Origin: an uncultured Bacteroides sp.
GTDB lineage: Bacteria > Bacteroidota > Bacteroidia > Bacteroidales > Bacteroidaceae
Assembly: GCA_947646015.1 (NCBI GenBank)
Contig: CANSEY010000008.1
Coordinates: 93,834 to 157,833 of the forward strand
Length of the DNA stretch: 64,000 nucleotides
Direction: 5' to 3'
Below are positions 1 to 64,000 of this stretch, piece after piece. Both the position numbers and the translations under genes were made by a program. The stretch's first letter is position 1, and each line of letters begins with the position of its first letter. The notes beneath the pieces were generated by a model. The model was not told where the DNA came from. It did no database searches and saw only the letters and a list, made by a program, of their open reading frames with translations.

Positions 1-929
1 TGGTAATGGCAGACATGACTGCTCCTGCTTTTCAGAAGTTCTATGATAAGATGGACGGTATCTCTATCCCGCAGCCTTTCTGCCAGAGCTTCGTTCCGTT
101 CGCGATTGTAATCAACAAGCTTTTAGATAAAATTCCGGGATTCGACAAACTGAATATCGACTCTGAAGGAATGAAGAAGAAATTCGGTCTGATGGGTGAA
201 CCGTTATTCCTGGGTATCGTGATTGGTTGCGGTATCGGAGCTTTGGGCTGTGCCAGTTGGAAAGAAGTACTGGACGGCATTCCGGGTATCCTTGGATTGG
301 GTATCAAAATGGGAGCGGTTATGGAGTTGATTCCACGTATCACCAGCCTTTTCATTGAAGGTTTGAAACCTATCTCTGATGCAACCCGAGAACTCATCGC
401 TAAAAAATATAAGAGTAATACAGGCCTGAGCATCGGTATGAGCCCTGCACTTGTTATCGGCCACCCGACAACGCTGGTTGTATCCCTGCTTTTGATCCCG
501 GTTACTATCTTCCTTGCAGTGATCCTTCCGGGTAACCGTTTCTTACCGCTGGCTTCTCTGGCCGGTATGTTCTACCTATTCCCGATGATTCTGCCTATTA
601 CCAAAGGTAATGTGGTGAAATCATTCATCATCGGACTGGTAGCATTGATCGTAGGTCTGTACTTCGTAACAGAACTGGCAGGATTCTTCACGATGGCTGC
701 CAAAGACGTATATGCCGCTACGGGTGACCCGACAGTAAATATCCCCACCGGCTTCGAAGGCGGAGCGCTCGACTTTGCTTCCAGCCTCTTCTGCTGGGGT
801 ATCTTCCATCTGACTTACAGTCTGAAGATTGTCGGTCCTGCCATCCTCGTAGCCCTTGCACTGGGAATGGCAGTCTACAATCGCATCCGCATGAAAAGAA
901 ATGATGCGAAAAACGCAGCTAACGATTAA
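1..929 (+). CDS. GatC/SgcC-type sugar permease (PTS EIIC-like), C-terminal part
   Basis: The reading frame is open through the left edge, so the true start lies outside the window. About 307 residues are visible, whereas GatC-family EIIC proteins are usually around 450. The protein is very hydrophobic, with several membrane segments, and has the family-like stretch [13 protein letters not shown] in mid-protein followed by long helices. It ends in a charged tail ([12 protein letters not shown]). EIIC-Gat proteins normally form the membrane channel of a phosphotransferase system. No EIIA, EIIB, EI or HPr gene is visible here, and the next gene, 32 nt downstream, is a KduI-type isomerase. A role in uptake of an unsaturated-uronate-derived sugar, independent of phosphotransfer, is therefore an inference from context. 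The family call is fairly firm; the substrate is unknown. Confidence 0.75.
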
Positions 930-961
930 ATATAAGTATAATCCAAATAAAGATTCGAAAG

Positions 962-1882
962 ATGAAAAAATTAGCAATTGCAATGATGATGGGTATCGCA
1001 GCTATGTCTGCTTCTGCCCAGGTAAATTACAAGATGCAGGTGGCTTGCAATCCGCAAGACGTGAAAACGTATGATACAAACCGCCTGCGTGGTAGCTTCC
1101 TGATGGAAAAAGTAATGGTTCCTGATCAAATCAACGTGACTTATTCCATGTACGACCGCCTCATCTTCGGTGGCGCCGTACCTGCAACAAAAGAGCTGGT
1201 ACTTGAAACTATCGATCCGCTGAAAGCTAAGTATTTCCTCGAACGTCGCGAACTGGGTGTTATCAACATTGGCGGCGAAGGTATCGTAACTGTTGACGGC
1301 AAGGAATATACGCTGAACTTCAAAGATGCATTGTATGTAGGCAGAGGCAAGCAGAAAGTTACTTTCAAGAGTAAAGATGCCAGCAAACCTGCAAAATTCT
1401 ATATCAACTCCGCTACTGCTCACAAGGAGTACAAAACTCAGTTGATCACTATCGACGGACGCAAAGGTTCTCTGAAAGCAAACTCTTTCGCGGCAGGAAA
1501 GATGGAAGAAAGCAACGACCGCGTTATCAACCAACTGATTGTTAACAACGTACTTGAAGAAGGTCCTTGCCAACTGCAAATGGGATTGACTGAACTGAAA
1601 CCGGGTAGTGTATGGAACACCATGCCGGCACATACTCACAGTCGCCGTGTGGAAGCATATTTCTACTTCAACGTGCCGGAAGGCAACTCCATCTGCCACT
1701 TCATGGGCGAACCTCAGGAAGAACGCATCGTATGGATGCAGAACGAACAAGCTATCATGTCACCGGAATGGTCTATCCACGCAGCTGCCGGAACCAGCAA
1801 CTATATGTTCATCTGGGGTATGGCCGGTGAAAATCTTGACTATGGCGACATGGATAAGATCAAATATATAGAAATGCGCTAA
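962..1882 (+). CDS. kduI: 5-keto-4-deoxyuronate isomerase (KduI) with a signal peptide
   Basis: KduI interconverts 5-keto-4-deoxyuronate and 3-deoxy-D-glycero-2,5-hexodiulosonate in breakdown of pectin and glycosaminoglycan fragments. The core matches the family closely ([45 protein letters not shown]). The zinc ligands appear intact: His224, His226, Glu231 and His273. The protein is 306 aa, longer than the roughly 280 aa of typical cytosolic KduI. The extra N-terminus ([20 protein letters not shown]) is a textbook signal peptide with an Ala-Ser-Ala/Gln cleavage site, so export to the periplasm is predicted. The first ATG is supported because the signal peptide is in frame and the spacing from the permease gene is short. 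It is probably co-transcribed with the upstream permease. Confidence 0.9.
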
Positions 1883-1916
1883 TCTTTGCGCAGTTCTTTA
1901 GCACATATCAAGTAAT

Positions 1917-1967
1917 CCGAAAAGCTTCATTCTTTCCTCGAAACGGGGAGAGAATGAAGTTTTCCGG
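1917..1967 (+). terminator. Long hairpin after kduI, terminator or 3' stabiliser
   Basis: About 35 nt after the kduI stop, CCGAAAAGCTTCATTCT pairs with AGAATGAAGTTTTCCGG around a short GAAAC-containing loop. This gives a stem of roughly 20 bp with few mismatches. The T tract that follows is weak (ATTTGTC), so it may act as an mRNA 3' stabiliser rather than a strong terminator. Confidence 0.5.
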
Positions 1968-2033
1968 ATTTGTCATATTCTTCCCCCAAAGAGACCAAAT
2001 TGTTACGATAATACATTACTATGTACAAATAAT

Positions 2034-2058
2034 ATGTATAATGCAACGAATTATACAT
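2034..2058. promoter_or_regulatory. Perfect 9-bp inverted repeat, possible operator
   Basis: ATGTATAAT, a 7-nt spacer, then ATTATACAT form a perfect dyad in the gap between kduI and the MFS gene, about 85 nt before the MFS start codon. The symmetry and position suit a dimeric repressor site. No regulator gene is visible nearby, so the bound protein is unknown. Confidence 0.35.
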
Positions 2059-2141
2059 GATTTTGACCAATTATTACAAAAAAAATCCAGCTGAAATACC
2101 GACCTTTGTCAGCAAATCAAAATCTATTTAAATCCATTATC

Positions 2142-3659
2142 ATGAATGCATTTCAAAAAACAGGCGAAAAAATGACAAACTACAGATGGACGATCTGTGC
2201 GATGCTATTTTTTGCTACTACAGTTAACTATCTCGACCGCCAGGTACTATCGCTCACCTGGGATGAATTTATCAAACCGGAATTTCACTGGGATGAATCA
2301 CACTACGGTACTATCACTTCCGTATTTTCTATTGTTTACGCAATATGTATGCTCTTTGCCGGTCGCTTTGTGGACTGGATGGGAACGAAGAAAGGATTCC
2401 TCTGGGCTATCGGCGTATGGTCTGCCGGTGCCTGTCTGCACGCAGTCTGTGGTATTGTAACAGAAGCGCAGGTAGGACTGCACAGTGCTGCCGAACTTGC
2501 CGGAGCCACCGGAGACGTGGTGGTAACCATCGCTACTGTCAGTATGTACTGCTTCCTGGCTGCACGCTGTATACTTGCTCTCGGAGAAGCCGGTAACTTC
2601 CCCGCCGCTATTAAAGTAACTGCCGAGTACTTCCCGAAGAAAGACCGTGCTTATGCTACTTCCATCTTCAACGCCGGTGCTTCTATCGGTGCCTTGATCG
2701 CTCCGCTCACCATTCCTATCCTTGCCAAAGCTTTCGGTTGGGAAATGGCGTTTATCGTTATTGGTGGACTTGGTTTTATCTGGATGGGCTTCTGGGTATT
2801 TATGTATGATGCTCCTTCAAAGAGCAAGCACGTAAACAAAGCCGAACTTGAATATATCGAACAAGACCAGAATGAGGCCGGTGCAGGTCCGAAAACAGAG
2901 GAGAAAGACGAGAAAAAGATGAGATTCTGGCAATGTTTCAGCTACAAACAAACTTGGGCATTTGTCTTCGGTAAATTTACCACTGACGGTGTATGGTGGT
3001 TCTTCCTGTTCTGGACCCCGTCTTACCTGAACTCCCAATTCGGTATCAAAACTTCCGATCCTCTGGGAATGGGACTTATCTTCACGCTTTACGCAATCAC
3101 GATGTTATCCATCTACGGTGGCAAGCTTCCTACTATCTTCATCAACAAGACCGGCATGAACCCTTATGCGGCACGTATGAAAGCAATGTTGATTTTCGCA
3201 TTCTTCCCGTTAGTGGTATTGCTGGCACAGCCATTGGGAACATTCTCTCCGTGGTTCCCCGTGATCCTGATCGGTATCGGCGGAGCTGCCCACCAGTCGT
3301 GGTCGGCCAATATCTTCTCTACAGTAGGTGATATGTTCCCCCGAACAGCAATTGCAAGTATCACCGGTATCGGTGGTATGGCCGGTGGTATCGGTTCAAT
3401 GATTCTTCAGAAAGTGGCAGGTAACTTATTTGTATATGCTTCCGGAACGACAATGGTTGACGGCAAAGAAGTGGAAATGACAAAAGAACTACTGGAACAA
3501 GGAGCACAGTTTGTACATCCTGCGATGACATTCATGGGCTTCGAAGGCAAGCCTGCCGGTTACTTTGTAATCTTCTGCGTATGCGCAGTAGCTTACCTGA
3601 TCGGTTGGGTTATTATGAAAGCACTGGTTCCTAAATATAAGCCTATCGTATTGGATTAA
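2142..3659 (+). CDS. MFS transporter, hexuronate (ExuT)-like
   Basis: This is a major facilitator protein with about 12 membrane segments. The first helix region reads RWTICAMLFFATTVNYLDRQVLS, seen in the anion:cation symporter/ExuT branch, followed by the loop motif GRFVDWMGTKKG. A hydrophilic stretch around residues 235-270 is the central cytoplasmic loop. An extended frame begins at a TTG at 2106; I prefer the ATG at 2142 (505 aa), and an ATG at 2172 is also possible. Lying after kduI, it probably takes up hexuronates or keto-deoxy-uronates. A dyad at 2034-2058 lies in its upstream region and two hairpins follow it. Substrate specificity is inferred from the neighbours and family resemblance. 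Confidence 0.8.
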   Translation: MNAFQKTGEKMTNYRWTICAMLFFATTVNYLDRQVLSLTWDEFIKPEFHWDESHYGTITSVFSIVYAICMLFAGRFVDWMGTKKGFLWAIGVWSAGACLHAVCGIVTEAQVGLHSAAELAGATGDVVVTIATVSMYCFLAARCILALGEAGNFPAAIKVTAEYFPKKDRAYATSIFNAGASIGALIAPLTIPILAKAFGWEMAFIVIGGLGFIWMGFWVFMYDAPSKSKHVNKAELEYIEQDQNEAGAGPKTEEKDEKKMRFWQCFSYKQTWAFVFGKFTTDGVWWFFLFWTPSYLNSQFGIKTSDPLGMGLIFTLYAITMLSIYGGKLPTIFINKTGMNPYAARMKAMLIFAFFPLVVLLAQPLGTFSPWFPVILIGIGGAAHQSWSANIFSTVGDMFPRTAIASITGIGGMAGGIGSMILQKVAGNLFVYASGTTMVDGKEVEMTKELLEQGAQFVHPAMTFMGFEGKPAGYFVIFCVCAVAYLIGWVIMKALVPKYKPIVLD

Positions 3660-3680
3660 TCCGATATAATTATATAGAAT

Positions 3681-3726
3681 AAAAAACAGGAGGGCACTCA
3701 GCATGAGTTTGTCCTCCTGTTTTTTT
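3681..3726 (+). terminator. Intrinsic terminator after the MFS gene
   Basis: AACAGGAGG pairs with CCTCCTGTT around a loop of about 20 nt and is followed by seven T residues. It lies 22 nt after the MFS stop codon. An A tract at the 5' side could allow some function on the other strand. Confidence 0.8.
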
Positions 3727-3759
3727 AACCAATTATTTATTCAAAAAGTTCCAAAAACA

Positions 3760-3790
3760 AAAAAGCCTCTTCTCACGAAGAAGGCTTTTT
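3760..3790 (-). terminator. Terminator hairpin, mainly minus strand
   Basis: Read on the minus strand, AAAAAGCCTTCTTC, a GTGA loop and GAAGAGGCTTTTTT form a stem with one bulge followed by a T tract. The GNRA-type loop suggests the minus strand is the functional sense. It would back up the terminator at 3879-3904 for transcripts coming from the right. Confidence 0.6.
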
Positions 3791-3878
3791 AGGTTTACTT
3801 ATTCTTCATAGCCATCCTGTACTATTTTACAAAATATCTTGCACATTCAAACAATGAAGGATAGTAAACGTTAAGATG

Positions 3879-3947
3879 AAAAAAAGGGAAGTCTCACGAC
3901 TTCCACAATTCTTCTAACCTTAAATCTAAATCTCTATGAAAAAAACG
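3879..3947 (-). ncRNA. Candidate small RNA of about 70 nt with its own terminator
   Basis: On the minus strand a TATCTTTG -7 box (3953-3960) is followed by a short U-rich leader (TTTTTTTCATAGAGATTTAG, then ATTTAAGGTTAG). A perfect 7-bp stem GGAAGTC, GTGA loop, GACTTCC then leads into CTTTTTTT. There is no ORF inside. A similar TTCATAGAT...AAGGTTAG block recurs in leader regions of the glycan locus (near 44130-44155 and 47560-47590). A family of paralogous Bacteroides small RNAs is known to me only in outline; membership is a guess. It could also be just the 3' end of the helicase transcript. Confidence 0.45.
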
Positions 3948-3952
3948 TATTG

Positions 3953-3960
3953 CAAAGATA
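3953..3960 (-). promoter_or_regulatory. Minus-strand -7 box TATCTTTG
   Basis: This matches the Bacteroides TAnnTTTG -7 consensus on the minus strand, about 6 nt before the predicted small-RNA start. No convincing -33 TTTG lies at the usual 19-21 nt distance, so the promoter call is moderate. Confidence 0.45.
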
Positions 3961-4029
3961 GGGGTTTGTTCAACAAATAGGTGTTAATGAATTGCATAAA
4001 GAGAGAATAAAAACTAACGTCTGCAAAAA

Positions 4030-7000
4030 TTATGCAATATTCCGGAGGCTCTCTATTAATTTTAATAAACTTTTATAGAGTGGATTACGCTCCAACAGCG
4101 TCGGCACACCTGTCAGCAGCATCTGTTTTCTTGCACGTGTCAAGGCAACGTTCAGTTTCCGGTCAATCAGAATTCCGTCTTCTTCTGTCAGATTGGAAAG
4201 GAATTTCAACTGATACGGATAGTTCACACAGAATGAATAAATAATCACATCGCGTTCACTTCCCTGAAAACGTTCTACAGTGTCAATTAATATCTGATTC
4301 AGTTCGGGAATGCCGAGAGCTTCTATTTCCTTCTTGACCAAAGCTATCTGACTACGATATGGAGTAATGATCCCCAATGTGCGGGAGGCATCAAATGCTT
4401 CCGAGTGTTCTTTATAGACAGTTGCGGCCAGACGGGCAGCAATCTTTGCTTCCGAATGGTTTGTTTTAGCAGAAGACCCCATCGGTTCGGGCTGCGAAGG
4501 ATAGAAAGACAGCCGGTTGATATTTCCGGAATCTTCCAGTTGATGCGGCAGTCCGACAGGCAGCAGCCGACCTTCATAGAAAGCTTGATTGGCGAACAGA
4601 GCCACTTCGGGGTGCATACGTCCCTGACGGCAGAGCATATCGTAAGTACGATGGGCATCGGTATGCTGACGGGCTGTGCGATACAGTCTTTCAAACAGAG
4701 AATCTTTCAAGTTCTTCAGTCCGACAGCAGACAGGGCTTCATCATATACTTCCGATTGTTCCGAATTCTGCAAGACGACAGCCGGAAGTTGTTTATGATC
4801 GCCTATCAGGATAAATTTGCCAACACCCTCTTTCCCGTTTTCCCCTTTGGCACAAAGTATACCCAACAACTGAGGTTCCAGTATCTGAGTAGCCTCATCT
4901 ACAATAGCCACATCGAAATGCTTCAATCGGAAAAGTTCCGGTTTGCCGGAGATAGATGCTACTGTACCGACTAATATACGACAGCGGTTAATACGTTCGC
5001 AAACCTCTGTACGACGCATACAGGTAGCAAGTTCATTCTCTATCAAATGATCCCGATAGTTCTCGTCACATGAAAGCTCGCTTCCCACACGAATGAAATC
5101 TACTTCCGGACGAATGGAAGAAAGTGCTTTACAGATTTCATCTACGGCACGGTTAGTGTATGAGAGCAATAAAATCTGGGCTCCTTCCTCTTTATAAAAG
5201 GTTTCGACCATCTTCTTCAGTGCACAAGACGTTTTACCGGTTCCCGGAGGCCCTACCAGCAGAAAATAGTCCTTTGCTGCTTTCGCTTTCAAAGCAATAC
5301 GAGTAAAGTCATCGGCAGCTTCGGCTATCTGCTTATCCAATGCCACATCAAATTGCGGCTCCCGTTGAAAGAGCAGCAAATCACGACGCTCTTTTGTAGC
5401 AGACATAAAAGCATAAAGTCCCTGGTACATGCTACGGAAAGTAGTATCCATCGCATCGTGCTCAATAGCATAGAGGCTATCAGACGGAAGTACGGAAGAG
5501 TTCTGCTGGGTCGCACGCAGACGGATGCAGATTTCATTCTCGTTCAGATAGTCGATATTGCCTTTGAATACCATCTTGTTGGTGACGTTATCCGTATCCG
5601 CATTCCGTTCGTAAAGCACGATGGCATCGCCCTGACGGAAGTTAGGGAGGGTGTGCTGCGCATCATCCGCCACCGTTCTCTGAAGTTCTCCGGACGGCAC
5701 CAGCAACAGGTGGGATTTATGTTCATCGGCTGCGTGATTCTCTTTAATTCTTAAATCATAGATGATCTCCCCCGATTCGCATTTCTCCGCCAAAGTGGAA
5801 AGCCATAAAGAAGCGGCTCCTGTACGTCCCTCATAATCCACATCACCGGACTTGGACGTATAAAGTTCCTTCGTTATAAAATTATAGAGTGCATAGAAGT
5901 AGCTTTTCTCTAAAGTGGAGAGAGATTTCAACTTCTCCTGGAAATTATCGATAGAAGGGCGCAGATACGTCTCCCAAAAACGTCCCGACAATCCCCGCTC
6001 GTTTAGTACCGAGGCTTTTATTTCTTCCAGTTTTTGTGCCGTATATTCCAGGCTGTTCCGCAACTGGATGCCATATTCATCCGCTACAATCCGGTTGCGC
6101 AGATCGATCACACGGCGGACCATTGCCCATGAAGGACGGGAAGGATAAAGCAACGGATAGCGTGTATAGAGCAGATAAGCCTTTACCTTCCGGTGATCCA
6201 TCCCCATCGAATATTGCAGAACTGCCTGATAAAGCAGCATCTGCACCTTATTATTCTCTTTCGGTTCCACTTTTCCGCGAATCGCATATTCGTCAGCCTT
6301 TCCCGATTTCATTTCGATGAAAGAAGACATATCGCGCTGCATATAGTCGAGCCGCCCTTGCAGGCCGAGCGCTTCACATATATAAGAAGGTTCGAGCACG
6401 GCATCCGTCTTGTCCAGTTCGTAGCCGGCGGCATGAAAAGTATCATTCACCGTCTCACGGATATGATCAAAATGGAGTTTGCAGTCATCAAAGAACTGAC
6501 GTTCCTTCTCCCGATCACGCAGGTCGGCACAAGCAGCCAGTTCAATCGGATAACGCCGGAAAGCTTTCTGCATACATTTCAGATAATCCACCTCCCCTTC
6601 CGCATGTATCCACTCATCGAGGAAAAGGTTGGCTATATTTCCTAAAAGCAACGGGCGTGCATTCTCTATCGGCTGAAGACGGGAAAGGAAATAGTTTGCC
6701 GGATGATGTCCATAATCACGGTAACATTCTGCCAATGAACTGATATCAAGCAGATAATCCGGTTCAAGGACAATGAACGAAGGGGTCAGAATTCCTGCTT
6801 CGTCAACAGCGACATCCAGCAAGTTGAGTTGTGCATGGCGCCAGAGCAACTGACAGGTTTCCGCAAATTCTTCATTGATCTGAGGAATATTGTAACGGAC
6901 ACGCAACGGTTCGTCAGCTATTTCATCCAAAGGAGTCACATACAGATACTGCTCGTCGGAATACTGGAAACAGACGCGCATCCGCTGCACCTGCTTGTGT

Positions 7001-7404
7001 GCTGGAGGAGCTACGATATAAGTTGCATCCGTCCGGGGAAGCAAACGATACAGTTCCTGTGGAATATCTTCCTCAAAAAGTTTACGGATGAAGAAAGCCA
7101 GCGTTTTCGCATCCCGCAGAAGGTGTTCGCGGGTAGGTTCCTGTTGTCGGTTCAGAATGGCATTGGAGGTCAGTCGGAAGGTATGCAGTCTGTTTTGCTC
7201 CGCTACAGAAAGCCCCACTTTGGCCGCTACAAAACTAATTCGTGCGGAAAGATCGGTCATCTGCAGACTACCGTTGTGCATATGTAGGCGGCAAAGCCTT
7301 TCCAGCAAGTCGCGCATCTGTTTGTAGCCAATAGTCAGCTGCAAATGATCCGCCTTACAAACGGCTAAAAGAATTTCATAAGATTCTCTTCCTTCATTTT
7401 CCAT
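4030..7404 (-). CDS. Superfamily 1 DNA helicase (DNA2/NAM7-like) with PD-(D/E)XK nuclease motifs
   Basis: This is a 1124-aa protein with two recognisable halves. Around residues 345-370, GRLDY followed by FIEMKSGKA looks like motifs II and III (Asp, then Glu-x-Lys) of a RecB/Cas4-type PD-(D/E)XK nuclease. From about residue 716 the helicase core shows Walker A GPPGTGKTS, Walker B VDEATQ near 833, GDHKQLPAVV, and C-terminal motifs ITPYRSQIA, DTVERFQGSERD and NVALTRARKQ. This layout is that of Dna2-like helicase-nucleases, which act in replication and repair. It lies downstream of tatC in the same direction, separated by a strong inverted repeat. Its biological role here is not established; the family call is firm. 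Confidence 0.85.
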   Translation of the reverse strand: MENEGRESYEILLAVCKADHLQLTIGYKQMRDLLERLCRLHMHNGSLQMTDLSARISFVAAKVGLSVAEQNRLHTFRLTSNAILNRQQEPTREHLLRDAKTLAFFIRKLFEEDIPQELYRLLPRTDATYIVAPPAHKQVQRMRVCFQYSDEQYLYVTPLDEIADEPLRVRYNIPQINEEFAETCQLLWRHAQLNLLDVAVDEAGILTPSFIVLEPDYLLDISSLAECYRDYGHHPANYFLSRLQPIENARPLLLGNIANLFLDEWIHAEGEVDYLKCMQKAFRRYPIELAACADLRDREKERQFFDDCKLHFDHIRETVNDTFHAAGYELDKTDAVLEPSYICEALGLQGRLDYMQRDMSSFIEMKSGKADEYAIRGKVEPKENNKVQMLLYQAVLQYSMGMDHRKVKAYLLYTRYPLLYPSRPSWAMVRRVIDLRNRIVADEYGIQLRNSLEYTAQKLEEIKASVLNERGLSGRFWETYLRPSIDNFQEKLKSLSTLEKSYFYALYNFITKELYTSKSGDVDYEGRTGAASLWLSTLAEKCESGEIIYDLRIKENHAADEHKSHLLLVPSGELQRTVADDAQHTLPNFRQGDAIVLYERNADTDNVTNKMVFKGNIDYLNENEICIRLRATQQNSSVLPSDSLYAIEHDAMDTTFRSMYQGLYAFMSATKERRDLLLFQREPQFDVALDKQIAEAADDFTRIALKAKAAKDYFLLVGPPGTGKTSCALKKMVETFYKEEGAQILLLSYTNRAVDEICKALSSIRPEVDFIRVGSELSCDENYRDHLIENELATCMRRTEVCERINRCRILVGTVASISGKPELFRLKHFDVAIVDEATQILEPQLLGILCAKGENGKEGVGKFILIGDHKQLPAVVLQNSEQSEVYDEALSAVGLKNLKDSLFERLYRTARQHTDAHRTYDMLCRQGRMHPEVALFANQAFYEGRLLPVGLPHQLEDSGNINRLSFYPSQPEPMGSSAKTNHSEAKIAARLAATVYKEHSEAFDASRTLGIITPYRSQIALVKKEIEALGIPELNQILIDTVERFQGSERDVIIYSFCVNYPYQLKFLSNLTEEDGILIDRKLNVALTRARKQMLLTGVPTLLERNPLYKSLLKLIESLRNIA

Positions 7405-7434
7405 ACGACAAAAGGGATATTATAAAAATTACAT

Positions 7435-7487
7435 GTGTGTGTCAAAAGTCAGCCTCAATTGAGTTACTATCGACTTTTGACACACAC
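7435..7487. repeat. Perfect 16-bp inverted repeat with a palindromic loop
   Basis: GTGTGTGTCAAAAGTC at 7435-7450 is the exact reverse complement of GACTTTTGACACACAC at 7472-7487. The 21-nt loop contains its own palindrome, CTCAATTGAG. It fills much of the 114-nt gap between the tatC stop and the helicase start. No T tract follows, so it is not a classical terminator. Confidence 0.85.
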
Positions 7488-7518
7488 TTGGGGAAACGAA
7501 CGATAAATAATTGGCTTA

Positions 7519-8349
7519 TCAGACTTTTGCCACGCCTTCTTCTTCCTCTTCTTCTTCCAACTCAGGAACTTCCTTCTTATCCTTTATCATCAGAATACTC
7601 ATTTCATAGAGCAGATAAAGCGGAATAGCCACAACACTCAGTGTGAACGGGTCGCCCGTCGGAGTGATGATAGCGGCAGCTATTACGATAATGACAACTG
7701 CATGACGGCGATATTTGCGCAGGAAAGACTTATTGACGACTCCCAGCAAAGACAACAACCAAGTCACCAGCGGAAGTTCAAAAGCCAGTCCCATACAGAG
7801 AATCAGCATCATAAAGTTATCGATATACGAATTGAGCGACAGAATGTTCTCGACTTCCGAACTCAGCTGATAGGTAGAGAGGAAACGGAGTGTCAGCGGA
7901 TATACCATAAAGTATCCCATAAGCACCCCGATAAAGAACATACCGGTTCCTATGGTCAAGGCTTTCCTGACTCCTTTCCGCTCATTCGGATAAAGGGCCG
8001 GATTGATAAAACGCCAGACCTCAAAGAAAATATAGGGCATAGCCGTCACTACCGACATCCAGAAAGCTGTCGACATATGTATAAAGAAAGGAGCTGCCAA
8101 ATTGATATTGACAAGCTTCACCTTAAACTCCTGCGTAAAAAATTCATCAGTCAAATCGAATTTCTGACCGATAAAGCGTAGTAAGTCGTAAAATACAAAA
8201 TCATTATGGCAAGGCGCCAGTATTACATGGTCGAACAAATAAGGCATCGCTACGAAATAGCCGATTGCCAATACAAACCAGACTCCGATAACACGAAAAA
8301 GTACCCGACGCAACTCATCCAAATGATCCCAGAAGGTCATTTCTGCCAT
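7519..8349 (-). CDS. tatC: Sec-independent protein translocase TatC
   Basis: TatC is the large membrane subunit that recognises twin-arginine signal peptides. The N-terminus MTFWDHLDELRRVLFR matches the conserved TatC start (HLxELR), and about six membrane helices follow in the 276-aa protein. The conserved central region (FEVWRFINPALYPNERKGV) is present. The C-terminus ends in a run of acidic residues (ELEEEEEEEG), a tail not needed in all homologues. The start lies 6 nt after the tatA stop, so the two are in one operon. No tatB is seen, consistent with a minimal TatAC system. Confidence 0.95.
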   Translation of the reverse strand: MAEMTFWDHLDELRRVLFRVIGVWFVLAIGYFVAMPYLFDHVILAPCHNDFVFYDLLRFIGQKFDLTDEFFTQEFKVKLVNINLAAPFFIHMSTAFWMSVVTAMPYIFFEVWRFINPALYPNERKGVRKALTIGTGMFFIGVLMGYFMVYPLTLRFLSTYQLSSEVENILSLNSYIDNFMMLILCMGLAFELPLVTWLLSLLGVVNKSFLRKYRRHAVVIIVIAAAIITPTGDPFTLSVVAIPLYLLYEMSILMIKDKKEVPELEEEEEEEGVAKV

Positions 8350-8355
8350 TGCTTA

Positions 8356-8577
8356 TTATTTCTTAGCTGAATCTGCCGGTGCGTCGATTTCGTCTTTTGC
8401 CTTATTGATTTCTTCTTTTGCCTCGTTCACACCATCTTTAAAGCTCTTTACTCCTTTACCTAAGCCACGCATCAGTTCGGGTATCTTCTTACCACCGAAA
8501 AGGAGAAGAATAACAAGAGCAATAATGATCCATTCAGAGCCACTAGGCAAAAAGCCTAATAATAATAAGTTTGTCAT
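8356..8577 (-). CDS. tatA: Twin-arginine translocase subunit TatA
   Basis: This 73-aa protein has one N-terminal membrane helix ([16 protein letters not shown]), the [16 protein letters not shown] hinge and start of an amphipathic helix, and a charged, lysine- and glutamate-rich tail. That is the classical TatA/E layout. TatA oligomers form the protein-conducting element of the Tat system. It is first in the tatA-tatC operon and follows a -7 box at 8612-8619. Confidence 0.95.
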
Positions 8578-8611
8578 ATGTTTATTAATTATAGAGGTTT
8601 ATTAGTTGGTG

Positions 8612-8619
8612 CAAATATA
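8612..8619 (-). promoter_or_regulatory. -7 box TATATTTG for tatAC
   Basis: On the minus strand TATATTTG matches TAnnTTTG and lies 35 nt before the tatA start codon. The -33 element is not clear. Confidence 0.55.
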
Positions 8620-8785
8620 AAGAAAAACGGCAGACTATAAAAGAAAAACAGGAAACTATAAACGGGAAACGGGAAATAATTTAAGTATACCCGTTATCAT
8701 TTACCGCCCATTTATCCATCGTTAACCTTTATAGTCTTCCATTCACTATTCTACTACATATAATTCTGTTTTTACCGCCTGCGCT

Positions 8786-11335
8786 TTAGTCCTGATAGTA
8801 GACTCGCTTCACACGGTTCGAGATGCTGGTCAGCACTTCGTAAGGGATCGTCCCCAACTTATCCGAAAGTGTGGTTATCGGCAGGTCGTCACCGAAGATG
8901 ACAGCTTTGTCCCCTTCCCTGCAATCGATATCCGTCACGTCAATCATACAGACATCCATACAGATATTTCCTACATAGGGAGCTTTCTTGCCATTCACCA
9001 GACAGTAAGCATTGCCACGTCCCAGATGGCGGTTCAAGCCATCGGCATACCCGATAGGAATTGCCGCAATGCGGGAAGGACGCGTCAGATGTCCCATCCG
9101 GCTATAGCCTACCGTATCTTCTCCGGGCACGTCCCGAATCTGAAGAATCGTAGTCTTAAGCGTGCTTACATTATTGATAATCGAATTGTCGATCGGGCTT
9201 ACCCCATAGAGTCCTATCCCCAGACGCACCATATCAAACTGCGCACCGGGAAAACGTTCGATACCGGCTGTATTGCAGATATGACGCAGAATCTTGTGTG
9301 AGAAAGCTTCCTGCAATTCCTGCGAACCTTTCTCGAACAGTTCAATCTGCTGACGGGTGAAGAAGTCGAATTGCGCCGAATCACTTCCCACAAAATGAGA
9401 GAATACCGACCGGGGAATAACCGCATTCTGACTTTTCAGACGACGGATCAACAACGGAATTTCATCGACGGAAAAACCAAGACGGTGCATACCCGTATCC
9501 AGTTTGACATGAATCGGGAAGTTGGTGATTCCTTCTTTCTCGGCCGCCTTAATCAGTGCATCGAGCAAATGGAAGTTGTACACTTCCGGTTCGAGTTTAT
9601 AATCGAACATCGTTTTGAACGATGTCAGTTCGGGGTCCATGATGATAATGGAGGAGGTGATGCCTGCTTTACGCAGTTCGGAGCCTTCGTCGGCAACGGC
9701 TACAGCAAGGTAATCTACATGATGCTCCTGCAATGTTTTGGCAATCTCGTATGATCCGGCTCCGTAGGCAGCAGCCTTCACCATACAGATCATTTTCGTC
9801 TCCGGATGGCGGAGCATGGAGCGATAGTGATTCAGATTGGCAACCATCGCACCCAAGTTCACTTCCAGAATCGTTTCATGCACTTTCAGTTCCAGTTCTT
9901 CCGATACCAGATCAAAGTTGAATACGCGGGAACCTTTTATCAGAATGACTTCCGAATGAAGGGTTTTGAAAATGCCCGATCTTAGCAAGGCGTCTGTATC
10001 GGGGAAGAAGTATCGTTCCGGCGTACCTTCGAAGCGAGCGGCACACGAAGAAATCTCCGCTCCTACACCGATCAGCTTGTTGATGCCCCGGCTCTTTATC
10101 AGTTGTGCTACCCGACGGTAAAGCGTAGCCGTACTCTGCCCTGTCTCCAAAATATCCGATAAGATAAGTGTCCGTTTCAGTCCTTTCTTTTCCGAACGGC
10201 GTACCAGGAAATCCAGTGCTATATCCAGAGAAGCCAAGTCCGAATTGTAGCTATCGTTGATGAGTATACAACTATTCTTGCCTTCTTTTACTTCCAGGCG
10301 CATGGCGATCGGTTCGAGCCGTGCCATCCGTTCGGTAATCTGATCGGCAGGAGTCATCAGATAAAGACAGGCTGCCAGGCAGTTCAAGGCATTTTCGATG
10401 GAAGCATCGTCTATAAAAGGAATACAGAAGATATTATCCATATCCAGATAGCGGTAAGCAATCACAGTATGATCTTCTTTCTTTGTCACCTTGCTGATAT
10501 AAAGAGGGCGCTCGATATCCTTGCAGCTCCATGCAATCTCACGGGCTGTCAGCATCGACTTTGCCACACAATTACTGATCAGCTCGTTATCTCCATTATA
10601 GATCACCACATCGCAATCTTTAAAGAGTGTCAGCTTCTCCATACATTTCTCCTGCAATGAGAAGAAATTCTCCTGATGGGCACCGCCTATATTAGTCAGA
10701 ATACCGATAGTCGGTTTAATCATGCGCTTCAAGGCCCCCATCTCCCCCATTTCGGAGATACCGGCTTCGAAAATGCCCAATTCGGCTTCTTCATTCAGTT
10801 GCCAGACGGACAAGGGAACGCCGATCTGAGAATTATAACTGCGGGGCGAACGGACAATGCAGCGGTCCGGACTCAATAATTGATGCAACCACTCTTTCAC
10901 AATGGTCTTTCCATTACTGCCCGTGATACCGATTACCGGAATCTTGAAATTCTCCCGATGAGCCTCGGCCAGCTTCTGCAAAGCTTTCAAAGGATTCGCC
11001 ACGATCAAGAAATTGGAGAAATCGAGAATGGAGAGTCGAGAGTTGGGAGTAGGCTGCGCACCATCCTGCTGCATAGCATTCTCCATTTTCCATTCTCCAT
11101 TCTCCATTCTCTTAAAGTCTTCTTCCGTAACCACGAAGTTGCGCACTCCCCGATCATATAGTTCGGAGATATAGCGTGCACCATTATTACGTTTGGTGGG
11201 CAAAGCAAAGAAAAGGGTTTCTTCCGGAAAGCTCAAAGAGCGGCTATCTGTAAGTAGCCAATCAATCGTCGCTTCATGCTCTCCGACACGGCGTGCACCG
11301 ATATATTCGGCTATGGATTCAATCGTATATGACAT
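8786..11335 (-). CDS. MurF-alanine racemase fusion
   Basis: This bifunctional 849-aa cell-wall enzyme is typical of Bacteroidetes. The N-terminal half is UDP-N-acetylmuramoyl-tripeptide:D-Ala-D-Ala ligase: SRSLSFPEETLFFAL near the start and the ATP loop GITGSNGKT at about 136-144. The C-terminal half, from about residue 490, is a PLP-dependent alanine racemase. Its likely PLP lysine is Lys520 in MVKAAAYG, with VGYSRMGH and GYADGLNRHLGRG later. One protein thus makes D-alanine and ligates D-Ala-D-Ala. An odd feature is about 32 extra residues at 76-107 (ENGEWKMEN and onward) between two MurF segments, encoded by a degenerate repeat (see 11015-11110). The upstream GSCFA frame overlaps the start by 25 nt, implying translational coupling. 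Confidence 0.95.
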   Translation of the reverse strand: MSYTIESIAEYIGARRVGEHEATIDWLLTDSRSLSFPEETLFFALPTKRNNGARYISELYDRGVRNFVVTEEDFKRMENGEWKMENAMQQDGAQPTPNSRLSILDFSNFLIVANPLKALQKLAEAHRENFKIPVIGITGSNGKTIVKEWLHQLLSPDRCIVRSPRSYNSQIGVPLSVWQLNEEAELGIFEAGISEMGEMGALKRMIKPTIGILTNIGGAHQENFFSLQEKCMEKLTLFKDCDVVIYNGDNELISNCVAKSMLTAREIAWSCKDIERPLYISKVTKKEDHTVIAYRYLDMDNIFCIPFIDDASIENALNCLAACLYLMTPADQITERMARLEPIAMRLEVKEGKNSCILINDSYNSDLASLDIALDFLVRRSEKKGLKRTLILSDILETGQSTATLYRRVAQLIKSRGINKLIGVGAEISSCAARFEGTPERYFFPDTDALLRSGIFKTLHSEVILIKGSRVFNFDLVSEELELKVHETILEVNLGAMVANLNHYRSMLRHPETKMICMVKAAAYGAGSYEIAKTLQEHHVDYLAVAVADEGSELRKAGITSSIIIMDPELTSFKTMFDYKLEPEVYNFHLLDALIKAAEKEGITNFPIHVKLDTGMHRLGFSVDEIPLLIRRLKSQNAVIPRSVFSHFVGSDSAQFDFFTRQQIELFEKGSQELQEAFSHKILRHICNTAGIERFPGAQFDMVRLGIGLYGVSPIDNSIINNVSTLKTTILQIRDVPGEDTVGYSRMGHLTRPSRIAAIPIGYADGLNRHLGRGNAYCLVNGKKAPYVGNICMDVCMIDVTDIDCREGDKAVIFGDDLPITTLSDKLGTIPYEVLTSISNRVKRVYYQD
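11015..11110. repeat. Degenerate inverted-repeat element inside murF-alr
   Basis: The right arm consists of ATTCTCCATTTTCC and further CATTCTC units in tandem. The left arm carries inverted copies (GAGAATGGAGAG, TCGAGAGTTGGGAGTAGG). The centre contains GCTGCGCACC. Such simple text-like repeats usually sit between genes; here the element is read in frame, without stops, as about 32 extra MurF residues. Confidence 0.65.
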
Positions 11336-12300
11336 AGTTCTGTTTCTTTTTGAAAGTCTAAGTACGGGTATTTTCCGTTAAGTCGTTCGATTTTTAACAC
11401 TATTTGTCCTAAAAAGCGTTGATACGCTTCCGACTCCGGATGAAAAGGCTTGTGTGACAAGTCTTTAGTAATATCTTCGATGGCAGTGATCACCTGCTTC
11501 GTTTCGGCAGAAAAGAAGGCCTCCGAAAAGCGTTCCCACAAATAACGGACAGCCAACGGAGACGGATGAAGCATGTCATCGGCATAATAGCGATAATCAC
11601 GCAGTTCATCCAAAACGATCTCATAAGAAGGAAAGTAGAACACATGATCCGGAAAGAGCTGTTGCAGGCGGTCGATGGCAAGCAATAAGGTCGATTTACT
11701 CAACTGGTTGGCATGCATCCCGTCACGTATATGCCGGATAGGGCTGACCGTGAACAAGACCTTCAAGTGAGAATTGCGCGCCACCATACTGGTTATCAAC
11801 GAAGTATATTCGTTCACAATCTCATCTACCGAAAGAATCCGGCGGTTGAAGCAGCTCTCCGGCAGTTTATGACAATTGGAGACTACCTGCCTTGTTTCTT
11901 TCTGTTCATATACATAGGCAGTGCCGAAAGTCAGCATCAGCCAGTCAAGTTCGTGGACCGAACGGTGAGCCTGCGACAAGCGAGTGTTTATCTTTTCAAG
12001 TACTTCCTCCGGCGATGACGCAGAGAACAAACCATGATGCATCGGACTATGCCAGCACTCCTTATATAGGAATAAGTCTTTCTCCTGATACACCTTCCCC
12101 TTCAATATCTCCACCAAAGCCGTAGAGACCGACAGCGGATTATAGAGAATCCCGAAAGGATTCATGTCAACGCGAAATTTATTTTCTGCCAGCAACCTGC
12201 CCATGTTCTCTGCAAAACAAGACCCCATCAAAAGAATCCGTTCCGCATGACTGACAGGCGGCAAGCCCGCCGGTAGTTCTACCTTTGTTTGAAAATCCAT
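11311..12300 (-). CDS. GSCFA domain protein
   Basis: This 329-aa protein carries the domain's name-giving motif, MGSCFAENMG, near residue 25. Also visible are the family-like stretches NPFGILYNPLS, HHGLFSA and WLMLTFGTAYVY. The fold is probably SGNH-hydrolase-like (LFTVSPIRHIRDGMHANQLSKS, ADDMLHPSP), with a Gly-Ser near the start and a C-terminal Asp/His pair. The biochemical function of GSCFA proteins is not known to me. It has no signal peptide, so it should be cytosolic. It overlaps murF-alr by 25 nt and a TATCTTTG promoter box lies upstream, so the two are likely expressed together. A role in cell-envelope metabolism is only an inference from the neighbour. Confidence 0.85.
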   Translation of the reverse strand: MDFQTKVELPAGLPPVSHAERILLMGSCFAENMGRLLAENKFRVDMNPFGILYNPLSVSTALVEILKGKVYQEKDLFLYKECWHSPMHHGLFSASSPEEVLEKINTRLSQAHRSVHELDWLMLTFGTAYVYEQKETRQVVSNCHKLPESCFNRRILSVDEIVNEYTSLITSMVARNSHLKVLFTVSPIRHIRDGMHANQLSKSTLLLAIDRLQQLFPDHVFYFPSYEIVLDELRDYRYYADDMLHPSPLAVRYLWERFSEAFFSAETKQVITAIEDITKDLSHKPFHPESEAYQRFLGQIVLKIERLNGKYPYLDFQKETELCHIRLNP

Positions 12301-12343
12301 ATATTCTCCTTCTTTCGATTGTTTCTCTCTTGCAAAAGTACGA

Positions 12344-12351
12344 CAAAGATA
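12344..12351 (-). promoter_or_regulatory. -7 box TATCTTTG for the GSCFA-murF operon
   Basis: This is a minus-strand match to TAnnTTTG, 44 nt before the GSCFA start codon. A possible -33 element (ATTTGTG) lies a little farther upstream than ideal. Confidence 0.5.
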
Positions 12352-12391
12352 CGATATTCCGCTTTATTTTAATCACAAATCTATTCAAGGC

Positions 12392-12422
12392 TTGACAAAT
12401 GGCTTTTTATGTTGTATATTTG
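12392..12422 (+). promoter_or_regulatory. Strong primary-sigma promoter before a leader-like small ORF
   Basis: TTG at 12392-12394 and TATATTTG at 12415-12422 are separated by 20 nt, the spacing expected of a Bacteroides -33/-7 promoter. The predicted start is near 12429, 15 nt before the ATG of a 29-codon ORF. Confidence 0.65.
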
Positions 12423-12443
12423 TAGACCGAAAACAGAAAATCA

Positions 12444-12533
12444 ATGAATAACGGATATAAAAGAATAGAAAACATGGATAAAATACAGTATCATATTACA
12501 ACAAATACAGCTTATTCCTTCTCATTTTACTAA
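12444..12533 (+). CDS. 29-aa leader-like peptide ending in an aromatic/serine run
   Basis: The ORF begins MNNGYKRIENMDKIQ and ends AYSFSFY before TAA; an inner ATG at 12474 would give a 19-aa form. Tyr, Phe and Ser codons crowd the last six positions. The last codons fall inside a perfect 8-bp hairpin (CTTATTCC at 12511-12518 with GGAATAAG at 12534-12541), which is followed by a strong terminator. This resembles a transcription-attenuation leader that senses charged Phe or Tyr tRNA, but the next gene (dxs) is 370 nt past the terminator and has its own -7 box. It may instead be a free-standing small RNA with a coding segment. Translation is unproven. Confidence 0.4.
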   Translation: MNNGYKRIENMDKIQYHITTNTAYSFSFY

Positions 12534-12557
12534 GGAATAAGACGATTGATATAGCCC

Positions 12558-12594
12558 AAAGGCTGCAAGCTCTATGAAGTTTGCAGCCTTTTTT
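12558..12594 (+). terminator. Intrinsic terminator closing the small transcript
   Basis: AAAGGCTGCAA pairs with TTGCAGCCTTT, an 11-bp perfect stem around a 12-nt loop, and a run of T residues follows. With the promoter at 12392-12422 it defines a transcript of about 165 nt. Confidence 0.85.
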
Positions 12595-12938
12595 GTTGCA
12601 TTAATTCAATCTATTTCCTACAAAATCTCATTTTAGAGTTTCTAATAAACGGAAGACACGTCTATAATAAACGATCATCAAATTTATTAATAACGATACG
12701 AACGTTTCTGCAAGTTCATGTTCTCTTTTTTCATGCAACTTTTATTTCCCTAATAGAGATTTCATTTGATTAGTAATATTAATCCACATTTCACATAATA
12801 AAAAGAAAGTTACAGTTCTTCCGGGAACCCGACGGCACATACTTCAATATACCAACGACCGAATGCCATTCCACCCTCGTACTTCGCTTTAACAATAAGA
12901 ATTTAGGTAAAAAGAAAGGGCTTCCGCTTTCTTTTTCG
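12595..12938. other. Gap with no recognised gene
   Basis: This is AT-rich sequence between the small transcript's terminator and the dxs promoter. No convincing ORF, repeat or structured RNA was seen on either strand. A minus-strand frame across 12791-13099 runs into dxs and looks spurious. Confidence 0.6.
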
Positions 12939-12946
12939 TATTTTTG
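12939..12946 (+). promoter_or_regulatory. -7 box TATTTTTG for dxs
   Basis: This matches TAnnTTTG, 20 nt before the dxs start codon, implying a very short 5' leader. The -33 region is not distinct. Confidence 0.5.
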
Positions 12947-12965
12947 CACCAAATTTTCTCGAATC

Positions 12966-14909
12966 ATGAAGAATGAACCGATATATAACTTGCTAAACTC
13001 AATCAACAGCCCCGATGATCTGCGCCGTCTGGAAGTAGACCAACTGCCGGAAGTATGCGATGAATTAAGGCAAGACATTATTAAAGAACTCTCCTGCAAT
13101 CCGGGGCACTTCGCTGCCAGCCTCGGAACAGTGGAACTGACCGTAGCCCTGCACTACGTCTACAATACACCTTATGACCGTATTGTATGGGACGTGGGAC
13201 ATCAGGCGTACGGCCACAAAATCCTCACAGGACGGCGTGAAGCATTCTCCACCAACCGGAAACTGGGAGGTATTCGCCCCTTCCCTTCTCCCGAAGAGAG
13301 CGAATACGATACATTTACCTGCGGACACGCTTCCAATTCGATCTCCGCAGCCCTCGGCATGGCTGTCGCCGCCGCCAAGAAGGGAGACGACCAACGTCAT
13401 GTGATAGCCATCATCGGAGACGGTTCGATGAGCGGAGGACTGGCTTTTGAAGGATTGAACAATTCTTCTACCACCCCGAACAACCTGCTTATTATCCTGA
13501 ATGATAACGACATGGCTATCGACCGCAGTGTCGGCGGTATGAAACAATACCTGTTCAACCTGACAACCTCGAACCGCTACAACCAACTGCGTTTCAAGGC
13601 TTCCCGCCTGTTGTTCAAGCTCGGCATCCTGAACGATGAACGTCGCAAGGCACTGATCCGCTTCGGCAACAGTCTGAAGTCAATGGCCGCCCAGCAACAG
13701 AATATATTCGAAGGAATGAACATCCGCTACTTCGGTCCTATCGATGGCCATGACATAAAGAACCTTTCAAGGGTATTGCGTGACATTAAAGACCTCAAAG
13801 GTCCCAAAATACTGCATCTCCACACGATCAAAGGAAAAGGCTTCGCCCCTGCCGAGAAACACGCCACCGAATGGCACGCTCCCGGCAAGTTCGATCCCGT
13901 CACCGGAGAGCGTTTCGTAGCCAATACGGAAGGAATGCCTCCCCTGTTCCAAGACGTTTTCGGAAATACACTGGTGGAACTGGCGGAAGCCAATCCAAGG
14001 ATCGTAGGTGTGACTCCCGCCATGCCTTCCGGCTGTTCGATGAACATCCTCATGTCCAAAATGCCCAAGCGGGCTTTCGATGTGGGTATTGCCGAAGGCC
14101 ACGCCGTCACCTTCTCCGGAGGAATGGCAAAAGATGGCTTGCAGCCTTTCTGCAACATCTATTCATCGTTCATGCAACGGGCTTATGACAATATTATCCA
14201 TGATGTGGCTATTCAGAATCTTCCCGTAGTTCTCTGTCTCGACCGTGCCGGACTGGTAGGCGAAGACGGTCCGACACATCACGGTGCGTTCGACATGGCT
14301 TATCTGCGTCCGATACCTAATCTGACCATCGCCTCCCCTATGAATGAGCATGAGCTGCGACGACTGATGTACACGGCACAACTGCCGGATAAAGGTCCGT
14401 TCGTACTCCGCTATCCGCGTGGCCGTGGCGTATTGGTGGACTGGAAATGCCCGCTTGAAGAAATTCCTGTAGGCAAAGGACGGAAATTGAAGGACGGAAA
14501 AGATATAGCTGTCATCAGCATAGGACCTATCGGAAATAAAGCAAGGAGTGCCATCGCCCGTGCCGAGTCCGAATCGGGAAGAAGCATCGCCCACTATGAT
14601 CTGAGATTCCTCAAACCGCTGGACGAAGAACTGCTGCACGAAGTGGGCCGCACATTCCGCCACATCGTCACCATAGAAGACGGAACGATTCAGGGAGGAA
14701 TGGGAAGTGCCGTACTTGAATTCATGGCCGACCATGAATATACCCCGACAGTCAAACGCATCGGAATTCCGGATAAATTCGTGCAACACGGCACGGTAGC
14801 CGAGTTATATCAGCTCTGCGGAATGGATGAAGACAGCCTGACAAAAGAATTGCTGAAGCAATGTGAACTTCTGCCCGACATGAGCAAAATAAAAGAATTA
14901 ACTAACTGA
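12966..14909 (+). CDS. dxs: 1-deoxy-D-xylulose-5-phosphate synthase
   Basis: Dxs condenses pyruvate and glyceraldehyde 3-phosphate to start the non-mevalonate isoprenoid pathway, and also supplies thiamine and pyridoxal precursors. The 647-aa length is normal. Visible marks are the N-terminal [18 protein letters not shown], the substrate-binding [15 protein letters not shown], the thiamine-diphosphate motif GDGSMSGG starting near residue 151 with NDNDMAID behind it, and [18 protein letters not shown] in the pyrimidine domain. The start follows a -7 box by 20 nt. The stop is 2 nt before trkA, so dxs and trkA are very likely co-transcribed. Confidence 0.97.
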
Positions 14910-14911
14910 AG

Positions 14912-16252
14912 ATGAAGATAATTATCGCAGGTGCCGGAAACGTAGGCACCCACCTGGCTAAATTATTGTCCCGGGAAAAACAGGACATTATCCTGATGGA
15001 CGATGACGAAGAAAAACTAAGTGCCCTCAGCGCCAACTTCGATTTGTTGACTGTCACGGCTTCTCCTTCTTCCATCTCGGGACTGAAAGAGGTAGGCGTG
15101 AAAGAAGCGGACTTGTTCATCGCAGTCACCCCCGACGAAAGCAGGAATATGACTGCCTGTATGCTAGCCACCAATCTGGGTGCCAAAAAGACTGTCGCCC
15201 GCATCGACAACTACGAATATCTTCTGCCCAAAAACAAGGAATTCTTCCGGAAACTGGGTGTAGACTCATTGATCTATCCGGAAATGCTTGCTGCCAAAGA
15301 AATCGTATCTTCCATGCGTATGAGCTGGGTACGTCAATGGTGGGAATTCTGCGGAGGCGCCTTGATACTGATCGGTACCAAGATGCGCGAAAAAGCGGAA
15401 ATACTGAATATTCCCCTCCATCAACTGGGTGCACCGGACATCCCTTACCACGTGGTAGCCATCAAACGCGGAACGGAAACCATCATTCCGCGCGGAGACG
15501 ATGTTATCAAACTGCACGATATTGTTTATTTCACCACTACACGCAAATATATTCCTTATATCCGGAAAATAGCCGGCAAGGAGGATTATGCCGATGTACG
15601 CAACGTCATGATCATGGGCGGAAGCCGTATCGCCGTCCGTACCGCTCAGTACGTGCCGGATTATATGCAGGTAAAAATTGTAGATAACGACATCAACCGT
15701 TGCAACCGGCTGACTGAATTATTGGACGACAAAACCATGATCATCAACGGCGATGGTCGTGATATGGACCTGCTCATCGAAGAAGGTTTAAAGAATACCG
15801 AAGCATTTGTCGCCTTGACGGACAATTCGGAAACGAACATCCTCGCCTGTCTCGCCGCCAAACGTATGGGAGTGGAAAAGACGGTGGCGGAAGTAGAGAA
15901 TATCGACTATATCGGCATGGCGGAAAGTCTTGATATCGGCACGGTCATCAATAAGAAAATGATTGCCGCCAGCCACATTTATCAGATGATGCTGGATGCC
16001 GATGTATCCAATGTCAAATGCCTGACGTTTGCCAACGCCGATGTGGCTGAGTTTACCGTACCCGCCGGAGCAAAGATTACTAAAAATTTAATCAAGGATC
16101 TGGGATTGCCCAAAGGAACAACCATCGGAGGTATGATTCGCAATGGCGAAGGAGTGCTCGTAACCGGAGATACGCTGATTCGTCCCGGAGACCATGTCGT
16201 TGTATTCTGCCTGAGTATGATGATCAAGAAGATTGAGAAGTTCTTTAATTAA
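14912..16252 (+). CDS. trkA: Trk potassium uptake regulatory subunit TrkA
   Basis: TrkA is the cytosolic NAD(H)-binding ring that gates the TrkH potassium channel. The 446-aa protein is a tandem duplication. Its first RCK domain starts MKIIIAGAGNVGTHLAKLL, with the Rossmann GxGxxG at residues 7-12. Its second starts near residue 232 (VMIMGGSRIAVRTAQYV). Each is followed by a TrkA_C-type domain (NIPLHQLGAPDIPYHVVAIK; EFTVPAGAKITKNLIKD). The second glycine motif is less canonical. The gene follows dxs by 2 nt and precedes trkH, with an unusual repeat element lying between trkA and trkH. Confidence 0.95.
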   Translation: MKIIIAGAGNVGTHLAKLLSREKQDIILMDDDEEKLSALSANFDLLTVTASPSSISGLKEVGVKEADLFIAVTPDESRNMTACMLATNLGAKKTVARIDNYEYLLPKNKEFFRKLGVDSLIYPEMLAAKEIVSSMRMSWVRQWWEFCGGALILIGTKMREKAEILNIPLHQLGAPDIPYHVVAIKRGTETIIPRGDDVIKLHDIVYFTTTRKYIPYIRKIAGKEDYADVRNVMIMGGSRIAVRTAQYVPDYMQVKIVDNDINRCNRLTELLDDKTMIINGDGRDMDLLIEEGLKNTEAFVALTDNSETNILACLAAKRMGVEKTVAEVENIDYIGMAESLDIGTVINKKMIAASHIYQMMLDADVSNVKCLTFANADVAEFTVPAGAKITKNLIKDLGLPKGTTIGGMIRNGEGVLVTGDTLIRPGDHVVVFCLSMMIKKIEKFFN

Positions 16253-16402
16253 GTAATAGGTATTAGGTAATAAGTAATAAGTATTAGGTAATAACCGTAG
16301 CTGCTTGTACTTGACATTATATCTGATACTTGGCGCATAATACTTAATATTTAATACCTATTACTTATTACTTAATACCTATTACTTAATACCTATTACT
16401 TA
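16252..16402. repeat. Inverted-repeat element with degenerate tandem arms between trkA and trkH
   Basis: The left arm (about 16252-16295) is built of AAGTAATAGGTATT/AGGTAATAAGTAAT-like units. The right arm (about 16339-16402) carries the same units inverted (TTAATACCTATTACTTA, three copies). A central stretch of about 43 nt (CCGTAGCTGC and onward) is not repeated. It starts at the trkA stop codon and ends 4 nt before the trkH ATG, so it fills the whole gap. A long RNA hairpin is expected. Confidence 0.85.
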
Positions 16403-16406
16403 AAAA

Positions 16407-17858
16407 ATGATTAATTCGAGGATGATATATCGCATCATGGGGTTTCTGTTACTGATAGAAACGGCTATGTTAATGTGTTGCGGTGGTGTTTCACTATTTT
16501 ACAAGGAAGATGATTTAAACAGTTTTCTGCTTTCATCAGCTATCACGGCCTTTGTAGGTGTGATTATGCTTGCTATTGGAAGAGGGGCCGAAAAGTCACT
16601 CAACCGCCGCGATGGATATGTGATTGTCAGTGTAGCCTGGATTGCTTTCTCCTTTTTTGGAATGTTGCCCTATTATATAGGCGGGTATATTCCAAGTGTC
16701 ACCGATGCCTTCTTCGAGACAATGTCCGGCTTCAGCAGTACCGGTGCCACCATCATGAATAATATAGAATCGATGCCTCACGGAATCCTTTTCTGGCGGG
16801 CAATGACTCAGTGGATCGGCGGTCTGGGAATTGTATTCTTTACGATTGCCGTTCTTCCGATTTTCGGTATGGGAGGTATTCAGGTATTTGCCGCCGAAGC
16901 CAGCGGGCCGACTCATGACAAAGTACATCCCCGTATTGGTGTTACCGCCAAATGGATCTGGGGCATCTATGCCGGTATGACGGGGACATTGATTATATTA
17001 CTGGTATTCGGGGGCATGGGACTTTTCGACAGTATCTGCCACGCTTTCACCACGACCAGTACAGGTGGGTTCTCCACCAAGCAGACAAGTATCGAATATT
17101 ACCACTCGCCTTACATAGACTATGTAATATCTGTTTTCATGTTCCTCTCGGGAGTCAACTTCACGCTATTATTGCTGATGTTCAATGGGAAAATAAAGAA
17201 GTTTATCCATGATGCCGAGCTGAAGTTTTATTTTATGTCTGTTGCCTTTTTCACGGTTTTCATAGCAGTCTGGCTTTATCAGACCAGTTCGATGGGAGCA
17301 GAAGAAGCATTCCGGAAATCTCTGTTCCAAGTAATCTCCTTACAGACTTCAACCGGTTTTGCCACTGCCGACTATATGCTCTGGCCTTCCATTCTCTGGG
17401 GCTGTCTTCTTATCGTAATGATAATGGGTGCTTGCGCAGGCAGTACGACAGGTGGTATCAAATGTATCCGCATGGTTATCCTCTTCAAAGTTGCCAAAAA
17501 TGAATTTAAACATATTCTGCATCCCAATGCAGTATTGCCCGTACGGGTGAATAAACAGGTGATCTCCCCCTCTATCCAGTCTACCGTACTGGCATTTACA
17601 TTTTTGTATGCAATCATCGCCATTATCAGCATTCTTGTCATGATGGGCTTCGGAGTGGGATTTCTCGAATCTATCGGAACGGTCATATCAAGTATAGGAA
17701 ACATGGGACCGGGACTCGGCACGTGTGGCCCTGCCTTCTCGTGGAGTGAATTGCCTGATGCAGCCAAATGGTTGCTCTCCTTTTTGATGCTTCTCGGACG
17801 TCTGGAGTTGTTTACGGTATTGCTGCTGTTCAGTTCCGATTTCTGGAAAAGAAATTAA
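16407..17858 (+). CDS. trkH: Trk potassium transporter TrkH
   Basis: TrkH is the membrane subunit of the Trk potassium uptake system. The 483-aa protein shows the four pore-loop repeats of the family with their filter glycines: SGFSSTGAT, TTSTGGFST, QTSTGFATA and SSIGNMGPGLG. About ten membrane helices are apparent. Its start follows a repeat element of about 150 nt after trkA, and the ATG is preceded by an A-rich stretch typical of Bacteroides start sites. Transcription ends at a bidirectional hairpin shared with the convergent glycan locus. Confidence 0.95.
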   Translation: MINSRMIYRIMGFLLLIETAMLMCCGGVSLFYKEDDLNSFLLSSAITAFVGVIMLAIGRGAEKSLNRRDGYVIVSVAWIAFSFFGMLPYYIGGYIPSVTDAFFETMSGFSSTGATIMNNIESMPHGILFWRAMTQWIGGLGIVFFTIAVLPIFGMGGIQVFAAEASGPTHDKVHPRIGVTAKWIWGIYAGMTGTLIILLVFGGMGLFDSICHAFTTTSTGGFSTKQTSIEYYHSPYIDYVISVFMFLSGVNFTLLLLMFNGKIKKFIHDAELKFYFMSVAFFTVFIAVWLYQTSSMGAEEAFRKSLFQVISLQTSTGFATADYMLWPSILWGCLLIVMIMGACAGSTTGGIKCIRMVILFKVAKNEFKHILHPNAVLPVRVNKQVISPSIQSTVLAFTFLYAIIAIISILVMMGFGVGFLESIGTVISSIGNMGPGLGTCGPAFSWSELPDAAKWLLSFLMLLGRLELFTVLLLFSSDFWKRN

Positions 17859-17902
17859 ATCGGACGGAGCTGGCTATCGAATATGCAGTCTGCTTATAAT
17901 TT

Positions 17903-17937
17903 AAAAAAGGTGTCTGCTTTTCAACCGACACCTTTTT
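17903..17937. terminator. Bidirectional terminator between trkH and the glycan locus
   Basis: AAAAAAGGTGTC and GACACCTTTTT form a stem with T tracts on both strands. It lies between the convergent trkH (plus) and SGNH (minus) genes and would end both transcripts. Confidence 0.85.
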
Positions 17938-17960
17938 CACCTTAAAAAACCTTATCACAC

Positions 17961-19343
17961 TCAGATCTTTCTAAGAACGATCTTTCTTACTACAGGTTTG
18001 TTTACCTCATAAATCTTAGAAATAAGAACATCCATTTCCTGTTGACGAGCTTCACGAACAGCGTCAGACATCATTCGGGTATATGAATCCCGGTGTCCCT
18101 TCAGCCATGCATTCTTTTCCACGTTTTCATCCATCACCTCGATAGCTTTTCTGTTATTCGCATTAAGCAATCCTTTCTGTTGGAAGAATGCGAATTGTGT
18201 CCATGCAAACTCACGGAATGATCTTTCAATTTCCCAGCGATATTCGTTCAGATGCATTACAGTTAATGCCTGCTGATATTGAGGCGTTTTTGATTCGGCT
18301 GCAAGGTTAATGCCTTTTGCCAGTTCGCCTGCACTCCATGTACCGATTTCTTCATCGTCAATCAGCAGTTTATAGTTACCCTTCAAGCCCGATACTTTCA
18401 GCATCTCACGGTTCATATCTTCCATGAAAGGAACAACTTTCGTAACTTCTGCCTGACTTTTCTTTTGTCCCCATCCACGGGCAATCGTATCCAGAGGATA
18501 AGGTAAAGCCTCAGCCAGATAATCAAAACTCAATTCATTACCAATCTTCTTAATATTGGAGACTGTACAATTTTCAGCCTTCACAGCTTCCTTTTTATTG
18601 GCATTAATCTCCATATTCGCTACGTCTTTACCCACAAAACCTTGTGCTTTCAGGAAAAGATAAGCCATCACCATATGTCCGTCATTATCCGGGTGGATAC
18701 GGTCGGAGCCACAGAGAGTGAAAGCAGGATCTTTCTGCTGGAATTGCTGGTTCAAAGCTACCATCGGCGCATTCAAATCAGAGAATTCCCAGCCGTTCTT
18801 TGCTGCAGATTCCTTCTGGTATTCTACGATTCTTTTGATAGTCTCATTTTTGGTCTTGAAAAGATTCCCTTCTTTCAATTGAACAGTTTCGTCATAAGGA
18901 GAAGTTCCCAACATTACAATACGTGTCTTGGGCAGTTCCTTGAAACGCTTTTCCATTTGCTGGTAGTTCTTAATGCTCTCTTGATATTTCTCTTCCCCAA
19001 ATTCCTTCGCTTTATCACCATTGTATTCAAAGTATCCGGAGTCATTCATACCGAATGTAACCATCAATACGGAAGGCTGCATAGCAAAAATATCTGCATC
19101 CAGACGTTTGTTCATGTCAAATGCCGTATCTCCTCCGATACCGCCATTGAATATACGAATAGGCATATTCGGAAAACGCGTCATATAATACAACCAGATG
19201 TATGAATGATAATGTCCGCCATCTGTTATACTATTTCCTAAAAAGACTGCTCTTTCACCTTCTTTGAAAGGTTTTACTGTTTGTGCAAATGTAGCAGTAT
19301 ATGCCATACAGACAGCTGCTACCAATACGATAAACTTTTTCAT
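17961..19343 (-). CDS. Secreted SGNH/GDSL hydrolase
   Basis: The 460-aa protein begins with a clear signal peptide ending AYTATFA/Q. The SGNH blocks are easy to see: GNSITDGG at 36-43 (nucleophile Ser38), GGIGGD near 67, GMND at 98-101, and DRIHP with Asp214 and His217. A C-terminal domain of about 200 aa follows and has no obvious name. These hydrolases usually remove acyl groups such as acetate from glycans. It is the last gene of the minus-strand run that starts at 28625, 40 nt downstream of the GH43 gene. A closely related paralogue of nearly equal length sits at 53641-55029, so the locus has one in each outer operon. The precise ester is unknown. Confidence 0.8.
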   Translation of the reverse strand: MKKFIVLVAAVCMAYTATFAQTVKPFKEGERAVFLGNSITDGGHYHSYIWLYYMTRFPNMPIRIFNGGIGGDTAFDMNKRLDADIFAMQPSVLMVTFGMNDSGYFEYNGDKAKEFGEEKYQESIKNYQQMEKRFKELPKTRIVMLGTSPYDETVQLKEGNLFKTKNETIKRIVEYQKESAAKNGWEFSDLNAPMVALNQQFQQKDPAFTLCGSDRIHPDNDGHMVMAYLFLKAQGFVGKDVANMEINANKKEAVKAENCTVSNIKKIGNELSFDYLAEALPYPLDTIARGWGQKKSQAEVTKVVPFMEDMNREMLKVSGLKGNYKLLIDDEEIGTWSAGELAKGINLAAESKTPQYQQALTVMHLNEYRWEIERSFREFAWTQFAFFQQKGLLNANNRKAIEVMDENVEKNAWLKGHRDSYTRMMSDAVREARQQEMDVLISKIYEVNKPVVRKIVLRKI

Positions 19344-19383
19344 GTTTCAATTAATATTTTATGAAATTACAATTCAATCTCTG

Positions 19384-20922
19384 TTATTTCAAGTTTTTCA
19401 TTTTAAAATAGGCAAACTCTGCCGGAACATTCTTATCGCCGCTATGCAGCAACCCGGGACGTTGCACTCTGTCCCATCGGATTAAAGATTCTCCCTTAAA
19501 AGAAGTATTCCGTACAGATTGCCATGTCTTACCATCTCTACTTTGATAGAAATGGAAAATACAACCTTGTTCGACCTCTATCTTCAAATATATATTTCTA
19601 CCGGCAAAAGCCGATTCATAAAGTACCGATTCAGCACCTTCTTTGATTACTTTCAAAAGAACTTTATCTCCTTGGGTTCCCCAAACGACCAGGTTCTTAT
19701 CATCCCCATACAATGTCAGTCCTTTCAGACTCTCATTGACATTCGTCAGTTTTGTCTCGCAACTGTAATGAGAAGACTGGGGACGCAAGCATAATGCCGT
19801 CCCATACTTATTTCCTTTTTTCGGAGTGCCGGATAAGAGCAGTTTTCCACTCTTTAGCACAGCATCTATATCTGAATAAGGATAATTCCATGTCCAGTCA
19901 ACCTTCAGCTTATTCCCCGTAAAGTTATCCTCAAAGCCCGGTATCGGATTTTGTTTTGTACCTTTGAAAGGGACAGGCTGCTTCATAACTGCTACACTTC
20001 CTGTCTTAAAACGTACCCAATGATCATCTGTCACTTCCATTTCCTGTAAGATAGGCTGACGACCGGCATAAAATCCTTCCCCTTTCAGATATGCATGACA
20101 CATATAGAACATACGTCCGTCAGGAGTCTTCACAGCCGTACCATGTCCGCATGACCTGTAATCTCCTTCACCACCATGCAGAACAGGATTTCCACTATAC
20201 TTTTCATAGGGCCCGCGGAAACTTTTGGAACGTGCCACATATACATCATAATCACTGGATGGACCGCAACAGCCATGAGCAGAATATACTATATAATAGT
20301 AATCTCCCTGCTTAAAATGGTACTGACCTTCCATACCGATCTCTTCATCATCTACCAATAAAGAAAATGGTTCGCCTTCCAAGCGCAGTCCATCGACAGA
20401 GAGCTTACATCCCAGCAATTCAATAGGACGCTTATCCAGCCCATAAGCTTTCCAACTAATATACAGCTGACCATTATCATCATAAATAAAAGCGTCAATC
20501 GCCTCTGTCCCATACTCTACAACCGGACCGTAATCCTTGAACTCATGCAAAGGGGAATCTGCAACAGCTACCCCTATATATGAGATTCCAGTACTTTTCT
20601 GACGGGCTGTATAGTAACAGAATACTTTATTATTGTGATAAAACAATTCCGGTGCCCAAAAAGAATTAGAAGTCCATGACGGCTGTTCATTAAAGATATG
20701 TCCTGTCTGTTTCCAGTTGATCAGGTCTTTTGAGGTGAACACCGGATAAAAAGGAGCCCACTCCGAGGATGTTCCGGTAGCATAATATGTATCATCTATC
20801 CGAATCATGGAAGGATCGGGCATATCTCCCCGAATCACAGGATTAGTAAAATAGCTTTTTTCCTGCGCTACTATCTGCAACGCAAGAAAAATACTAAACA
20901 GAGAAAGTCCTATCTTCTTCAT
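19384..20922 (-). CDS. Family 43 glycoside hydrolase with C-terminal beta-sandwich domain
   Basis: The 512-aa protein has a signal peptide (cleavage near IVAQ/E). GH43 hallmarks are NPVIRGDMPDPS with Asp36 as likely base, EAIDAFIY as the pKa-tuning Asp, and a probable general acid Glu in GMEGQYHF near residue 196. After about residue 330 comes a second beta-sandwich (FEDNFTGNKLKVDWTWNYPY onward) like the C-terminal domain of beta-xylosidase-type GH43 enzymes. Family members are arabinofuranosidases, xylosidases or galactosidases; the activity cannot be settled here. It lies 11 nt downstream of the GH130 gene, so they share a transcript, and acts in the periplasm or outside. Confidence 0.85.
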   Translation of the reverse strand: MKKIGLSLFSIFLALQIVAQEKSYFTNPVIRGDMPDPSMIRIDDTYYATGTSSEWAPFYPVFTSKDLINWKQTGHIFNEQPSWTSNSFWAPELFYHNNKVFCYYTARQKSTGISYIGVAVADSPLHEFKDYGPVVEYGTEAIDAFIYDDNGQLYISWKAYGLDKRPIELLGCKLSVDGLRLEGEPFSLLVDDEEIGMEGQYHFKQGDYYYIVYSAHGCCGPSSDYDVYVARSKSFRGPYEKYSGNPVLHGGEGDYRSCGHGTAVKTPDGRMFYMCHAYLKGEGFYAGRQPILQEMEVTDDHWVRFKTGSVAVMKQPVPFKGTKQNPIPGFEDNFTGNKLKVDWTWNYPYSDIDAVLKSGKLLLSGTPKKGNKYGTALCLRPQSSHYSCETKLTNVNESLKGLTLYGDDKNLVVWGTQGDKVLLKVIKEGAESVLYESAFAGRNIYLKIEVEQGCIFHFYQSRDGKTWQSVRNTSFKGESLIRWDRVQRPGLLHSGDKNVPAEFAYFKMKNLK

Positions 20923-20933
20923 GGAATATTTCT

Positions 20934-22067
20934 TTATTTTTTAGACGGGTCATATACGGCAACTGCTACACGCGAATCAGCACAGCCATAATACAAGAAC
21001 CATTTTTGATTGTGGAATACAAGTCCTTCTATAAATACAGTTCCTGCAGGATATTGACCACTCTTTTCAAAATCAGATTCAGGAATATAGAATGGCTTGT
21101 CCAGTCGGTCAATCAATTTTGCAGGATCTTTTGCATCGAACAGCGCCTGCCCTGCACAATAAGAATTGGCAGTATACAGTGTATCACCTTCCGCACCGGC
21201 TTTATTTTTGCCGTTATAAAGCAACAGAATACCTTTATCAGTCAGCACAGCTGGAGGACCGCACTCTGTTAGGTCACTGTCAAATTTGCCTTCACGGGGG
21301 ACAATGACCTTCAAGAAGTCACCATTCTCATCCAGCATCGGTGTCCAGTTCACCAAATCTTCTGATGTGGCTACATTCACAAACTTTTCACCCCAATACA
21401 TCCAGTATTTACCGTCGATCCGGGCAATCACTTGTTTTCCATCTACCAGTTTTGTAACGATAGAAGCCGATTTTGAAAATTCGTCAAAGAAACGTCCGTC
21501 ATAAGCCTTCGCAAAAGCCGGTCCATACTTTTCCCACTTTTGCAGATCGCGGGAAGTGGCTACCGCCAGACGCGCCTGTTTACGATTCCATTGCGTATAA
21601 AGCATTACATACAATCCGTCTTCCGTCATTGCAACACGAGGATCTTCACAACCACCCGGCCATTCAAGTTCTTTCTGACTGTCATCTGCCGGATAGAAAA
21701 CGGGAACCGGCATCCGGTTAAAATGTAATCCGTCATCAGAGTAAGCATATCCCAGACGGGAAGTACGTGAACCGATACCGACTGCCGAATTATCTTCTGC
21801 CCGATAAAGGACAACTACCTTTCCATCATAAATCGTAGCAGCCGGATTGAAAGTATCTCCGGCTTCCCATGCTACCGAGTCCTGCCTCATCGGGCAATAA
21901 AACAAGTTTGTCGTATCCGGCGAAACAATCGGATTTGTATTTTCCGGACGCTGAAAGTCAGCCCATGCCCAGTCCGGGAACTCGGTTACCTGTTTCTTTT
22001 CACCACACGAAGTTACCATCGCAGCGGCCATCAGTAACCAGGCAGTATGTAAGAATCTTCTTTTCAT
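20934..22067 (-). CDS. GH130 family lipoprotein, probable mannoside hydrolase or phosphorylase
   Basis: The 377-aa protein starts with a lipoprotein signal (lipobox MVTSC/G). It forms a five-bladed propeller by family. The GH130 signature WPGGCEDPRV is near residue 140, along with FNPAATIYDGKVVVLYRAED. GH130 includes phosphorylases acting on beta-1,4-mannosides and hydrolases acting on beta-1,2-mannosides; the secreted Bacteroides members I know of are of the hydrolase type. With two GH92 genes directly upstream, trimming of beta-mannose caps from a mannan-like glycan is a reasonable inference. Phosphorolysis would be odd for an exported enzyme. Confidence 0.85.
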   Translation of the reverse strand: MKRRFLHTAWLLMAAAMVTSCGEKKQVTEFPDWAWADFQRPENTNPIVSPDTTNLFYCPMRQDSVAWEAGDTFNPAATIYDGKVVVLYRAEDNSAVGIGSRTSRLGYAYSDDGLHFNRMPVPVFYPADDSQKELEWPGGCEDPRVAMTEDGLYVMLYTQWNRKQARLAVATSRDLQKWEKYGPAFAKAYDGRFFDEFSKSASIVTKLVDGKQVIARIDGKYWMYWGEKFVNVATSEDLVNWTPMLDENGDFLKVIVPREGKFDSDLTECGPPAVLTDKGILLLYNGKNKAGAEGDTLYTANSYCAGQALFDAKDPAKLIDRLDKPFYIPESDFEKSGQYPAGTVFIEGLVFHNQKWFLYYGCADSRVAVAVYDPSKK

Positions 22068-22096
22068 TCTTTATAAGAGTTAATAGTTAAACCTAA

Positions 22097-24253
22097 TTAA
22101 GGGAAAGATGGAGGAAGCACTTTGATTCCCCATTTTACATCCGGTTTGTTTGATGTGTCATATTCGATAGTAGCACCATTGGAAAGCTGATCCCAGTCTA
22201 TCCATGTACTGTCATATGGCTTGCCATCCAGTTTCATTGATCTAATATAGATGTTTTTTTCCGAACCGCCCTTAATCACAATATTTCCTTTTTTCAAATG
22301 CACTTTTACAGATGAGAAGATCGGAGTATTCACCGTTAAACCTCCGACACCCGGAATCTCCGGATACAGACCAATGCAAGCAAATACATACCAAGCTCCC
22401 ATTGTACCTAAGTCGTCATTACCCGGCAGACCATTAATCTTGCTGGAGTATTGTTCATTCAAAACGCGGTTGATAACCTCCTGAGTCTTATACGGCCGAC
22501 CAATCCAATTGTATATCCATGGAATATGGAAACTCGGTTCATTACCCGACGCAAACCACGCATCATTATAACCGGCATCCAGACGGGTAAAGAATTCATC
22601 CAGACGCTTTTCTGCATTTGCCTTACCGCCAATAATCTCTACCAGTCCTTCAATGTTATAAGGTACCATCCAAAAATAATTCTTATAAGTCGATTCACGG
22701 AAGTCTTCACCTAATGATTTCCATGATCCATCCGGATTGCGCGACTGCAGCCATCCTGTCTCCGGATTATACAGATTTTTCCAGGAGCGGGCAAAGTGGA
22801 AATAACACCAGCTTGAAAATTCATCACCAACAGCGTGTAAAGCGAACTGTCCGATAGCAAAGTCCGCAGATGTATACTCCAACTGAGCGGAAGCATTATA
22901 GTACCCTTTATCCAGATATTGTCTCAAGCCCGGACGAGTTTCTTCGTTCTGCGACTTGGATCCCGGTTCTTCAGCTCCTTTTCTCATAATCTTGAAGATG
23001 GGTCTCGGATCATAGTTACGAGCACCAAAAGCATACGCATTGGATATCAGAATCGGAGTCGGATCTCCTTGCATTACTCCGGTTTCTATATTCGCCATCA
23101 CCCAGCGAGGGAAAGAGCCGCCTGACTGTTCTGCAAACAACTGATGGGAAATAACAATATCGGAAGCAACTTCCGGATCAAGCATTGCCAATAACTGAAT
23201 CTGTGTGCGATAGGTATCCCAGTTACTGAAAGAAGTATAATGTTTTGAACGGGATTTGTGCACTCTGAAATCCGCTCCCATATATTCTCCATTGACGTCA
23301 CTACATACATTCGGATGAATAAAGGAACGGTACAGATGTGTGTAGAATTGGGTAGTACGGTCAGGATTGGTGCCTTCTACCTCAATCTTACTCAGATAAT
23401 GATTCCATTTAGCTTCTGCCTGACTCTGAATCTGCACAAAATCCCATCCGGTATTCTCCGCCTTCAGATTCTCACGTGCATTCTCTACCGAAACATAAGA
23501 TACCCCAATCTTATATTGGACATTTTTCTTCTTACTGACGTCAAAGGTGAAATAAACACCAGAGTATTCGCCTTCTGCAAAAGAGGAATTTGGTTTCAGT
23601 TCATTCCTTTTCCAGGTTCCGGTCTCTAAGGCGTCCGTATCAAATTCTGCAACGAAATACACTTTGTACGGGGTGCGGATACCACAAAAATAGCCACCTT
23701 CCGCATATCCTTCACACTTATTCGGCGCAGTGATTACGACAGCAGCCTGTTCTATCGGAGTAGCAGAAATCCCCCCGCCGATAATCACTGTTCCATACTG
23801 TTGACCGGCAGGATATTCATAGTTTGCCATACCGGTTCTCTCGGTCACTGTCAGTTTAGCCTTGATATCTTCCTGTACCATGGTCTCATAATAGCCTGCG
23901 TGCCCTTTTTCTTCAGAGAGATTGACACGATAGTTCAGGATATTATCTGGAGACATACTCAGTTTTCCCTTCACAGGAAAAGTAGGAAAGTTACCCATAT
24001 GGTCACAACCGCCACCACTCAGCTGATTGATTACAAATCCTGAACTTTTGGAAAAATAAGAAGGTGTAAACTGTACCATTCCGTAAGGATAGGTAGCCCC
24101 TGGGTAAAGATATCCGGATGTCAGCCCCGTTCCTTTTGTACCAATCAATGTGTTGACCTGACGGGCATAATCACCCGTCGAAGTCTGCCCCACAACCATT
24201 TCTCCTCCCACAGCGAAAGCTAATAAAAGGCTAAATAAAAATTTATGCTTCAT
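22097..24253 (-). CDS. Family 92 alpha-mannosidase (first copy)
   Basis: This 718-aa exported protein has a signal peptide ending VVG/Q. GH92 enzymes are calcium-dependent exo-alpha-mannosidases. Family marks include VNTLIGTKGTG, YLYPGATYPYGMVQFTP, GGGCDHMGNFP, the likely general-acid segment FRESTYKNYFWMVPYN, GNEPSFHIPW, and GLPGNDDLGTMGAWYVF with the base aspartates. All key segments look intact. It is one of three GH92 genes in the locus, flanked by GH130 and a second GH92. Linkage specificity cannot be read with certainty; the residue before the Glu of NEP is Asn. Confidence 0.92.
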   Translation of the reverse strand: MKHKFLFSLLLAFAVGGEMVVGQTSTGDYARQVNTLIGTKGTGLTSGYLYPGATYPYGMVQFTPSYFSKSSGFVINQLSGGGCDHMGNFPTFPVKGKLSMSPDNILNYRVNLSEEKGHAGYYETMVQEDIKAKLTVTERTGMANYEYPAGQQYGTVIIGGGISATPIEQAAVVITAPNKCEGYAEGGYFCGIRTPYKVYFVAEFDTDALETGTWKRNELKPNSSFAEGEYSGVYFTFDVSKKKNVQYKIGVSYVSVENARENLKAENTGWDFVQIQSQAEAKWNHYLSKIEVEGTNPDRTTQFYTHLYRSFIHPNVCSDVNGEYMGADFRVHKSRSKHYTSFSNWDTYRTQIQLLAMLDPEVASDIVISHQLFAEQSGGSFPRWVMANIETGVMQGDPTPILISNAYAFGARNYDPRPIFKIMRKGAEEPGSKSQNEETRPGLRQYLDKGYYNASAQLEYTSADFAIGQFALHAVGDEFSSWCYFHFARSWKNLYNPETGWLQSRNPDGSWKSLGEDFRESTYKNYFWMVPYNIEGLVEIIGGKANAEKRLDEFFTRLDAGYNDAWFASGNEPSFHIPWIYNWIGRPYKTQEVINRVLNEQYSSKINGLPGNDDLGTMGAWYVFACIGLYPEIPGVGGLTVNTPIFSSVKVHLKKGNIVIKGGSEKNIYIRSMKLDGKPYDSTWIDWDQLSNGATIEYDTSNKPDVKWGIKVLPPSFP

Positions 24254-24300
24254 TATAAATATTCTTTATTGTATTACCTGTCAGACTTGATCGTTCTTCA

Positions 24301-26580
24301 TTACTTGTCTTTCTTAGATAAGGAGAAAGGTGCCGCATATTTGGAAGTACATCTTTCCTTGTTAGGCTGGCTTCCCATTTCAAATTTCAGCACTCCACCA
24401 TCTGATATATCATCATAACGAATAAAGTTCTTATCCAACAATCTTCCATTCAATGTTGCCGACTGTATATACAAGTTTTCTTTACTATTATCCGGAGCTT
24501 CAATCACAAATTTATTTCCGTTCTCCAGTGTTATTGTAGCTTTCTTAAATAAAGGGCTTCCAATTACATATTCATCCGTACCCGGACACACAGCATAGAT
24601 GCCTAAAGAGCTTAATATATACCATGAGGACATTCCCCCCTGATCTTCATCACCCGGATAACCTCTTTCTGTAAAATTATAAAGTCTTTCAACGATCTGA
24701 CGTACCCAATACTGGGTTTTCCATGGCTGACCGGCATAGCTAAATAAATAAGGCATATGCTGGATAGGTTGGTTACCATGAGCATATTGTCCCATATTGG
24801 CCAGTTCCATCTCTTTCATTTCATGAATTACACCTCCATATGTGCCGGGCTTAATAACGCTGGGAAGAATAAATACGGAATCCATTTTTGTGGTAAACTT
24901 CTCATCACTTCCATACAAGTCTATTAATCCTTGCACATCATGAAACACCGACCAGGTGTAATGCCATGCGTTACCTTCACAAAATGGTCCGCCCCATTCT
25001 AGCGGATCAAAGGGTTCCTGCCATTTACCATCCGTACCTTTTCCGCGCATTAATCCGATAGACGGATCAAATACGTTTTTATAATTATACATCTGACGGG
25101 CAAAAACTTCCTGATAATGTTTATTGCCAACCATTTTAGCCAATTGATAACCACAGAAGTCATCATATGCATATTCCATTGTCTGAGCACTCGATCCCAT
25201 TGATTCAGGATAAGGAACGTATCCCAGTTCAAAATATTCTTTCCAGAAACCACGTCCGTTAGCACCACCCCAAGGTCCTTTATTCATAGCCTCATGCGCA
25301 TAGGCTTTCAATGCTTTTTCCGGATCAAAGGAACGAATTCCTTTTGCCCAAGCATCCGCCAATAATGAAATAGCATGATTGCCCAGCATACCGCCGGTTT
25401 CACCCGGAGCCGACCAGGAAGGTAACCAGCCGCATTGTTCCTGTGCTGCAAGGAGTGCATTCATATATCGTCCCTGCATAGTCGGATGAAGAATATTGGT
25501 TAATGGGAACTGAGAACGGAAAGTATCCCAGAAGCCATTATCCGTATACATATATCCATCATATACTTTACCATCATACGGACTATAGTAATAAGGTTCT
25601 CCATTCTCCTTACGTTCGTAGAATTTACGAGAAAACAGGTTGGCACGGAAAAGACAGGAATAGAAAGTTTTCATCTGTTCATCCGTTCCACCCTCTACCA
25701 ATACTCTGTTCAGTAATTCATTCCATGTTTTTTGTCCACGAACTTTCGTAGTTTCCAAATTCTTATCCTTCCCCAGTTCCTGGTTTAAAGTAACCAGTGC
25801 CTGTTCTGCGCTGATATAGGAAGAAGCCGCTTTCGCCTGAACTTTTGATCCTTTCTTAAATTTTATATAAGCACCATATCCTTTGCCTTCTCCCTCCTGT
25901 TTTTGAGGGAATATCTCGTCTTTCTGATTTTCCCATACACCATAATCTTCGAACGCTTTATCAAACTGCACAACAAAGTAGCTACGGAAAGATTTCGAAT
26001 CATTCACAAAACGTTGGTTATTTACCCAACCGGAAATCTGTCTTTTTGCCGGATCGATTTTAATCTCACTCATATCCGTATATCCGTCAATAACCAGATA
26101 AGCATCTCCGGTTGAAGGATAAGAAAAGCGCAGATGTACCCCACGAGTAGTAGGAGCCATTTCAGTCATGATGCCATTATCCAATGTCACCTTATAATAA
26201 TGCGGCTTCGCAATCTCATTATCATGGCTGAACTTCGTAGCGCGTTTATCCTGATTAACCACCAGATCACCTACCATCGGCATAAACGAATAAACAGCAT
26301 AATCACTCATCCACGGACTACATTGATGAGATTGACAGAATCCTCTGATATTATCTACAAAATATTGATATTTCCAGCCTTCACCATTCTTTCCTGTCTG
26401 TGCCGACCAGGTATGCATAGCATAAGGCATACCTGTAGTAGGATATGTATTCCCATAGCTTAACCCAAAATGAGAATCGGTACCTTGCAATGTATTCACA
26501 TATTGTACCAGATCTTTCATCTGGGCATATATCCCCGTTGAAAAGAAAGAGAAGATTACTAAATAAATAAGTTTATTCAT
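24301..26580 (-). CDS. Family 92 alpha-mannosidase (second copy, GNQP variant)
   Basis: This 759-aa exported protein has a signal peptide ending GIYA/Q. GH92 motifs are present: VNTLQGTDSHFGLSYGNTYP, CEGNAWHYTWSVFHD with the likely general acid, and GYPGDEDQGGMSSWYIL. The segment that reads GNEP in the other two family members here is GNQPIQHMPYLF, a Glu-to-Gln change in a conserved substrate-contact motif. That suggests a linkage preference different from its neighbours, rather than loss of activity, because the acid and base segments are kept. It lies 47 nt upstream of the first GH92 and 56 nt downstream of the esterase-like gene. Confidence 0.92.
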   Translation of the reverse strand: MNKLIYLVIFSFFSTGIYAQMKDLVQYVNTLQGTDSHFGLSYGNTYPTTGMPYAMHTWSAQTGKNGEGWKYQYFVDNIRGFCQSHQCSPWMSDYAVYSFMPMVGDLVVNQDKRATKFSHDNEIAKPHYYKVTLDNGIMTEMAPTTRGVHLRFSYPSTGDAYLVIDGYTDMSEIKIDPAKRQISGWVNNQRFVNDSKSFRSYFVVQFDKAFEDYGVWENQKDEIFPQKQEGEGKGYGAYIKFKKGSKVQAKAASSYISAEQALVTLNQELGKDKNLETTKVRGQKTWNELLNRVLVEGGTDEQMKTFYSCLFRANLFSRKFYERKENGEPYYYSPYDGKVYDGYMYTDNGFWDTFRSQFPLTNILHPTMQGRYMNALLAAQEQCGWLPSWSAPGETGGMLGNHAISLLADAWAKGIRSFDPEKALKAYAHEAMNKGPWGGANGRGFWKEYFELGYVPYPESMGSSAQTMEYAYDDFCGYQLAKMVGNKHYQEVFARQMYNYKNVFDPSIGLMRGKGTDGKWQEPFDPLEWGGPFCEGNAWHYTWSVFHDVQGLIDLYGSDEKFTTKMDSVFILPSVIKPGTYGGVIHEMKEMELANMGQYAHGNQPIQHMPYLFSYAGQPWKTQYWVRQIVERLYNFTERGYPGDEDQGGMSSWYILSSLGIYAVCPGTDEYVIGSPLFKKATITLENGNKFVIEAPDNSKENLYIQSATLNGRLLDKNFIRYDDISDGGVLKFEMGSQPNKERCTSKYAAPFSLSKKDK

Positions 26581-26636
26581 GGTTTTTATTTAATGTGTAA
26601 CATATATTTCAGTTGATAAATGCCAGGAAGCGATGA

Positions 26637-28625
26637 TCATTTATTGCCATAAGTAATCCCTTGCCAGTCATCCGTACGGAACGGAGATGCCGGAAGATCA
26701 GCCCCATTATATAAATTACAGATTGGATTATCTGCCCAGGCATAACGTACAGCTATCGGAAAAGCAACTTCCGGAGAAGAAACGACAATCGAATTACCGT
26801 CAATCACAGCGTCAGCCCAATGAAATTTATGGTCGACACCGGCAATAGTGAATCCTTTCGGAATTTCATTGTTTTTAGTTTTTAAGCCACCATCCGTATG
26901 TTTGAAGTAAATACGTATTTTATTGCCTTCAATCTGATATGTATCATACATAGGACCGGAATATGGAATTTTCTCTCCATAAGTCTGCGCTCGTGCAGCT
27001 AACGCCAAACGTCTTCCTACTTCCTGCTTGTTCTTCGGGTGAATATCGAAAGCATCGCCTATATCAATTGTCACAGCCATCCCGGTATTCCCAAGATGCA
27101 GGGTTTGCGTCTGAGCTTCCCGTAATTCTGCCCAGGTTGCATCTACAGGAGCAGTTTGCTGAGCAGTAAAACTAGCTAGTTGTACCATATAGAACGGGAA
27201 GTCATATCCCCAGCGATCCCGCCAGTCTTTTATCATTAACGGCATCAATTCACGGTATTGATATGCCTGTCCTGTGTTAGCTTCTCCTTGATACCAGATA
27301 GCTCCTTTAATAGCAAATGGGATAAGAGGATTCAACATTGCATTAAACAGGAAACTAGGAACATTCGGTTCATTTGCCGTATTAACCGGCATCTGCGGGA
27401 TATCTTTAATATTCAAAGAAATCTGATATTTCCAGTCTCCGGCCAACTGAACTGCATCTGTTTCAGAACGATGGAGTGAAATACTCTCAGGGCTGCCATT
27501 AATACCACCCGTACCACCGGTATCCATTACACGTACGGCAATCACAGCTTTTCCGCCTTTCACCAGTTCTTTCGGAATTTTATAGCTTCTGGGTGCCATC
27601 CATCCTTCTGTATGACCTACTTGTACACCATTGAAGTAGGTGAAATCATTATCATCAATCACACCTACATTCAAAGTTAACTCTTTATCAGTCCAATTAG
27701 CCGGAATATCAATTGTTTTTCTAAACCAGACAATACCATTAAAGCCTTCTAATCCCTGCTCCTGCATCAGACCTGGAACTTTCATCGTTTTCCACGCACA
27801 ATCCTCCAGACCTGTAGCTGCCCACACAGCTTCACCGTTTACAAATCCTTTATCAATCTTCGCAACATCCTTTTTCCAGTTTTCCACATCCGAATGGAAC
27901 TTCTTCTCCCGGTCTTCTTTTGTTATCGGAAGTCCATTCAGTACGTCTAGTTTTTTTTGCATATCCGGCATGGTTGCTAGCGCTTCCTTGCTTGTCCATG
28001 TCTCTATATACGTACCTCCCCAAGAAGTATCAATTAAACCAATAGGGACATTCTGATATTTATGCAGATCACGTCCAAAGAAATAACCTGCCGCAGAAAA
28101 GTCGGCTACACTCTTTGAGGAACAAACCTGCCAGCCGTTTTCTGCAACCTTGATTTCATTTATCGGCTGCGGACTTGTTGCTTTCTCAACCAACAAGAAC
28201 CGGATATTCGGATAATTCTCCGCTTCTTCCTTCTCTTGCTGATAATTCATTACCTTCCCCCAACCTTCTACTTGCATCTCCATATTGGATTGTCCGGAAC
28301 AAACCCAGACTTCCCCAATCATCACATTAGAAAGTTTCACCTTTTTTCCATCAGAAATAGTGATACTATAAGGACCTCCGGCTACCGGAGTTACGACTTC
28401 CGTCTTCCATTTCCCTTGAGGGTCAGCTTGTACCTTATACTTTTTCTGATCCCAGGAAGTAGTAACCTCTACCTTTTTATAAGGTTTAGTTTCACCCCAT
28501 ATAGGAGCTTTTATTTGCTGCTGCAACACCATATTATCCGAGAATATCGGAGATAGTTTTACTTGTGCCGCAATACCAGTCGCACACAATAACCAGAATA
28601 ATGAAAACGTAAATAACTTGTTCAT
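26637..28625 (-). CDS. Sialate O-acetylesterase-like SGNH enzyme with inserted beta domain
   Basis: The 662-aa exported protein (signal peptide ending GIAA/Q) opens with an Ig-like domain (IFSDNMVLQQQIKAPIWG). The SGNH core follows: EVWVCSGQSNME with nucleophile Ser113, GLIDTSWGGTYIE, GAIWYQGEANT and a catalytic His in DIHPKNKQEVGRRL. Between residues about 240 and 400 the core is split by a GH2-like jelly-roll segment (VWFRKTIDIPANWTDKELTLNVG). Such proteins are annotated as sialate acetylesterases, but many act on other acetylated glycans. This locus has no sialidase, so an acetyl group on mannose or rhamnose is more likely. It is the first gene after the ECF-type promoter at 28674-28704. 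Confidence 0.85.
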   Translation of the reverse strand: MNKLFTFSLFWLLCATGIAAQVKLSPIFSDNMVLQQQIKAPIWGETKPYKKVEVTTSWDQKKYKVQADPQGKWKTEVVTPVAGGPYSITISDGKKVKLSNVMIGEVWVCSGQSNMEMQVEGWGKVMNYQQEKEEAENYPNIRFLLVEKATSPQPINEIKVAENGWQVCSSKSVADFSAAGYFFGRDLHKYQNVPIGLIDTSWGGTYIETWTSKEALATMPDMQKKLDVLNGLPITKEDREKKFHSDVENWKKDVAKIDKGFVNGEAVWAATGLEDCAWKTMKVPGLMQEQGLEGFNGIVWFRKTIDIPANWTDKELTLNVGVIDDNDFTYFNGVQVGHTEGWMAPRSYKIPKELVKGGKAVIAVRVMDTGGTGGINGSPESISLHRSETDAVQLAGDWKYQISLNIKDIPQMPVNTANEPNVPSFLFNAMLNPLIPFAIKGAIWYQGEANTGQAYQYRELMPLMIKDWRDRWGYDFPFYMVQLASFTAQQTAPVDATWAELREAQTQTLHLGNTGMAVTIDIGDAFDIHPKNKQEVGRRLALAARAQTYGEKIPYSGPMYDTYQIEGNKIRIYFKHTDGGLKTKNNEIPKGFTIAGVDHKFHWADAVIDGNSIVVSSPEVAFPIAVRYAWADNPICNLYNGADLPASPFRTDDWQGITYGNK

Positions 28626-28673
28626 TTCAGATTATACTTTATACATTTTATCAAATAACAAGATCTTTAGTAT

Positions 28674-28704
28674 AAGAACGAATAAAAGAGCATTTACCAC
28701 TAAT
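28674..28704 (-). promoter_or_regulatory. ECF-type promoter motif, copy 1 (esterase-GH92-GH92-GH130-GH43-SGNH operon)
   Basis: Minus strand: ATTAGTGGTAA (28704-28694), 13 nt, CGTTCTT (28680-28674). It agrees with the four other copies in spacing and core bases. The predicted transcript start is near 28667, about 42 nt before the ATG at 28625. Confidence 0.7.
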
Positions 28705-28736
28705 CTCTTTATTTTTTTATATTTTCAAATAACAGC

Positions 28737-28781
28737 AAGAGGATTATTTCTCACTGTTTAAGTCAAGAAACAATCCTCTTT
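28737..28781. terminator. Hairpin ending the SusCD operon
   Basis: AAGAGGATTATTTCT pairs with AGAAACAATCCTCTT with one mismatch. It lies just after the stop of the 441-aa lipoprotein gene (minus strand) and before copy 1 of the ECF motif. The T run is on the plus strand, so minus-strand termination is likely but not textbook. Confidence 0.6.
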
Positions 28782-28798
28782 TTTAATACCCATTGAAT

Positions 28799-30124
28799 TT
28801 ATTCCTCAAAAAGCTTTTCCCAATTGTATACACGATAGAAATAAGGACGATAAAGATCCGCACTACCTACTGCATTAAAATTCCCTCCAAAGCCATCAGC
28901 AGGATCCGTATTAGTAGAAAATACTAATTCACCTTCCCGCGACAAATGAGGATGTAAATTCACCATATACAAATTACCATAAGTCTGTACCCCTAATTTA
29001 TCCAAAGTATTCGGAAATCCAAATAAAGTTTTACGATCTACAAAAGGGCCATAAGGCTTATCACTCCGGAAAATATACATTTCACGTCCAAACCATTTAG
29101 CTTGTGCTACCATATAATAGCTATCTCCTTTCTTAAAGACCCAAGGCATACTACAATCCTCTGCCTGAATTTTCGAAAGAGCAACTTGTTCCTGAGTTGG
29201 ATAAGTATTTTGCCAAGAATATTCTCCTTCTTCATTGCACACATAATATTCCCATGGACTATCTAAACTATGTGTAGCCGTACGTGCAACTATAACATCA
29301 TAATTATTATATGAACCATACAAATAAATATGTCCGTCTTCATCTTCATACATAGTAGAACCATATCCATAAATATCAGCATCATTAAAATGATGATTCG
29401 CACTTATGAGTTTCATATAGCTTTCATCACCCGGCTTTCCCTCTAAACTATAAGTAGCCAGACAAATGCCTTCATGTCTCATCAGATGTTCTTCATCTGT
29501 ATTATCCACTCCATTCCAAAGAACTTGCAATTGATTATTATACACTGTAGCATCGCCAGCCCAATATAACCAGTCTTGATCAATATCTCCGTCCTGAATC
29601 TGCTCATCTGTTTTAGATGCTTTCGGATGACGAATATGAGTACGTGCCTGATAATAGCGCGGGCCATCAGGATCAGTAGTCTGAATAAAATCAGCTAACC
29701 AAACAAGATTCTCTTCCTTATCTCCAGGTGTTTGTACCATTATAGTGTTACGTGGGAAATTTACTTTATTTCCATCACGCGACCGGGTTTCTCCATCTAC
29801 AACTCCATAAAAACTATCATTAAATGACCAAAAGGTATTTCCATCAGGCAACTGAGTCGTTAGCACTCCATCCCCTCCATTCCATCCTAAAGTACGAGTA
29901 AATAACTTATCGTATTTCTTATCTTTAAAAGCCACCACATAATCATTACACTCCAATAGTTCCAATTCCCATGCCGAATCTATAGAATTTAATACATTTT
30001 CCACTGCATCATCCTGTGGAGTGTTCTTGTATTCCAAAGGAAAGGCTTCGAATTTGTCGCAAGCTTCAAATGTTCCACACAACAAAGGAAGTATTAAGAA
30101 TTTTCCAACTTTATATTTATTCAT
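28799..30124 (-). CDS. Surface lipoprotein of unknown function, beta-propeller-like
   Basis: This 441-aa protein has a lipoprotein signal (LCGTFEAC/D). Repeating blade-like segments such as DGDIDQDWLYWAGDATVYNN, EDGHIYLYGSYNN, KKGDSYYMVAQAKWFG and GPFVDRKTLFG resemble a GH43/DUF4185- or DUF5005-type propeller. A clear set of catalytic carboxylates is not identifiable by eye. It is the last gene of the SusD-SusC-SusD-SusC operon, 22 nt after the second SusC. That position often holds a surface glycan-binding protein or the surface enzyme that makes the first cut. Either role is possible; function is not assigned. Confidence 0.55.
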   Translation of the reverse strand: MNKYKVGKFLILPLLCGTFEACDKFEAFPLEYKNTPQDDAVENVLNSIDSAWELELLECNDYVVAFKDKKYDKLFTRTLGWNGGDGVLTTQLPDGNTFWSFNDSFYGVVDGETRSRDGNKVNFPRNTIMVQTPGDKEENLVWLADFIQTTDPDGPRYYQARTHIRHPKASKTDEQIQDGDIDQDWLYWAGDATVYNNQLQVLWNGVDNTDEEHLMRHEGICLATYSLEGKPGDESYMKLISANHHFNDADIYGYGSTMYEDEDGHIYLYGSYNNYDVIVARTATHSLDSPWEYYVCNEEGEYSWQNTYPTQEQVALSKIQAEDCSMPWVFKKGDSYYMVAQAKWFGREMYIFRSDKPYGPFVDRKTLFGFPNTLDKLGVQTYGNLYMVNLHPHLSREGELVFSTNTDPADGFGGNFNAVGSADLYRPYFYRVYNWEKLFEE

Positions 30125-30146
30125 AACTATATCTTTTATCAGTTAA

Positions 30147-33100
30147 TTAGAATGTCAATTGCACACCTAAATTCACAACACGTTGATTCATGTATGCATC
30201 ACCTGCTGTATTTGTTTTAATTTCAGGGTCTTGCTGATATTTATCATAACCTGTAAATGTCAACAAATTGTAAGCATTCACATAGAAACGAATATTGTCT
30301 ATAGCTTTCGGCAATATCTTCTTTGGAAGTTGATATCCCAAATCGACTGTTTTCAAACGAATATACCAAGCATTAATCAGCCAGAAATCTGACATATAGG
30401 TACTGGCACTATTAATTGTAGAAGGATTGGTTGTCAAACGCGGGAAATCTATTTGTTCACCATTTTGGTAGCGTTCCAATGTCCAACGACTGGTATGGAT
30501 AGGTTGGAACTGACTCTTGAACGACTCAATACCTGTACCATTAATAGCAAAGCTATAATCGAATGAACCTTGGAACAATACATTGAAGCTAAATCCTCGC
30601 CAGTATCCACCAAACGACCATCCTAAAGTAGTAGAAGGCAAGTTCGGTTTACCAATAGCTCCTTTATCATAATCATCAATCGTTCCATCATTATTTAAAT
30701 CGGCATATTTCAAATCACCGGCTTGTACTGGGATATCTGTATAAGGAGTTGCCGGGGCATCTGAAGCACCAGATTGTATCTTTGCAACATCTTCCGGAGT
30801 ATAATACCCAATCCATTTATAACCAAACGGCTGGTTCAATGGTTTTCCGGTCTCTGCCAACCACGGATATCTCTGCTGAGCTTCAGCCTTATAATCGACT
30901 TTATTCTTTGCATAAGAGAAAACTAAATTTGTATTAAAATCAAAATCACCAAAACGATCCTGATAGCTAATCTGCCCGTCAAAACCTTGATTAGTTGTCT
31001 TAGCTATATTGTTCGGAGAAAAGCCGATACCAAGAACCAACGGAACATCATTTCTCGTCACCAATTGGTCATAACGTTTATCTAAAAAGTAGTCGATAGT
31101 AAACGAGAACTTATCTAAAAAGTTCATATCCAAACCGATATCAAACTTCTTTGCCTTTTCCCAAGTAGCATTAGGAGTTCCCAAATCCCCTTCTTTATAA
31201 CCATCTGTGAATTTTGGATAATCACCAAAGGAATAACCATCACCCTTCTGATATACCTGATCATACAAATAACGGTTACCTGCTGCCACATCCGAACCAA
31301 CCAGACCATAAGAGGCTCTCACTTTCAAAAGTTGCACTTTATCTGCCAGCCAATCTACGTTCTTAAAAAAGTCTTCTTCCGAAATGGCATAACCAACGCC
31401 CACTGCAGGGAAGAATCCAAAACGGTTATTCCTGCCGAAACGGTCGGTTCCGTTATAAGCCATATTGAGATCAATCAAATATTTGCTTTTATACTTATAC
31501 CCCATTGTCAAGGTATATCCCTCAAAGTTGCTGGGAACAGCCGCTGATACAAGCCCATCTCTATCTACTGTAGTAGTCTGAAGATTGTACAGAAACATAG
31601 CACTGATGTCGTGATCTCCTCCATTAAATACACGAGCATAGTTCACCGAAGCCTGGATATTCAAATCTTTGGTAGCCTTATCCGTACCACTGGTCACCGA
31701 AAACGTTCCATAATCATACACCTTATTCGGATTAATTACATATCCATTAGTTGACGAATCGTAATGATAGGTAGGATATTGAGATCGGTTTGCCTGACGA
31801 TGATTTTCATCTACACTTGAATACGCCAAACGATAATTGGCAGAAAGTCCCTCAGTCAGGAAATCCATTTTCCAAGTAGCACCATACAGAATATTATTAT
31901 CATTACGACGGGTACGCTTATAACCTTCATTTGCCAAACGAGCATTCAAGGTTGGTTTATACCCTTCTGTATCATTGAGATAAGCATAAGAACCATCAGG
32001 ATTCAATACCGGAGCTGAATAAGGATGCATTTTTGAGAAGTCGTAAATTTCACCTGTTGCATTCATATTACAAGGTTCATTGATATTCATAAAACGCGAT
32101 GATATATCCAAACGCATACTTAGGTTATCCGTCACAGCAAAGTCAATGTTAGTACGATAATTAAAACGACGGTAAAAATAGTTAGAATTCACTCCACTAT
32201 CCTTCGTTCCAAAGTCTTTCACCATACCATCTTGTGTAAAATAACCAGCAGAAACAAAATATTTCAATCTTTTAGAACCACCGGAAATATCCACATTCAC
32301 ATTCTCCTGAAAAGCGCTTTTCTTAAAAATCTCATCATACCAATTTACATCCGGATGTCCATAAGGATCTGTATGATCTCTGAAAGCCATCACATCTGCC
32401 TTTGAGAATGGTCTGGGCATACCATCATTTTCATAAGCTTCATTCACAAGAATGGCCGTATTATATGAGTCCAAAAATTTTGGAGTACGCACTGGAATCT
32501 GCATACCGCCTTCCAAACGTACATTGATTTGAGGCTTCCCTTGTTCTCCTCTTCGAGTCTTCACCACCAACACACCGTTAGCACCCTTAATACCATAGAT
32601 GGCTGTCGTAGAAGCATCCTTCAAGATAGATATACTTTCGATTTCGTTCACATTGATTTGCGACAACTGATCATACGTATACTGAACATCGTCCACTATA
32701 ATTAATGGCTTATTACCATCCGCATTCAATGAACTCACACCACGAATAAAGAAATCGGAAGCATCCTTACCCGGCTGTCCAGATTGTTGTTGGCTAAAAA
32801 ATCCCGGCAGTTTCCCAGTTAATGCATTCTGCAAGCTACTAGTCGGTACATTACGAATTTCACGTGCTTGTATACCACTTACGGCACCAGTCATCGTAAG
32901 ACGTTTAGCCTTACCATAAGCTACCACCACCACCTCATCAAGATTAGTTAAGTCCGGGGTTAGCTCTATATTCCAATCTCGTTGATTTCCGACTTTTATC
33001 GCAAGTTTCTTAAAGCCAATATAAGTGAATTCCAACACTTCACCCTTGTTTACCTTCAACTGATAATTACCGTCAAAATCCGTAATTGTACCAATTGTCG

Positions 33101-33236
33101 CATCCTTCACTTTTACATTTACTCCCGGAAGCAGTTCACCATCAGTGGAAGAAATCTTTCCTTTTACTGTTATCGATTGTCCAAAGGCAAACGCAAACAG
33201 GTTTATACTTAATAATATTAAAAGTATTCTTTTCAT
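30147..33236 (-). CDS. SusC-like TonB-dependent outer-membrane transporter (second)
   Basis: The 1029-aa protein has a signal peptide (LFAFAFG/Q), then a carboxypeptidase-regulatory-like domain (KGKISSTDGELLPGVNV, residues about 23-100), a TonB box-like DEVVVVAYGKAK near 103, a plug domain with GANGVLVVKTRRGE, and a long beta-barrel ending in the expected aromatic (QLTF). It imports oligosaccharides with a SusD lid. No STN (secretin/TonB N-terminal) domain precedes the regulatory-like domain, so it should not signal to an anti-sigma factor in the FecA manner. It starts 6 nt after the SusD at 33243-35015. Confidence 0.92.
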   Translation of the reverse strand: MKRILLILLSINLFAFAFGQSITVKGKISSTDGELLPGVNVKVKDATIGTITDFDGNYQLKVNKGEVLEFTYIGFKKLAIKVGNQRDWNIELTPDLTNLDEVVVVAYGKAKRLTMTGAVSGIQAREIRNVPTSSLQNALTGKLPGFFSQQQSGQPGKDASDFFIRGVSSLNADGNKPLIIVDDVQYTYDQLSQINVNEIESISILKDASTTAIYGIKGANGVLVVKTRRGEQGKPQINVRLEGGMQIPVRTPKFLDSYNTAILVNEAYENDGMPRPFSKADVMAFRDHTDPYGHPDVNWYDEIFKKSAFQENVNVDISGGSKRLKYFVSAGYFTQDGMVKDFGTKDSGVNSNYFYRRFNYRTNIDFAVTDNLSMRLDISSRFMNINEPCNMNATGEIYDFSKMHPYSAPVLNPDGSYAYLNDTEGYKPTLNARLANEGYKRTRRNDNNILYGATWKMDFLTEGLSANYRLAYSSVDENHRQANRSQYPTYHYDSSTNGYVINPNKVYDYGTFSVTSGTDKATKDLNIQASVNYARVFNGGDHDISAMFLYNLQTTTVDRDGLVSAAVPSNFEGYTLTMGYKYKSKYLIDLNMAYNGTDRFGRNNRFGFFPAVGVGYAISEEDFFKNVDWLADKVQLLKVRASYGLVGSDVAAGNRYLYDQVYQKGDGYSFGDYPKFTDGYKEGDLGTPNATWEKAKKFDIGLDMNFLDKFSFTIDYFLDKRYDQLVTRNDVPLVLGIGFSPNNIAKTTNQGFDGQISYQDRFGDFDFNTNLVFSYAKNKVDYKAEAQQRYPWLAETGKPLNQPFGYKWIGYYTPEDVAKIQSGASDAPATPYTDIPVQAGDLKYADLNNDGTIDDYDKGAIGKPNLPSTTLGWSFGGYWRGFSFNVLFQGSFDYSFAINGTGIESFKSQFQPIHTSRWTLERYQNGEQIDFPRLTTNPSTINSASTYMSDFWLINAWYIRLKTVDLGYQLPKKILPKAIDNIRFYVNAYNLLTFTGYDKYQQDPEIKTNTAGDAYMNQRVVNLGVQLTF

Positions 33237-33242
33237 AACATA

Positions 33243-35015
33243 TTACCAATTCGGGTTTTGAACCATATTTTTATTCTTTATCACTTCCGAGTACGGGATA
33301 GGATAGAAGTAACGCTTCACATCAAATGTAGCTGACAGTACATTTATTTTATGATAAGTCGTTACAGCACCGGCAATTTGAATATTCAAACCTTCCAGAG
33401 GTGCTTTGAAAATATCTTCAGCTATTCTCCAACGACGGATATCCCAATAGCGCTGTTCTTCAAAAGCCATCTCAATACGTCGCTCGTTTTGAATAATTTT
33501 ACGCATATCTGTTTTATTCATCGACTCTAATGCTCCCAAACCACAATTATCATCTTCTTCGATACCCGCACGTTTCCTCAATGCAATAATGGCATCAAAT
33601 ACTTCTTGTGAAGGTGCCGACTGATATTCATTCAATGCTTCAGCATAGTTCAGTAATACTTCTCCATAACGATACATCACCCACAGATGTAATGCTTCAC
33701 CATCATAATCACCTCGCGTTTTATAATCTTTCATAAACTTAGATATATAATAGCTAGTTCGGCTATATTCTGCCCCTGTAGGATTATTCTCTCCACCGAA
33801 GTTTGTTTGAAGTTCTGTATTCAACCAAAAAGAACCGTGATGCAATACTGTTAATTCCAAACGAGGATCACGATCTCTATATTGATCATTCGCATTATAT
33901 TTATATTTTGTACTATTACCCGGAGTTTTTCCATCTTTCATTAGAAATGATTCCACTAAATTTTGTGTCGGATTAGTGTTTCCATATCCCAAAGCATTTC
34001 CGGAAAATCCCAATGGACCATTAGCCGTTTCAAGACCTTTTCCTTTACCTATAGGACGAAAGAATATCAATTCCGGATTACCCGTTGAGCTATAGAATTC
34101 TGTAAATATATTACGATAATCAGCTGTCAAATCTAGCGTTTTTTTACCATTAGGCCCAAACTCATCAATTAGCTCCTTAGCCGCTTGAGCCGCCAAATTC
34201 CATCGTTCCGGATCATATGAAGCATATCCTATCAATTCATTCCCTGGTTCTATAGGTCTCTCATTAAATAAAGGACTAGCTGCATACAGCAACACCCTAG
34301 CTTTCATTGCCATACAAGCCTCCTTCGTAGGTGTATGTGCATAATCGCCGCCATCCGGCATCGGTAATGAACGAAGGTCATTCTTTATTTCATCCAGTTC
34401 ACGAACAATATAATCAATACACTGAGCAAATGTATTTCGAGGAAGTTCCATATCATCATTTAATTCGTATACCCGATCTCCCACCAAAGTAACACCGCCA
34501 TAGCGTTTCACTAATTCAAAGTAGAAATGAGCTCTCAAAAAACGAGCTTCCGCCTTCATTGTATAGTTCAAAGGTTTTACCTCTCCCAACGCATTTGTAT
34601 ATTTCAGATTGAAAGGAACTACATCAATATTGTTAATCAAGATATTTGCTTTACGAATTCCTTGATAATATTCACTCCATTCCATATCTGTCACACGAGT
34701 CAATGCCGAATAGCGTCCCATTAGCAATTTATAAACAGCCGGGTCATTATTGTTGACGGAGACAGCATCATCCGAAGCAGCATCCAAGAAATCACCGTCT
34801 ACCCGATTGTATCCACTATATAAATGTTCATAATAGATATTGTTCAGAAATCGTCTGGATTGTACACCAGCCGAATCAACTCTGGAAAACAAATAATCAA
34901 GTGTAAATTGCTCCACCGGTTCTTTCTCATATCCATCGTTACAAGCCGAAGCCATGAACAACAAGCCTGCACCTAAAAATGTTAAATATTTATTTCGTAC
35001 CATACAATAATTCAT
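33243..35015 (-). CDS. SusD/RagB-family glycan-binding lipoprotein (second)
   Basis: This 590-aa protein has a lipobox in LLFMASAC/N. SusD-family traits are the TPR-like helical core (EARFLRAHFYFELVKRYGGV), KARVLLYAASPLF, RYGEVLLNYAEALNEY, and the C-terminal NERRIEMAFEEQRYWDIRRW and YFYPIPYSEV. It caps the SusC barrel and binds glycan at the cell surface. Its start codon overlaps the stop of the first SusC by one base (TAATG), so it is translationally coupled to that SusC in the classical C-D order. The next gene is another SusC only 6 nt on, leaving the functional pairing open. Confidence 0.92.
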   Translation of the reverse strand: MNYCMVRNKYLTFLGAGLLFMASACNDGYEKEPVEQFTLDYLFSRVDSAGVQSRRFLNNIYYEHLYSGYNRVDGDFLDAASDDAVSVNNNDPAVYKLLMGRYSALTRVTDMEWSEYYQGIRKANILINNIDVVPFNLKYTNALGEVKPLNYTMKAEARFLRAHFYFELVKRYGGVTLVGDRVYELNDDMELPRNTFAQCIDYIVRELDEIKNDLRSLPMPDGGDYAHTPTKEACMAMKARVLLYAASPLFNERPIEPGNELIGYASYDPERWNLAAQAAKELIDEFGPNGKKTLDLTADYRNIFTEFYSSTGNPELIFFRPIGKGKGLETANGPLGFSGNALGYGNTNPTQNLVESFLMKDGKTPGNSTKYKYNANDQYRDRDPRLELTVLHHGSFWLNTELQTNFGGENNPTGAEYSRTSYYISKFMKDYKTRGDYDGEALHLWVMYRYGEVLLNYAEALNEYQSAPSQEVFDAIIALRKRAGIEEDDNCGLGALESMNKTDMRKIIQNERRIEMAFEEQRYWDIRRWRIAEDIFKAPLEGLNIQIAGAVTTYHKINVLSATFDVKRYFYPIPYSEVIKNKNMVQNPNW

Positions 35016-38000
35016 TAAAATCTGATATTAATACCTGTACTAATGCAACGTTGCAACGGATAGCTTGTGAAACTAACTTCCGGATCAACTAAATCGCACG
35101 CAGACTTCGTAAACAAGTTTTGTCCGTTAACAAACAGTTTTACACGCAAACCACCTAAGTAGTTACGACAGAATGAATCGGGCAGATTATATCCCAAGCT
35201 GATATTTTTTAAACGGATATAGTTTCCGGAACGTAACCAAAAAGAAGAATTCCAGCCATTACCACGGTTATAATTATTTCCACCGGCCGTCAGTCTTGGT
35301 AACGTGGCTGTTTCAGCAGTTTCCGGAGTCCAGCGTCCCAACATATTTTCATATGCCTGACCATAAAACTGACCATTCTGTTGGAAACCTTCGGTCAAAG
35401 TCACATCACCTAAATAATAATCACGGTTATAAGCTCCCTGCCAAAGCATAGAAAATTCCAATCCTTTCCACTCAAAGCCCAAATCAATTCCAAAGTAAGA
35501 GTACGGTTTATCACCGCCAATTACAGTACGGTCAAACTCATTAATCACTTTATCACCATTCAAATCTTTGTATTTGACATCACCCGGCTGAATATTTTTA
35601 AATCCTTCGATTACCGGACTATTTTCGATTTCTTCTTTGGAGGTAAAAAATCCATCGGCTACCAATCCGTACATTACTCCTACAGGACGACCTGTCTGGC
35701 GCAAATATTCTTCCGGAACATACTGTTCGTCCATATAAAGCAATTTACTTTGATCGCAACTCCAGTTAGCGGAAACATAATAATTGAAATTGTTCACACG
35801 ATCTTGATAAGTCACAGAGAGTTCTCCACCAAAACGACGCACCTTACCTATATTTTCTGCTGGATAGTATTGTCCGATTAACTGGATACTCTTACCTCTG
35901 CTTTGCAACAAATCAAAATATTTATCATTATAATAATCTGCAGCCAGTTTCAAACGATTGTCAAACAATGATAAATCAACACCTACATTCAACTTATACG
36001 CTTTCTCCCATGTCAAGTACGGATTTGCCAATGGAGTATTTTCCATTGTAAGATTTCCCGCACCCAAGTTCGTTCCCATTGGGTAACCTGCTGCTACATT
36101 GCTTGAGAAGGTTTGTTGATATCCATAATAACCAGAGTTATCCATACCATTACCCGTCTTACCAAATGTTCCGCGTATCTTTAACTGATTTAACCAATCA
36201 GCATCTTCCATAAAATTCTCTTTACTTATATCCCATCCAAGACCGAACGCATAGAAGGTTCCCCAGCGGTTGCCCGGAGCATAGCGGTTGAAATAGCTTT
36301 CACTCAAAGCAGCCTGTACAAAATATTTCTCTGCATAATCATAAGCTATATCACCTATAATATTGGAAGGTAACTGTGGCAAATCATAGTTAACCAATGT
36401 TTGACGAGTATCGCCCATTAAAGTGGCTTTTACTCCATGCTTTCCAAAACGCCGGTTATAGTCAATGGCAATCTGACCATACATCTGCTGGTAACTAGTC
36501 ACAGAATTAAAGAAATTAGATTGCGTATTTGTGACTCCATGCAAAGTATAAATTTCTTTCCCTTCTTTATCAAATCCATAAGCATATACCGGAGCACGTT
36601 TACTTCTTTGAACATACGAACGGTTCTGAATAGAAACATTACCCACCATACGAACCGACAGACCTTCTACAAATTTGCCAAAATCGTATTTCAAGTTAAC
36701 ACCTCCTACCATATCTCGTGCGCTATCCTTAATATAACCTGAGTTTATTGATTGTGCCACCAAGTTATTATCGAATGTTTTATTACCACCCCATGTTCCA
36801 TTGGGATTTTTAATAGGATAGGCATTATTAGGAGTATTATAAATAGAATTTAACAAGCTTCCATAAGATACACCAGGCTGATTACCATCTTCCACGCGAC
36901 CAAGCAAAGTAACTTTTGCTGTAAAGTCGTCAGTAATGTTAATGTTTATTTTTGAAGAAATCATATAACGTGAATATGATAAATTAGTATCATGCGCATC
37001 GCCATCTGTAGGATTTGCAAACAATCCTTTTTCACCTTGATAACCTATACTAACAAAATATTGCGTAACTTTATTACCTCCTGTCACATTTAGGTTATAT
37101 GCCTGTGTAGTAGCATTTTTATTCAAAATTTCATCAAACCAATTTATATCAGGATGTGTATATGGGCTAGAATGCATACGAAACTTATTAAAGTCATCAT
37201 ATGAATAAAGCGGATCCTTTCCGTCATTTTGCAATGCTTCATTCAACAGATATGCATATTGATAAGACGATAAAGGTTTAGGAGTTTTCAATGCACTCTG
37301 TACTCCAAAACGCCCCGTAAAGGACAATTGGAAACCTTCTTTTATAGGTTCTTTAGTCGTAATCAGTAAAGCACCACGCGAACTACGCATACCCAAAAAC
37401 ATTGATGACAATGCATCCTTTTGGATAGATACCGACTCGATTGCTTCCGGGTCGAGTGAATATAATTCTCTTTGGATACCATCAACAACCACTATCGGAG
37501 CATTACCACGCGAACCGACGCTGAATTCAGTGTTGTCACTATAAAATCCTTCACCAAACAAAGGGATGCTACCAGCCAGATCATTTCTTGAATTAGCAGC
37601 AATCTGATGTGCACGAGCTCCCGCAAATTGACTAACATTCAAACCTGCCATACGACCTTGTAAGGCTGGCAGAATCGTTGTCCCCATCATAGATGACAAT
37701 TCATCCGTATACACAGTAGCAGCAGATCCTAAAAAGTTTTTTTTATTTTTAGACTCGTAAGGACCACTAACAGTTTCCTTATTTTTAATAAATTGTTCAT
37801 TTAATGTTACCTTGAATACACGCTCAGTATTCTTCAACTTATTAACCTTGACTTCTTTGTGAATGAACTCCGGATGCGACAAACGCAATACATCTCCTTT
37901 TTTCATTTGAAATGAAAAAACTCCATCAGTCCCTGTTACAACCTTAAAATCACTATTTTTCATGGTGATCGTTACATCCGAAACCGGATTACCATATTGG

Positions 38001-38140
38001 TCAACCACCTTACCAGTAATGTTAGCATTACTTACTTTCTGTGCAAATACTTTCGGAGATATCATTATTCCCCAAAGCATACCCATAGTAAGCAATACAA
38101 AATAAAACCGTCCACTTTTTTTAGTTACTATATTATACAT
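35015..38140 (-). CDS. SusC-like TonB-dependent transporter (first), atypical TonB box
   Basis: The frame opens at 38182, but the ATG at 38140 gives a cleaner signal peptide (LLTMGMLWGIMISPKVFA/Q), so I chose it (1041 aa). A carboxypeptidase-regulatory-like domain follows (ITGKVVDQYGNPVSDVTI), then the plug and barrel. The usual EVVVVGYG TonB box is not evident; that position reads KETVSGPYESKNKKNF. The plug has a long insert with GEGFYSDNTEFSVGSRG before VVVDGIQREL. No STN domain is present. Barrel features and a C-terminal aromatic (NIRF) are intact. It lies downstream of the DUF4961-like gene and overlaps the next SusD gene by one base. Confidence 0.9.
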   Translation of the reverse strand: MYNIVTKKSGRFYFVLLTMGMLWGIMISPKVFAQKVSNANITGKVVDQYGNPVSDVTITMKNSDFKVVTGTDGVFSFQMKKGDVLRLSHPEFIHKEVKVNKLKNTERVFKVTLNEQFIKNKETVSGPYESKNKKNFLGSAATVYTDELSSMMGTTILPALQGRMAGLNVSQFAGARAHQIAANSRNDLAGSIPLFGEGFYSDNTEFSVGSRGNAPIVVVDGIQRELYSLDPEAIESVSIQKDALSSMFLGMRSSRGALLITTKEPIKEGFQLSFTGRFGVQSALKTPKPLSSYQYAYLLNEALQNDGKDPLYSYDDFNKFRMHSSPYTHPDINWFDEILNKNATTQAYNLNVTGGNKVTQYFVSIGYQGEKGLFANPTDGDAHDTNLSYSRYMISSKININITDDFTAKVTLLGRVEDGNQPGVSYGSLLNSIYNTPNNAYPIKNPNGTWGGNKTFDNNLVAQSINSGYIKDSARDMVGGVNLKYDFGKFVEGLSVRMVGNVSIQNRSYVQRSKRAPVYAYGFDKEGKEIYTLHGVTNTQSNFFNSVTSYQQMYGQIAIDYNRRFGKHGVKATLMGDTRQTLVNYDLPQLPSNIIGDIAYDYAEKYFVQAALSESYFNRYAPGNRWGTFYAFGLGWDISKENFMEDADWLNQLKIRGTFGKTGNGMDNSGYYGYQQTFSSNVAAGYPMGTNLGAGNLTMENTPLANPYLTWEKAYKLNVGVDLSLFDNRLKLAADYYNDKYFDLLQSRGKSIQLIGQYYPAENIGKVRRFGGELSVTYQDRVNNFNYYVSANWSCDQSKLLYMDEQYVPEEYLRQTGRPVGVMYGLVADGFFTSKEEIENSPVIEGFKNIQPGDVKYKDLNGDKVINEFDRTVIGGDKPYSYFGIDLGFEWKGLEFSMLWQGAYNRDYYLGDVTLTEGFQQNGQFYGQAYENMLGRWTPETAETATLPRLTAGGNNYNRGNGWNSSFWLRSGNYIRLKNISLGYNLPDSFCRNYLGGLRVKLFVNGQNLFTKSACDLVDPEVSFTSYPLQRCISTGINIRF

Positions 38141-38191
38141 ATAATTTATCTTTCTTTTAGCATTAATAAAAAGAATAAGCACCTAATGATT

Positions 38192-39247
38192 TTATTCACA
38201 GGCAAGTTCGCAGATAAAAGGTTCTTCTTCACCTTCTGCCTCTCCCCCTTCTGCAGCTATTTTATCATCAGTACGCGTAATATTAAGTGTACCGTCCTTG
38301 TTTGTGAATATGTATTCAATACGAGTTATTGTTTCCCCCTCTGGAATACCAAAATATTCAGCTGGCCAAATTGTTAAATTAAAGGTATTACTGACAGCAC
38401 TCTCCTCCTTAGGCATTAATGATTTTGCACTCTTTTCATTTACTTCATACGTATTTCCATTATCAGTATATGCTGTAGCTTCCATATAGACAGCGTCAGC
38501 ATCCTTAAGTTCATTCTCATATGTATCACCTAGAAAAGTGAATGTCACAAAGTCATCTTGCAATGCAGCCAATGGTTCAGTTTTATTATAGTGAAAAGCA
38601 CAGAAATCTGTTACTTCTCCTACCCCTTCTACCACTTCGAAACATTCGTTACTAGATACATACTTTCTATATTTTTCATCTCCAGGAAAGTCGTCTTCCG
38701 CAAAATTAATAAAGAAAGCAGGCTTAAAACGGAGATTTTTAGGTCCGGTTTTACATTTCAACGTTATTTTGATAGTAGCGTTCTCATGCTCAAGCATTGT
38801 ATAGATCTTATTCGTACTAAAGGCTACCCATTCCATATCGTTCAATACATTGGTGCCCACACCATATTCAGCCCTCAACACTTCCGACCAAGGTACATCC
38901 ACATTTTTAGGTACTAACTGGGGATCAACAGGTGACATGGGAAACGGGGTTACTCCATCTTCCTTACCAGTAGCCGTATAGGTCACTGTCGTATTCTCAC
39001 GTGCATTCCAACTTTTCGGAACTAAGATTGCCATAAGAAATTTTCTCGTTTGATCTTGTGCACATTCGATATGCGCATCAATAGTAAAAGTTGCAAATTC
39101 TCCTGCTTTTGTCCAATAAATGGGATTCTCTTCCGTGCCTTGGTTGATATTAACTTTATCAAGATAAACACATCCGACTACAACAAGCGCCATCAGAATG
39201 CTACTCCCTACCCAAGCAATCCTATTTTTTTTGATATTCGTTTTCAT
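38192..39247 (-). CDS. DUF4961-like surface lipoprotein
   Basis: This 351-aa protein has a lipoprotein signal with lipobox LVVVGC/V. The mature part looks all-beta, with Ig-like segments such as WTKAGEFATFTIDAHIEC and FLMAILVPKSW early on. The second half carries TFLGDTYENELKDADAVYMEATAYT, and the protein ends in an acidic stretch (EGGEAEGEEE). I relate it to DUF4961 from memory. Such proteins accompany SusCD pairs and are thought to be surface-exposed accessory or glycan-binding proteins. It lies between the DUF5004-like gene (17 nt) and the first SusC (51 nt to the chosen start), in one operon. Confidence 0.6.
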   Translation of the reverse strand: MKTNIKKNRIAWVGSSILMALVVVGCVYLDKVNINQGTEENPIYWTKAGEFATFTIDAHIECAQDQTRKFLMAILVPKSWNARENTTVTYTATGKEDGVTPFPMSPVDPQLVPKNVDVPWSEVLRAEYGVGTNVLNDMEWVAFSTNKIYTMLEHENATIKITLKCKTGPKNLRFKPAFFINFAEDDFPGDEKYRKYVSSNECFEVVEGVGEVTDFCAFHYNKTEPLAALQDDFVTFTFLGDTYENELKDADAVYMEATAYTDNGNTYEVNEKSAKSLMPKEESAVSNTFNLTIWPAEYFGIPEGETITRIEYIFTNKDGTLNITRTDDKIAAEGGEAEGEEEPFICELACE

Positions 39248-39264
39248 AAAATTACTTTAATACG

Positions 39265-39720
39265 TTATTCTGTTACTTGCTTAAAAGTATAGATATACTT
39301 ATTTGTATGACATCCCGGACTTAAAGTGATGGTCATCTGACGTTTTCCATCCACTGTTCGAAACCCAATAAGTGTTTTCACTTCTTCCTCGGTTCCATTT
39401 TCTTTAAGAAGAAGATGAAACGGATATATGGGATCATCTACACTCCAGCTACCATTAGCCTTCACAATAAAAGGTAAATAATTTTCTATCTCGTATGTAT
39501 TATCTTCATTCAGCACAATATGGAAACGCGTAAAATCCATCATGTCCGTAATGTCTATTCCATTTCTAGAAACAGCCGACAATTGCCAGTTAGCATTTAT
39601 TTTTTTAGCTACTTCTGAATAATTGTCAGGGGTTATTTCGTCTTTAAACGTATCGCAAGAGCTGACAGCTATTGCCAATGTAAAGAAAACCCCTATTGTA
39701 AATCGCATATTTAATTTCAT
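39265..39720 (-). CDS. DUF5004-like small lipoprotein
   Basis: This 151-aa protein has a lipobox in LAIAVSSC/D. The mature part looks like a small lipocalin-type barrel: KINANWQLSAVSRNGID, FHIVLNEDNTYEIENYLPF, GSWSVDDPIYPFHLLLKENG and KRQMTITLSPGC, a pattern seen in lipocalin-like and DUF5004 lipoproteins. It is probably displayed on the outer membrane as an accessory to the SusCD complex. It is placed between the first SusD (22 nt) and the DUF4961-like gene. A function in binding glycan or stabilising the complex is only inferred. Confidence 0.6.
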   Translation of the reverse strand: MKLNMRFTIGVFFTLAIAVSSCDTFKDEITPDNYSEVAKKINANWQLSAVSRNGIDITDMMDFTRFHIVLNEDNTYEIENYLPFIVKANGSWSVDDPIYPFHLLLKENGTEEEVKTLIGFRTVDGKRQMTITLSPGCHTNKYIYTFKQVTE

Positions 39721-39742
39721 ACCTATATTCTATTTCTTAAAA

Positions 39743-41596
39743 TTATTCATAATAAGGATTTTGTACTAAATCGTCAGATTTCACCGTTTCTTTATAAGGA
39801 ATAGGAAGGAAATACATTGCTTTACGGAAGGTATGTTTACGTACCGGAACCTTCTTACCTTTTTCTGTTATACTTTTCGTAATTTCGAATCCATGCATCT
39901 GCTTATTTTCAGTTTCCTCAGCAATCATCCAACGGCGCACGTCAAAAAAACGATGTCCCTCGAAAGCCAGTTCAATACGACGTTCCAAGCGAATAGCATC
40001 TCGCATTTTCACATAATCCTTATCTATGTCTTCCGCTAATCCATACCTGCCATCCTTTCCAGCATCGATTCCGGCGCGCTCACGAAGCAACTTCAACACT
40101 GCCAAAGGACTTATAGTATATTCGCCTAAAACATCTTCATGATCCGGACCATAATATTCATTGACCGCTTCTGCATAGTTCAACAAAATCTCAGCATAGC
40201 GAATCAGGTCAAACGCTTGAGAAGTACCTACAAACCAATTGCCCGCCAATTGACGATGACTAAATTTACGAATATAATATCCAGTCGGCGTACCACTTCC
40301 AAAAGCATCGGTAGTCGCCCCCACCCCTTTATGAGTATAGACGACGTGGTCTTTATCACCTCCACTCATCATTACACTACCATTCCAAACAACTGTATTG
40401 GCAAAACGTGGGTCACGGCCTTCTGCAGGGTTCAAAGGATCATAAGGATATTCACTGCTAGTTCCTATTGGTTTTCCATCTTTCATTGGGAACTGTTCTA
40501 CTAAATCATGATAAATATAACCACCATTACCATTACCACCGCAAGTAGGAGGTCCAAACAACGCTTCACGATGATTACTTTCACCTGGTCTACATTCGAA
40601 CAATGCCTCACAATAGGATCCATTCGGGTAAGTCACCCCATCACCATCCGTCACTGTACCAAAGTCATTGTTATGGAAGATTGCATAAAAGCCCCAACCT
40701 GGTTCAGGACTTCCTTGATGATATCCACCATGTTCTATATGACGTATATAAATGGCATAACGGTTCAGCTTTATCACATCAAGAGCTGCATCGACAGCTG
40801 CTTTCCAACGTTCTTTATCGTATTCAGGATAACCAACCAATTCTTTTGGGCAACTAGTAGATATACCAAAATCACTACCATTGAATAATTTACTAGCTTC
40901 GTATAAACGAATACGCGAAATCAGTCCCTTACATGCTCCGGCTGTAGCGCGTCCATTATTCATACCGCTGAATACAACAGGCAAATCTTTCGCAGCCAAC
41001 TCACATTCATCTACAATGTATTTCACGCAATCAGCATACGTATCACGCTTTGTTTTCATATCATCCGCTACCTCATATATGGTATCACCAAGCAAAGGTA
41101 CTCCACCATAATGACGTAACATCATTGCGTAATACCATGCACGTAAGAAACGGGCTTCCGCCTTATACTGAACCTTAGTAGATTCAAGTAACGGAGCACC
41201 ATCTACATACTTCATAAATAAATTCACCCTTCGGATATTAGTATACGCCTTCTTCCAAACATCATCTTCCAATACATTAAGCGAATTAATAGTCCCAGTA
41301 GCAAACATCACATCATTAGTCACATCAGAGACAACTTTATAGGCAGCCTCGTCACAAGCGGTCTGTAAACCTCCATGTTCCTTGGTTACCCCGAAAGCAT
41401 TAGTTGCGTATCGATTGGGCTTAACATCATAACCAACATCTACATAAATTTGAGAAAGGAACCCTGCCGTATATGCACTATCTGCAAAGACAGATTCCCG
41501 ATCAAGATCCGTCGTTTCAACTTGCTCTAAATTAGCGCAAGATGAAAACAACCATACACCTGCAATAGGTAAAAATAAATAAAATAAGCTTTTCAT
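39743..41596 (-). CDS. SusD/RagB-family glycan-binding lipoprotein (first)
   Basis: A TTG at 41602 opens the frame, but the ATG at 41596 gives MKSLFYLFLPIAGVWLFSSC/A, a clean lipoprotein signal, so I use it (617 aa). SusD traits are YKAEARFLRAWYYAMMLRHY, ISRIRLYEASKLF, IRYAEILLNYAEAVNEYYG, and the C-terminal RLERRIELAFEGHRFFDVRRW and YFLPIPYKET. It is the first gene of its operon, with copy 2 of the ECF motif about 115 nt upstream, and is followed by the DUF5004-like and DUF4961-like genes and then a SusC. The SusD-first order is unusual, since SusC normally comes first. Confidence 0.92.
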   Translation of the reverse strand: MKSLFYLFLPIAGVWLFSSCANLEQVETTDLDRESVFADSAYTAGFLSQIYVDVGYDVKPNRYATNAFGVTKEHGGLQTACDEAAYKVVSDVTNDVMFATGTINSLNVLEDDVWKKAYTNIRRVNLFMKYVDGAPLLESTKVQYKAEARFLRAWYYAMMLRHYGGVPLLGDTIYEVADDMKTKRDTYADCVKYIVDECELAAKDLPVVFSGMNNGRATAGACKGLISRIRLYEASKLFNGSDFGISTSCPKELVGYPEYDKERWKAAVDAALDVIKLNRYAIYIRHIEHGGYHQGSPEPGWGFYAIFHNNDFGTVTDGDGVTYPNGSYCEALFECRPGESNHREALFGPPTCGGNGNGGYIYHDLVEQFPMKDGKPIGTSSEYPYDPLNPAEGRDPRFANTVVWNGSVMMSGGDKDHVVYTHKGVGATTDAFGSGTPTGYYIRKFSHRQLAGNWFVGTSQAFDLIRYAEILLNYAEAVNEYYGPDHEDVLGEYTISPLAVLKLLRERAGIDAGKDGRYGLAEDIDKDYVKMRDAIRLERRIELAFEGHRFFDVRRWMIAEETENKQMHGFEITKSITEKGKKVPVRKHTFRKAMYFLPIPYKETVKSDDLVQNPYYE

Positions 41597-41710
41597 ATAC
41601 AATAGAAATAGCAGTTAATAAATCGTTTATAAACTCTGTGAACGGTAATATTCATTATTATTAGTTTTTTTTATTAGATTGCATTTACATATTTATTTTA
41701 ATTTTTCAAT

Positions 41711-41741
41711 AAGAACGATTAAAGAACATGATACCACTAAA
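41711..41741 (-). promoter_or_regulatory. ECF-type promoter motif, copy 2 (SusD-SusC operon)
   Basis: Minus strand: TTTAGTGGTAT (41741-41731), 13 nt, CGTTCTT (41717-41711), then ATTG. The predicted start is near 41704, giving a leader of about 108 nt before the SusD ATG at 41596. Confidence 0.75.
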
Positions 41742-41818
41742 CAAAATTGCATTTTTTGTGGTCTGCAATATATCTTTATTGAAATCCTTTAAAAATGCTG
41801 TAACGCTATTACATACAA

Positions 41819-43965
41819 TCAGACTTTAATTGTAATAGTTTTATCTAAAGTTCCACTGCCTTTATATAGTTTACCTTTATGTAATACTTCCACTTTTATT
41901 ACGCCCAGATCTATCCGACCAGTTCCTTTACTATCTACCAGTTTCAAAGTCAAATGATGCTCGTCTTGCAGTCCAGCTTCAAAAGAAAATAGCTTATAAT
42001 CTCCTTTCTGAAACTCCCAGCCTTCACCTTTATCCCAATACAAAGAACCTTCTGCCTTGCCCTCATTATCTAGACAAACAATCAATGTCAACGGATCAAA
42101 TGAGTTTTCATTTACGTTTTGAATCACTTTGCCAACAGGAATAATAGCACCACCTCTCACTTTCAATGTCGATTGATATTTTCCTTTTGTATCACCTTTA
42201 ATTAAAGACAGCTCTTCCCAGATACCTTTCGGCAAAGAGGGATTCTTTGCAAAAGCAGGAACTACCAGTATATCAGTGCCCAACATAAAGGCTTGTTCTT
42301 CAGCACGCAGTGCCTGATCTTTCAGATCGGCGAAAAAGACAGGGGCCATAACAGGCTGTCCGTCTGTATGAGCTGTATGAAAAGCGGTATAAATATAAGG
42401 CATCAAACGATAGCACCGTTCTAATGCAATACGTGACTCTCTCTATATATCCTTAATAAATGCCCAAAAGGTTCTTTGTTGTTTGTATCACAGGAAGCGT
42501 GTCCTCTAGAGAACGGAAAAAATGCACCGAATCCCAACCAATGTCCCCAAAGATCAGCAATTGTATTTCCAGCAAATCCACCTATATCCGGACCATTGAA
42601 CGGTTGCCCGGAAAGTCCGAGAGTGATAGACATTGGAACAGATAGTTTCATTTGTTCATAAGTAGCTTCATTATCTCCCGTCCACATTGCTGCGTAGCGC
42701 TGTCCGCCAAGAATATTGGAACGTGAAAGTACAAAAGGACGTTTATCCGGATTAGCTGCCAAAATACCATTATAAGACGCTTCTACCATCAATCTTCCAT
42801 ATGCATTATGATACATCAGATGTGTACCTGTAGGCAAGTTTCCACCGCCTAAATGAATATTGCTCACCGGCATTGTACCGCCAGGCCCGTCAAAAACAGA
42901 GGGTTCATTCATATCATTCCAGATACCATCTATACCATTAGCCAAAAAGTCTTTATAAAGACCTGCCCACCATGTACGTGTTTCGGGACGCGTAAAGTCG
43001 GGAAAAGCACAATCACCCGGCCATACTTTACCATGAAATTCATTACGATAAGCATCACGTACAAATACATCCTGCTCTTTCCCTGTTTTATATACATAAT
43101 AATTCTCGTCTACTTTCACTCCAGGATCTATCATATAAACAGAACGAAATCCATTGCCATGCAGATAATCATTCATACGCTTAGGATCGGGAAAGTCTCT
43201 GTTATTGATGGTAAATACACGAAATTCATCCATATAATTGATGTCAAACCAAATCACATCACATGGAATCTTTTTCTCACGAAATGTATCGGCTACTTCT
43301 TTTACTCTAGCCTCCGGTACATAGGAGAAACGTGATTGATGATACCCTAGTGACCATCTTGGAGGCATACTAATAGTACCTATCAATTCAGCCAGCCCCT
43401 TTAATACTTCTTGTGGAGTTTTGCGGTCAATCACATATGTACGGAAGGGAGCTCCTTCGGTATTGAATTCTATTTTATCAGAATTGGTAATTAACTCCGC
43501 TTTCCAAAAACTGTCAAACAAAACTCCGAAAGCTGTACCGTCGGGACGGACTCCTAATACCCATGGGTGAGTTTGATACAGGCGTGAACCACCGTCTACC
43601 CTGTACATTCCATTATCCGTATTCCATAATTTGATTTTCTGCCCGTTACGCAACAGTGGACCTGTCACCTCACCGCCTCCATACAAACTGGTTCCTGCAG
43701 GCACATTCAATGAAGCGTTAGCTTTACCGTCAACTGATGTAAATTGTGATATCAAGGTCCAATTCAGCGGTACTTCTCCAATTTTCTTCGGTTCACGTAC
43801 CAACATTAATGATGGAGTTCGGGAGGCATCATAGCCTTCAGGGACAAATTCTACAATTCTTGTTCCTACTAATGTGACTTTTTCCGTCTTCACATCACCG
43901 GCAAAAGCGGTATGCACTTCAAACAGCATAGCTATAAGACATAGCAATGACAGATTCTTTTTCAT
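41819..43965 (-). pseudogene. Decayed GH31 alpha-glucosidase-type enzyme, frameshift plus nonsense codon
   Basis: An N-terminal frame (43965-42421, 514 codons, signal peptide ending HTAFA/G) carries the GH31 catalytic region: WNDMNEPSVF with the nucleophile Asp and MWTGDNEATYEQ with the acid/base Asp. It breaks after CDTNNKEP. The family then expects W-(A/S)-F-x-x-x-x-E-x-x-x-R-x-A-L. The DNA gives WAFIKDI, TAG (42445-42443), RESRIALERCYRLMPY in another frame entered at a T run (AAAA on the plus strand, 42466-42469). The C-terminal part (to 41819) is otherwise intact. So there are two apparent lesions, an indel in the T run and a Glu-to-stop change. A single later frameshift fits family spacing less well. 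The promoter (44175-44205) and leader still look intact. Confidence 0.8.
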
Positions 43966-44064
43966 TTTTATCTTCTACTTTTTGATCTACTAAATTAACT
44001 AGCTGAAAACAAATACTTCTTACTTTAAAAAAGTATCTACCTATTTACCAACATAACCATAAGG

Positions 44065-44107
44065 TTCCTCCGGCATCTAAAAAAAGAGAAACCATTAGCC
44101 GGAGGAA
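44065..44107 (-). promoter_or_regulatory. Leader hairpin TTCCTCCGGC/GCCGGAGGAA upstream of GH31
   Basis: A perfect 10-bp inverted repeat with a 23-nt loop lies about 100 nt before the GH31 start codon, inside the predicted transcript leader. The GH106 leader carries a nearly identical stem (47494-47537). Confidence 0.65.
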
Positions 44108-44174
44108 GAAAAAACCTAAAAAACAATCAAATACCTATACTAACCTTTAATCTATGAAAAACCACGTTTAGACT

Positions 44175-44205
44175 AAGAACGGTTCAGTACCAAAATACCA
44201 CTAAA
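44175..44205 (-). promoter_or_regulatory. ECF-type promoter motif, copy 3 (GH31 gene)
   Basis: Minus strand: TTTAGTGGTAT (44205-44195), 13 nt, CGTTCTT (44181-44175), then AGTC. The predicted start is near 44168, giving a leader of about 200 nt that contains a TTCATAGAT/AAGGTTAG block and a strong hairpin. Confidence 0.75.
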
Positions 44206-44294
44206 TGAAGATGAAAAATTATCTGTTAATAAGTTGTTTTCCGAATCACTTATTCTTCTCCCCAGAGCGTGACTCCTCATATAGAGACTATTCA

Positions 44295-47200
44295 TTAAGG
44301 CTTAATTATTTCATAATCGAAAGCCTGTATCTCCACCGGACCGAGCAGACCTGAAGACTGCAAGGGCGAATCAGCTTTCCACGGATTAATTGTCGTCCAC
44401 GTCGGACGCTGGTCTTCCGGAAGATGTTGGTCACCGATAAGACGGTTCTGCCAATTGTTGACCACCGTTATTTCTAATTTATTCTCACCTTTCTTCAGAT
44501 ATTCTGTCACATTCAGGCGATATGGGAAAGTCCAGACACCACCTACATACTGTCCATTTAAAGTCACTTTTGCCATGACCATTACATGACCCAAATCAAG
44601 ATACAAACTCTTCTGCGGGAGTTCTCCCAATGTGAAAGCAGTTTCGTAAACAGCCTGTCCGGAGAAGTATTTGATGCTATCATTTTCCGAATTCATCCAA
44701 TCTGTCAGTTGAGACCAGACAACCGGTGCTTCCGGTCCACGTTTACCTGCTTCGAAAGTGACTTTCCAAGGAGTATCTACACTATAGACAGTCTCTTTCA
44801 CTGGGAAATTATTTTTCTTTTCCGTTGCTTTATCGTTCTTGCGGAAGACAAGGAAAACACTTTCATTTCCTTCCAGTTCCATTTGCAAAGCGGTATGATC
44901 TCCCGTATTTTCAAAATCCGACAAACGACGGATCTCTCCTGTAGCAGCACTCCAAAGTTCCGGTGACAACTCTTGTGAAACGCGGAATTCTCCATCGAAA
45001 GTGATCTTTTTATCCTGCTGATTGGATAGGAAATAAATTTCTGCATCCAGCAAAGTACGATGTATAAATAAGACTGGTGCATTCGTTTTACAGAAGAAAT
45101 CGGGACGGATATTCAGTTTATCCAGCACTTCCTGCAGGCCGACGCCCCGATGGAATACTTTTCCTGTTCCATAGTTATCAGTAGTAAACAAGTCTTTTCC
45201 AATCCGTTGTACTTCCTTATCAACTACAGGATAACCTGACAAACTCGGAGAGTATTCGGGAGCATCGCCATAAACAGCCAAACCAGCCTGTACCAATTCA
45301 CTGATCTTTTTCAAGACTTCGGGACGCATAGATTTCTGATTAGGCAGCACCAATAAACGGTATTTCATTCCATCAGGCAAAGTCAAGCGGCCATCTTTCA
45401 CTGTAGCTCTCGTTAAAAGAACTTCGGCATTGATAAAGTCAAAAGAGTAACCTGTAGGCAGTTGGGGATCTATCGAACCTGTCATCTTCGGAGCATCTTC
45501 ACCAATGAAATAAGCAACATCCGCCACATAAAGACCTTGTTGCAAAAGGAAATTCGATCGCCGCAAATAGTCAGTAAACAAATCCATCTGACTGAACCAC
45601 GTATTTTTACGATGAAAATCATTTCCGAACCAGGCGCTTACACCGGGATTACGATCTTCATAGGGCTGATGAATATACAAATGAAGCAAAGAGGCATTGA
45701 TTCCTTCAGAAAAGAAGCGGTCAATTCGCGCTTTCATATTGCCCGGATAATGAGTAAAGTTAGGCCCTCCGCTCGTACATGATTCAGCCCAGACACGTTT
45801 CTTACCATAAATATGCCCGCAGGAAGAGGCACAACGGTTCTCAATCACTCCCAAATCACCAAAACTCCAGAACTCACCACTGATCTCATCCGACTGTCCG
45901 CCATATTGCAGGAACTCTCCGGGGAATCCCCAATGTCCATAGTTTTCCAACCAGGTAGTAAGTCCGTGCTGATGGCAGATATCTCTCAGTCCGCCTACAT
46001 AATCATACGAAACACCATCGGCTATCAAACGACGCAAATCCCAAAGAAAGCGTGAAGACACATCTTCATTACCAACGACTTTACCATACAAAACCGGCAA
46101 ATATGGCAGAGGATCATATCCATAAACCTTTTTGAAACGCTCTAACATATCATCGGTCCAGTTCTGACTACCCGTCTCGTAGCTGTCTTGCACGGCAATC
46201 TTCAGACTCTTACGATCTGCTTCGGGAATACGGCGAAGGATTTCTCCCATATAGGCATCAAAGTGTGCGCTGAGATGTTTTTTGCTCATCTTATCCACTT
46301 CAAGTCCGGTAGCTTCAGGAGTAGCAGGTGTATTCGTCACACCGGTCGTTTTCATTTCCAGACAGGAAACAATCCAGTCGCCTTCGGGTACATTCCAAGT
46401 CAGAGTTCCGTCTGACGAAAGAGAAGCCGTCAGATCCGTCACCTTATCCTGTGGTATTACAAATCCTTCCGAATCGTTATACCAGTCCTGCTTAGCCCAC
46501 ATATATGAGTCCCATTTAGGATCAGGCCGCTGATACATCTTCGCTAAAGACTGCTCTGGATATCGTTCCACCATTTTCGCGGTAGAAAGAGCGACTGTGG
46601 CTTCTATATCTCCATAAGAATTAATCGGTTTATGCAGCAAGAGACGAAAATCACCGGATTTCGTCGCAGGAAGAGATAGAACGACCGGAGCATTTGTAAA
46701 AAATCCAACAGACCGCATACCATTGGTCCGATCTATCTCAAATTTCCGGATCGTTTGATAAGAATCACCGACTTTCGCTTGTAGTTCGGCTTTCGTCCAT
46801 ACATAATTGTTCGTTGTTAAAGTAAAACTGCGGATCGGCTGAGGTTCATCAAGGTGCATATCAAAGACAACCGGTTCGTATCCTTTCTGTTGCACTTTCC
46901 ACTCTTTTCTAAACACGTTACTTTGTGCAGGGTAGGCGATGACACGAACCAGCTGCATGGAATCTGAGTATTCGGGCACTGTATACGAGAGAGTTTGCGG
47001 ACCTTTCACCTGCATATCGGTAGCTGCCAGATAACGCATACTCTGCTCCGGCTTCACCCACGGTCCTCCCGACTGGCTCCATCCCGGACTATTGAATATT
47101 CCTATTTCTATGTCCAGTTCCGTTGCAGTTTTCAGTGCTGCATGCACTGCTTCCCACCATTCGGGTGTGAAGATCTTCACGTCTCCATAAGAATTTCCTC

Positions 47201-47447
47201 CTATATCAATATTGCCAATATAGGCACGGGTAATTCCCGCCTCCTTCATGGCATGCAAATCCTTAATCACTCCTTCCTTGGAGATATTATCCGAAATCCA
47301 ATACCAATAACATCCCACCCGGATACTATCAGGAATCTCACGAAATCCTTTTTCAATAACTGCTATCGAAGGCACATCTTTCACATTCGAGCACCCTGAC
47401 AGAAAGCAAATCACAGCACTCGCAAGTATTACCAATACATTTTTCAT
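44295..47447 (-). CDS. Family 106 alpha-L-rhamnosidase-type lipoprotein
   Basis: The 1050-aa protein has a lipobox FLSGC/S. The N-terminal TIM-barrel opening (VGCYWYWISDNISKEGVIKD, LHAMKEAGITRAYIGNIDIG) and GIFNSPGWSQSGGPWVKPEQSM are hallmarks of GH106. KIAVQDSYETGSQNWTDDM and KRVWAESCTSGG, later in the catalytic part, hold candidate acidic residues. A C-terminal jelly-roll (KSLYLDLGHVMVMAKVTLNG, VWTFPYRLNVTEYL) resembles the galactose-binding-like domain of the family. GH106 enzymes release alpha-L-rhamnose by inversion and need calcium. It stands alone behind copy 4 of the ECF motif and beside two GH78 genes. The specific linkage is unknown. Confidence 0.85.
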   Translation of the reverse strand: MKNVLVILASAVICFLSGCSNVKDVPSIAVIEKGFREIPDSIRVGCYWYWISDNISKEGVIKDLHAMKEAGITRAYIGNIDIGGNSYGDVKIFTPEWWEAVHAALKTATELDIEIGIFNSPGWSQSGGPWVKPEQSMRYLAATDMQVKGPQTLSYTVPEYSDSMQLVRVIAYPAQSNVFRKEWKVQQKGYEPVVFDMHLDEPQPIRSFTLTTNNYVWTKAELQAKVGDSYQTIRKFEIDRTNGMRSVGFFTNAPVVLSLPATKSGDFRLLLHKPINSYGDIEATVALSTAKMVERYPEQSLAKMYQRPDPKWDSYMWAKQDWYNDSEGFVIPQDKVTDLTASLSSDGTLTWNVPEGDWIVSCLEMKTTGVTNTPATPEATGLEVDKMSKKHLSAHFDAYMGEILRRIPEADRKSLKIAVQDSYETGSQNWTDDMLERFKKVYGYDPLPYLPVLYGKVVGNEDVSSRFLWDLRRLIADGVSYDYVGGLRDICHQHGLTTWLENYGHWGFPGEFLQYGGQSDEISGEFWSFGDLGVIENRCASSCGHIYGKKRVWAESCTSGGPNFTHYPGNMKARIDRFFSEGINASLLHLYIHQPYEDRNPGVSAWFGNDFHRKNTWFSQMDLFTDYLRRSNFLLQQGLYVADVAYFIGEDAPKMTGSIDPQLPTGYSFDFINAEVLLTRATVKDGRLTLPDGMKYRLLVLPNQKSMRPEVLKKISELVQAGLAVYGDAPEYSPSLSGYPVVDKEVQRIGKDLFTTDNYGTGKVFHRGVGLQEVLDKLNIRPDFFCKTNAPVLFIHRTLLDAEIYFLSNQQDKKITFDGEFRVSQELSPELWSAATGEIRRLSDFENTGDHTALQMELEGNESVFLVFRKNDKATEKKNNFPVKETVYSVDTPWKVTFEAGKRGPEAPVVWSQLTDWMNSENDSIKYFSGQAVYETAFTLGELPQKSLYLDLGHVMVMAKVTLNGQYVGGVWTFPYRLNVTEYLKKGENKLEITVVNNWQNRLIGDQHLPEDQRPTWTTINPWKADSPLQSSGLLGPVEIQAFDYEIIKP

Positions 47448-47493
47448 GATATCATATTTTTCACTTTAGTCAAAACAGAGGATTTCCAGCAAC

Positions 47494-47537
47494 TCCTCCG
47501 GCCATTAACAAAGAATGGGGATAAACAAACCGGAGGA
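47494..47537 (-). promoter_or_regulatory. Leader hairpin TCCTCCGG/CCGGAGGA upstream of GH106
   Basis: A perfect 8-bp inverted repeat with a 28-nt loop lies 47 nt before the GH106 start codon. The stem matches that in the GH31 leader while the loops differ, which suggests the structure matters. Confidence 0.65.
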
Positions 47538-47599
47538 ATATTGTAGAATTTCAAACACCAATCCTAATCTTTTACCTAATATCTATTGAACTATATACT

Positions 47600-47630
47600 A
47601 TGAACGTCCAAGAGCAGGAATACCACTAAA
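47600..47630 (-). promoter_or_regulatory. ECF-type promoter motif, copy 4 (GH106 gene)
   Basis: Minus strand: TTTAGTGGTAT (47630-47620), 13 nt, CGTTCAT (47606-47600), then AGTA. One base differs from the consensus in the -10-like part. The predicted start is near 47593, with a leader of about 146 nt. Confidence 0.75.
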
Positions 47631-47689
47631 GAGAAATGAAAAATAATCGAATGACCTCACTTCTCTTCTACGAGAATTAAAACGATTAT

Positions 47690-48049
47690 TTGCCATCACC
47701 TGTCACCAGACAGCGATAACACAATGGTTATCAACCAATAAGTCCGTGACAGCAATAGGTGACGGCACGTGACGGCAAATGTTGCCATCACATTACAATC
47801 CCATTTCCCATCTCCCGTAATCAGACAATACGTAGATCTATTTGGTTTCCTACGCCGGAACCGATGGTTTCAAGCGGCTGAAACTCTAGTTTCAAATAGA
47901 GGAAACTTTAGTTCCAAGCTGATGAAACTTTAGTTTCAAACGGTCGAAACTCTAGTTTCAAGCTCCAGAAACTAAAAAGCTCTATATAGAACCGAACATA
48001 AGAAGCCGTTAATGCAAAACAGTGTGACGGCAAGATTTGCCATCACACT
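47690..48049. repeat. Dyad-rich non-coding region with TGACGGCAA/TTGCCATCA units
   Basis: Within the 725-nt gap between GH106 and GH78, GTGACGGCAA-type and TTGCCATCAC-type units recur. Two make hairpins: 47769-47791 and the longer AGTGTGACGGCAAG/TTTGCCATCACACT at 48021-48049. Single units occur near 47690 and 48120. No ORF is convincing. The dyads may end or stabilise the GH78 transcript. Confidence 0.6.
47880..47981. repeat. Five tandem 22-nt units, each with a GAAACT-N2-AGTTTC palindrome
   Basis: Units begin at 47880, 47902, 47924, 47946 and 47968, exactly 22 nt apart. The first four read GAAACT, two bases, AGTTTC (one with TTCC), then 8 variable bases; the fifth is truncated (GAAACTAAAAAG). 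It is a small array of short palindromes with no CRISPR-length repeat or spacer. Confidence 0.85.
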
Positions 48050-48172
48050 GTCATCACATACTGCTGTCACAGCATTAACCATTCATATTCAAACCATTAT
48101 GCCCCATAATGTGACAGATGACGGCAAATAATAGTTTTTATTTCTATAGAAGAAGCACCACAGATTCCCCCA

Positions 48173-50857
48173 TTACAACTTATTCAGTCCAAATACAAAA
48201 TGATGGTTTCCTTCCTTTACCAACACTGTTTTCTTCTTGATATTCACCTTTTTCGTTCCCATCTTGCATGAAACCGCATCGTCAGGAATGCAAACTGTGG
48301 CAGTTGTTCCCGCCGGAACCGTCAGCTGAAGGTTCAGTTGGTTACCTTTCAATTCCCAATTGACAGCAATAGTGCCGTAGGGCGATTCTTTCGTCGCTTT
48401 TGTCCAAGTCACACCATTCGGTATCTGAGGATCGACATAGAAATGGCGGTATCCCGGTTCAGCCTCATCAAGACGTATTCCTCCCAAAGCCTGATAGAAC
48501 CAGATTCCAATACCATTATAACAGTTATGTACACGGCTACGTTCTCCGCTCCAGTACTCCCAGGTTGCCGTTGCACCATGATCGATCATATACAAATAGC
48601 CGGGATAGTCTCGTTTCTTCATCATCTGATAGAAGAAATCCACTTTTTTGTTCTGAACAGCCCATTCTGTCAGGATAGGTACTCCCACCAAACCGACAGC
48701 GATATGTCCTTTATGCTTTTCTTCGGTCATGGCGACCACATTCTCTTTCACTTTATCGTACAAAGAATCGGGCACAACACCTACCAACATAGGATAGCAC
48801 ATATCCAACTGCGAACCTGTAGCATAAATTCCTTCATCCGCACGATAGAAAGTCTCATGAATCAGCTTGTTGAGCTTCTCTCTACGGGCAGCAAAACCTT
48901 CCGCTTCTTCTTTTTTACCTAATGTCAAGGCCGTCTTATACATAGTGCCCAGACAATCGCTGATGAAACAGTTACTAACCAAATCCACTGAAGCCTGATT
49001 GCCTGCATCTACCCCCATCGGTGCCAGCCAGTCACCCAAATACCAGTCGCGATATTTGGTATCGGGCCAACGCTTCAGCAAACCATCTACCGTATATTTA
49101 TCCACATACTTGAACCACTCTTTCATTTGAGAATAATATCTCTCGATCAGTCGGGGATCATTATAGTTGACATATGTTCTCCACGGAGCCTGTACAAAGA
49201 ATCCGCACCAATACGGACCACCGCCACCGGCACCCGGATTAGGACCAACATGCGGCAGACTTCCTCCTTCACGCATAGAATCTCCCCATGTCTGTATCCA
49301 GTTCTCGAAAGTCGGGGCTACATCGTACATCGTCTGCAAAGACATCGTTGACGAGTTTCCGTCACCCCCATATCCGGCACGTTCCAGATGCGGACAGTCT
49401 ACCATATAGCCGCTGAACGTCAGACATTTCATCGTATACTGAATCATATCGTGGATAGCATTCAAGTCGGCATCCGAACATTCAAAAGTAGCAGCCTGTT
49501 TGTAATCTCCATAAATCTGCAGAGATTTCATAGCACCCGTTTCCGGCTTTTGCGGAAGATTGGAGATACGCACATACCGGAAGGCATGATGATTGAATTT
49601 ATTTCTGAAACATTCTCCCTGCTTGCCACCGGATACATATATATCACTTTCACCTTGTTTGTCAAATTCACCGTCTTTCGTCAGATTGTCACTATATTCC
49701 ATCGTGACTTCGTGACCTGCCGGCAACACAGGCATCTGCATTTCAAACCATCCGGTCTGAACTTTCCCCATATCTACCAACCATGTACCTTCGCCCAGAT
49801 TTTTGACCGAAACAGCTTGCAAAATCTGATGTATCTTGTTCACTTCACACATTTGAGGCGAAACGATATGATCGGGAACATTCACTGTCACCACAGGAGC
49901 CCATTTCATTTTATCCAACGCCTGTGACGAAAGATCTCTCGGAAGAATTCTTCCATCCACCCTCTCACCGCCGAACTGCAAAGCCCGCCAAGTACCTGTA
50001 TCCGAATAGCCGCTTTCGCGCCCGTTCCATGAACGGTCTGTCTTCGCCACTACTTCCCATTTACCATTTCTCAACACATCCAGCTCTGCTTTTACCAGCG
50101 GACCTTCATAAGCCGCTCCGAAAGTAGTTGTCTTGTACCATCCCTGACCGAGCCAGATGAGCAAGTCGTTTTCTCCCTCTTTCAGATAAGGAGTGATATC
50201 ATAAGTGACAATCAGCGAACGCTTGGTCAAATGTGAAACAGCAGGTGTAAGGACGTCTTCGCCTACTTTCTTTCCATTGACGTAAATTTCGTGATAACCT
50301 AACGTATTTATATGCAAAAAAGAAGTCTCTCCCTTCGTCATATTGATTTTCTTGCGTAGAATAGGAGCACAAATCTTACCACCTTCGGCAGACGACCCGA
50401 TATATTCGCCTTGCATCTGCGACTTATCCAAAATACCTACACCAAAACGGGCAACCGGACTCCACACCGAAGCTTGTTTTTTGGAATCCCATACACGTAC
50501 CCTCCAATAACATAAGGAACGGGAAGTTAACGCTTTTCCCTGATAAGGCACCATTACCGAAGCATCGGATTTCAACTTCCCGGTGTTCCACAAGTCTGCC
50601 TTACCCTGCAACAACAAAATACTGTCCGAAGCCACCTGTATTTCATAATAGGCTTGCCCGCCCTTCACTCCGTCACCTTTCAATTTCCAACTGAAATGAG
50701 GGGTTACATTATCAATCCCCAACGGGTCAATAAGATTCTCACATTTTAGCTCCACCAGATGGAAAGGCGGAGTCTTCTCATTTCCATACGCCGTCAATGA
50801 CAGACAACAGAAACTCAAAATCAAACCTAAACATAACAATCGTTTCATACTATTCAT
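48173..50857 (-). CDS. Family 78 alpha-L-rhamnosidase (first)
   Basis: The 894-aa protein has a signal peptide (LSLTAYG/N). Domain order follows GH78: a fibronectin-like N-terminus (DNVTPHFSWKL), a jelly-roll with FLHINTLGYHEIYVNGKKVGE, a second beta domain, then an (alpha/alpha)6 barrel starting near VDCPHLERAGYGGDGNSS, which holds the likely general acid, and a C-terminal beta domain (GYRHFYVDPQIPNGVTW). GH78 enzymes hydrolyse alpha-L-rhamnosides by inversion. It lies 18 nt downstream of the second GH78 gene. The GDGNSS/ATATWEYWSGERSRVH segments look intact. Substrate linkage is not deducible. Confidence 0.9.
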   Translation of the reverse strand: MNSMKRLLCLGLILSFCCLSLTAYGNEKTPPFHLVELKCENLIDPLGIDNVTPHFSWKLKGDGVKGGQAYYEIQVASDSILLLQGKADLWNTGKLKSDASVMVPYQGKALTSRSLCYWRVRVWDSKKQASVWSPVARFGVGILDKSQMQGEYIGSSAEGGKICAPILRKKINMTKGETSFLHINTLGYHEIYVNGKKVGEDVLTPAVSHLTKRSLIVTYDITPYLKEGENDLLIWLGQGWYKTTTFGAAYEGPLVKAELDVLRNGKWEVVAKTDRSWNGRESGYSDTGTWRALQFGGERVDGRILPRDLSSQALDKMKWAPVVTVNVPDHIVSPQMCEVNKIHQILQAVSVKNLGEGTWLVDMGKVQTGWFEMQMPVLPAGHEVTMEYSDNLTKDGEFDKQGESDIYVSGGKQGECFRNKFNHHAFRYVRISNLPQKPETGAMKSLQIYGDYKQAATFECSDADLNAIHDMIQYTMKCLTFSGYMVDCPHLERAGYGGDGNSSTMSLQTMYDVAPTFENWIQTWGDSMREGGSLPHVGPNPGAGGGGPYWCGFFVQAPWRTYVNYNDPRLIERYYSQMKEWFKYVDKYTVDGLLKRWPDTKYRDWYLGDWLAPMGVDAGNQASVDLVSNCFISDCLGTMYKTALTLGKKEEAEGFAARREKLNKLIHETFYRADEGIYATGSQLDMCYPMLVGVVPDSLYDKVKENVVAMTEEKHKGHIAVGLVGVPILTEWAVQNKKVDFFYQMMKKRDYPGYLYMIDHGATATWEYWSGERSRVHNCYNGIGIWFYQALGGIRLDEAEPGYRHFYVDPQIPNGVTWTKATKESPYGTIAVNWELKGNQLNLQLTVPAGTTATVCIPDDAVSCKMGTKKVNIKKKTVLVKEGNHHFVFGLNKL

Positions 50858-50875
50858 CTTCTATTTTTTAATGAC

Positions 50876-53596
50876 TTACTTAAGAATGACAAAGTGATAG
50901 ACGCCCGATGATACCTCCATCCAGGCAGAATCCACTTTATCTATTACAATATTACTGACTTCACTTACCGGTTTTCCGGATTCCAGCACCGTTCTGCCAC
51001 CCCAATCAGGAATTATCACCGTAGCGGATGTATTTGCAGGTACTTCTATCTTAATATTCAGATTTCCGTTCTCATCTATCTTCCAATCCGAACTAATCTT
51101 GCCATACTGACTGTCATACGTAGCTCTGCAATATTTCAAATCGGGCACCATCATCGGCTCAATATAAAAATGCTTCATCCCCGGATCAGACTGATCGGGC
51201 TTGATGCCTGCCAGTGAATGATAGAACCATGCCACGACACTTCCGAACATCGGATGGCAATGTCCGCAACCTTCATCGTTTCCATCTCCATTCCATGTTT
51301 CCCAAAGTGTATTATTCTTCTTGTCAGCCAGATAACCATAACTTGGAAAGTCACGCTGGTTCATCAGCTTATAAGCGAGGTCTGCCCTTCCATTTTCCGT
51401 CAGCACCTGCAGTAAAAGTGGAGTGGCAAGTATACCTGTATCAAAGTGATAATTGACCTTTTCCAAATGTCCGAGTAAAGCTGCGAACACTTTCTCCCGC
51501 TTACCATCCGGAACAAGTCCGAATGCCAGCGCAAATACATCGGCCCCTTGTTTTCCCTCCCCATAATGATGGGTTGCTTCATTGTAAAATGCAGCGTTGA
51601 AGTTCTTTCTGATCGTTTCGGCAAGTGTACGCAGATGATGCTCGTCATTTTTCTTGTTCAGAATACCCGCAACATCCGCCATGATGCAAGTGACATGATA
51701 GAAGTATGCCGTATTCACCAATGAGGCAGGAATTTCAATTCTGTTGTGAGGAGTAGACCACTCACCCAGACACCATCCGTTCGGTTCCTCCCTCACGACT
51801 ATCCCCTTATCATCTGTACGGGTCTGAAGATATTCAACCCAATGCTTCATTCCCTGGTAATGTTCCCGTAAGAGTGTAGTGTCACCATAGTGACAGAAAT
51901 AATTCCAGGGTATAACTACATAAGCCGATCCCCATGCAGGTCCTCCGCCTCCACCGCCAAAAGGTGCGGTATGAGGAACATAGCCTGTATTCTTATTGCT
52001 TGCATCACTAATGTCAGTAACAAACTTTCTGAGAAGACGAGTCATGTCATACGAATAGAGCAGGCTTTCCGTGATGACTTGTCCGTCACCGGTATAAGCC
52101 AATCGTTCGCGGTGCGGGTCGCTACTTATTATGCCTTTGAAATTAGCATGCATCGTACGGTTATAAGCCTCACAGATGTTATTAAAAAGTTCGTTAGAGC
52201 ATTCAAAGCTTCCTGTATTCCTGATATCCGTATAGATGGATTTCACCTGTATGCTTTGGCCGGAGATTGCAACTCCTTCTGTAGCAATCACTTCTATCTT
52301 TTTAAACGCATGCCAGGTAAACTTGGGTTCCCATCTTTCTTCCTGCCCGCCTTTCAGTATATATACATCTTCCTGCCCATAGTTCAAGCCCTCATCACTG
52401 ATGAAACGCAGTTTCACAGAGTCTCCTGCCCTACCTTTCACAGATAGTTCGCACCAGCCCGAAACGGTTTCGGGCAGAGTGAAGATATACAAAGAGTCGT
52501 TTGCCTGTTCAAAATGGGTATCTACCGTTCCCATCACTTTCGTAAATGGAATCGTTTGTGCCTGCAAAGCACCCGTAGGAGGACGAACTGCCAAAGCCGG
52601 TCTCCAGGCAGAATCATCATAACCTTCCCGGTTCCAGGAACCAAGTTCAAGACGGGCATCATAAACTTCACCTGTAAATATGGCATCATGCAGAATCGGC
52701 CCCGTAGTCGTTTTCCATGAAGGATCGGACACCACTGTTTCCCTGCTTCCGTCTTTGTATTCAATCTCCAGTTGCAGTATCAGTTTAGGAACATCATACC
52801 ACATATGACCTTCCACAATACGGTCCCGCTGATTATACCAGCCATTACCCAATACGACACCAATCACATTGTTCTGTTTCTTCAAATAGGAAGTGACATC
52901 AAATACATTATAAAGTACTCTCTGCGTCGACTGGTCATCATAATGATACAAAAGTTTTTTCAACGATCTCTTATCATAATTCGTAACGGCAGGAGCCAAT
53001 ACCTGATCGCCTATTTTATTTCCGTTGAAAGACATTTCATAGAAACCTAATCCGCAGACATATACCACAGCCTTTTTGACGGTTTTCTTAACAGTAAACT
53101 CCTTACGAAAATACGGTGCCGGATATGTCAGCGTCGAATCCGGATATAAATCTTCTGTCTGCCCTATCCATTTTGCCTTCCAGTCGGATGGTTTCAATAA
53201 TCCCATATTCCAGCTCGATGCCTCACTCCATTTCGTAGGAGTGTTATTTTCATCCCAAACCATCACTTTCCAATAAAGCTGCGCTCCGGATGACAAAGGT
53301 TTCCCCCGATAGTTAATGACAGACTCTGATGAACTGACTTTACCGGAATCCCAATAATCACCTTTTCCTTTATTGAGCTGTTTCAGACTGCCAGATACAA
53401 TGATACGATAGGCCGTCTGCCTTTTTCCTCTTTCATCTGACGCCAGTTGCCATTGAAGTACCGGTTGCCGGCTCTCAATAACTATCGGATTCTCCATCTT
53501 GTCACAACGCAGATTCACGACATGGGCATTGTCTCTTCCATAGGTAAAGGAAGAAAATGCGATCAACAGCAAGAGAGTTCCAATTAATCTATTCAT
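50876..53596 (-). CDS. Family 78 alpha-L-rhamnosidase (second)
   Basis: A TTG at 53605 opens the frame, but the ATG at 53596 starts a clean signal peptide (MNRLIGTLLLLIAFSSFTYG/R), so I use it (906 aa). The layout is GH78: N-terminal fibronectin-like region, jelly-roll (VYVCGLGFYEMSFNGNKIGD), then the catalytic barrel with SSDPHRERLAYTGDGQV, VIPWNYFCHYGD and NTLWETWNGDGNDEGCGH, and a C-terminal sandwich (GMKHFYIEPMMVPDLKY). It differs clearly from the first GH78 in the acid-loop sequence (SDPHRER rather than DCPHLER), so the two probably attack different linkages. It lies 44 nt downstream of an SGNH hydrolase gene. Confidence 0.9.
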   Translation of the reverse strand: MNRLIGTLLLLIAFSSFTYGRDNAHVVNLRCDKMENPIVIESRQPVLQWQLASDERGKRQTAYRIIVSGSLKQLNKGKGDYWDSGKVSSSESVINYRGKPLSSGAQLYWKVMVWDENNTPTKWSEASSWNMGLLKPSDWKAKWIGQTEDLYPDSTLTYPAPYFRKEFTVKKTVKKAVVYVCGLGFYEMSFNGNKIGDQVLAPAVTNYDKRSLKKLLYHYDDQSTQRVLYNVFDVTSYLKKQNNVIGVVLGNGWYNQRDRIVEGHMWYDVPKLILQLEIEYKDGSRETVVSDPSWKTTTGPILHDAIFTGEVYDARLELGSWNREGYDDSAWRPALAVRPPTGALQAQTIPFTKVMGTVDTHFEQANDSLYIFTLPETVSGWCELSVKGRAGDSVKLRFISDEGLNYGQEDVYILKGGQEERWEPKFTWHAFKKIEVIATEGVAISGQSIQVKSIYTDIRNTGSFECSNELFNNICEAYNRTMHANFKGIISSDPHRERLAYTGDGQVITESLLYSYDMTRLLRKFVTDISDASNKNTGYVPHTAPFGGGGGGPAWGSAYVVIPWNYFCHYGDTTLLREHYQGMKHWVEYLQTRTDDKGIVVREEPNGWCLGEWSTPHNRIEIPASLVNTAYFYHVTCIMADVAGILNKKNDEHHLRTLAETIRKNFNAAFYNEATHHYGEGKQGADVFALAFGLVPDGKREKVFAALLGHLEKVNYHFDTGILATPLLLQVLTENGRADLAYKLMNQRDFPSYGYLADKKNNTLWETWNGDGNDEGCGHCHPMFGSVVAWFYHSLAGIKPDQSDPGMKHFYIEPMMVPDLKYCRATYDSQYGKISSDWKIDENGNLNIKIEVPANTSATVIIPDWGGRTVLESGKPVSEVSNIVIDKVDSAWMEVSSGVYHFVILK

Positions 53597-53640
53597 ATTG
53601 TCCAATTAAAGAGTTTTTTGCAATCTACACATCATGACCA

Positions 53641-55029
53641 TTATTCAATCTTTGTCAGACTCACTGTATGAGTGACAGGCTTATTGATTTTATAAATGGT
53701 TTCAACAATGGTTTTCATATAATTACCCCAGACTTCACGTACCTCAGGATGCATCGCTTTGACATACCAGTCATAACTCATCCGAAGGAAAACATCTTTG
53801 GGCAAATATTCTTTAAGTTTATCAATAGCCTGTTGATTATCTGCAAATAACAGTCCCTCCTTTTTCAAGAAAGAATATTCTGTCCACAAATATTCTCTGA
53901 AACGTTTCTCCATTTCAAACCGTTCCTCATTCAGATACATAATCTTCATAGCTTGTTGATATTGGGGAGTATTCGGGTAATCTGCCAGATTGATCCCATC
54001 CGCCAATTGTTCCGCTGAAAAATCATCAATAAACTGATTATCAATCGTCAGCCGATAAGTTCCTTTCTCCAGATTCGTCACCTGAAAGCGTTCCTGATTG
54101 AACTCTTCCATAAACGGAACGAGCTGCATGGCATCACGTTGCGACCTTTTACTACCCCAGCCACTTCTCGATACAGAATCCAGCGGATAAGGAAGAGCCT
54201 CAGCCAGATAGTCGAAAGTTAAATTGCTTCCGTTCTTCTTCAATTTTGAAACTTTACAGTTCTTACGAGCCATTATAGATGAACGATGTGCATCAATAGA
54301 GACTGACGACACTTCATTTCCCGCCAATCCCTGCGCTTTCAAAAACAGATAAGCCATGACCATCTGACCATCATTATCCGGATGGATTCGATCTATCCTA
54401 CAAAAAGTAAATGTAGAGTCTTTCTCCTGTTCCTTCAGACTTAGTTCTCTCATTGGCTGATTAAAATCAACAAAGCCCCAGTCATTCTTTTTTGCCGATG
54501 CCCGTTGGGCGTCTATTATTTTAAGAATAGCGTCGTTCTTTCCGTGCAAAATAAAATGATTGAACCTGGAGGTCTCATCATAAGGAGAGCCACCTATCAG
54601 CACCTTGGTTATTTTATTTTTAGCCAACAATCGTTCTTCTATTTCCCGATAGCTCTCCAACGACTTTGCAATCCGTTCTTCCGACAGTTCTTTCGCATTG
54701 TCTTTCATGTAAACATCATAACCGGTATCGTTCATACCGAAAGTCAGTGTCACATAAGTCGGTTTTCTGTCGAAAACGTCATAATCCAGCCGGTCTTTGA
54801 TATCCCATGCACTCTCTCCGCCAATTCCGGCATTCATGATAGTAATCGGCTGGTCGGGAAAGCGGGTCATGTAATATAGCCAGATAAATGAATGATAATG
54901 TCCGCCATGAGTAATGCTGTTTCCCACAAATACCACACGCTCCCCCTTTTCGAACCGGGGAATTGCAGTCTGTGCCTGCAGGCAGCCACAACTCAGACAA
55001 ATCAAAGATAACAACCAGAATATCTTCAT
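53641..55029 (-). CDS. Secreted SGNH/GDSL hydrolase (paralogue of the 17961-19343 gene)
   Basis: The 462-aa protein has a signal peptide ending CLQA/Q. SGNH blocks are GNSITHGGHYHSF (Ser38), AGIGGE, FGMNDTG, and DRIHPDNDGQ with the catalytic Asp/His. It aligns along almost its full length by eye with the 460-aa hydrolase at 17961-19343, including the C-terminal domain (FDYLAEALPYPLD, QYQQAM). The two therefore arose by duplication and act in separate operons. An esterase removing O-acetyl or similar groups is the likely role. It lies 8 nt downstream of the GH2 gene and 44 nt upstream of the GH78 ATG, in one transcript. Confidence 0.8.
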   Translation of the reverse strand: MKIFWLLSLICLSCGCLQAQTAIPRFEKGERVVFVGNSITHGGHYHSFIWLYYMTRFPDQPITIMNAGIGGESAWDIKDRLDYDVFDRKPTYVTLTFGMNDTGYDVYMKDNAKELSEERIAKSLESYREIEERLLAKNKITKVLIGGSPYDETSRFNHFILHGKNDAILKIIDAQRASAKKNDWGFVDFNQPMRELSLKEQEKDSTFTFCRIDRIHPDNDGQMVMAYLFLKAQGLAGNEVSSVSIDAHRSSIMARKNCKVSKLKKNGSNLTFDYLAEALPYPLDSVSRSGWGSKRSQRDAMQLVPFMEEFNQERFQVTNLEKGTYRLTIDNQFIDDFSAEQLADGINLADYPNTPQYQQAMKIMYLNEERFEMEKRFREYLWTEYSFLKKEGLLFADNQQAIDKLKEYLPKDVFLRMSYDWYVKAMHPEVREVWGNYMKTIVETIYKINKPVTHTVSLTKIE

Positions 55030-55037
55030 CTCTACTT

Positions 55038-58000
55038 TTATATATCCAGTTTATTCTGCTCTACTTTTCCGTACTGTTTCACCAATACACTCACGCCACC
55101 TTTCAGCAGTTCGGGTGCTGCCTCCATACTGATCACCTTTTCTTCGCCCGGCATCAACGTTACATAATTATCGGACATGATAACAGGAAGCACGCGTTCT
55201 TGTGTAGTCTTATTGACAAGTCTCATCCGATTGGCAAAAGCCACCATACCGGAATTGTTCTTCACAGCTATTTTCATCTTTCCGTCAGCCATCGATTTAT
55301 CGACCAACCGGCAAGACAAATCAGCTTCCGGAAGTGTATTCAGCAAGGTATAATCAAGGTCTCTCACGCCATTCCGCCAATAGAAGTTTTCGGAGAGCAG
55401 ATCACCCTTAGCATCTGTCAGTTCCAGTTTAATGAAATGAAGCGGAGTCAGTTCTTCTATTCCCTTCGGCTTCTCACCGTAGACTTCGAACTCAAACAAT
55501 GAATATCCGAATGATGTGGCACGACTGATACCTGCCAGTTTTACATAACGGGCAGCAACCGGTTCCAGCTCAATCTGTTCCGTACCGCCTTTTCCTTCCT
55601 TATTGGTATAAACGGTTTTCCACTCCTTCGCATCATTCGAAACTTGCAGCTCATATCTCTTAGCACAAGCCGCTTCCCATTTCAAAATTACTTTTTCTAT
55701 TTTCTCCTCTTTGCCAAGATCAATGTATATCCATTGAGGATCGCTGTATGCACTTTCCCAACGGCTTCCGGCACCTCCGTCAGCCACCATCGAAGCACTT
55801 TTAGAAGCACTTGTTGAGGAAGATGCAATGACATTCTTTCCGTAAGCCAGATTGAAGGGGTTAAAGTTCAACGTAAATGCTTCAGCTATATCGCTGGCTG
55901 CCACGTCTACCTGTTTTGTCTGGCCGTATACAGTAACTTCCTTTCCATTCAGGTCGTAGATGGTAGCTTTGGCTGTTGCCCCTTTCAGGTCCTTCGCCGT
56001 AGTGTTGACTGCTTTTATGCTGTTATTGGAAGCATTCCATTGGATATGCAGAGGTTCACAAGCCTTTTTCGCCCCCCAGTAAGCACCTGTAGGATCGTAA
56101 TAATAATCGTAAGTCTGCCATACAAACGAAGGATAGGCAGGATGGCTCATCCAGATGAGAAGTCCAGCGGCGTCATTCCACATCTTGTCGTTCCAAGCCT
56201 CATACATTCCTTTCATTACTTCGATATTCAGCAACTGTGCCTTCTCGCAGAACTCTTCCAGTCCGAATGATTCTCCATACTGGGTGTTCACTGAATTCTT
56301 GTAGTTTATAGGATTGGCGTTGGATGCTTCCTTACCGAAGAAATGCTTGTTCCATACGTTATCGTCATCATTCTTCAACTGCTCGTCAGTAGGCAGAGGC
56401 CACCAGTCTTTCTGCGGGATAAACTCTTTCACACTTTCGAATGTAGGGAAAGTAGCCGTACCTATCTCTGTACGCATACCGTAACCGTGATCAATACCAT
56501 ACGGATAAGCCGGTGTATTAAATGCCAGATTGCTGCCTGATGTTTCAAAATGATGTCTTGGAGGCTGATTTCCCCACCAGCCACTTCCGGACAATCCGTC
56601 CTGATTGGAGCATGACTTGTACATACGGTCATTGTTATCCTCTTTGGCAATCATTTCACGCAGGTAATTATCCAAATCGGGTGTCGGATGCGTTTCATTG
56701 GCTCCACACCAGATAGCGATGGAAGGATGGTTTCTGAGACGTCTGACTTTATCAAGGGCATTCGCCTTGAACGCTTCCGGTTGGGCTACATCATTATATG
56801 CCACATACAGCCAGAAGTCATTCCATACCATTATTCCGTATTTATCACAATAGTCATAAAACTCATCATCGGTCACACAACCTGTCCACAGACGAATCAT
56901 ATTGTAATTCATCTCCTTATGCAGACGGATCTTCGTTTCATATTCTTCACCCTGGCAACGAAGCAGATACTCACTCATTCCCCAGTTTCCACCTTTCAGG
57001 TAAATCTTCTGCCCATTGATAAAGAATGTCAGTACAGGATATCCCACTACGTTATCTACCATCTTATACTCATACTTCTTGATACCGAATGTCATTTCCT
57101 TTACATCCGACACCTGTCCGTCAACCGAACAAGTCAGTTGGCAGGTATAGAGATTAGGTTCACCATAACCATTCGGCCACCAAAGTCTCGGGTTATCAAT
57201 GACCAGCTGTTTTATTTCTTCTTTATCTATAAATAATTTGGCTGTCGTTCCTCCCTCTACCCGTATATCTTTAGAAAAGGAAATGTTTCCCGGCTGAATA
57301 ACTCCAGCAACAACCACTTCCTTCGGAGAAGAAGAAGCATTTCTGATATCTGTCGAAATGGATATCTCAGCTTGCTGTAAAGTCGGCAACTCGGAACGTA
57401 CCCACGGGTCTTCCATAATTACATCTCCGGTAACAGCAAGGTAGGCATTACCTGTGATACCCGCCAAACGTCCTGGTATATAAGGCATCCAGTCCCAACC
57501 GGCACCTGCCAGATAACTGGGGCTGCAAGCAACTCCATACGGGTCTTTAGCTTTACGCGTCTTTTTCTGGTCGGGATCGGTGATCAAGACGGCTATCGCA
57601 TTCTTGCCGGACTTCTTAACCAAATCAGTCACATCAAATTTTGAACGCAACATATGACCGCTTACATCTTTCACAGATGTTTTCGTTCCTGATATCTTCT
57701 CTCCGTTAAAATAGAAATCAGCAAAGCGGTTGGTATTGTCAAAATGGAGCCATACACGCTTTCCTTCCGAATAAGATACCGGAAGCTCAAATTCTGTACG
57801 ATACCAGAACGGACGGTTATAAAACGTCTCGTCTACTTTATAAATATTATCAGCGTAATTAGGATCGGGAACAATTCCTGCTTCAACATAAGCAGTAAAA
57901 ACAGTTCCCGGTACTACACCCTTGACAAAACCGGACATTTCAAATCCCGGAGTAGATATCTGTTCTCCGGTCATATTCTCCAAATCCGCCTGGGGTTTCA

Positions 58001-58121
58001 CTTCCCAAAGAATCTGCGGGTTCGAACTGTTCAACGACATCTTTGTACTCTGCTCCGCACATCCCGTCTGGATAAGAGCAAATACTGCCGATACTATAAA
58101 AAGACCAAGTTTATTCATCAT
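55038..58121 (-). CDS. GH2-family lipoprotein with inserted F5/8C (CBM32-like) domain
   Basis: The 1027-aa protein has a lipobox LIQTGC/A. The GH2 parts are a jelly-roll (VWLHFDNTNRFADFYFNGEK), an Ig-like domain, a barrel with WCGANETHP (probable acid/base Glu near 475) and GYGMRTEIGTAT (probable nucleophile Glu near 551), and C-terminal beta domains. The sequence resembles the exo-beta-glucosaminidase/beta-mannosidase side of the family. An F5/8 type C domain (about 757-880, AYGKNVIASSSTSASKSA to FEVYGE) interrupts the C-terminal Ig-like domain between LNFNPF and LTPLHFIKLELTD. Substrate is not certain; beta-mannose or beta-glucosamine are the leading options. Confidence 0.85.
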   Translation of the reverse strand: MMNKLGLFIVSAVFALIQTGCAEQSTKMSLNSSNPQILWEVKPQADLENMTGEQISTPGFEMSGFVKGVVPGTVFTAYVEAGIVPDPNYADNIYKVDETFYNRPFWYRTEFELPVSYSEGKRVWLHFDNTNRFADFYFNGEKISGTKTSVKDVSGHMLRSKFDVTDLVKKSGKNAIAVLITDPDQKKTRKAKDPYGVACSPSYLAGAGWDWMPYIPGRLAGITGNAYLAVTGDVIMEDPWVRSELPTLQQAEISISTDIRNASSSPKEVVVAGVIQPGNISFSKDIRVEGGTTAKLFIDKEEIKQLVIDNPRLWWPNGYGEPNLYTCQLTCSVDGQVSDVKEMTFGIKKYEYKMVDNVVGYPVLTFFINGQKIYLKGGNWGMSEYLLRCQGEEYETKIRLHKEMNYNMIRLWTGCVTDDEFYDYCDKYGIMVWNDFWLYVAYNDVAQPEAFKANALDKVRRLRNHPSIAIWCGANETHPTPDLDNYLREMIAKEDNNDRMYKSCSNQDGLSGSGWWGNQPPRHHFETSGSNLAFNTPAYPYGIDHGYGMRTEIGTATFPTFESVKEFIPQKDWWPLPTDEQLKNDDDNVWNKHFFGKEASNANPINYKNSVNTQYGESFGLEEFCEKAQLLNIEVMKGMYEAWNDKMWNDAAGLLIWMSHPAYPSFVWQTYDYYYDPTGAYWGAKKACEPLHIQWNASNNSIKAVNTTAKDLKGATAKATIYDLNGKEVTVYGQTKQVDVAASDIAEAFTLNFNPFNLAYGKNVIASSSTSASKSASMVADGGAGSRWESAYSDPQWIYIDLGKEEKIEKVILKWEAACAKRYELQVSNDAKEWKTVYTNKEGKGGTEQIELEPVAARYVKLAGISRATSFGYSLFEFEVYGEKPKGIEELTPLHFIKLELTDAKGDLLSENFYWRNGVRDLDYTLLNTLPEADLSCRLVDKSMADGKMKIAVKNNSGMVAFANRMRLVNKTTQERVLPVIMSDNYVTLMPGEEKVISMEAAPELLKGGVSVLVKQYGKVEQNKLDI

Positions 58122-58169
58122 GCTATCAAGATTTTAAAGTAACAATTAGTTTTGGGGATCTTTATTTAA

Positions 58170-60509
58170 TCAGATCCCCCATTCAGTGTTAGGCTTATCA
58201 CCCATAAACAGCTCCAATGTTCCTCCGGCTGCAATATCTGCAAAGTCCAGATAACACTTATTGTATTCCTTGCCGTTCAGCAAAGCCTTCTGTATATATA
58301 GATTATTTGCGTTGTTATCGTGTGCAATCACTGTAAATATTTCTCCTGAATAATACTTCGGATCCAGTCGGAACTCTACCTTATCAAAAACAGGACTTGT
58401 TATTTCCATCCGCGTGTTCCCCGGACAAGAAGGATGAATGCCGGAAGCAGCCAGAATATACCACGCCGACATCTGTCCAACATCCTCATTTCCTACAATC
58501 CCTTCTACTTTGTTGGCATATGCCTTTTCACAAATATGACGTGTCCACTTCTGCGTATCCCATGGCGCACCCAACTGGTTGAAGAGGAAAGGAACAAAAT
58601 GTACCGGTTCGTTGGCGTGATTATAATATTCATTCCACAACAAGTTGGAAGGAGTCTTATCAAACAGATTAGTCAGATCCGCTATCACTTTTTCTTTGCC
58701 TCCCATCAGTTCGACCATGCCCGTCACATCGTGCGGCACGAACCATCCCTGCTGGTAAGCATTGGACTCAATGCAACCATACCATTCCTTTGTCAGTGCA
58801 TTCTCCGGCCAAGGTTCCCAGGAACCATCCGCATTTCGTGGGCGGAACCATCCTTTCTCCTTGTCAAATATATTGCGATAAGCCTGTCCTTTTTCATAAA
58901 AACGTCGGGCTTCATCTTCTTTTCCCAGTGCTTTAGCCAATTGAGAAACACACCAGTCTGCATAAGCATATTCCAAAGTGTATGAAATGCTTAATGGTTC
59001 AGGAGTATAACCTAACAAATCATTGCCGAATTTGCGTGATGTATTGACTGCGTATTGATAAGCTTTCTCAGCATCGTAAGTGCGGATTCCCTTTATATAG
59101 GCATCAGCCAATACGGATAATGCAGGATTACCCAGCATACATCCTGAATAAGAATTCAGCAGTTCCCAACGTTCGTAATATTCGCGTCCGCTTTGCTCAG
59201 CCATAGTAATCAACGAGTTCAGTTCGTCACTTACCAGACGCGGATTGATAATCGTCTGCAAAGGGAACTGACTACGAAATACATCCCAACCGCTGAATAT
59301 AGTACGTTTGGTAAATGTACTGTCACCTGCATGTGTCTCTTTATCTCCGCCTACATAGCGGCCGTCTACATCCGAATAGATTCGTGGATCGATCATTGTG
59401 TGGTACAAAGCGGTATAGAACACCGTTTTCTCTTCATCCGTACCTCCGGATATCTGTACACGGCTAAGTTCTTTGTTCCATAAATCATTCGCCTCCTGTC
59501 TCACCTGATCAAAGTTTTTAGAAGCTATTTCCTTTTTAAAGTTATTGGCAGCACCCTCCATATCTACAAAAGAGATGCCTACTTTCATTTCTACTTCTTC
59601 TCCTTCCGTAGTCGGGAATTCGGTGAAGAAACCCAGATGTTTGCCTTCCAGTTCTTTCTTACCTGTTATCACCGGAGTCTGTGAAACACGTGTCAGATAA
59701 GGAATACTAACGACTTCATCACGCTTCCGGACCCAATTATCAGGGATATCCGCACTCCAGAATCCATAATTACTCAACGGCTTGCTGAATTGCGCATAAT
59801 AATAAACGGTATAATCGGCACTGCCTTCTCCATTACCCCATCCGCCACCGTCAGGAGTACACTTCATCCAGCCTTGAATCGTATTTTCATTTACCACCTT
59901 CACATATTGAACTGTAGAAGTACCGCCCACTCTGCGTGCCAGGTCGATCTGAATACGCGACTGTTCATTCGAAGGGAAAGTAAACCGCAATATTCCACAA
60001 TGGGGTGTAGCACTAGTCTCTGCTTTGATCTTATAATCAGTCAGCTCTACAGAGTAATATCCCGCTTTCGCAGTCTCGGTAGCTTTATCATAGGCAGAAC
60101 GGTATCCTTTGATACTGTCATTATTCTCTTTACCCGCTACTTTCAGCAATTCACCGGTGGTAGGCATGACGAGGAAGTTTCCTAATTCACCAAACCACCC
60201 CACACCACTCATCTGAGTAAAAGCAAATCCTTCAATTGTCTTATGTTCATCACTATAACCGGAGCCGTTATCACCTCCTGTTATTGTATTCGGACTCACT
60301 TGCACCATACCATAAGGAGTGGTCGCTCCCGGAAAAGTCTTACCCAATCCATGATAAACACCTGCAGCCCCCACACTGGTGCTGGCGCCGATAAACGGAT
60401 TTACATAATCAGTCGGAACCAGATCTGCTGTAGCTGTATCCGTCGATGAACAAGCGGTCATCCATAAAAAAGAGCAAGCAATTAAAAGATTAGCAGTAGC
60501 TTTATACAT
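58170..60509 (-). CDS. Family 92 alpha-mannosidase lipoprotein (third copy)
   Basis: The 779-aa protein has a lipobox LWMTAC/S, so unlike the other two GH92 proteins it is lipid-anchored and may face the outside. Family motifs are VNPFIGASTSVGAAGVYHGL, FPGATTPYGMVQVSP, GCIESNAYQQGWFVPHD with the likely general acid, HANEPVHFVPFLF, and GIVGNEDVGQMSAWYILAA with the base aspartates. All appear intact. It lies in the operon that begins with the small anti-sigma gene, between the GH38-like gene (41 nt) and the GH2 gene (48 nt). Exo-alpha-mannosidase activity is expected; linkage is open. Confidence 0.92.
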   Translation of the reverse strand: MYKATANLLIACSFLWMTACSSTDTATADLVPTDYVNPFIGASTSVGAAGVYHGLGKTFPGATTPYGMVQVSPNTITGGDNGSGYSDEHKTIEGFAFTQMSGVGWFGELGNFLVMPTTGELLKVAGKENNDSIKGYRSAYDKATETAKAGYYSVELTDYKIKAETSATPHCGILRFTFPSNEQSRIQIDLARRVGGTSTVQYVKVVNENTIQGWMKCTPDGGGWGNGEGSADYTVYYYAQFSKPLSNYGFWSADIPDNWVRKRDEVVSIPYLTRVSQTPVITGKKELEGKHLGFFTEFPTTEGEEVEMKVGISFVDMEGAANNFKKEIASKNFDQVRQEANDLWNKELSRVQISGGTDEEKTVFYTALYHTMIDPRIYSDVDGRYVGGDKETHAGDSTFTKRTIFSGWDVFRSQFPLQTIINPRLVSDELNSLITMAEQSGREYYERWELLNSYSGCMLGNPALSVLADAYIKGIRTYDAEKAYQYAVNTSRKFGNDLLGYTPEPLSISYTLEYAYADWCVSQLAKALGKEDEARRFYEKGQAYRNIFDKEKGWFRPRNADGSWEPWPENALTKEWYGCIESNAYQQGWFVPHDVTGMVELMGGKEKVIADLTNLFDKTPSNLLWNEYYNHANEPVHFVPFLFNQLGAPWDTQKWTRHICEKAYANKVEGIVGNEDVGQMSAWYILAASGIHPSCPGNTRMEITSPVFDKVEFRLDPKYYSGEIFTVIAHDNNANNLYIQKALLNGKEYNKCYLDFADIAAGGTLELFMGDKPNTEWGI

Positions 60510-60550
60510 AAAAATATTTCAGTTTACTATTAATAGAATATATTTATAAA

Positions 60551-63091
60551 TCAATTCAGTACGAAAGTCTTTATACCGAAACGGGGCATTGAAACAATCA
60601 TTTCAGTTTTCCCGGCACGTGTTTTTATCTTCTTTTGTTCCAGGCAGTTTCCATTCAGATCTACTTCCTCTATCCGGGATAAAGGCATGTTTAAAGTAAT
60701 TTTTCGCTGTGCATTGTCTCCTTCCGCATTGAACAGACGCAGCATGATCTTCCCGTCCTGCAGTCCAGCTGCACTAATCTGATAACCGGTATTGCGCAAA
60801 TCAACAAATGATTTTGATTCCAGTTCTGCCGACGAATGATAAGAACCTAACAATGGTTCATTCCAACAGTCACTGCTAGTAGCAATGCAAGCTTTATCCC
60901 ACTTCCCACGATGAGGGATAATAGCATATTTCATTTTCAACGGACCTGTAATCTTATAATCAGGTCCCCAAAGTCCCGGACCGGAATATTGTGCCGTCAA
61001 ACCTAACGGGTAATCTTCTCCGTGAGAATAAGAAGTAGTATGGTCTGACAATAATGCCAGCGCATAATCTCCTTTTTGTTCCGCCAAATCCACCCAGTTA
61101 AGAATAATATTATGCTTAATCTGATCCCAGGTATTAAAGAAAGTATTATCCAGTTTACTTTCGCAAACATCAAACGGCGCATTTTTATAAATACGAGACG
61201 AACCAAGATCTACCGGAAACAAGACACTCAGTTTAAACCGGTCGTCACAATATGCTCTGCGATTGTCCCGCCAGTGCGTTTCGCGATATTCACCGATTCC
61301 CACATTCTTTCTCCAATTGATGGTAAGGTCAAAGTCAATACGCTTATCCCCGCGGGCAAGAGTCACAATCTGCGTAAAAGGATGTGTAGCGATTTCGCCT
61401 TCTATCTTTACCTTTGTCTCATAGCAATTATTTCTCAGAACAGTCATCTTTGCAGGTGTCTCCGTAGAAGAACGGAATTTTTCTTCTTCATAAAAGTATC
61501 CCCGCAGTTCACCTAAAGCATACTCACCGGATTGTTTGGCAAAGTCTTTGTTTCCCTCTTTCTTTGCAACCAAGCTTTTAATAATTCCTCCCTTCGACAA
61601 GTCAAAAACAATCTTATACAATTCATTTTCGACTATATATTCCCGTTCGTTCACTGCACACTGACCTCCTGAAACCGTTCTTTTACCTAACCTTTTTTGT
61701 TTGATACGATACGTGGAGTAGCCGAGGGGGGGAACTTCTGCTTCAAAAAACAATCTTGTTTTTTTACCTTCTCTTTCTATAGAGTAACCTATCTTCTTTC
61801 CTTTCCAGTTACAAACTTCCAATTCGTCATCTGCATACTCATCTGGAAGCAGGATATTCATCATCTCTGTTCGTTGAATTCCCAGAGTATTATAAACACG
61901 TATATATCCCTGCTGACCGTCCACAGGCGTATTTCCCTGATCAAAGCTCCGTACGGATGCTTCCGTTATCTTATCAGCAATGGTATTGGTCTGATCCGTC
62001 CACCGCTTGATTGCATCTGCCCATGTACCATACCTATGTAAACCATTATACGGTACAATCCATGAATCATGATGTTGTGCCAGCATCAATGTGCGCCAGG
62101 CTTCATCCACATCCGCCTGAGCATAGCTATAGCCATTCTCCAAATGAGCTATGACGGACATTTTCTCTGCCATCACTATCTTATTCTCGGAAGTACGTAC
62201 CTCCTGTGCAATCCTTTGCATCACTTGGCTGCCCCACATCAGATTGACACGCATATCTTCTTGCGAGAAACGATAATCATCATCTGTTTTACCAATGGAA
62301 ATATTCTCTATGTAATCTTTCCATCTTACATATTTGGAATTATTTTTGATTTTCTTTCCACTACCCAGCCACGGTCCGTTTTTCCATCCGGCATCCTGAA
62401 AACACATACCTACCGGATGCTCGATTCCTGCATCACGGCAAGCGTTTAAATATTCCTCTGAATTTCCCCAGGCAGTCGTCTGCCAAGTAGATCCCCGTTC
62501 CAGTTTCTCGCAAGCATAACGGGGTACGGTTAGTATGGAAGTTCCATCGGTTCCTATCCAGTTGACCAGTTCTCCACCATAAGCACTGGTATAGCCTCCC
62601 CAGCACGTATTCGGGCATTTGAGAACAGCATACTTAAATCCTAACGACTTGAGTATCTGCGGCAAGCAGCTTGTAAAACAAGGTTCTTCCACTGAATAAG
62701 TCAGAAAACTTACTTCCGGAAAATGTTTATTTATCTTGGATATACCATATTGAAACTGACGAATAATACTTTCACCTGAAATATTGTAGCAGTATGGCTG
62801 CGCATAGGTCGGATTCGTAAATTCTACTTGCTCGCCGGCTGCGAGATTTTTAAATTGACGATAAGCTTCGGGGGTTTGTACCTGAACCGTATCCCACGTC
62901 TCAGGTTCTATCTCCATGCAGATTCGCCAGTCGGGATGCATGGTCAGCTGGTCTACGATAAACTGGGTTTTCCACTTCACCGGATAGTGCCCGTATATCC
63001 CTCCATGATATCCGTCAACGAAAGATGGCTGCTGCGAATGAACATACGAACAAATAAAAACAGCTAATAACAGGATACTAATTTTATTCAT
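60551..63091 (-). CDS. Divergent GH38-like alpha-mannosidase
   Basis: The 846-aa exported protein has a signal peptide (ICSYVHS/Q). The later part fits GH38: AQHHDSW near residue 338 (the metal-binding His-His-Asp region) and a large C-terminal beta region (YIVENELYKIVFDLSKGG). The N-terminal active site is unusual. The usual HxDxxW is replaced by DGYHGGIYGHYP. The usual nucleophile motif D-x-F-G-H reads TYSVEEPCFTS, with Glu where Asp is expected. It may be a separate clade with a different catalytic set, or a different sugar specificity. It starts 12 nt after the 74-aa anti-sigma gene, in the same operon. The GH38 relation is moderately sure; activity is not. Confidence 0.65.
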   Translation of the reverse strand: MNKISILLLAVFICSYVHSQQPSFVDGYHGGIYGHYPVKWKTQFIVDQLTMHPDWRICMEIEPETWDTVQVQTPEAYRQFKNLAAGEQVEFTNPTYAQPYCYNISGESIIRQFQYGISKINKHFPEVSFLTYSVEEPCFTSCLPQILKSLGFKYAVLKCPNTCWGGYTSAYGGELVNWIGTDGTSILTVPRYACEKLERGSTWQTTAWGNSEEYLNACRDAGIEHPVGMCFQDAGWKNGPWLGSGKKIKNNSKYVRWKDYIENISIGKTDDDYRFSQEDMRVNLMWGSQVMQRIAQEVRTSENKIVMAEKMSVIAHLENGYSYAQADVDEAWRTLMLAQHHDSWIVPYNGLHRYGTWADAIKRWTDQTNTIADKITEASVRSFDQGNTPVDGQQGYIRVYNTLGIQRTEMMNILLPDEYADDELEVCNWKGKKIGYSIEREGKKTRLFFEAEVPPLGYSTYRIKQKRLGKRTVSGGQCAVNEREYIVENELYKIVFDLSKGGIIKSLVAKKEGNKDFAKQSGEYALGELRGYFYEEEKFRSSTETPAKMTVLRNNCYETKVKIEGEIATHPFTQIVTLARGDKRIDFDLTINWRKNVGIGEYRETHWRDNRRAYCDDRFKLSVLFPVDLGSSRIYKNAPFDVCESKLDNTFFNTWDQIKHNIILNWVDLAEQKGDYALALLSDHTTSYSHGEDYPLGLTAQYSGPGLWGPDYKITGPLKMKYAIIPHRGKWDKACIATSSDCWNEPLLGSYHSSAELESKSFVDLRNTGYQISAAGLQDGKIMLRLFNAEGDNAQRKITLNMPLSRIEEVDLNGNCLEQKKIKTRAGKTEMIVSMPRFGIKTFVLN

Positions 63092-63103
63092 GGTATCTAA
63101 TGC

Positions 63104-63328
63104 CTATTTATTTTTGCGTTTTTCTATCCGATTCATAAATTCAGATAACTTACGCTGAGCAAGTTCCTTATCCTCTTTCGGAGCCAACCAGTCTATTAGT
63201 GCTACCAGATGCTGATATTCTAAAAAGTCCTCTTGTAGTCCCCCGTCATGGATTACTTCCAACAGAAATTCATTTTTTTCTCCGGAAGTCAATTCACCTG
63301 CAAAATACTTATTTATATTATTTTTCAT
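63104..63328 (-). CDS. 74-aa FecR-type anti-sigma N-terminal domain without membrane part
   Basis: The protein opens INKYFAGELTSGEKNEFLLE and is entirely hydrophilic and helical. It looks like the cytoplasmic sigma-binding domain of Bacteroides FecR-like anti-sigma factors (about 70 residues ending in a basic cluster, here RIEKRKNK) where the membrane helix would normally start. Instead a stop codon follows, and the GH38-like gene begins 12 nt later, so the membrane and periplasmic FecR parts are absent. It has a good AAAAAGGA ribosome site before the ATG. It lies between an ECF-type promoter motif and the operon, 75 nt after the ECF sigma gene. It may still bind the sigma factor as a soluble inhibitor. 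The homology is judged by eye. Confidence 0.55.
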   Translation of the reverse strand: MKNNINKYFAGELTSGEKNEFLLEVIHDGGLQEDFLEYQHLVALIDWLAPKEDKELAQRKLSEFMNRIEKRKNK

Positions 63329-63347
63329 TTATACGTCCTTTTTACAA

Positions 63348-63378
63348 AAGAACGATTAACTCAACAAATACCCCTAAA
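63348..63378 (-). promoter_or_regulatory. ECF-type promoter motif, copy 5 (anti-sigma/GH38-GH78 operon)
   Basis: Minus strand: TTTAGGGGTAT (63378-63368), 13 nt, CGTTCTT (63354-63348). One base differs from the consensus in the -35-like part. The predicted start near 63341 leaves about 13 nt before the ATG at 63328. It lies in the gap between the sigma and anti-sigma genes. Confidence 0.7.
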
Positions 63379-63403
63379 AGAATATCTATAATTTAATTAA
63401 AAG

Positions 63404-63928
63404 TTATGCAGCCAGACACATACTGAGCTTTACTCTTAATTTTTTGAGCGCTATTCCCATCTGACATTCAACTGTATTGACGGAAATTCCCAAGCGTTCG
63501 GAGATTTCTTTATACTTCAGTCCTTCCATACGACTCAACAAGAATATGTCACGACACCGTTTCGGCAAACTGTTGATTGCAGCCCGAACAAGTATTTCAG
63601 TGTCATTCCCCACTGACATATCAGAACCATCAAACCTGTCTAAAGATTGTAGCTTTAAATTTAACTCTATTTCAAAAGAAGTCTGCATAACTTCTACATA
63701 TTTTTGCTCGAATATTTTATGTTTCAAATGGTCCAGACATCTGTTCTTTACCAATCTAAAAAGATATGCATTCATATTCTCAACGTGATCCATAGAATCT
63801 CGTCTTTCCCACAGGTCTGTGAACACATCTTGCGTTATGTTTTCTGCATCCTCTTCCAGTATTACAAATTCTCTTGCAAACCGAACCAGTTTTGAATAAT
63901 AAGTGAGATACATTTCTGAAAAGCTCAT
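63404..63928 (-). CDS. ECF RNA polymerase sigma factor (Bacteroides expansion type)
   Basis: The 174-aa protein has sigma region 2 (YYSKLVRFAREFVILEEDAE, DVFTDLWERR, AYLFRLVKNRCLDHLKHK) and region 4 (INSLPKRCRDIFLLSRMEGL, YKEISERLGISVNTVECQMG), joined by a short linker with no region 3. That is the ECF layout of the large Bacteroides sigma group which, with FecR-type partners, controls polysaccharide loci. It is the first gene of the locus, and a primary-sigma -7 box lies 50 nt upstream. It is the obvious candidate to read the five TTTAGTGGTAT-N13-CGTTCTT sites. No HTCS or SusR-type regulator is visible in the window. Confidence 0.9.
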   Translation of the reverse strand: MSFSEMYLTYYSKLVRFAREFVILEEDAENITQDVFTDLWERRDSMDHVENMNAYLFRLVKNRCLDHLKHKIFEQKYVEVMQTSFEIELNLKLQSLDRFDGSDMSVGNDTEILVRAAINSLPKRCRDIFLLSRMEGLKYKEISERLGISVNTVECQMGIALKKLRVKLSMCLAA

Positions 63929-63977
63929 AGTTGTGTTTCTTTAGAATTAGTATTCAGTTATCAAAAATCTTGTGATG

Positions 63978-63985
63978 CAAATATA
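63978..63985 (-). promoter_or_regulatory. -7 box TATATTTG upstream of the ECF sigma gene
   Basis: This is a minus-strand match to TAnnTTTG, 50 nt before the sigma start. The -33 region lies at or beyond the window edge. Expression of the sigma factor from a primary-sigma promoter, not from its own motif, is implied. Confidence 0.55.
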
Positions 63986-64000
63986 GAGATGAAAAAAGCC

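Follow-up and report, generated by a model that had tools for sequence, protein, structure and literature searches.

A candidate ECF sigma regulon with a conserved promoter motif in a Bacteroides glycan locus

Described systems and the layout of the locus

Bacteroides species have dozens of ECF sigma factors, many of them encoded in glycan loci. For B. thetaiotaomicron, an excerpt of a 2020 transcriptome paper states that not one ECF factor had a known recognition motif (PMC7366714), and a 2013 regulon paper, likewise in excerpt, calls the prediction of ECF regulons a challenge for which start-site data are needed (PMC3878776). The locus described here lies in a window, by which we mean the whole stretch of 64,000 nucleotides that was analysed, from an uncultured Bacteroides sp. 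(assembly GCA_947646015.1, contig CANSEY010000008.1). Its closest described relatives are the Bacteroides ECF sigma/FecR/SusC(STN) systems, with which it shares a sigma factor of subfamily TIGR02985, the promoter geometry between the sigma and the anti-sigma gene, and a related anti-sigma domain. It differs from them in that its anti-sigma protein is without the membrane and periplasmic part, its SusC proteins are without an STN domain, and several operons, together with an unlinked one, appear to have a common promoter. Since two defining features of such systems were looked for and were absent, this is not an ordinary sigma/FecR/SusC system.

In the FecI/FecR systems of E. coli and Pseudomonas, an N-terminal piece of FecR binds the sigma factor, according to an excerpt of PMC9249621; the piece is a proteolysis product there and has its own gene here. 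The likeness to SusR of the starch system lies in an NCBIfam SusR_regulator gene before the sigma gene in relatives and in a candidate pair of boxes whose distance of 77 bp fits the SusR-like spacing, with the difference that the pair here precedes the sigma gene and not sus-type operons. In B. thetaiotaomicron, the ECF sigma factor SigW-1 (BT1817) also controls genes of a glycan locus, PUL59, and does so without forming the usual adjacent pair; as the excerpt of that work has it, its gene lies far away and its motif (TGTT close to -10) did not reach significance (PMC12596196), whereas here the sigma gene is adjacent and the motif is both specific and conserved. The ECF regulon of a glycan locus is a known kind of system, and what is new is that its promoter is defined, that the anti-sigma domain stands free, and that a SusR relay is proposed. 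In the open-licence literature we found no account of the motif blocks, of the enzyme set or of DUF6377 in Bacteroides, and nothing on the sigma gene under the B. thetaiotaomicron tags around BT4069-BT4092.

An earlier note on this DNA had placed an ECF sigma gene at the head of the locus, and its product is confirmed as an ECF sigma factor of subfamily TIGR02985. The first gene behind site 1 is a 74-codon gene (63328-63103) that was missing from the earlier reader's list, and the contig ends where the window ends, 72 nt before the sigma gene. The features are as follows.

63976..63985, minus strand: housekeeping-type -7 box before the sigma gene, TATATTTGCA
63404..63928, minus strand: ECF sigma gene, 174 aa, TIGR02985, 184.4 bits against a cut-off of 126.4
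63348..63378, minus strand: predicted promoter site 1, TTTAGGGGTAT-N13-CGTTCTT; heads the unit of the 74-codon gene and GH38; start codon 19 nt away
63103..63328, minus strand: gene of the 74-aa soluble protein, which matches the cytosolic anti-sigma domain of FecR
48173..63091, minus strand: rest of unit 1, with GH38, GH92, GH2, GDSL, GH78 and GH78
47600..47630, minus strand: predicted promoter site 2, TTTAGTGGTAT-N13-CGTTCAT; heads GH106; start codon 152 nt away
44295..47447, minus strand: unit 2, GH106
44175..44205, minus strand: predicted promoter site 3, TTTAGTGGTAT-N13-CGTTCTT; heads GH31; start codon 209 nt away
41819..43965, minus strand: unit 3, GH31, frame interrupted
41711..41741, minus strand: predicted promoter site 4, TTTAGTGGTAT-N13-CGTTCTT; heads the SusD/SusC operon; annotated start 108 nt away
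28799..41602, minus strand: unit 4, with SusD, DUF5004, DUF4961, SusC, SusD, SusC and DUF5005
28674..28704, minus strand: predicted promoter site 5, ATTAGTGGTAA-N13-CGTTCTT; heads the esterase/GH92 operon; start codon 48 nt away
17961..28625, minus strand: unit 5, with SASA esterase, GH92, GH92, GH130, GH43 and GDSL

The GH31 gene at 41819-43965 consists of two ORFs of 514 and 195 aa, and in the relatives G021 and G128 it is a single ORF of 714-716 aa; the split frame reflects either decay or an assembly error in the draft genome. Just upstream of site 2, at 47664-48153 of the window, lies an element some 490 nt long. Its inverted ends, 43 nt each, are 81% complementary, and its interior is an array of 22-nt units in which GAAACTNTAGTTTC occurs; the source genome has partial copies of the element on five or more further contigs.

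The motif in the window, in the source genome and across the genus

The five motif copies lie on the minus strand at the coordinates given earlier, each with a spacer of 13 nt, so in these respects the earlier note was correct. The literal string that it offered, TTTAGTGGTAT-N13-CGTTCTT, is exact in two of the five copies, and the other three differ from it by one or two letters within the blocks: the second block of the copy at 47600 reads CGTTCAT, the first block of the copy at 63348 reads TTTAGGGGTAT, and that of the copy at 28674 reads ATTAGTGGTAA, with two mismatches to the literal string. That the motif occurs nowhere else in the window also stands, as no further match appears with up to three mismatches, and shuffled windows hold 0.05 matches on average, with none of 100 reaching the five observed. 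The blocks had been called conserved and the spacers divergent, and the mean pairwise identity among the five copies bears this out, being 0.89 and 0.94 in the two blocks vs. 0.37 in the spacer; the 60-nt flanks on either side reach 0.28 and 0.36. There are five copies of block 1, [AT]TTAG[GT]GGTA[AT], in the window and 27 of block 2; the whole motif, with spacers of 8-24 nt scanned, is present five times and at spacer 13 only.

The statement that a site stands in every larger gap is true for the run of 24 minus-strand genes from 63928 to 17961, where five of the 23 gaps measure 75-725 nt and have one site apiece and the remaining 18, of 56 nt or less, are without a site. On both strands of the five motif gaps (1518 nt), the housekeeping box TAnnTTTG has no match, and a strict housekeeping promoter of this form was thus rejected for the five units. 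The copies have the form of an ECF-type promoter, that is, two conserved blocks at a fixed spacing, distinct from the housekeeping promoter. A known RNA element was also considered and discarded, the single Rfam match in the window at the gathering threshold lying at 3759-3948, outside the locus. That match, far from the locus, belongs to the Bacteroides sRNA family BTnc231 (RF04180, 140.6 bits).

The genome-wide search that the earlier note had proposed as a check returned, in the source genome (4.9 Mb, 74.7% complete, 100 contigs), five sites that depart from the degenerate pattern at no more than one position, every one of them in this locus; with up to three mismatches there are 29 matches vs. 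44 for the reversed pattern, which is noise. The comparison was extended to 149 genomes of the genus, nine of which have a sigma gene at least 72% identical to ours. All nine hold the motif (at most one mismatch), with 22 matches, 21 of them at the locus, and the other 140 genomes hold four matches, all within ORFs of 257-741 aa; G095, which is among the 140 and whose sigma factor is 56% identical, has zero. The reversed pattern gives about 32 stray matches in the 149 genomes. With the refined exact pattern TTTAGKGGT-N15-CGTYNT, 30 matches were found in 10 of the 13 sigma-bearing genomes (none in G082, G152 and G095, which also bear the sigma gene), 28 of them at the locus, some beyond the stretches that were read (G149, G104 and G154), and two within one shared coding gene, and the other 145 genomes have eight matches in seven genomes. 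Shuffles, the scan of the source genome and the counts across genomes together rule out a chance origin of the motif.

Site 1 lies directly behind the sigma gene and is kept in all nine genomes with a close sigma ortholog, and sites 4 and 5 could be aligned with the orthologous gaps of relatives; in three alignments of orthologous gaps, the blocks stand out and the surroundings drift. The locus of the relatives, read whole or in part, varies in gene order and gene content, and the site stays at the operon heads, where it precedes SusD, GH31, GH106, esterase, GH92, DUF5005 and GDSL genes. A site matrix built solely from the five window sites was positive in 38 of 73 operon-head gaps, with 0.81 expected for the 73 from shuffles, at a threshold of 11 bits that was chosen after a first look which had used 12; the operon heads were called mechanically, and the G001_C71 piece was excluded from the 73 and handled separately. 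Leaving out the window's own five, 33 of 68 operon heads carry the site. In the control gaps before sigma and SusR-like genes, one of 20 passes the threshold; this gap, in G053, is 1,039 nt long. The site is absent from 35 of the 73 mechanical heads, several of which are explained by mechanically called gaps within operons, by inserted genes or by sub-threshold sites, and from all five operon heads of G095.

In B. faecis, the sole near-exact match outside the locus heads a sugar operon (L154, 3323-8734) that encodes an SMP-30-like lactonase, DUF6905, an FGGY sugar kinase, a zinc dehydrogenase and a DeoC-type aldolase. The lactonase gene is present in seven of the 12 sigma-bearing genomes searched, and not in the window's genome; the site stands before it at the same position in five of the seven, with one or two mismatches and with flanks that can hardly be aligned, and is absent in two. 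All four site-bearing regions that were read contain the operon, and in G021, which is without the site, the lactonase gene alone was found in 16 kb. As this target is far from the locus, a regulator acting in trans fits. The predicted regulon extends beyond the locus, and this operon may serve the use of a sugar released by it.

Similar sites, with other letters, occur in the gaps between paralogous sigma and FecR genes, e.g., TTTAGCGGATT-N13-CGTCTAT. The pattern TTTRGNGG-N16-YGTY, whose letters were picked after viewing these paralog gaps, is found in 13 of 53 distinct stretches behind paralogous sigma genes, where 0.012 are expected, and at any other spacing of 8-24 the same two words are found twice in the 53 stretches; the 13 matches include orthologs across species and form six or seven independent groups. 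All 13 belong to the 21 closest sigma genes, eight of which lack the geometry, and the 32 more distant sigma genes are all without it. The geometry would appear to characterise the promoters of one subgroup of these sigma factors, with letters that differ from member to member, and the promoters of other sigma factors of the subfamily can be sought in the gaps between sigma and anti-sigma genes.

The 74-residue protein and the gene upstream of the sigma gene

With E values from 1.8e-6 to 2.2e-14, the 74-aa protein aligns to roughly the first 70 residues of anti-sigma factors of the FecR type; the matched proteins are 318-374 aa long and encoded behind paralogous sigma genes. The 74-aa protein stops before the membrane segment. 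It has no match in Pfam or NCBIfam, where a control FecR matches FecR and FecR_C, and a PDB sequence search with its alignment returned nothing relevant. AlphaFold2 predicts four helices (pLDDT 80.5, pTM 0.55), and the 10 best Foldseek matches are chains of sigma/anti-sigma complexes (RslA, RsiW and MucA), none of them significant alone (best E 0.79); judged by length, the matched chains are the anti-sigma chains. Next to the sigma gene of the locus there is no membrane-spanning FecR, the 74-aa protein being the only such product found, and neither SusC has an STN domain at E up to 10; a control SusC beside a full FecR gives STN over model positions 1-51/52 with E 0.0071, itself below Pfam's cut-off. 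Because the 74-aa protein is without a membrane part and the SusC proteins are without STN, the route by which such systems normally signal across the envelope seems to be lacking.

The motif does not govern the sigma gene itself, as far as its position tells. An excerpt of PMC7366714 gives TAnnTTTG as the Bacteroides housekeeping -7 box, of which there is one in the gap before the sigma gene, and TATATTTGCA stands in this gap in 13 of 13 sigma-bearing genomes. A SusR-family gene lies upstream of the sigma gene, on the same strand, in all 12 of the other sigma-bearing genomes (its frame is split in G152), and the B. faecis copy matches NF058541 (NCBIfam SusR_regulator) with 525.7 bits vs. a cut-off of 480. 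The source genome has a SusR-like copy, 88% identical to that of B. faecis, on contig C95. This contig extends 167 nt past the stop of the copy, and its final 48 nt are identical to the opening 48 nt of the window contig.

The predicted SusR-like sites of PMC3878776 (in excerpt) are boxes in tandem, at a distance of 67 or 77 bp. Upstream of TATATTTGCA, a pair of TYTAC words 77 bp apart occurs in 11 of the 13 genomes and is absent in two, the word having been picked after viewing the alignment; in shuffled sequences a pair at 67 or 77 bp turns up at 0.001 to 0.012, and no such pair occurs in the five motif gaps. In gene order, a possible B. thetaiotaomicron counterpart is the SusR-like BT4069, followed by an ECF gene and then by GH38. 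The excerpt of the 2013 paper reports BT4069 as having no conserved neighbours (PMC3878776), and this speaks either against the counterpart as proposed or against that paper's neighbour criterion.

A model of the circuit and its alternatives

On comparative grounds, the five sites are very probably the -35/-10 promoters (TTTAGKGGTW, then CGTY) of this TIGR02985 sigma factor. The interpretation of the earlier note as one ECF-sigma regulon is supported by the specificity of the motif, its co-occurrence with the sigma gene, its conservation at operon heads, the unlinked target and the geometry at the paralogs; the same comparative tests favour the neighbouring sigma factor as the reader, the contact of sigma and promoter being something that we infer. 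In the model that we propose, and that taken as a whole we consider likely, a SusR-family membrane sensor would induce the sigma gene through the TYTAC pair 77 bp apart, the sigma gene being transcribed from the housekeeping-type promoter TATATTTGCA; the sigma factor would open the promoters of the five units together and, in some relatives, would also switch the unlinked sugar-catabolic operon; and the 74-aa anti-sigma domain, made first by sigma, would bind sigma and limit it by feedback. A SusR-family sensor above the sigma factor is, on its own, rather likely. We give even chances to the further idea of a sensor-swapped ECF regulon, in which the trans-envelope input would have been lost, the cytosolic piece of FecR would have become a separate gene, and a SusR-type sensor would have been gained. 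If the circuit is true, a sigma factor of outer-membrane signalling has been rewired to another sensor, and sugar sensing is relayed and amplified through it to five operons, plus the unlinked catabolic operon in relatives. Sequence comparison alone defines a promoter here, points to its likely sigma factor and its targets, and shows a geometry common to close paralogs.

The two blocks might instead be the operator of a DNA-binding activator or repressor, SusR-like or other, with the units using other promoters. A SusR-family gene adjoins the sigma gene in relatives, and since the two lie side by side, co-occurrence alone cannot separate the two regulators. We nevertheless regard an operator as improbable: the five gaps contain no TAnnTTTG on either strand, this geometry recurs in other letters between paralogous sigma and FecR genes, in loci that were picked by sigma alone, the TYTAC pair that fits SusR precedes the sigma gene and is absent from the five gaps, the spacer never changes in length, and CGT forms the core of the second block. 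A CGT core is usual in ECF -10 elements. Another ECF sigma factor of the cell as the reader of the sites is a still fainter prospect, for the sites track this ortholog (nine of nine genomes vs. stray coding matches in the 140), many of the 140 genomes hold other TIGR02985 sigma genes, and one site lies directly behind this very sigma gene in nine of nine genomes; what speaks for it is that the source genome has 34 matches to TIGR02985 and that the close paralogs use similar letters.

A repeated or mobile sequence without regulatory meaning could also account for five copies of a motif, and a repeat element does lie just upstream of site 2. Nevertheless, the copies have no likeness in their spacers and flanks (identity 0.28-0.37), and the blocks are kept across species while their surroundings drift, so a copied or mobile repeat was rejected as the origin of the motif, its probability being very slight indeed. 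Lastly, the model may hold with the 74-aa protein as a pro-sigma cofactor, a ready-made equivalent of the FecR proteolysis fragment that sigma activity would require or be boosted by. An excerpt of PMC9249621 reports that FecR1-85 activates FecI without a signal, and the 74-aa protein matches that stretch of FecR-type proteins. Against this role, the same paper reports that the sigma factors of FpvR are inhibited by a 67-residue fragment of it, and the 74-aa gene is broken in G082 (L038) and G152 (L123), and yet both genomes retain the sigma gene and the site before GH38. A broken gene behind a retained promoter weakly favours a dispensable brake over an obligatory activator; we lean towards an inhibitor, and consider the cofactor possible but somewhat doubtful.

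Two further genomes are of note around GH38. In G073 (L104, 7805-10829), a related sigma gene is followed directly by GH38, with no 74-aa gene and no such site between them, and the pair adjoins GH92, GH130 and GH2 genes. In G095 (L105/L106), the order SusR-like gene, sigma gene, gene of a 74-aa-type protein and GH38 is kept, and in the site behind the sigma gene, block 1 has diverged and CGTTCTT is kept, which could make this genome a natural test case for joint changes in sigma and block 1.
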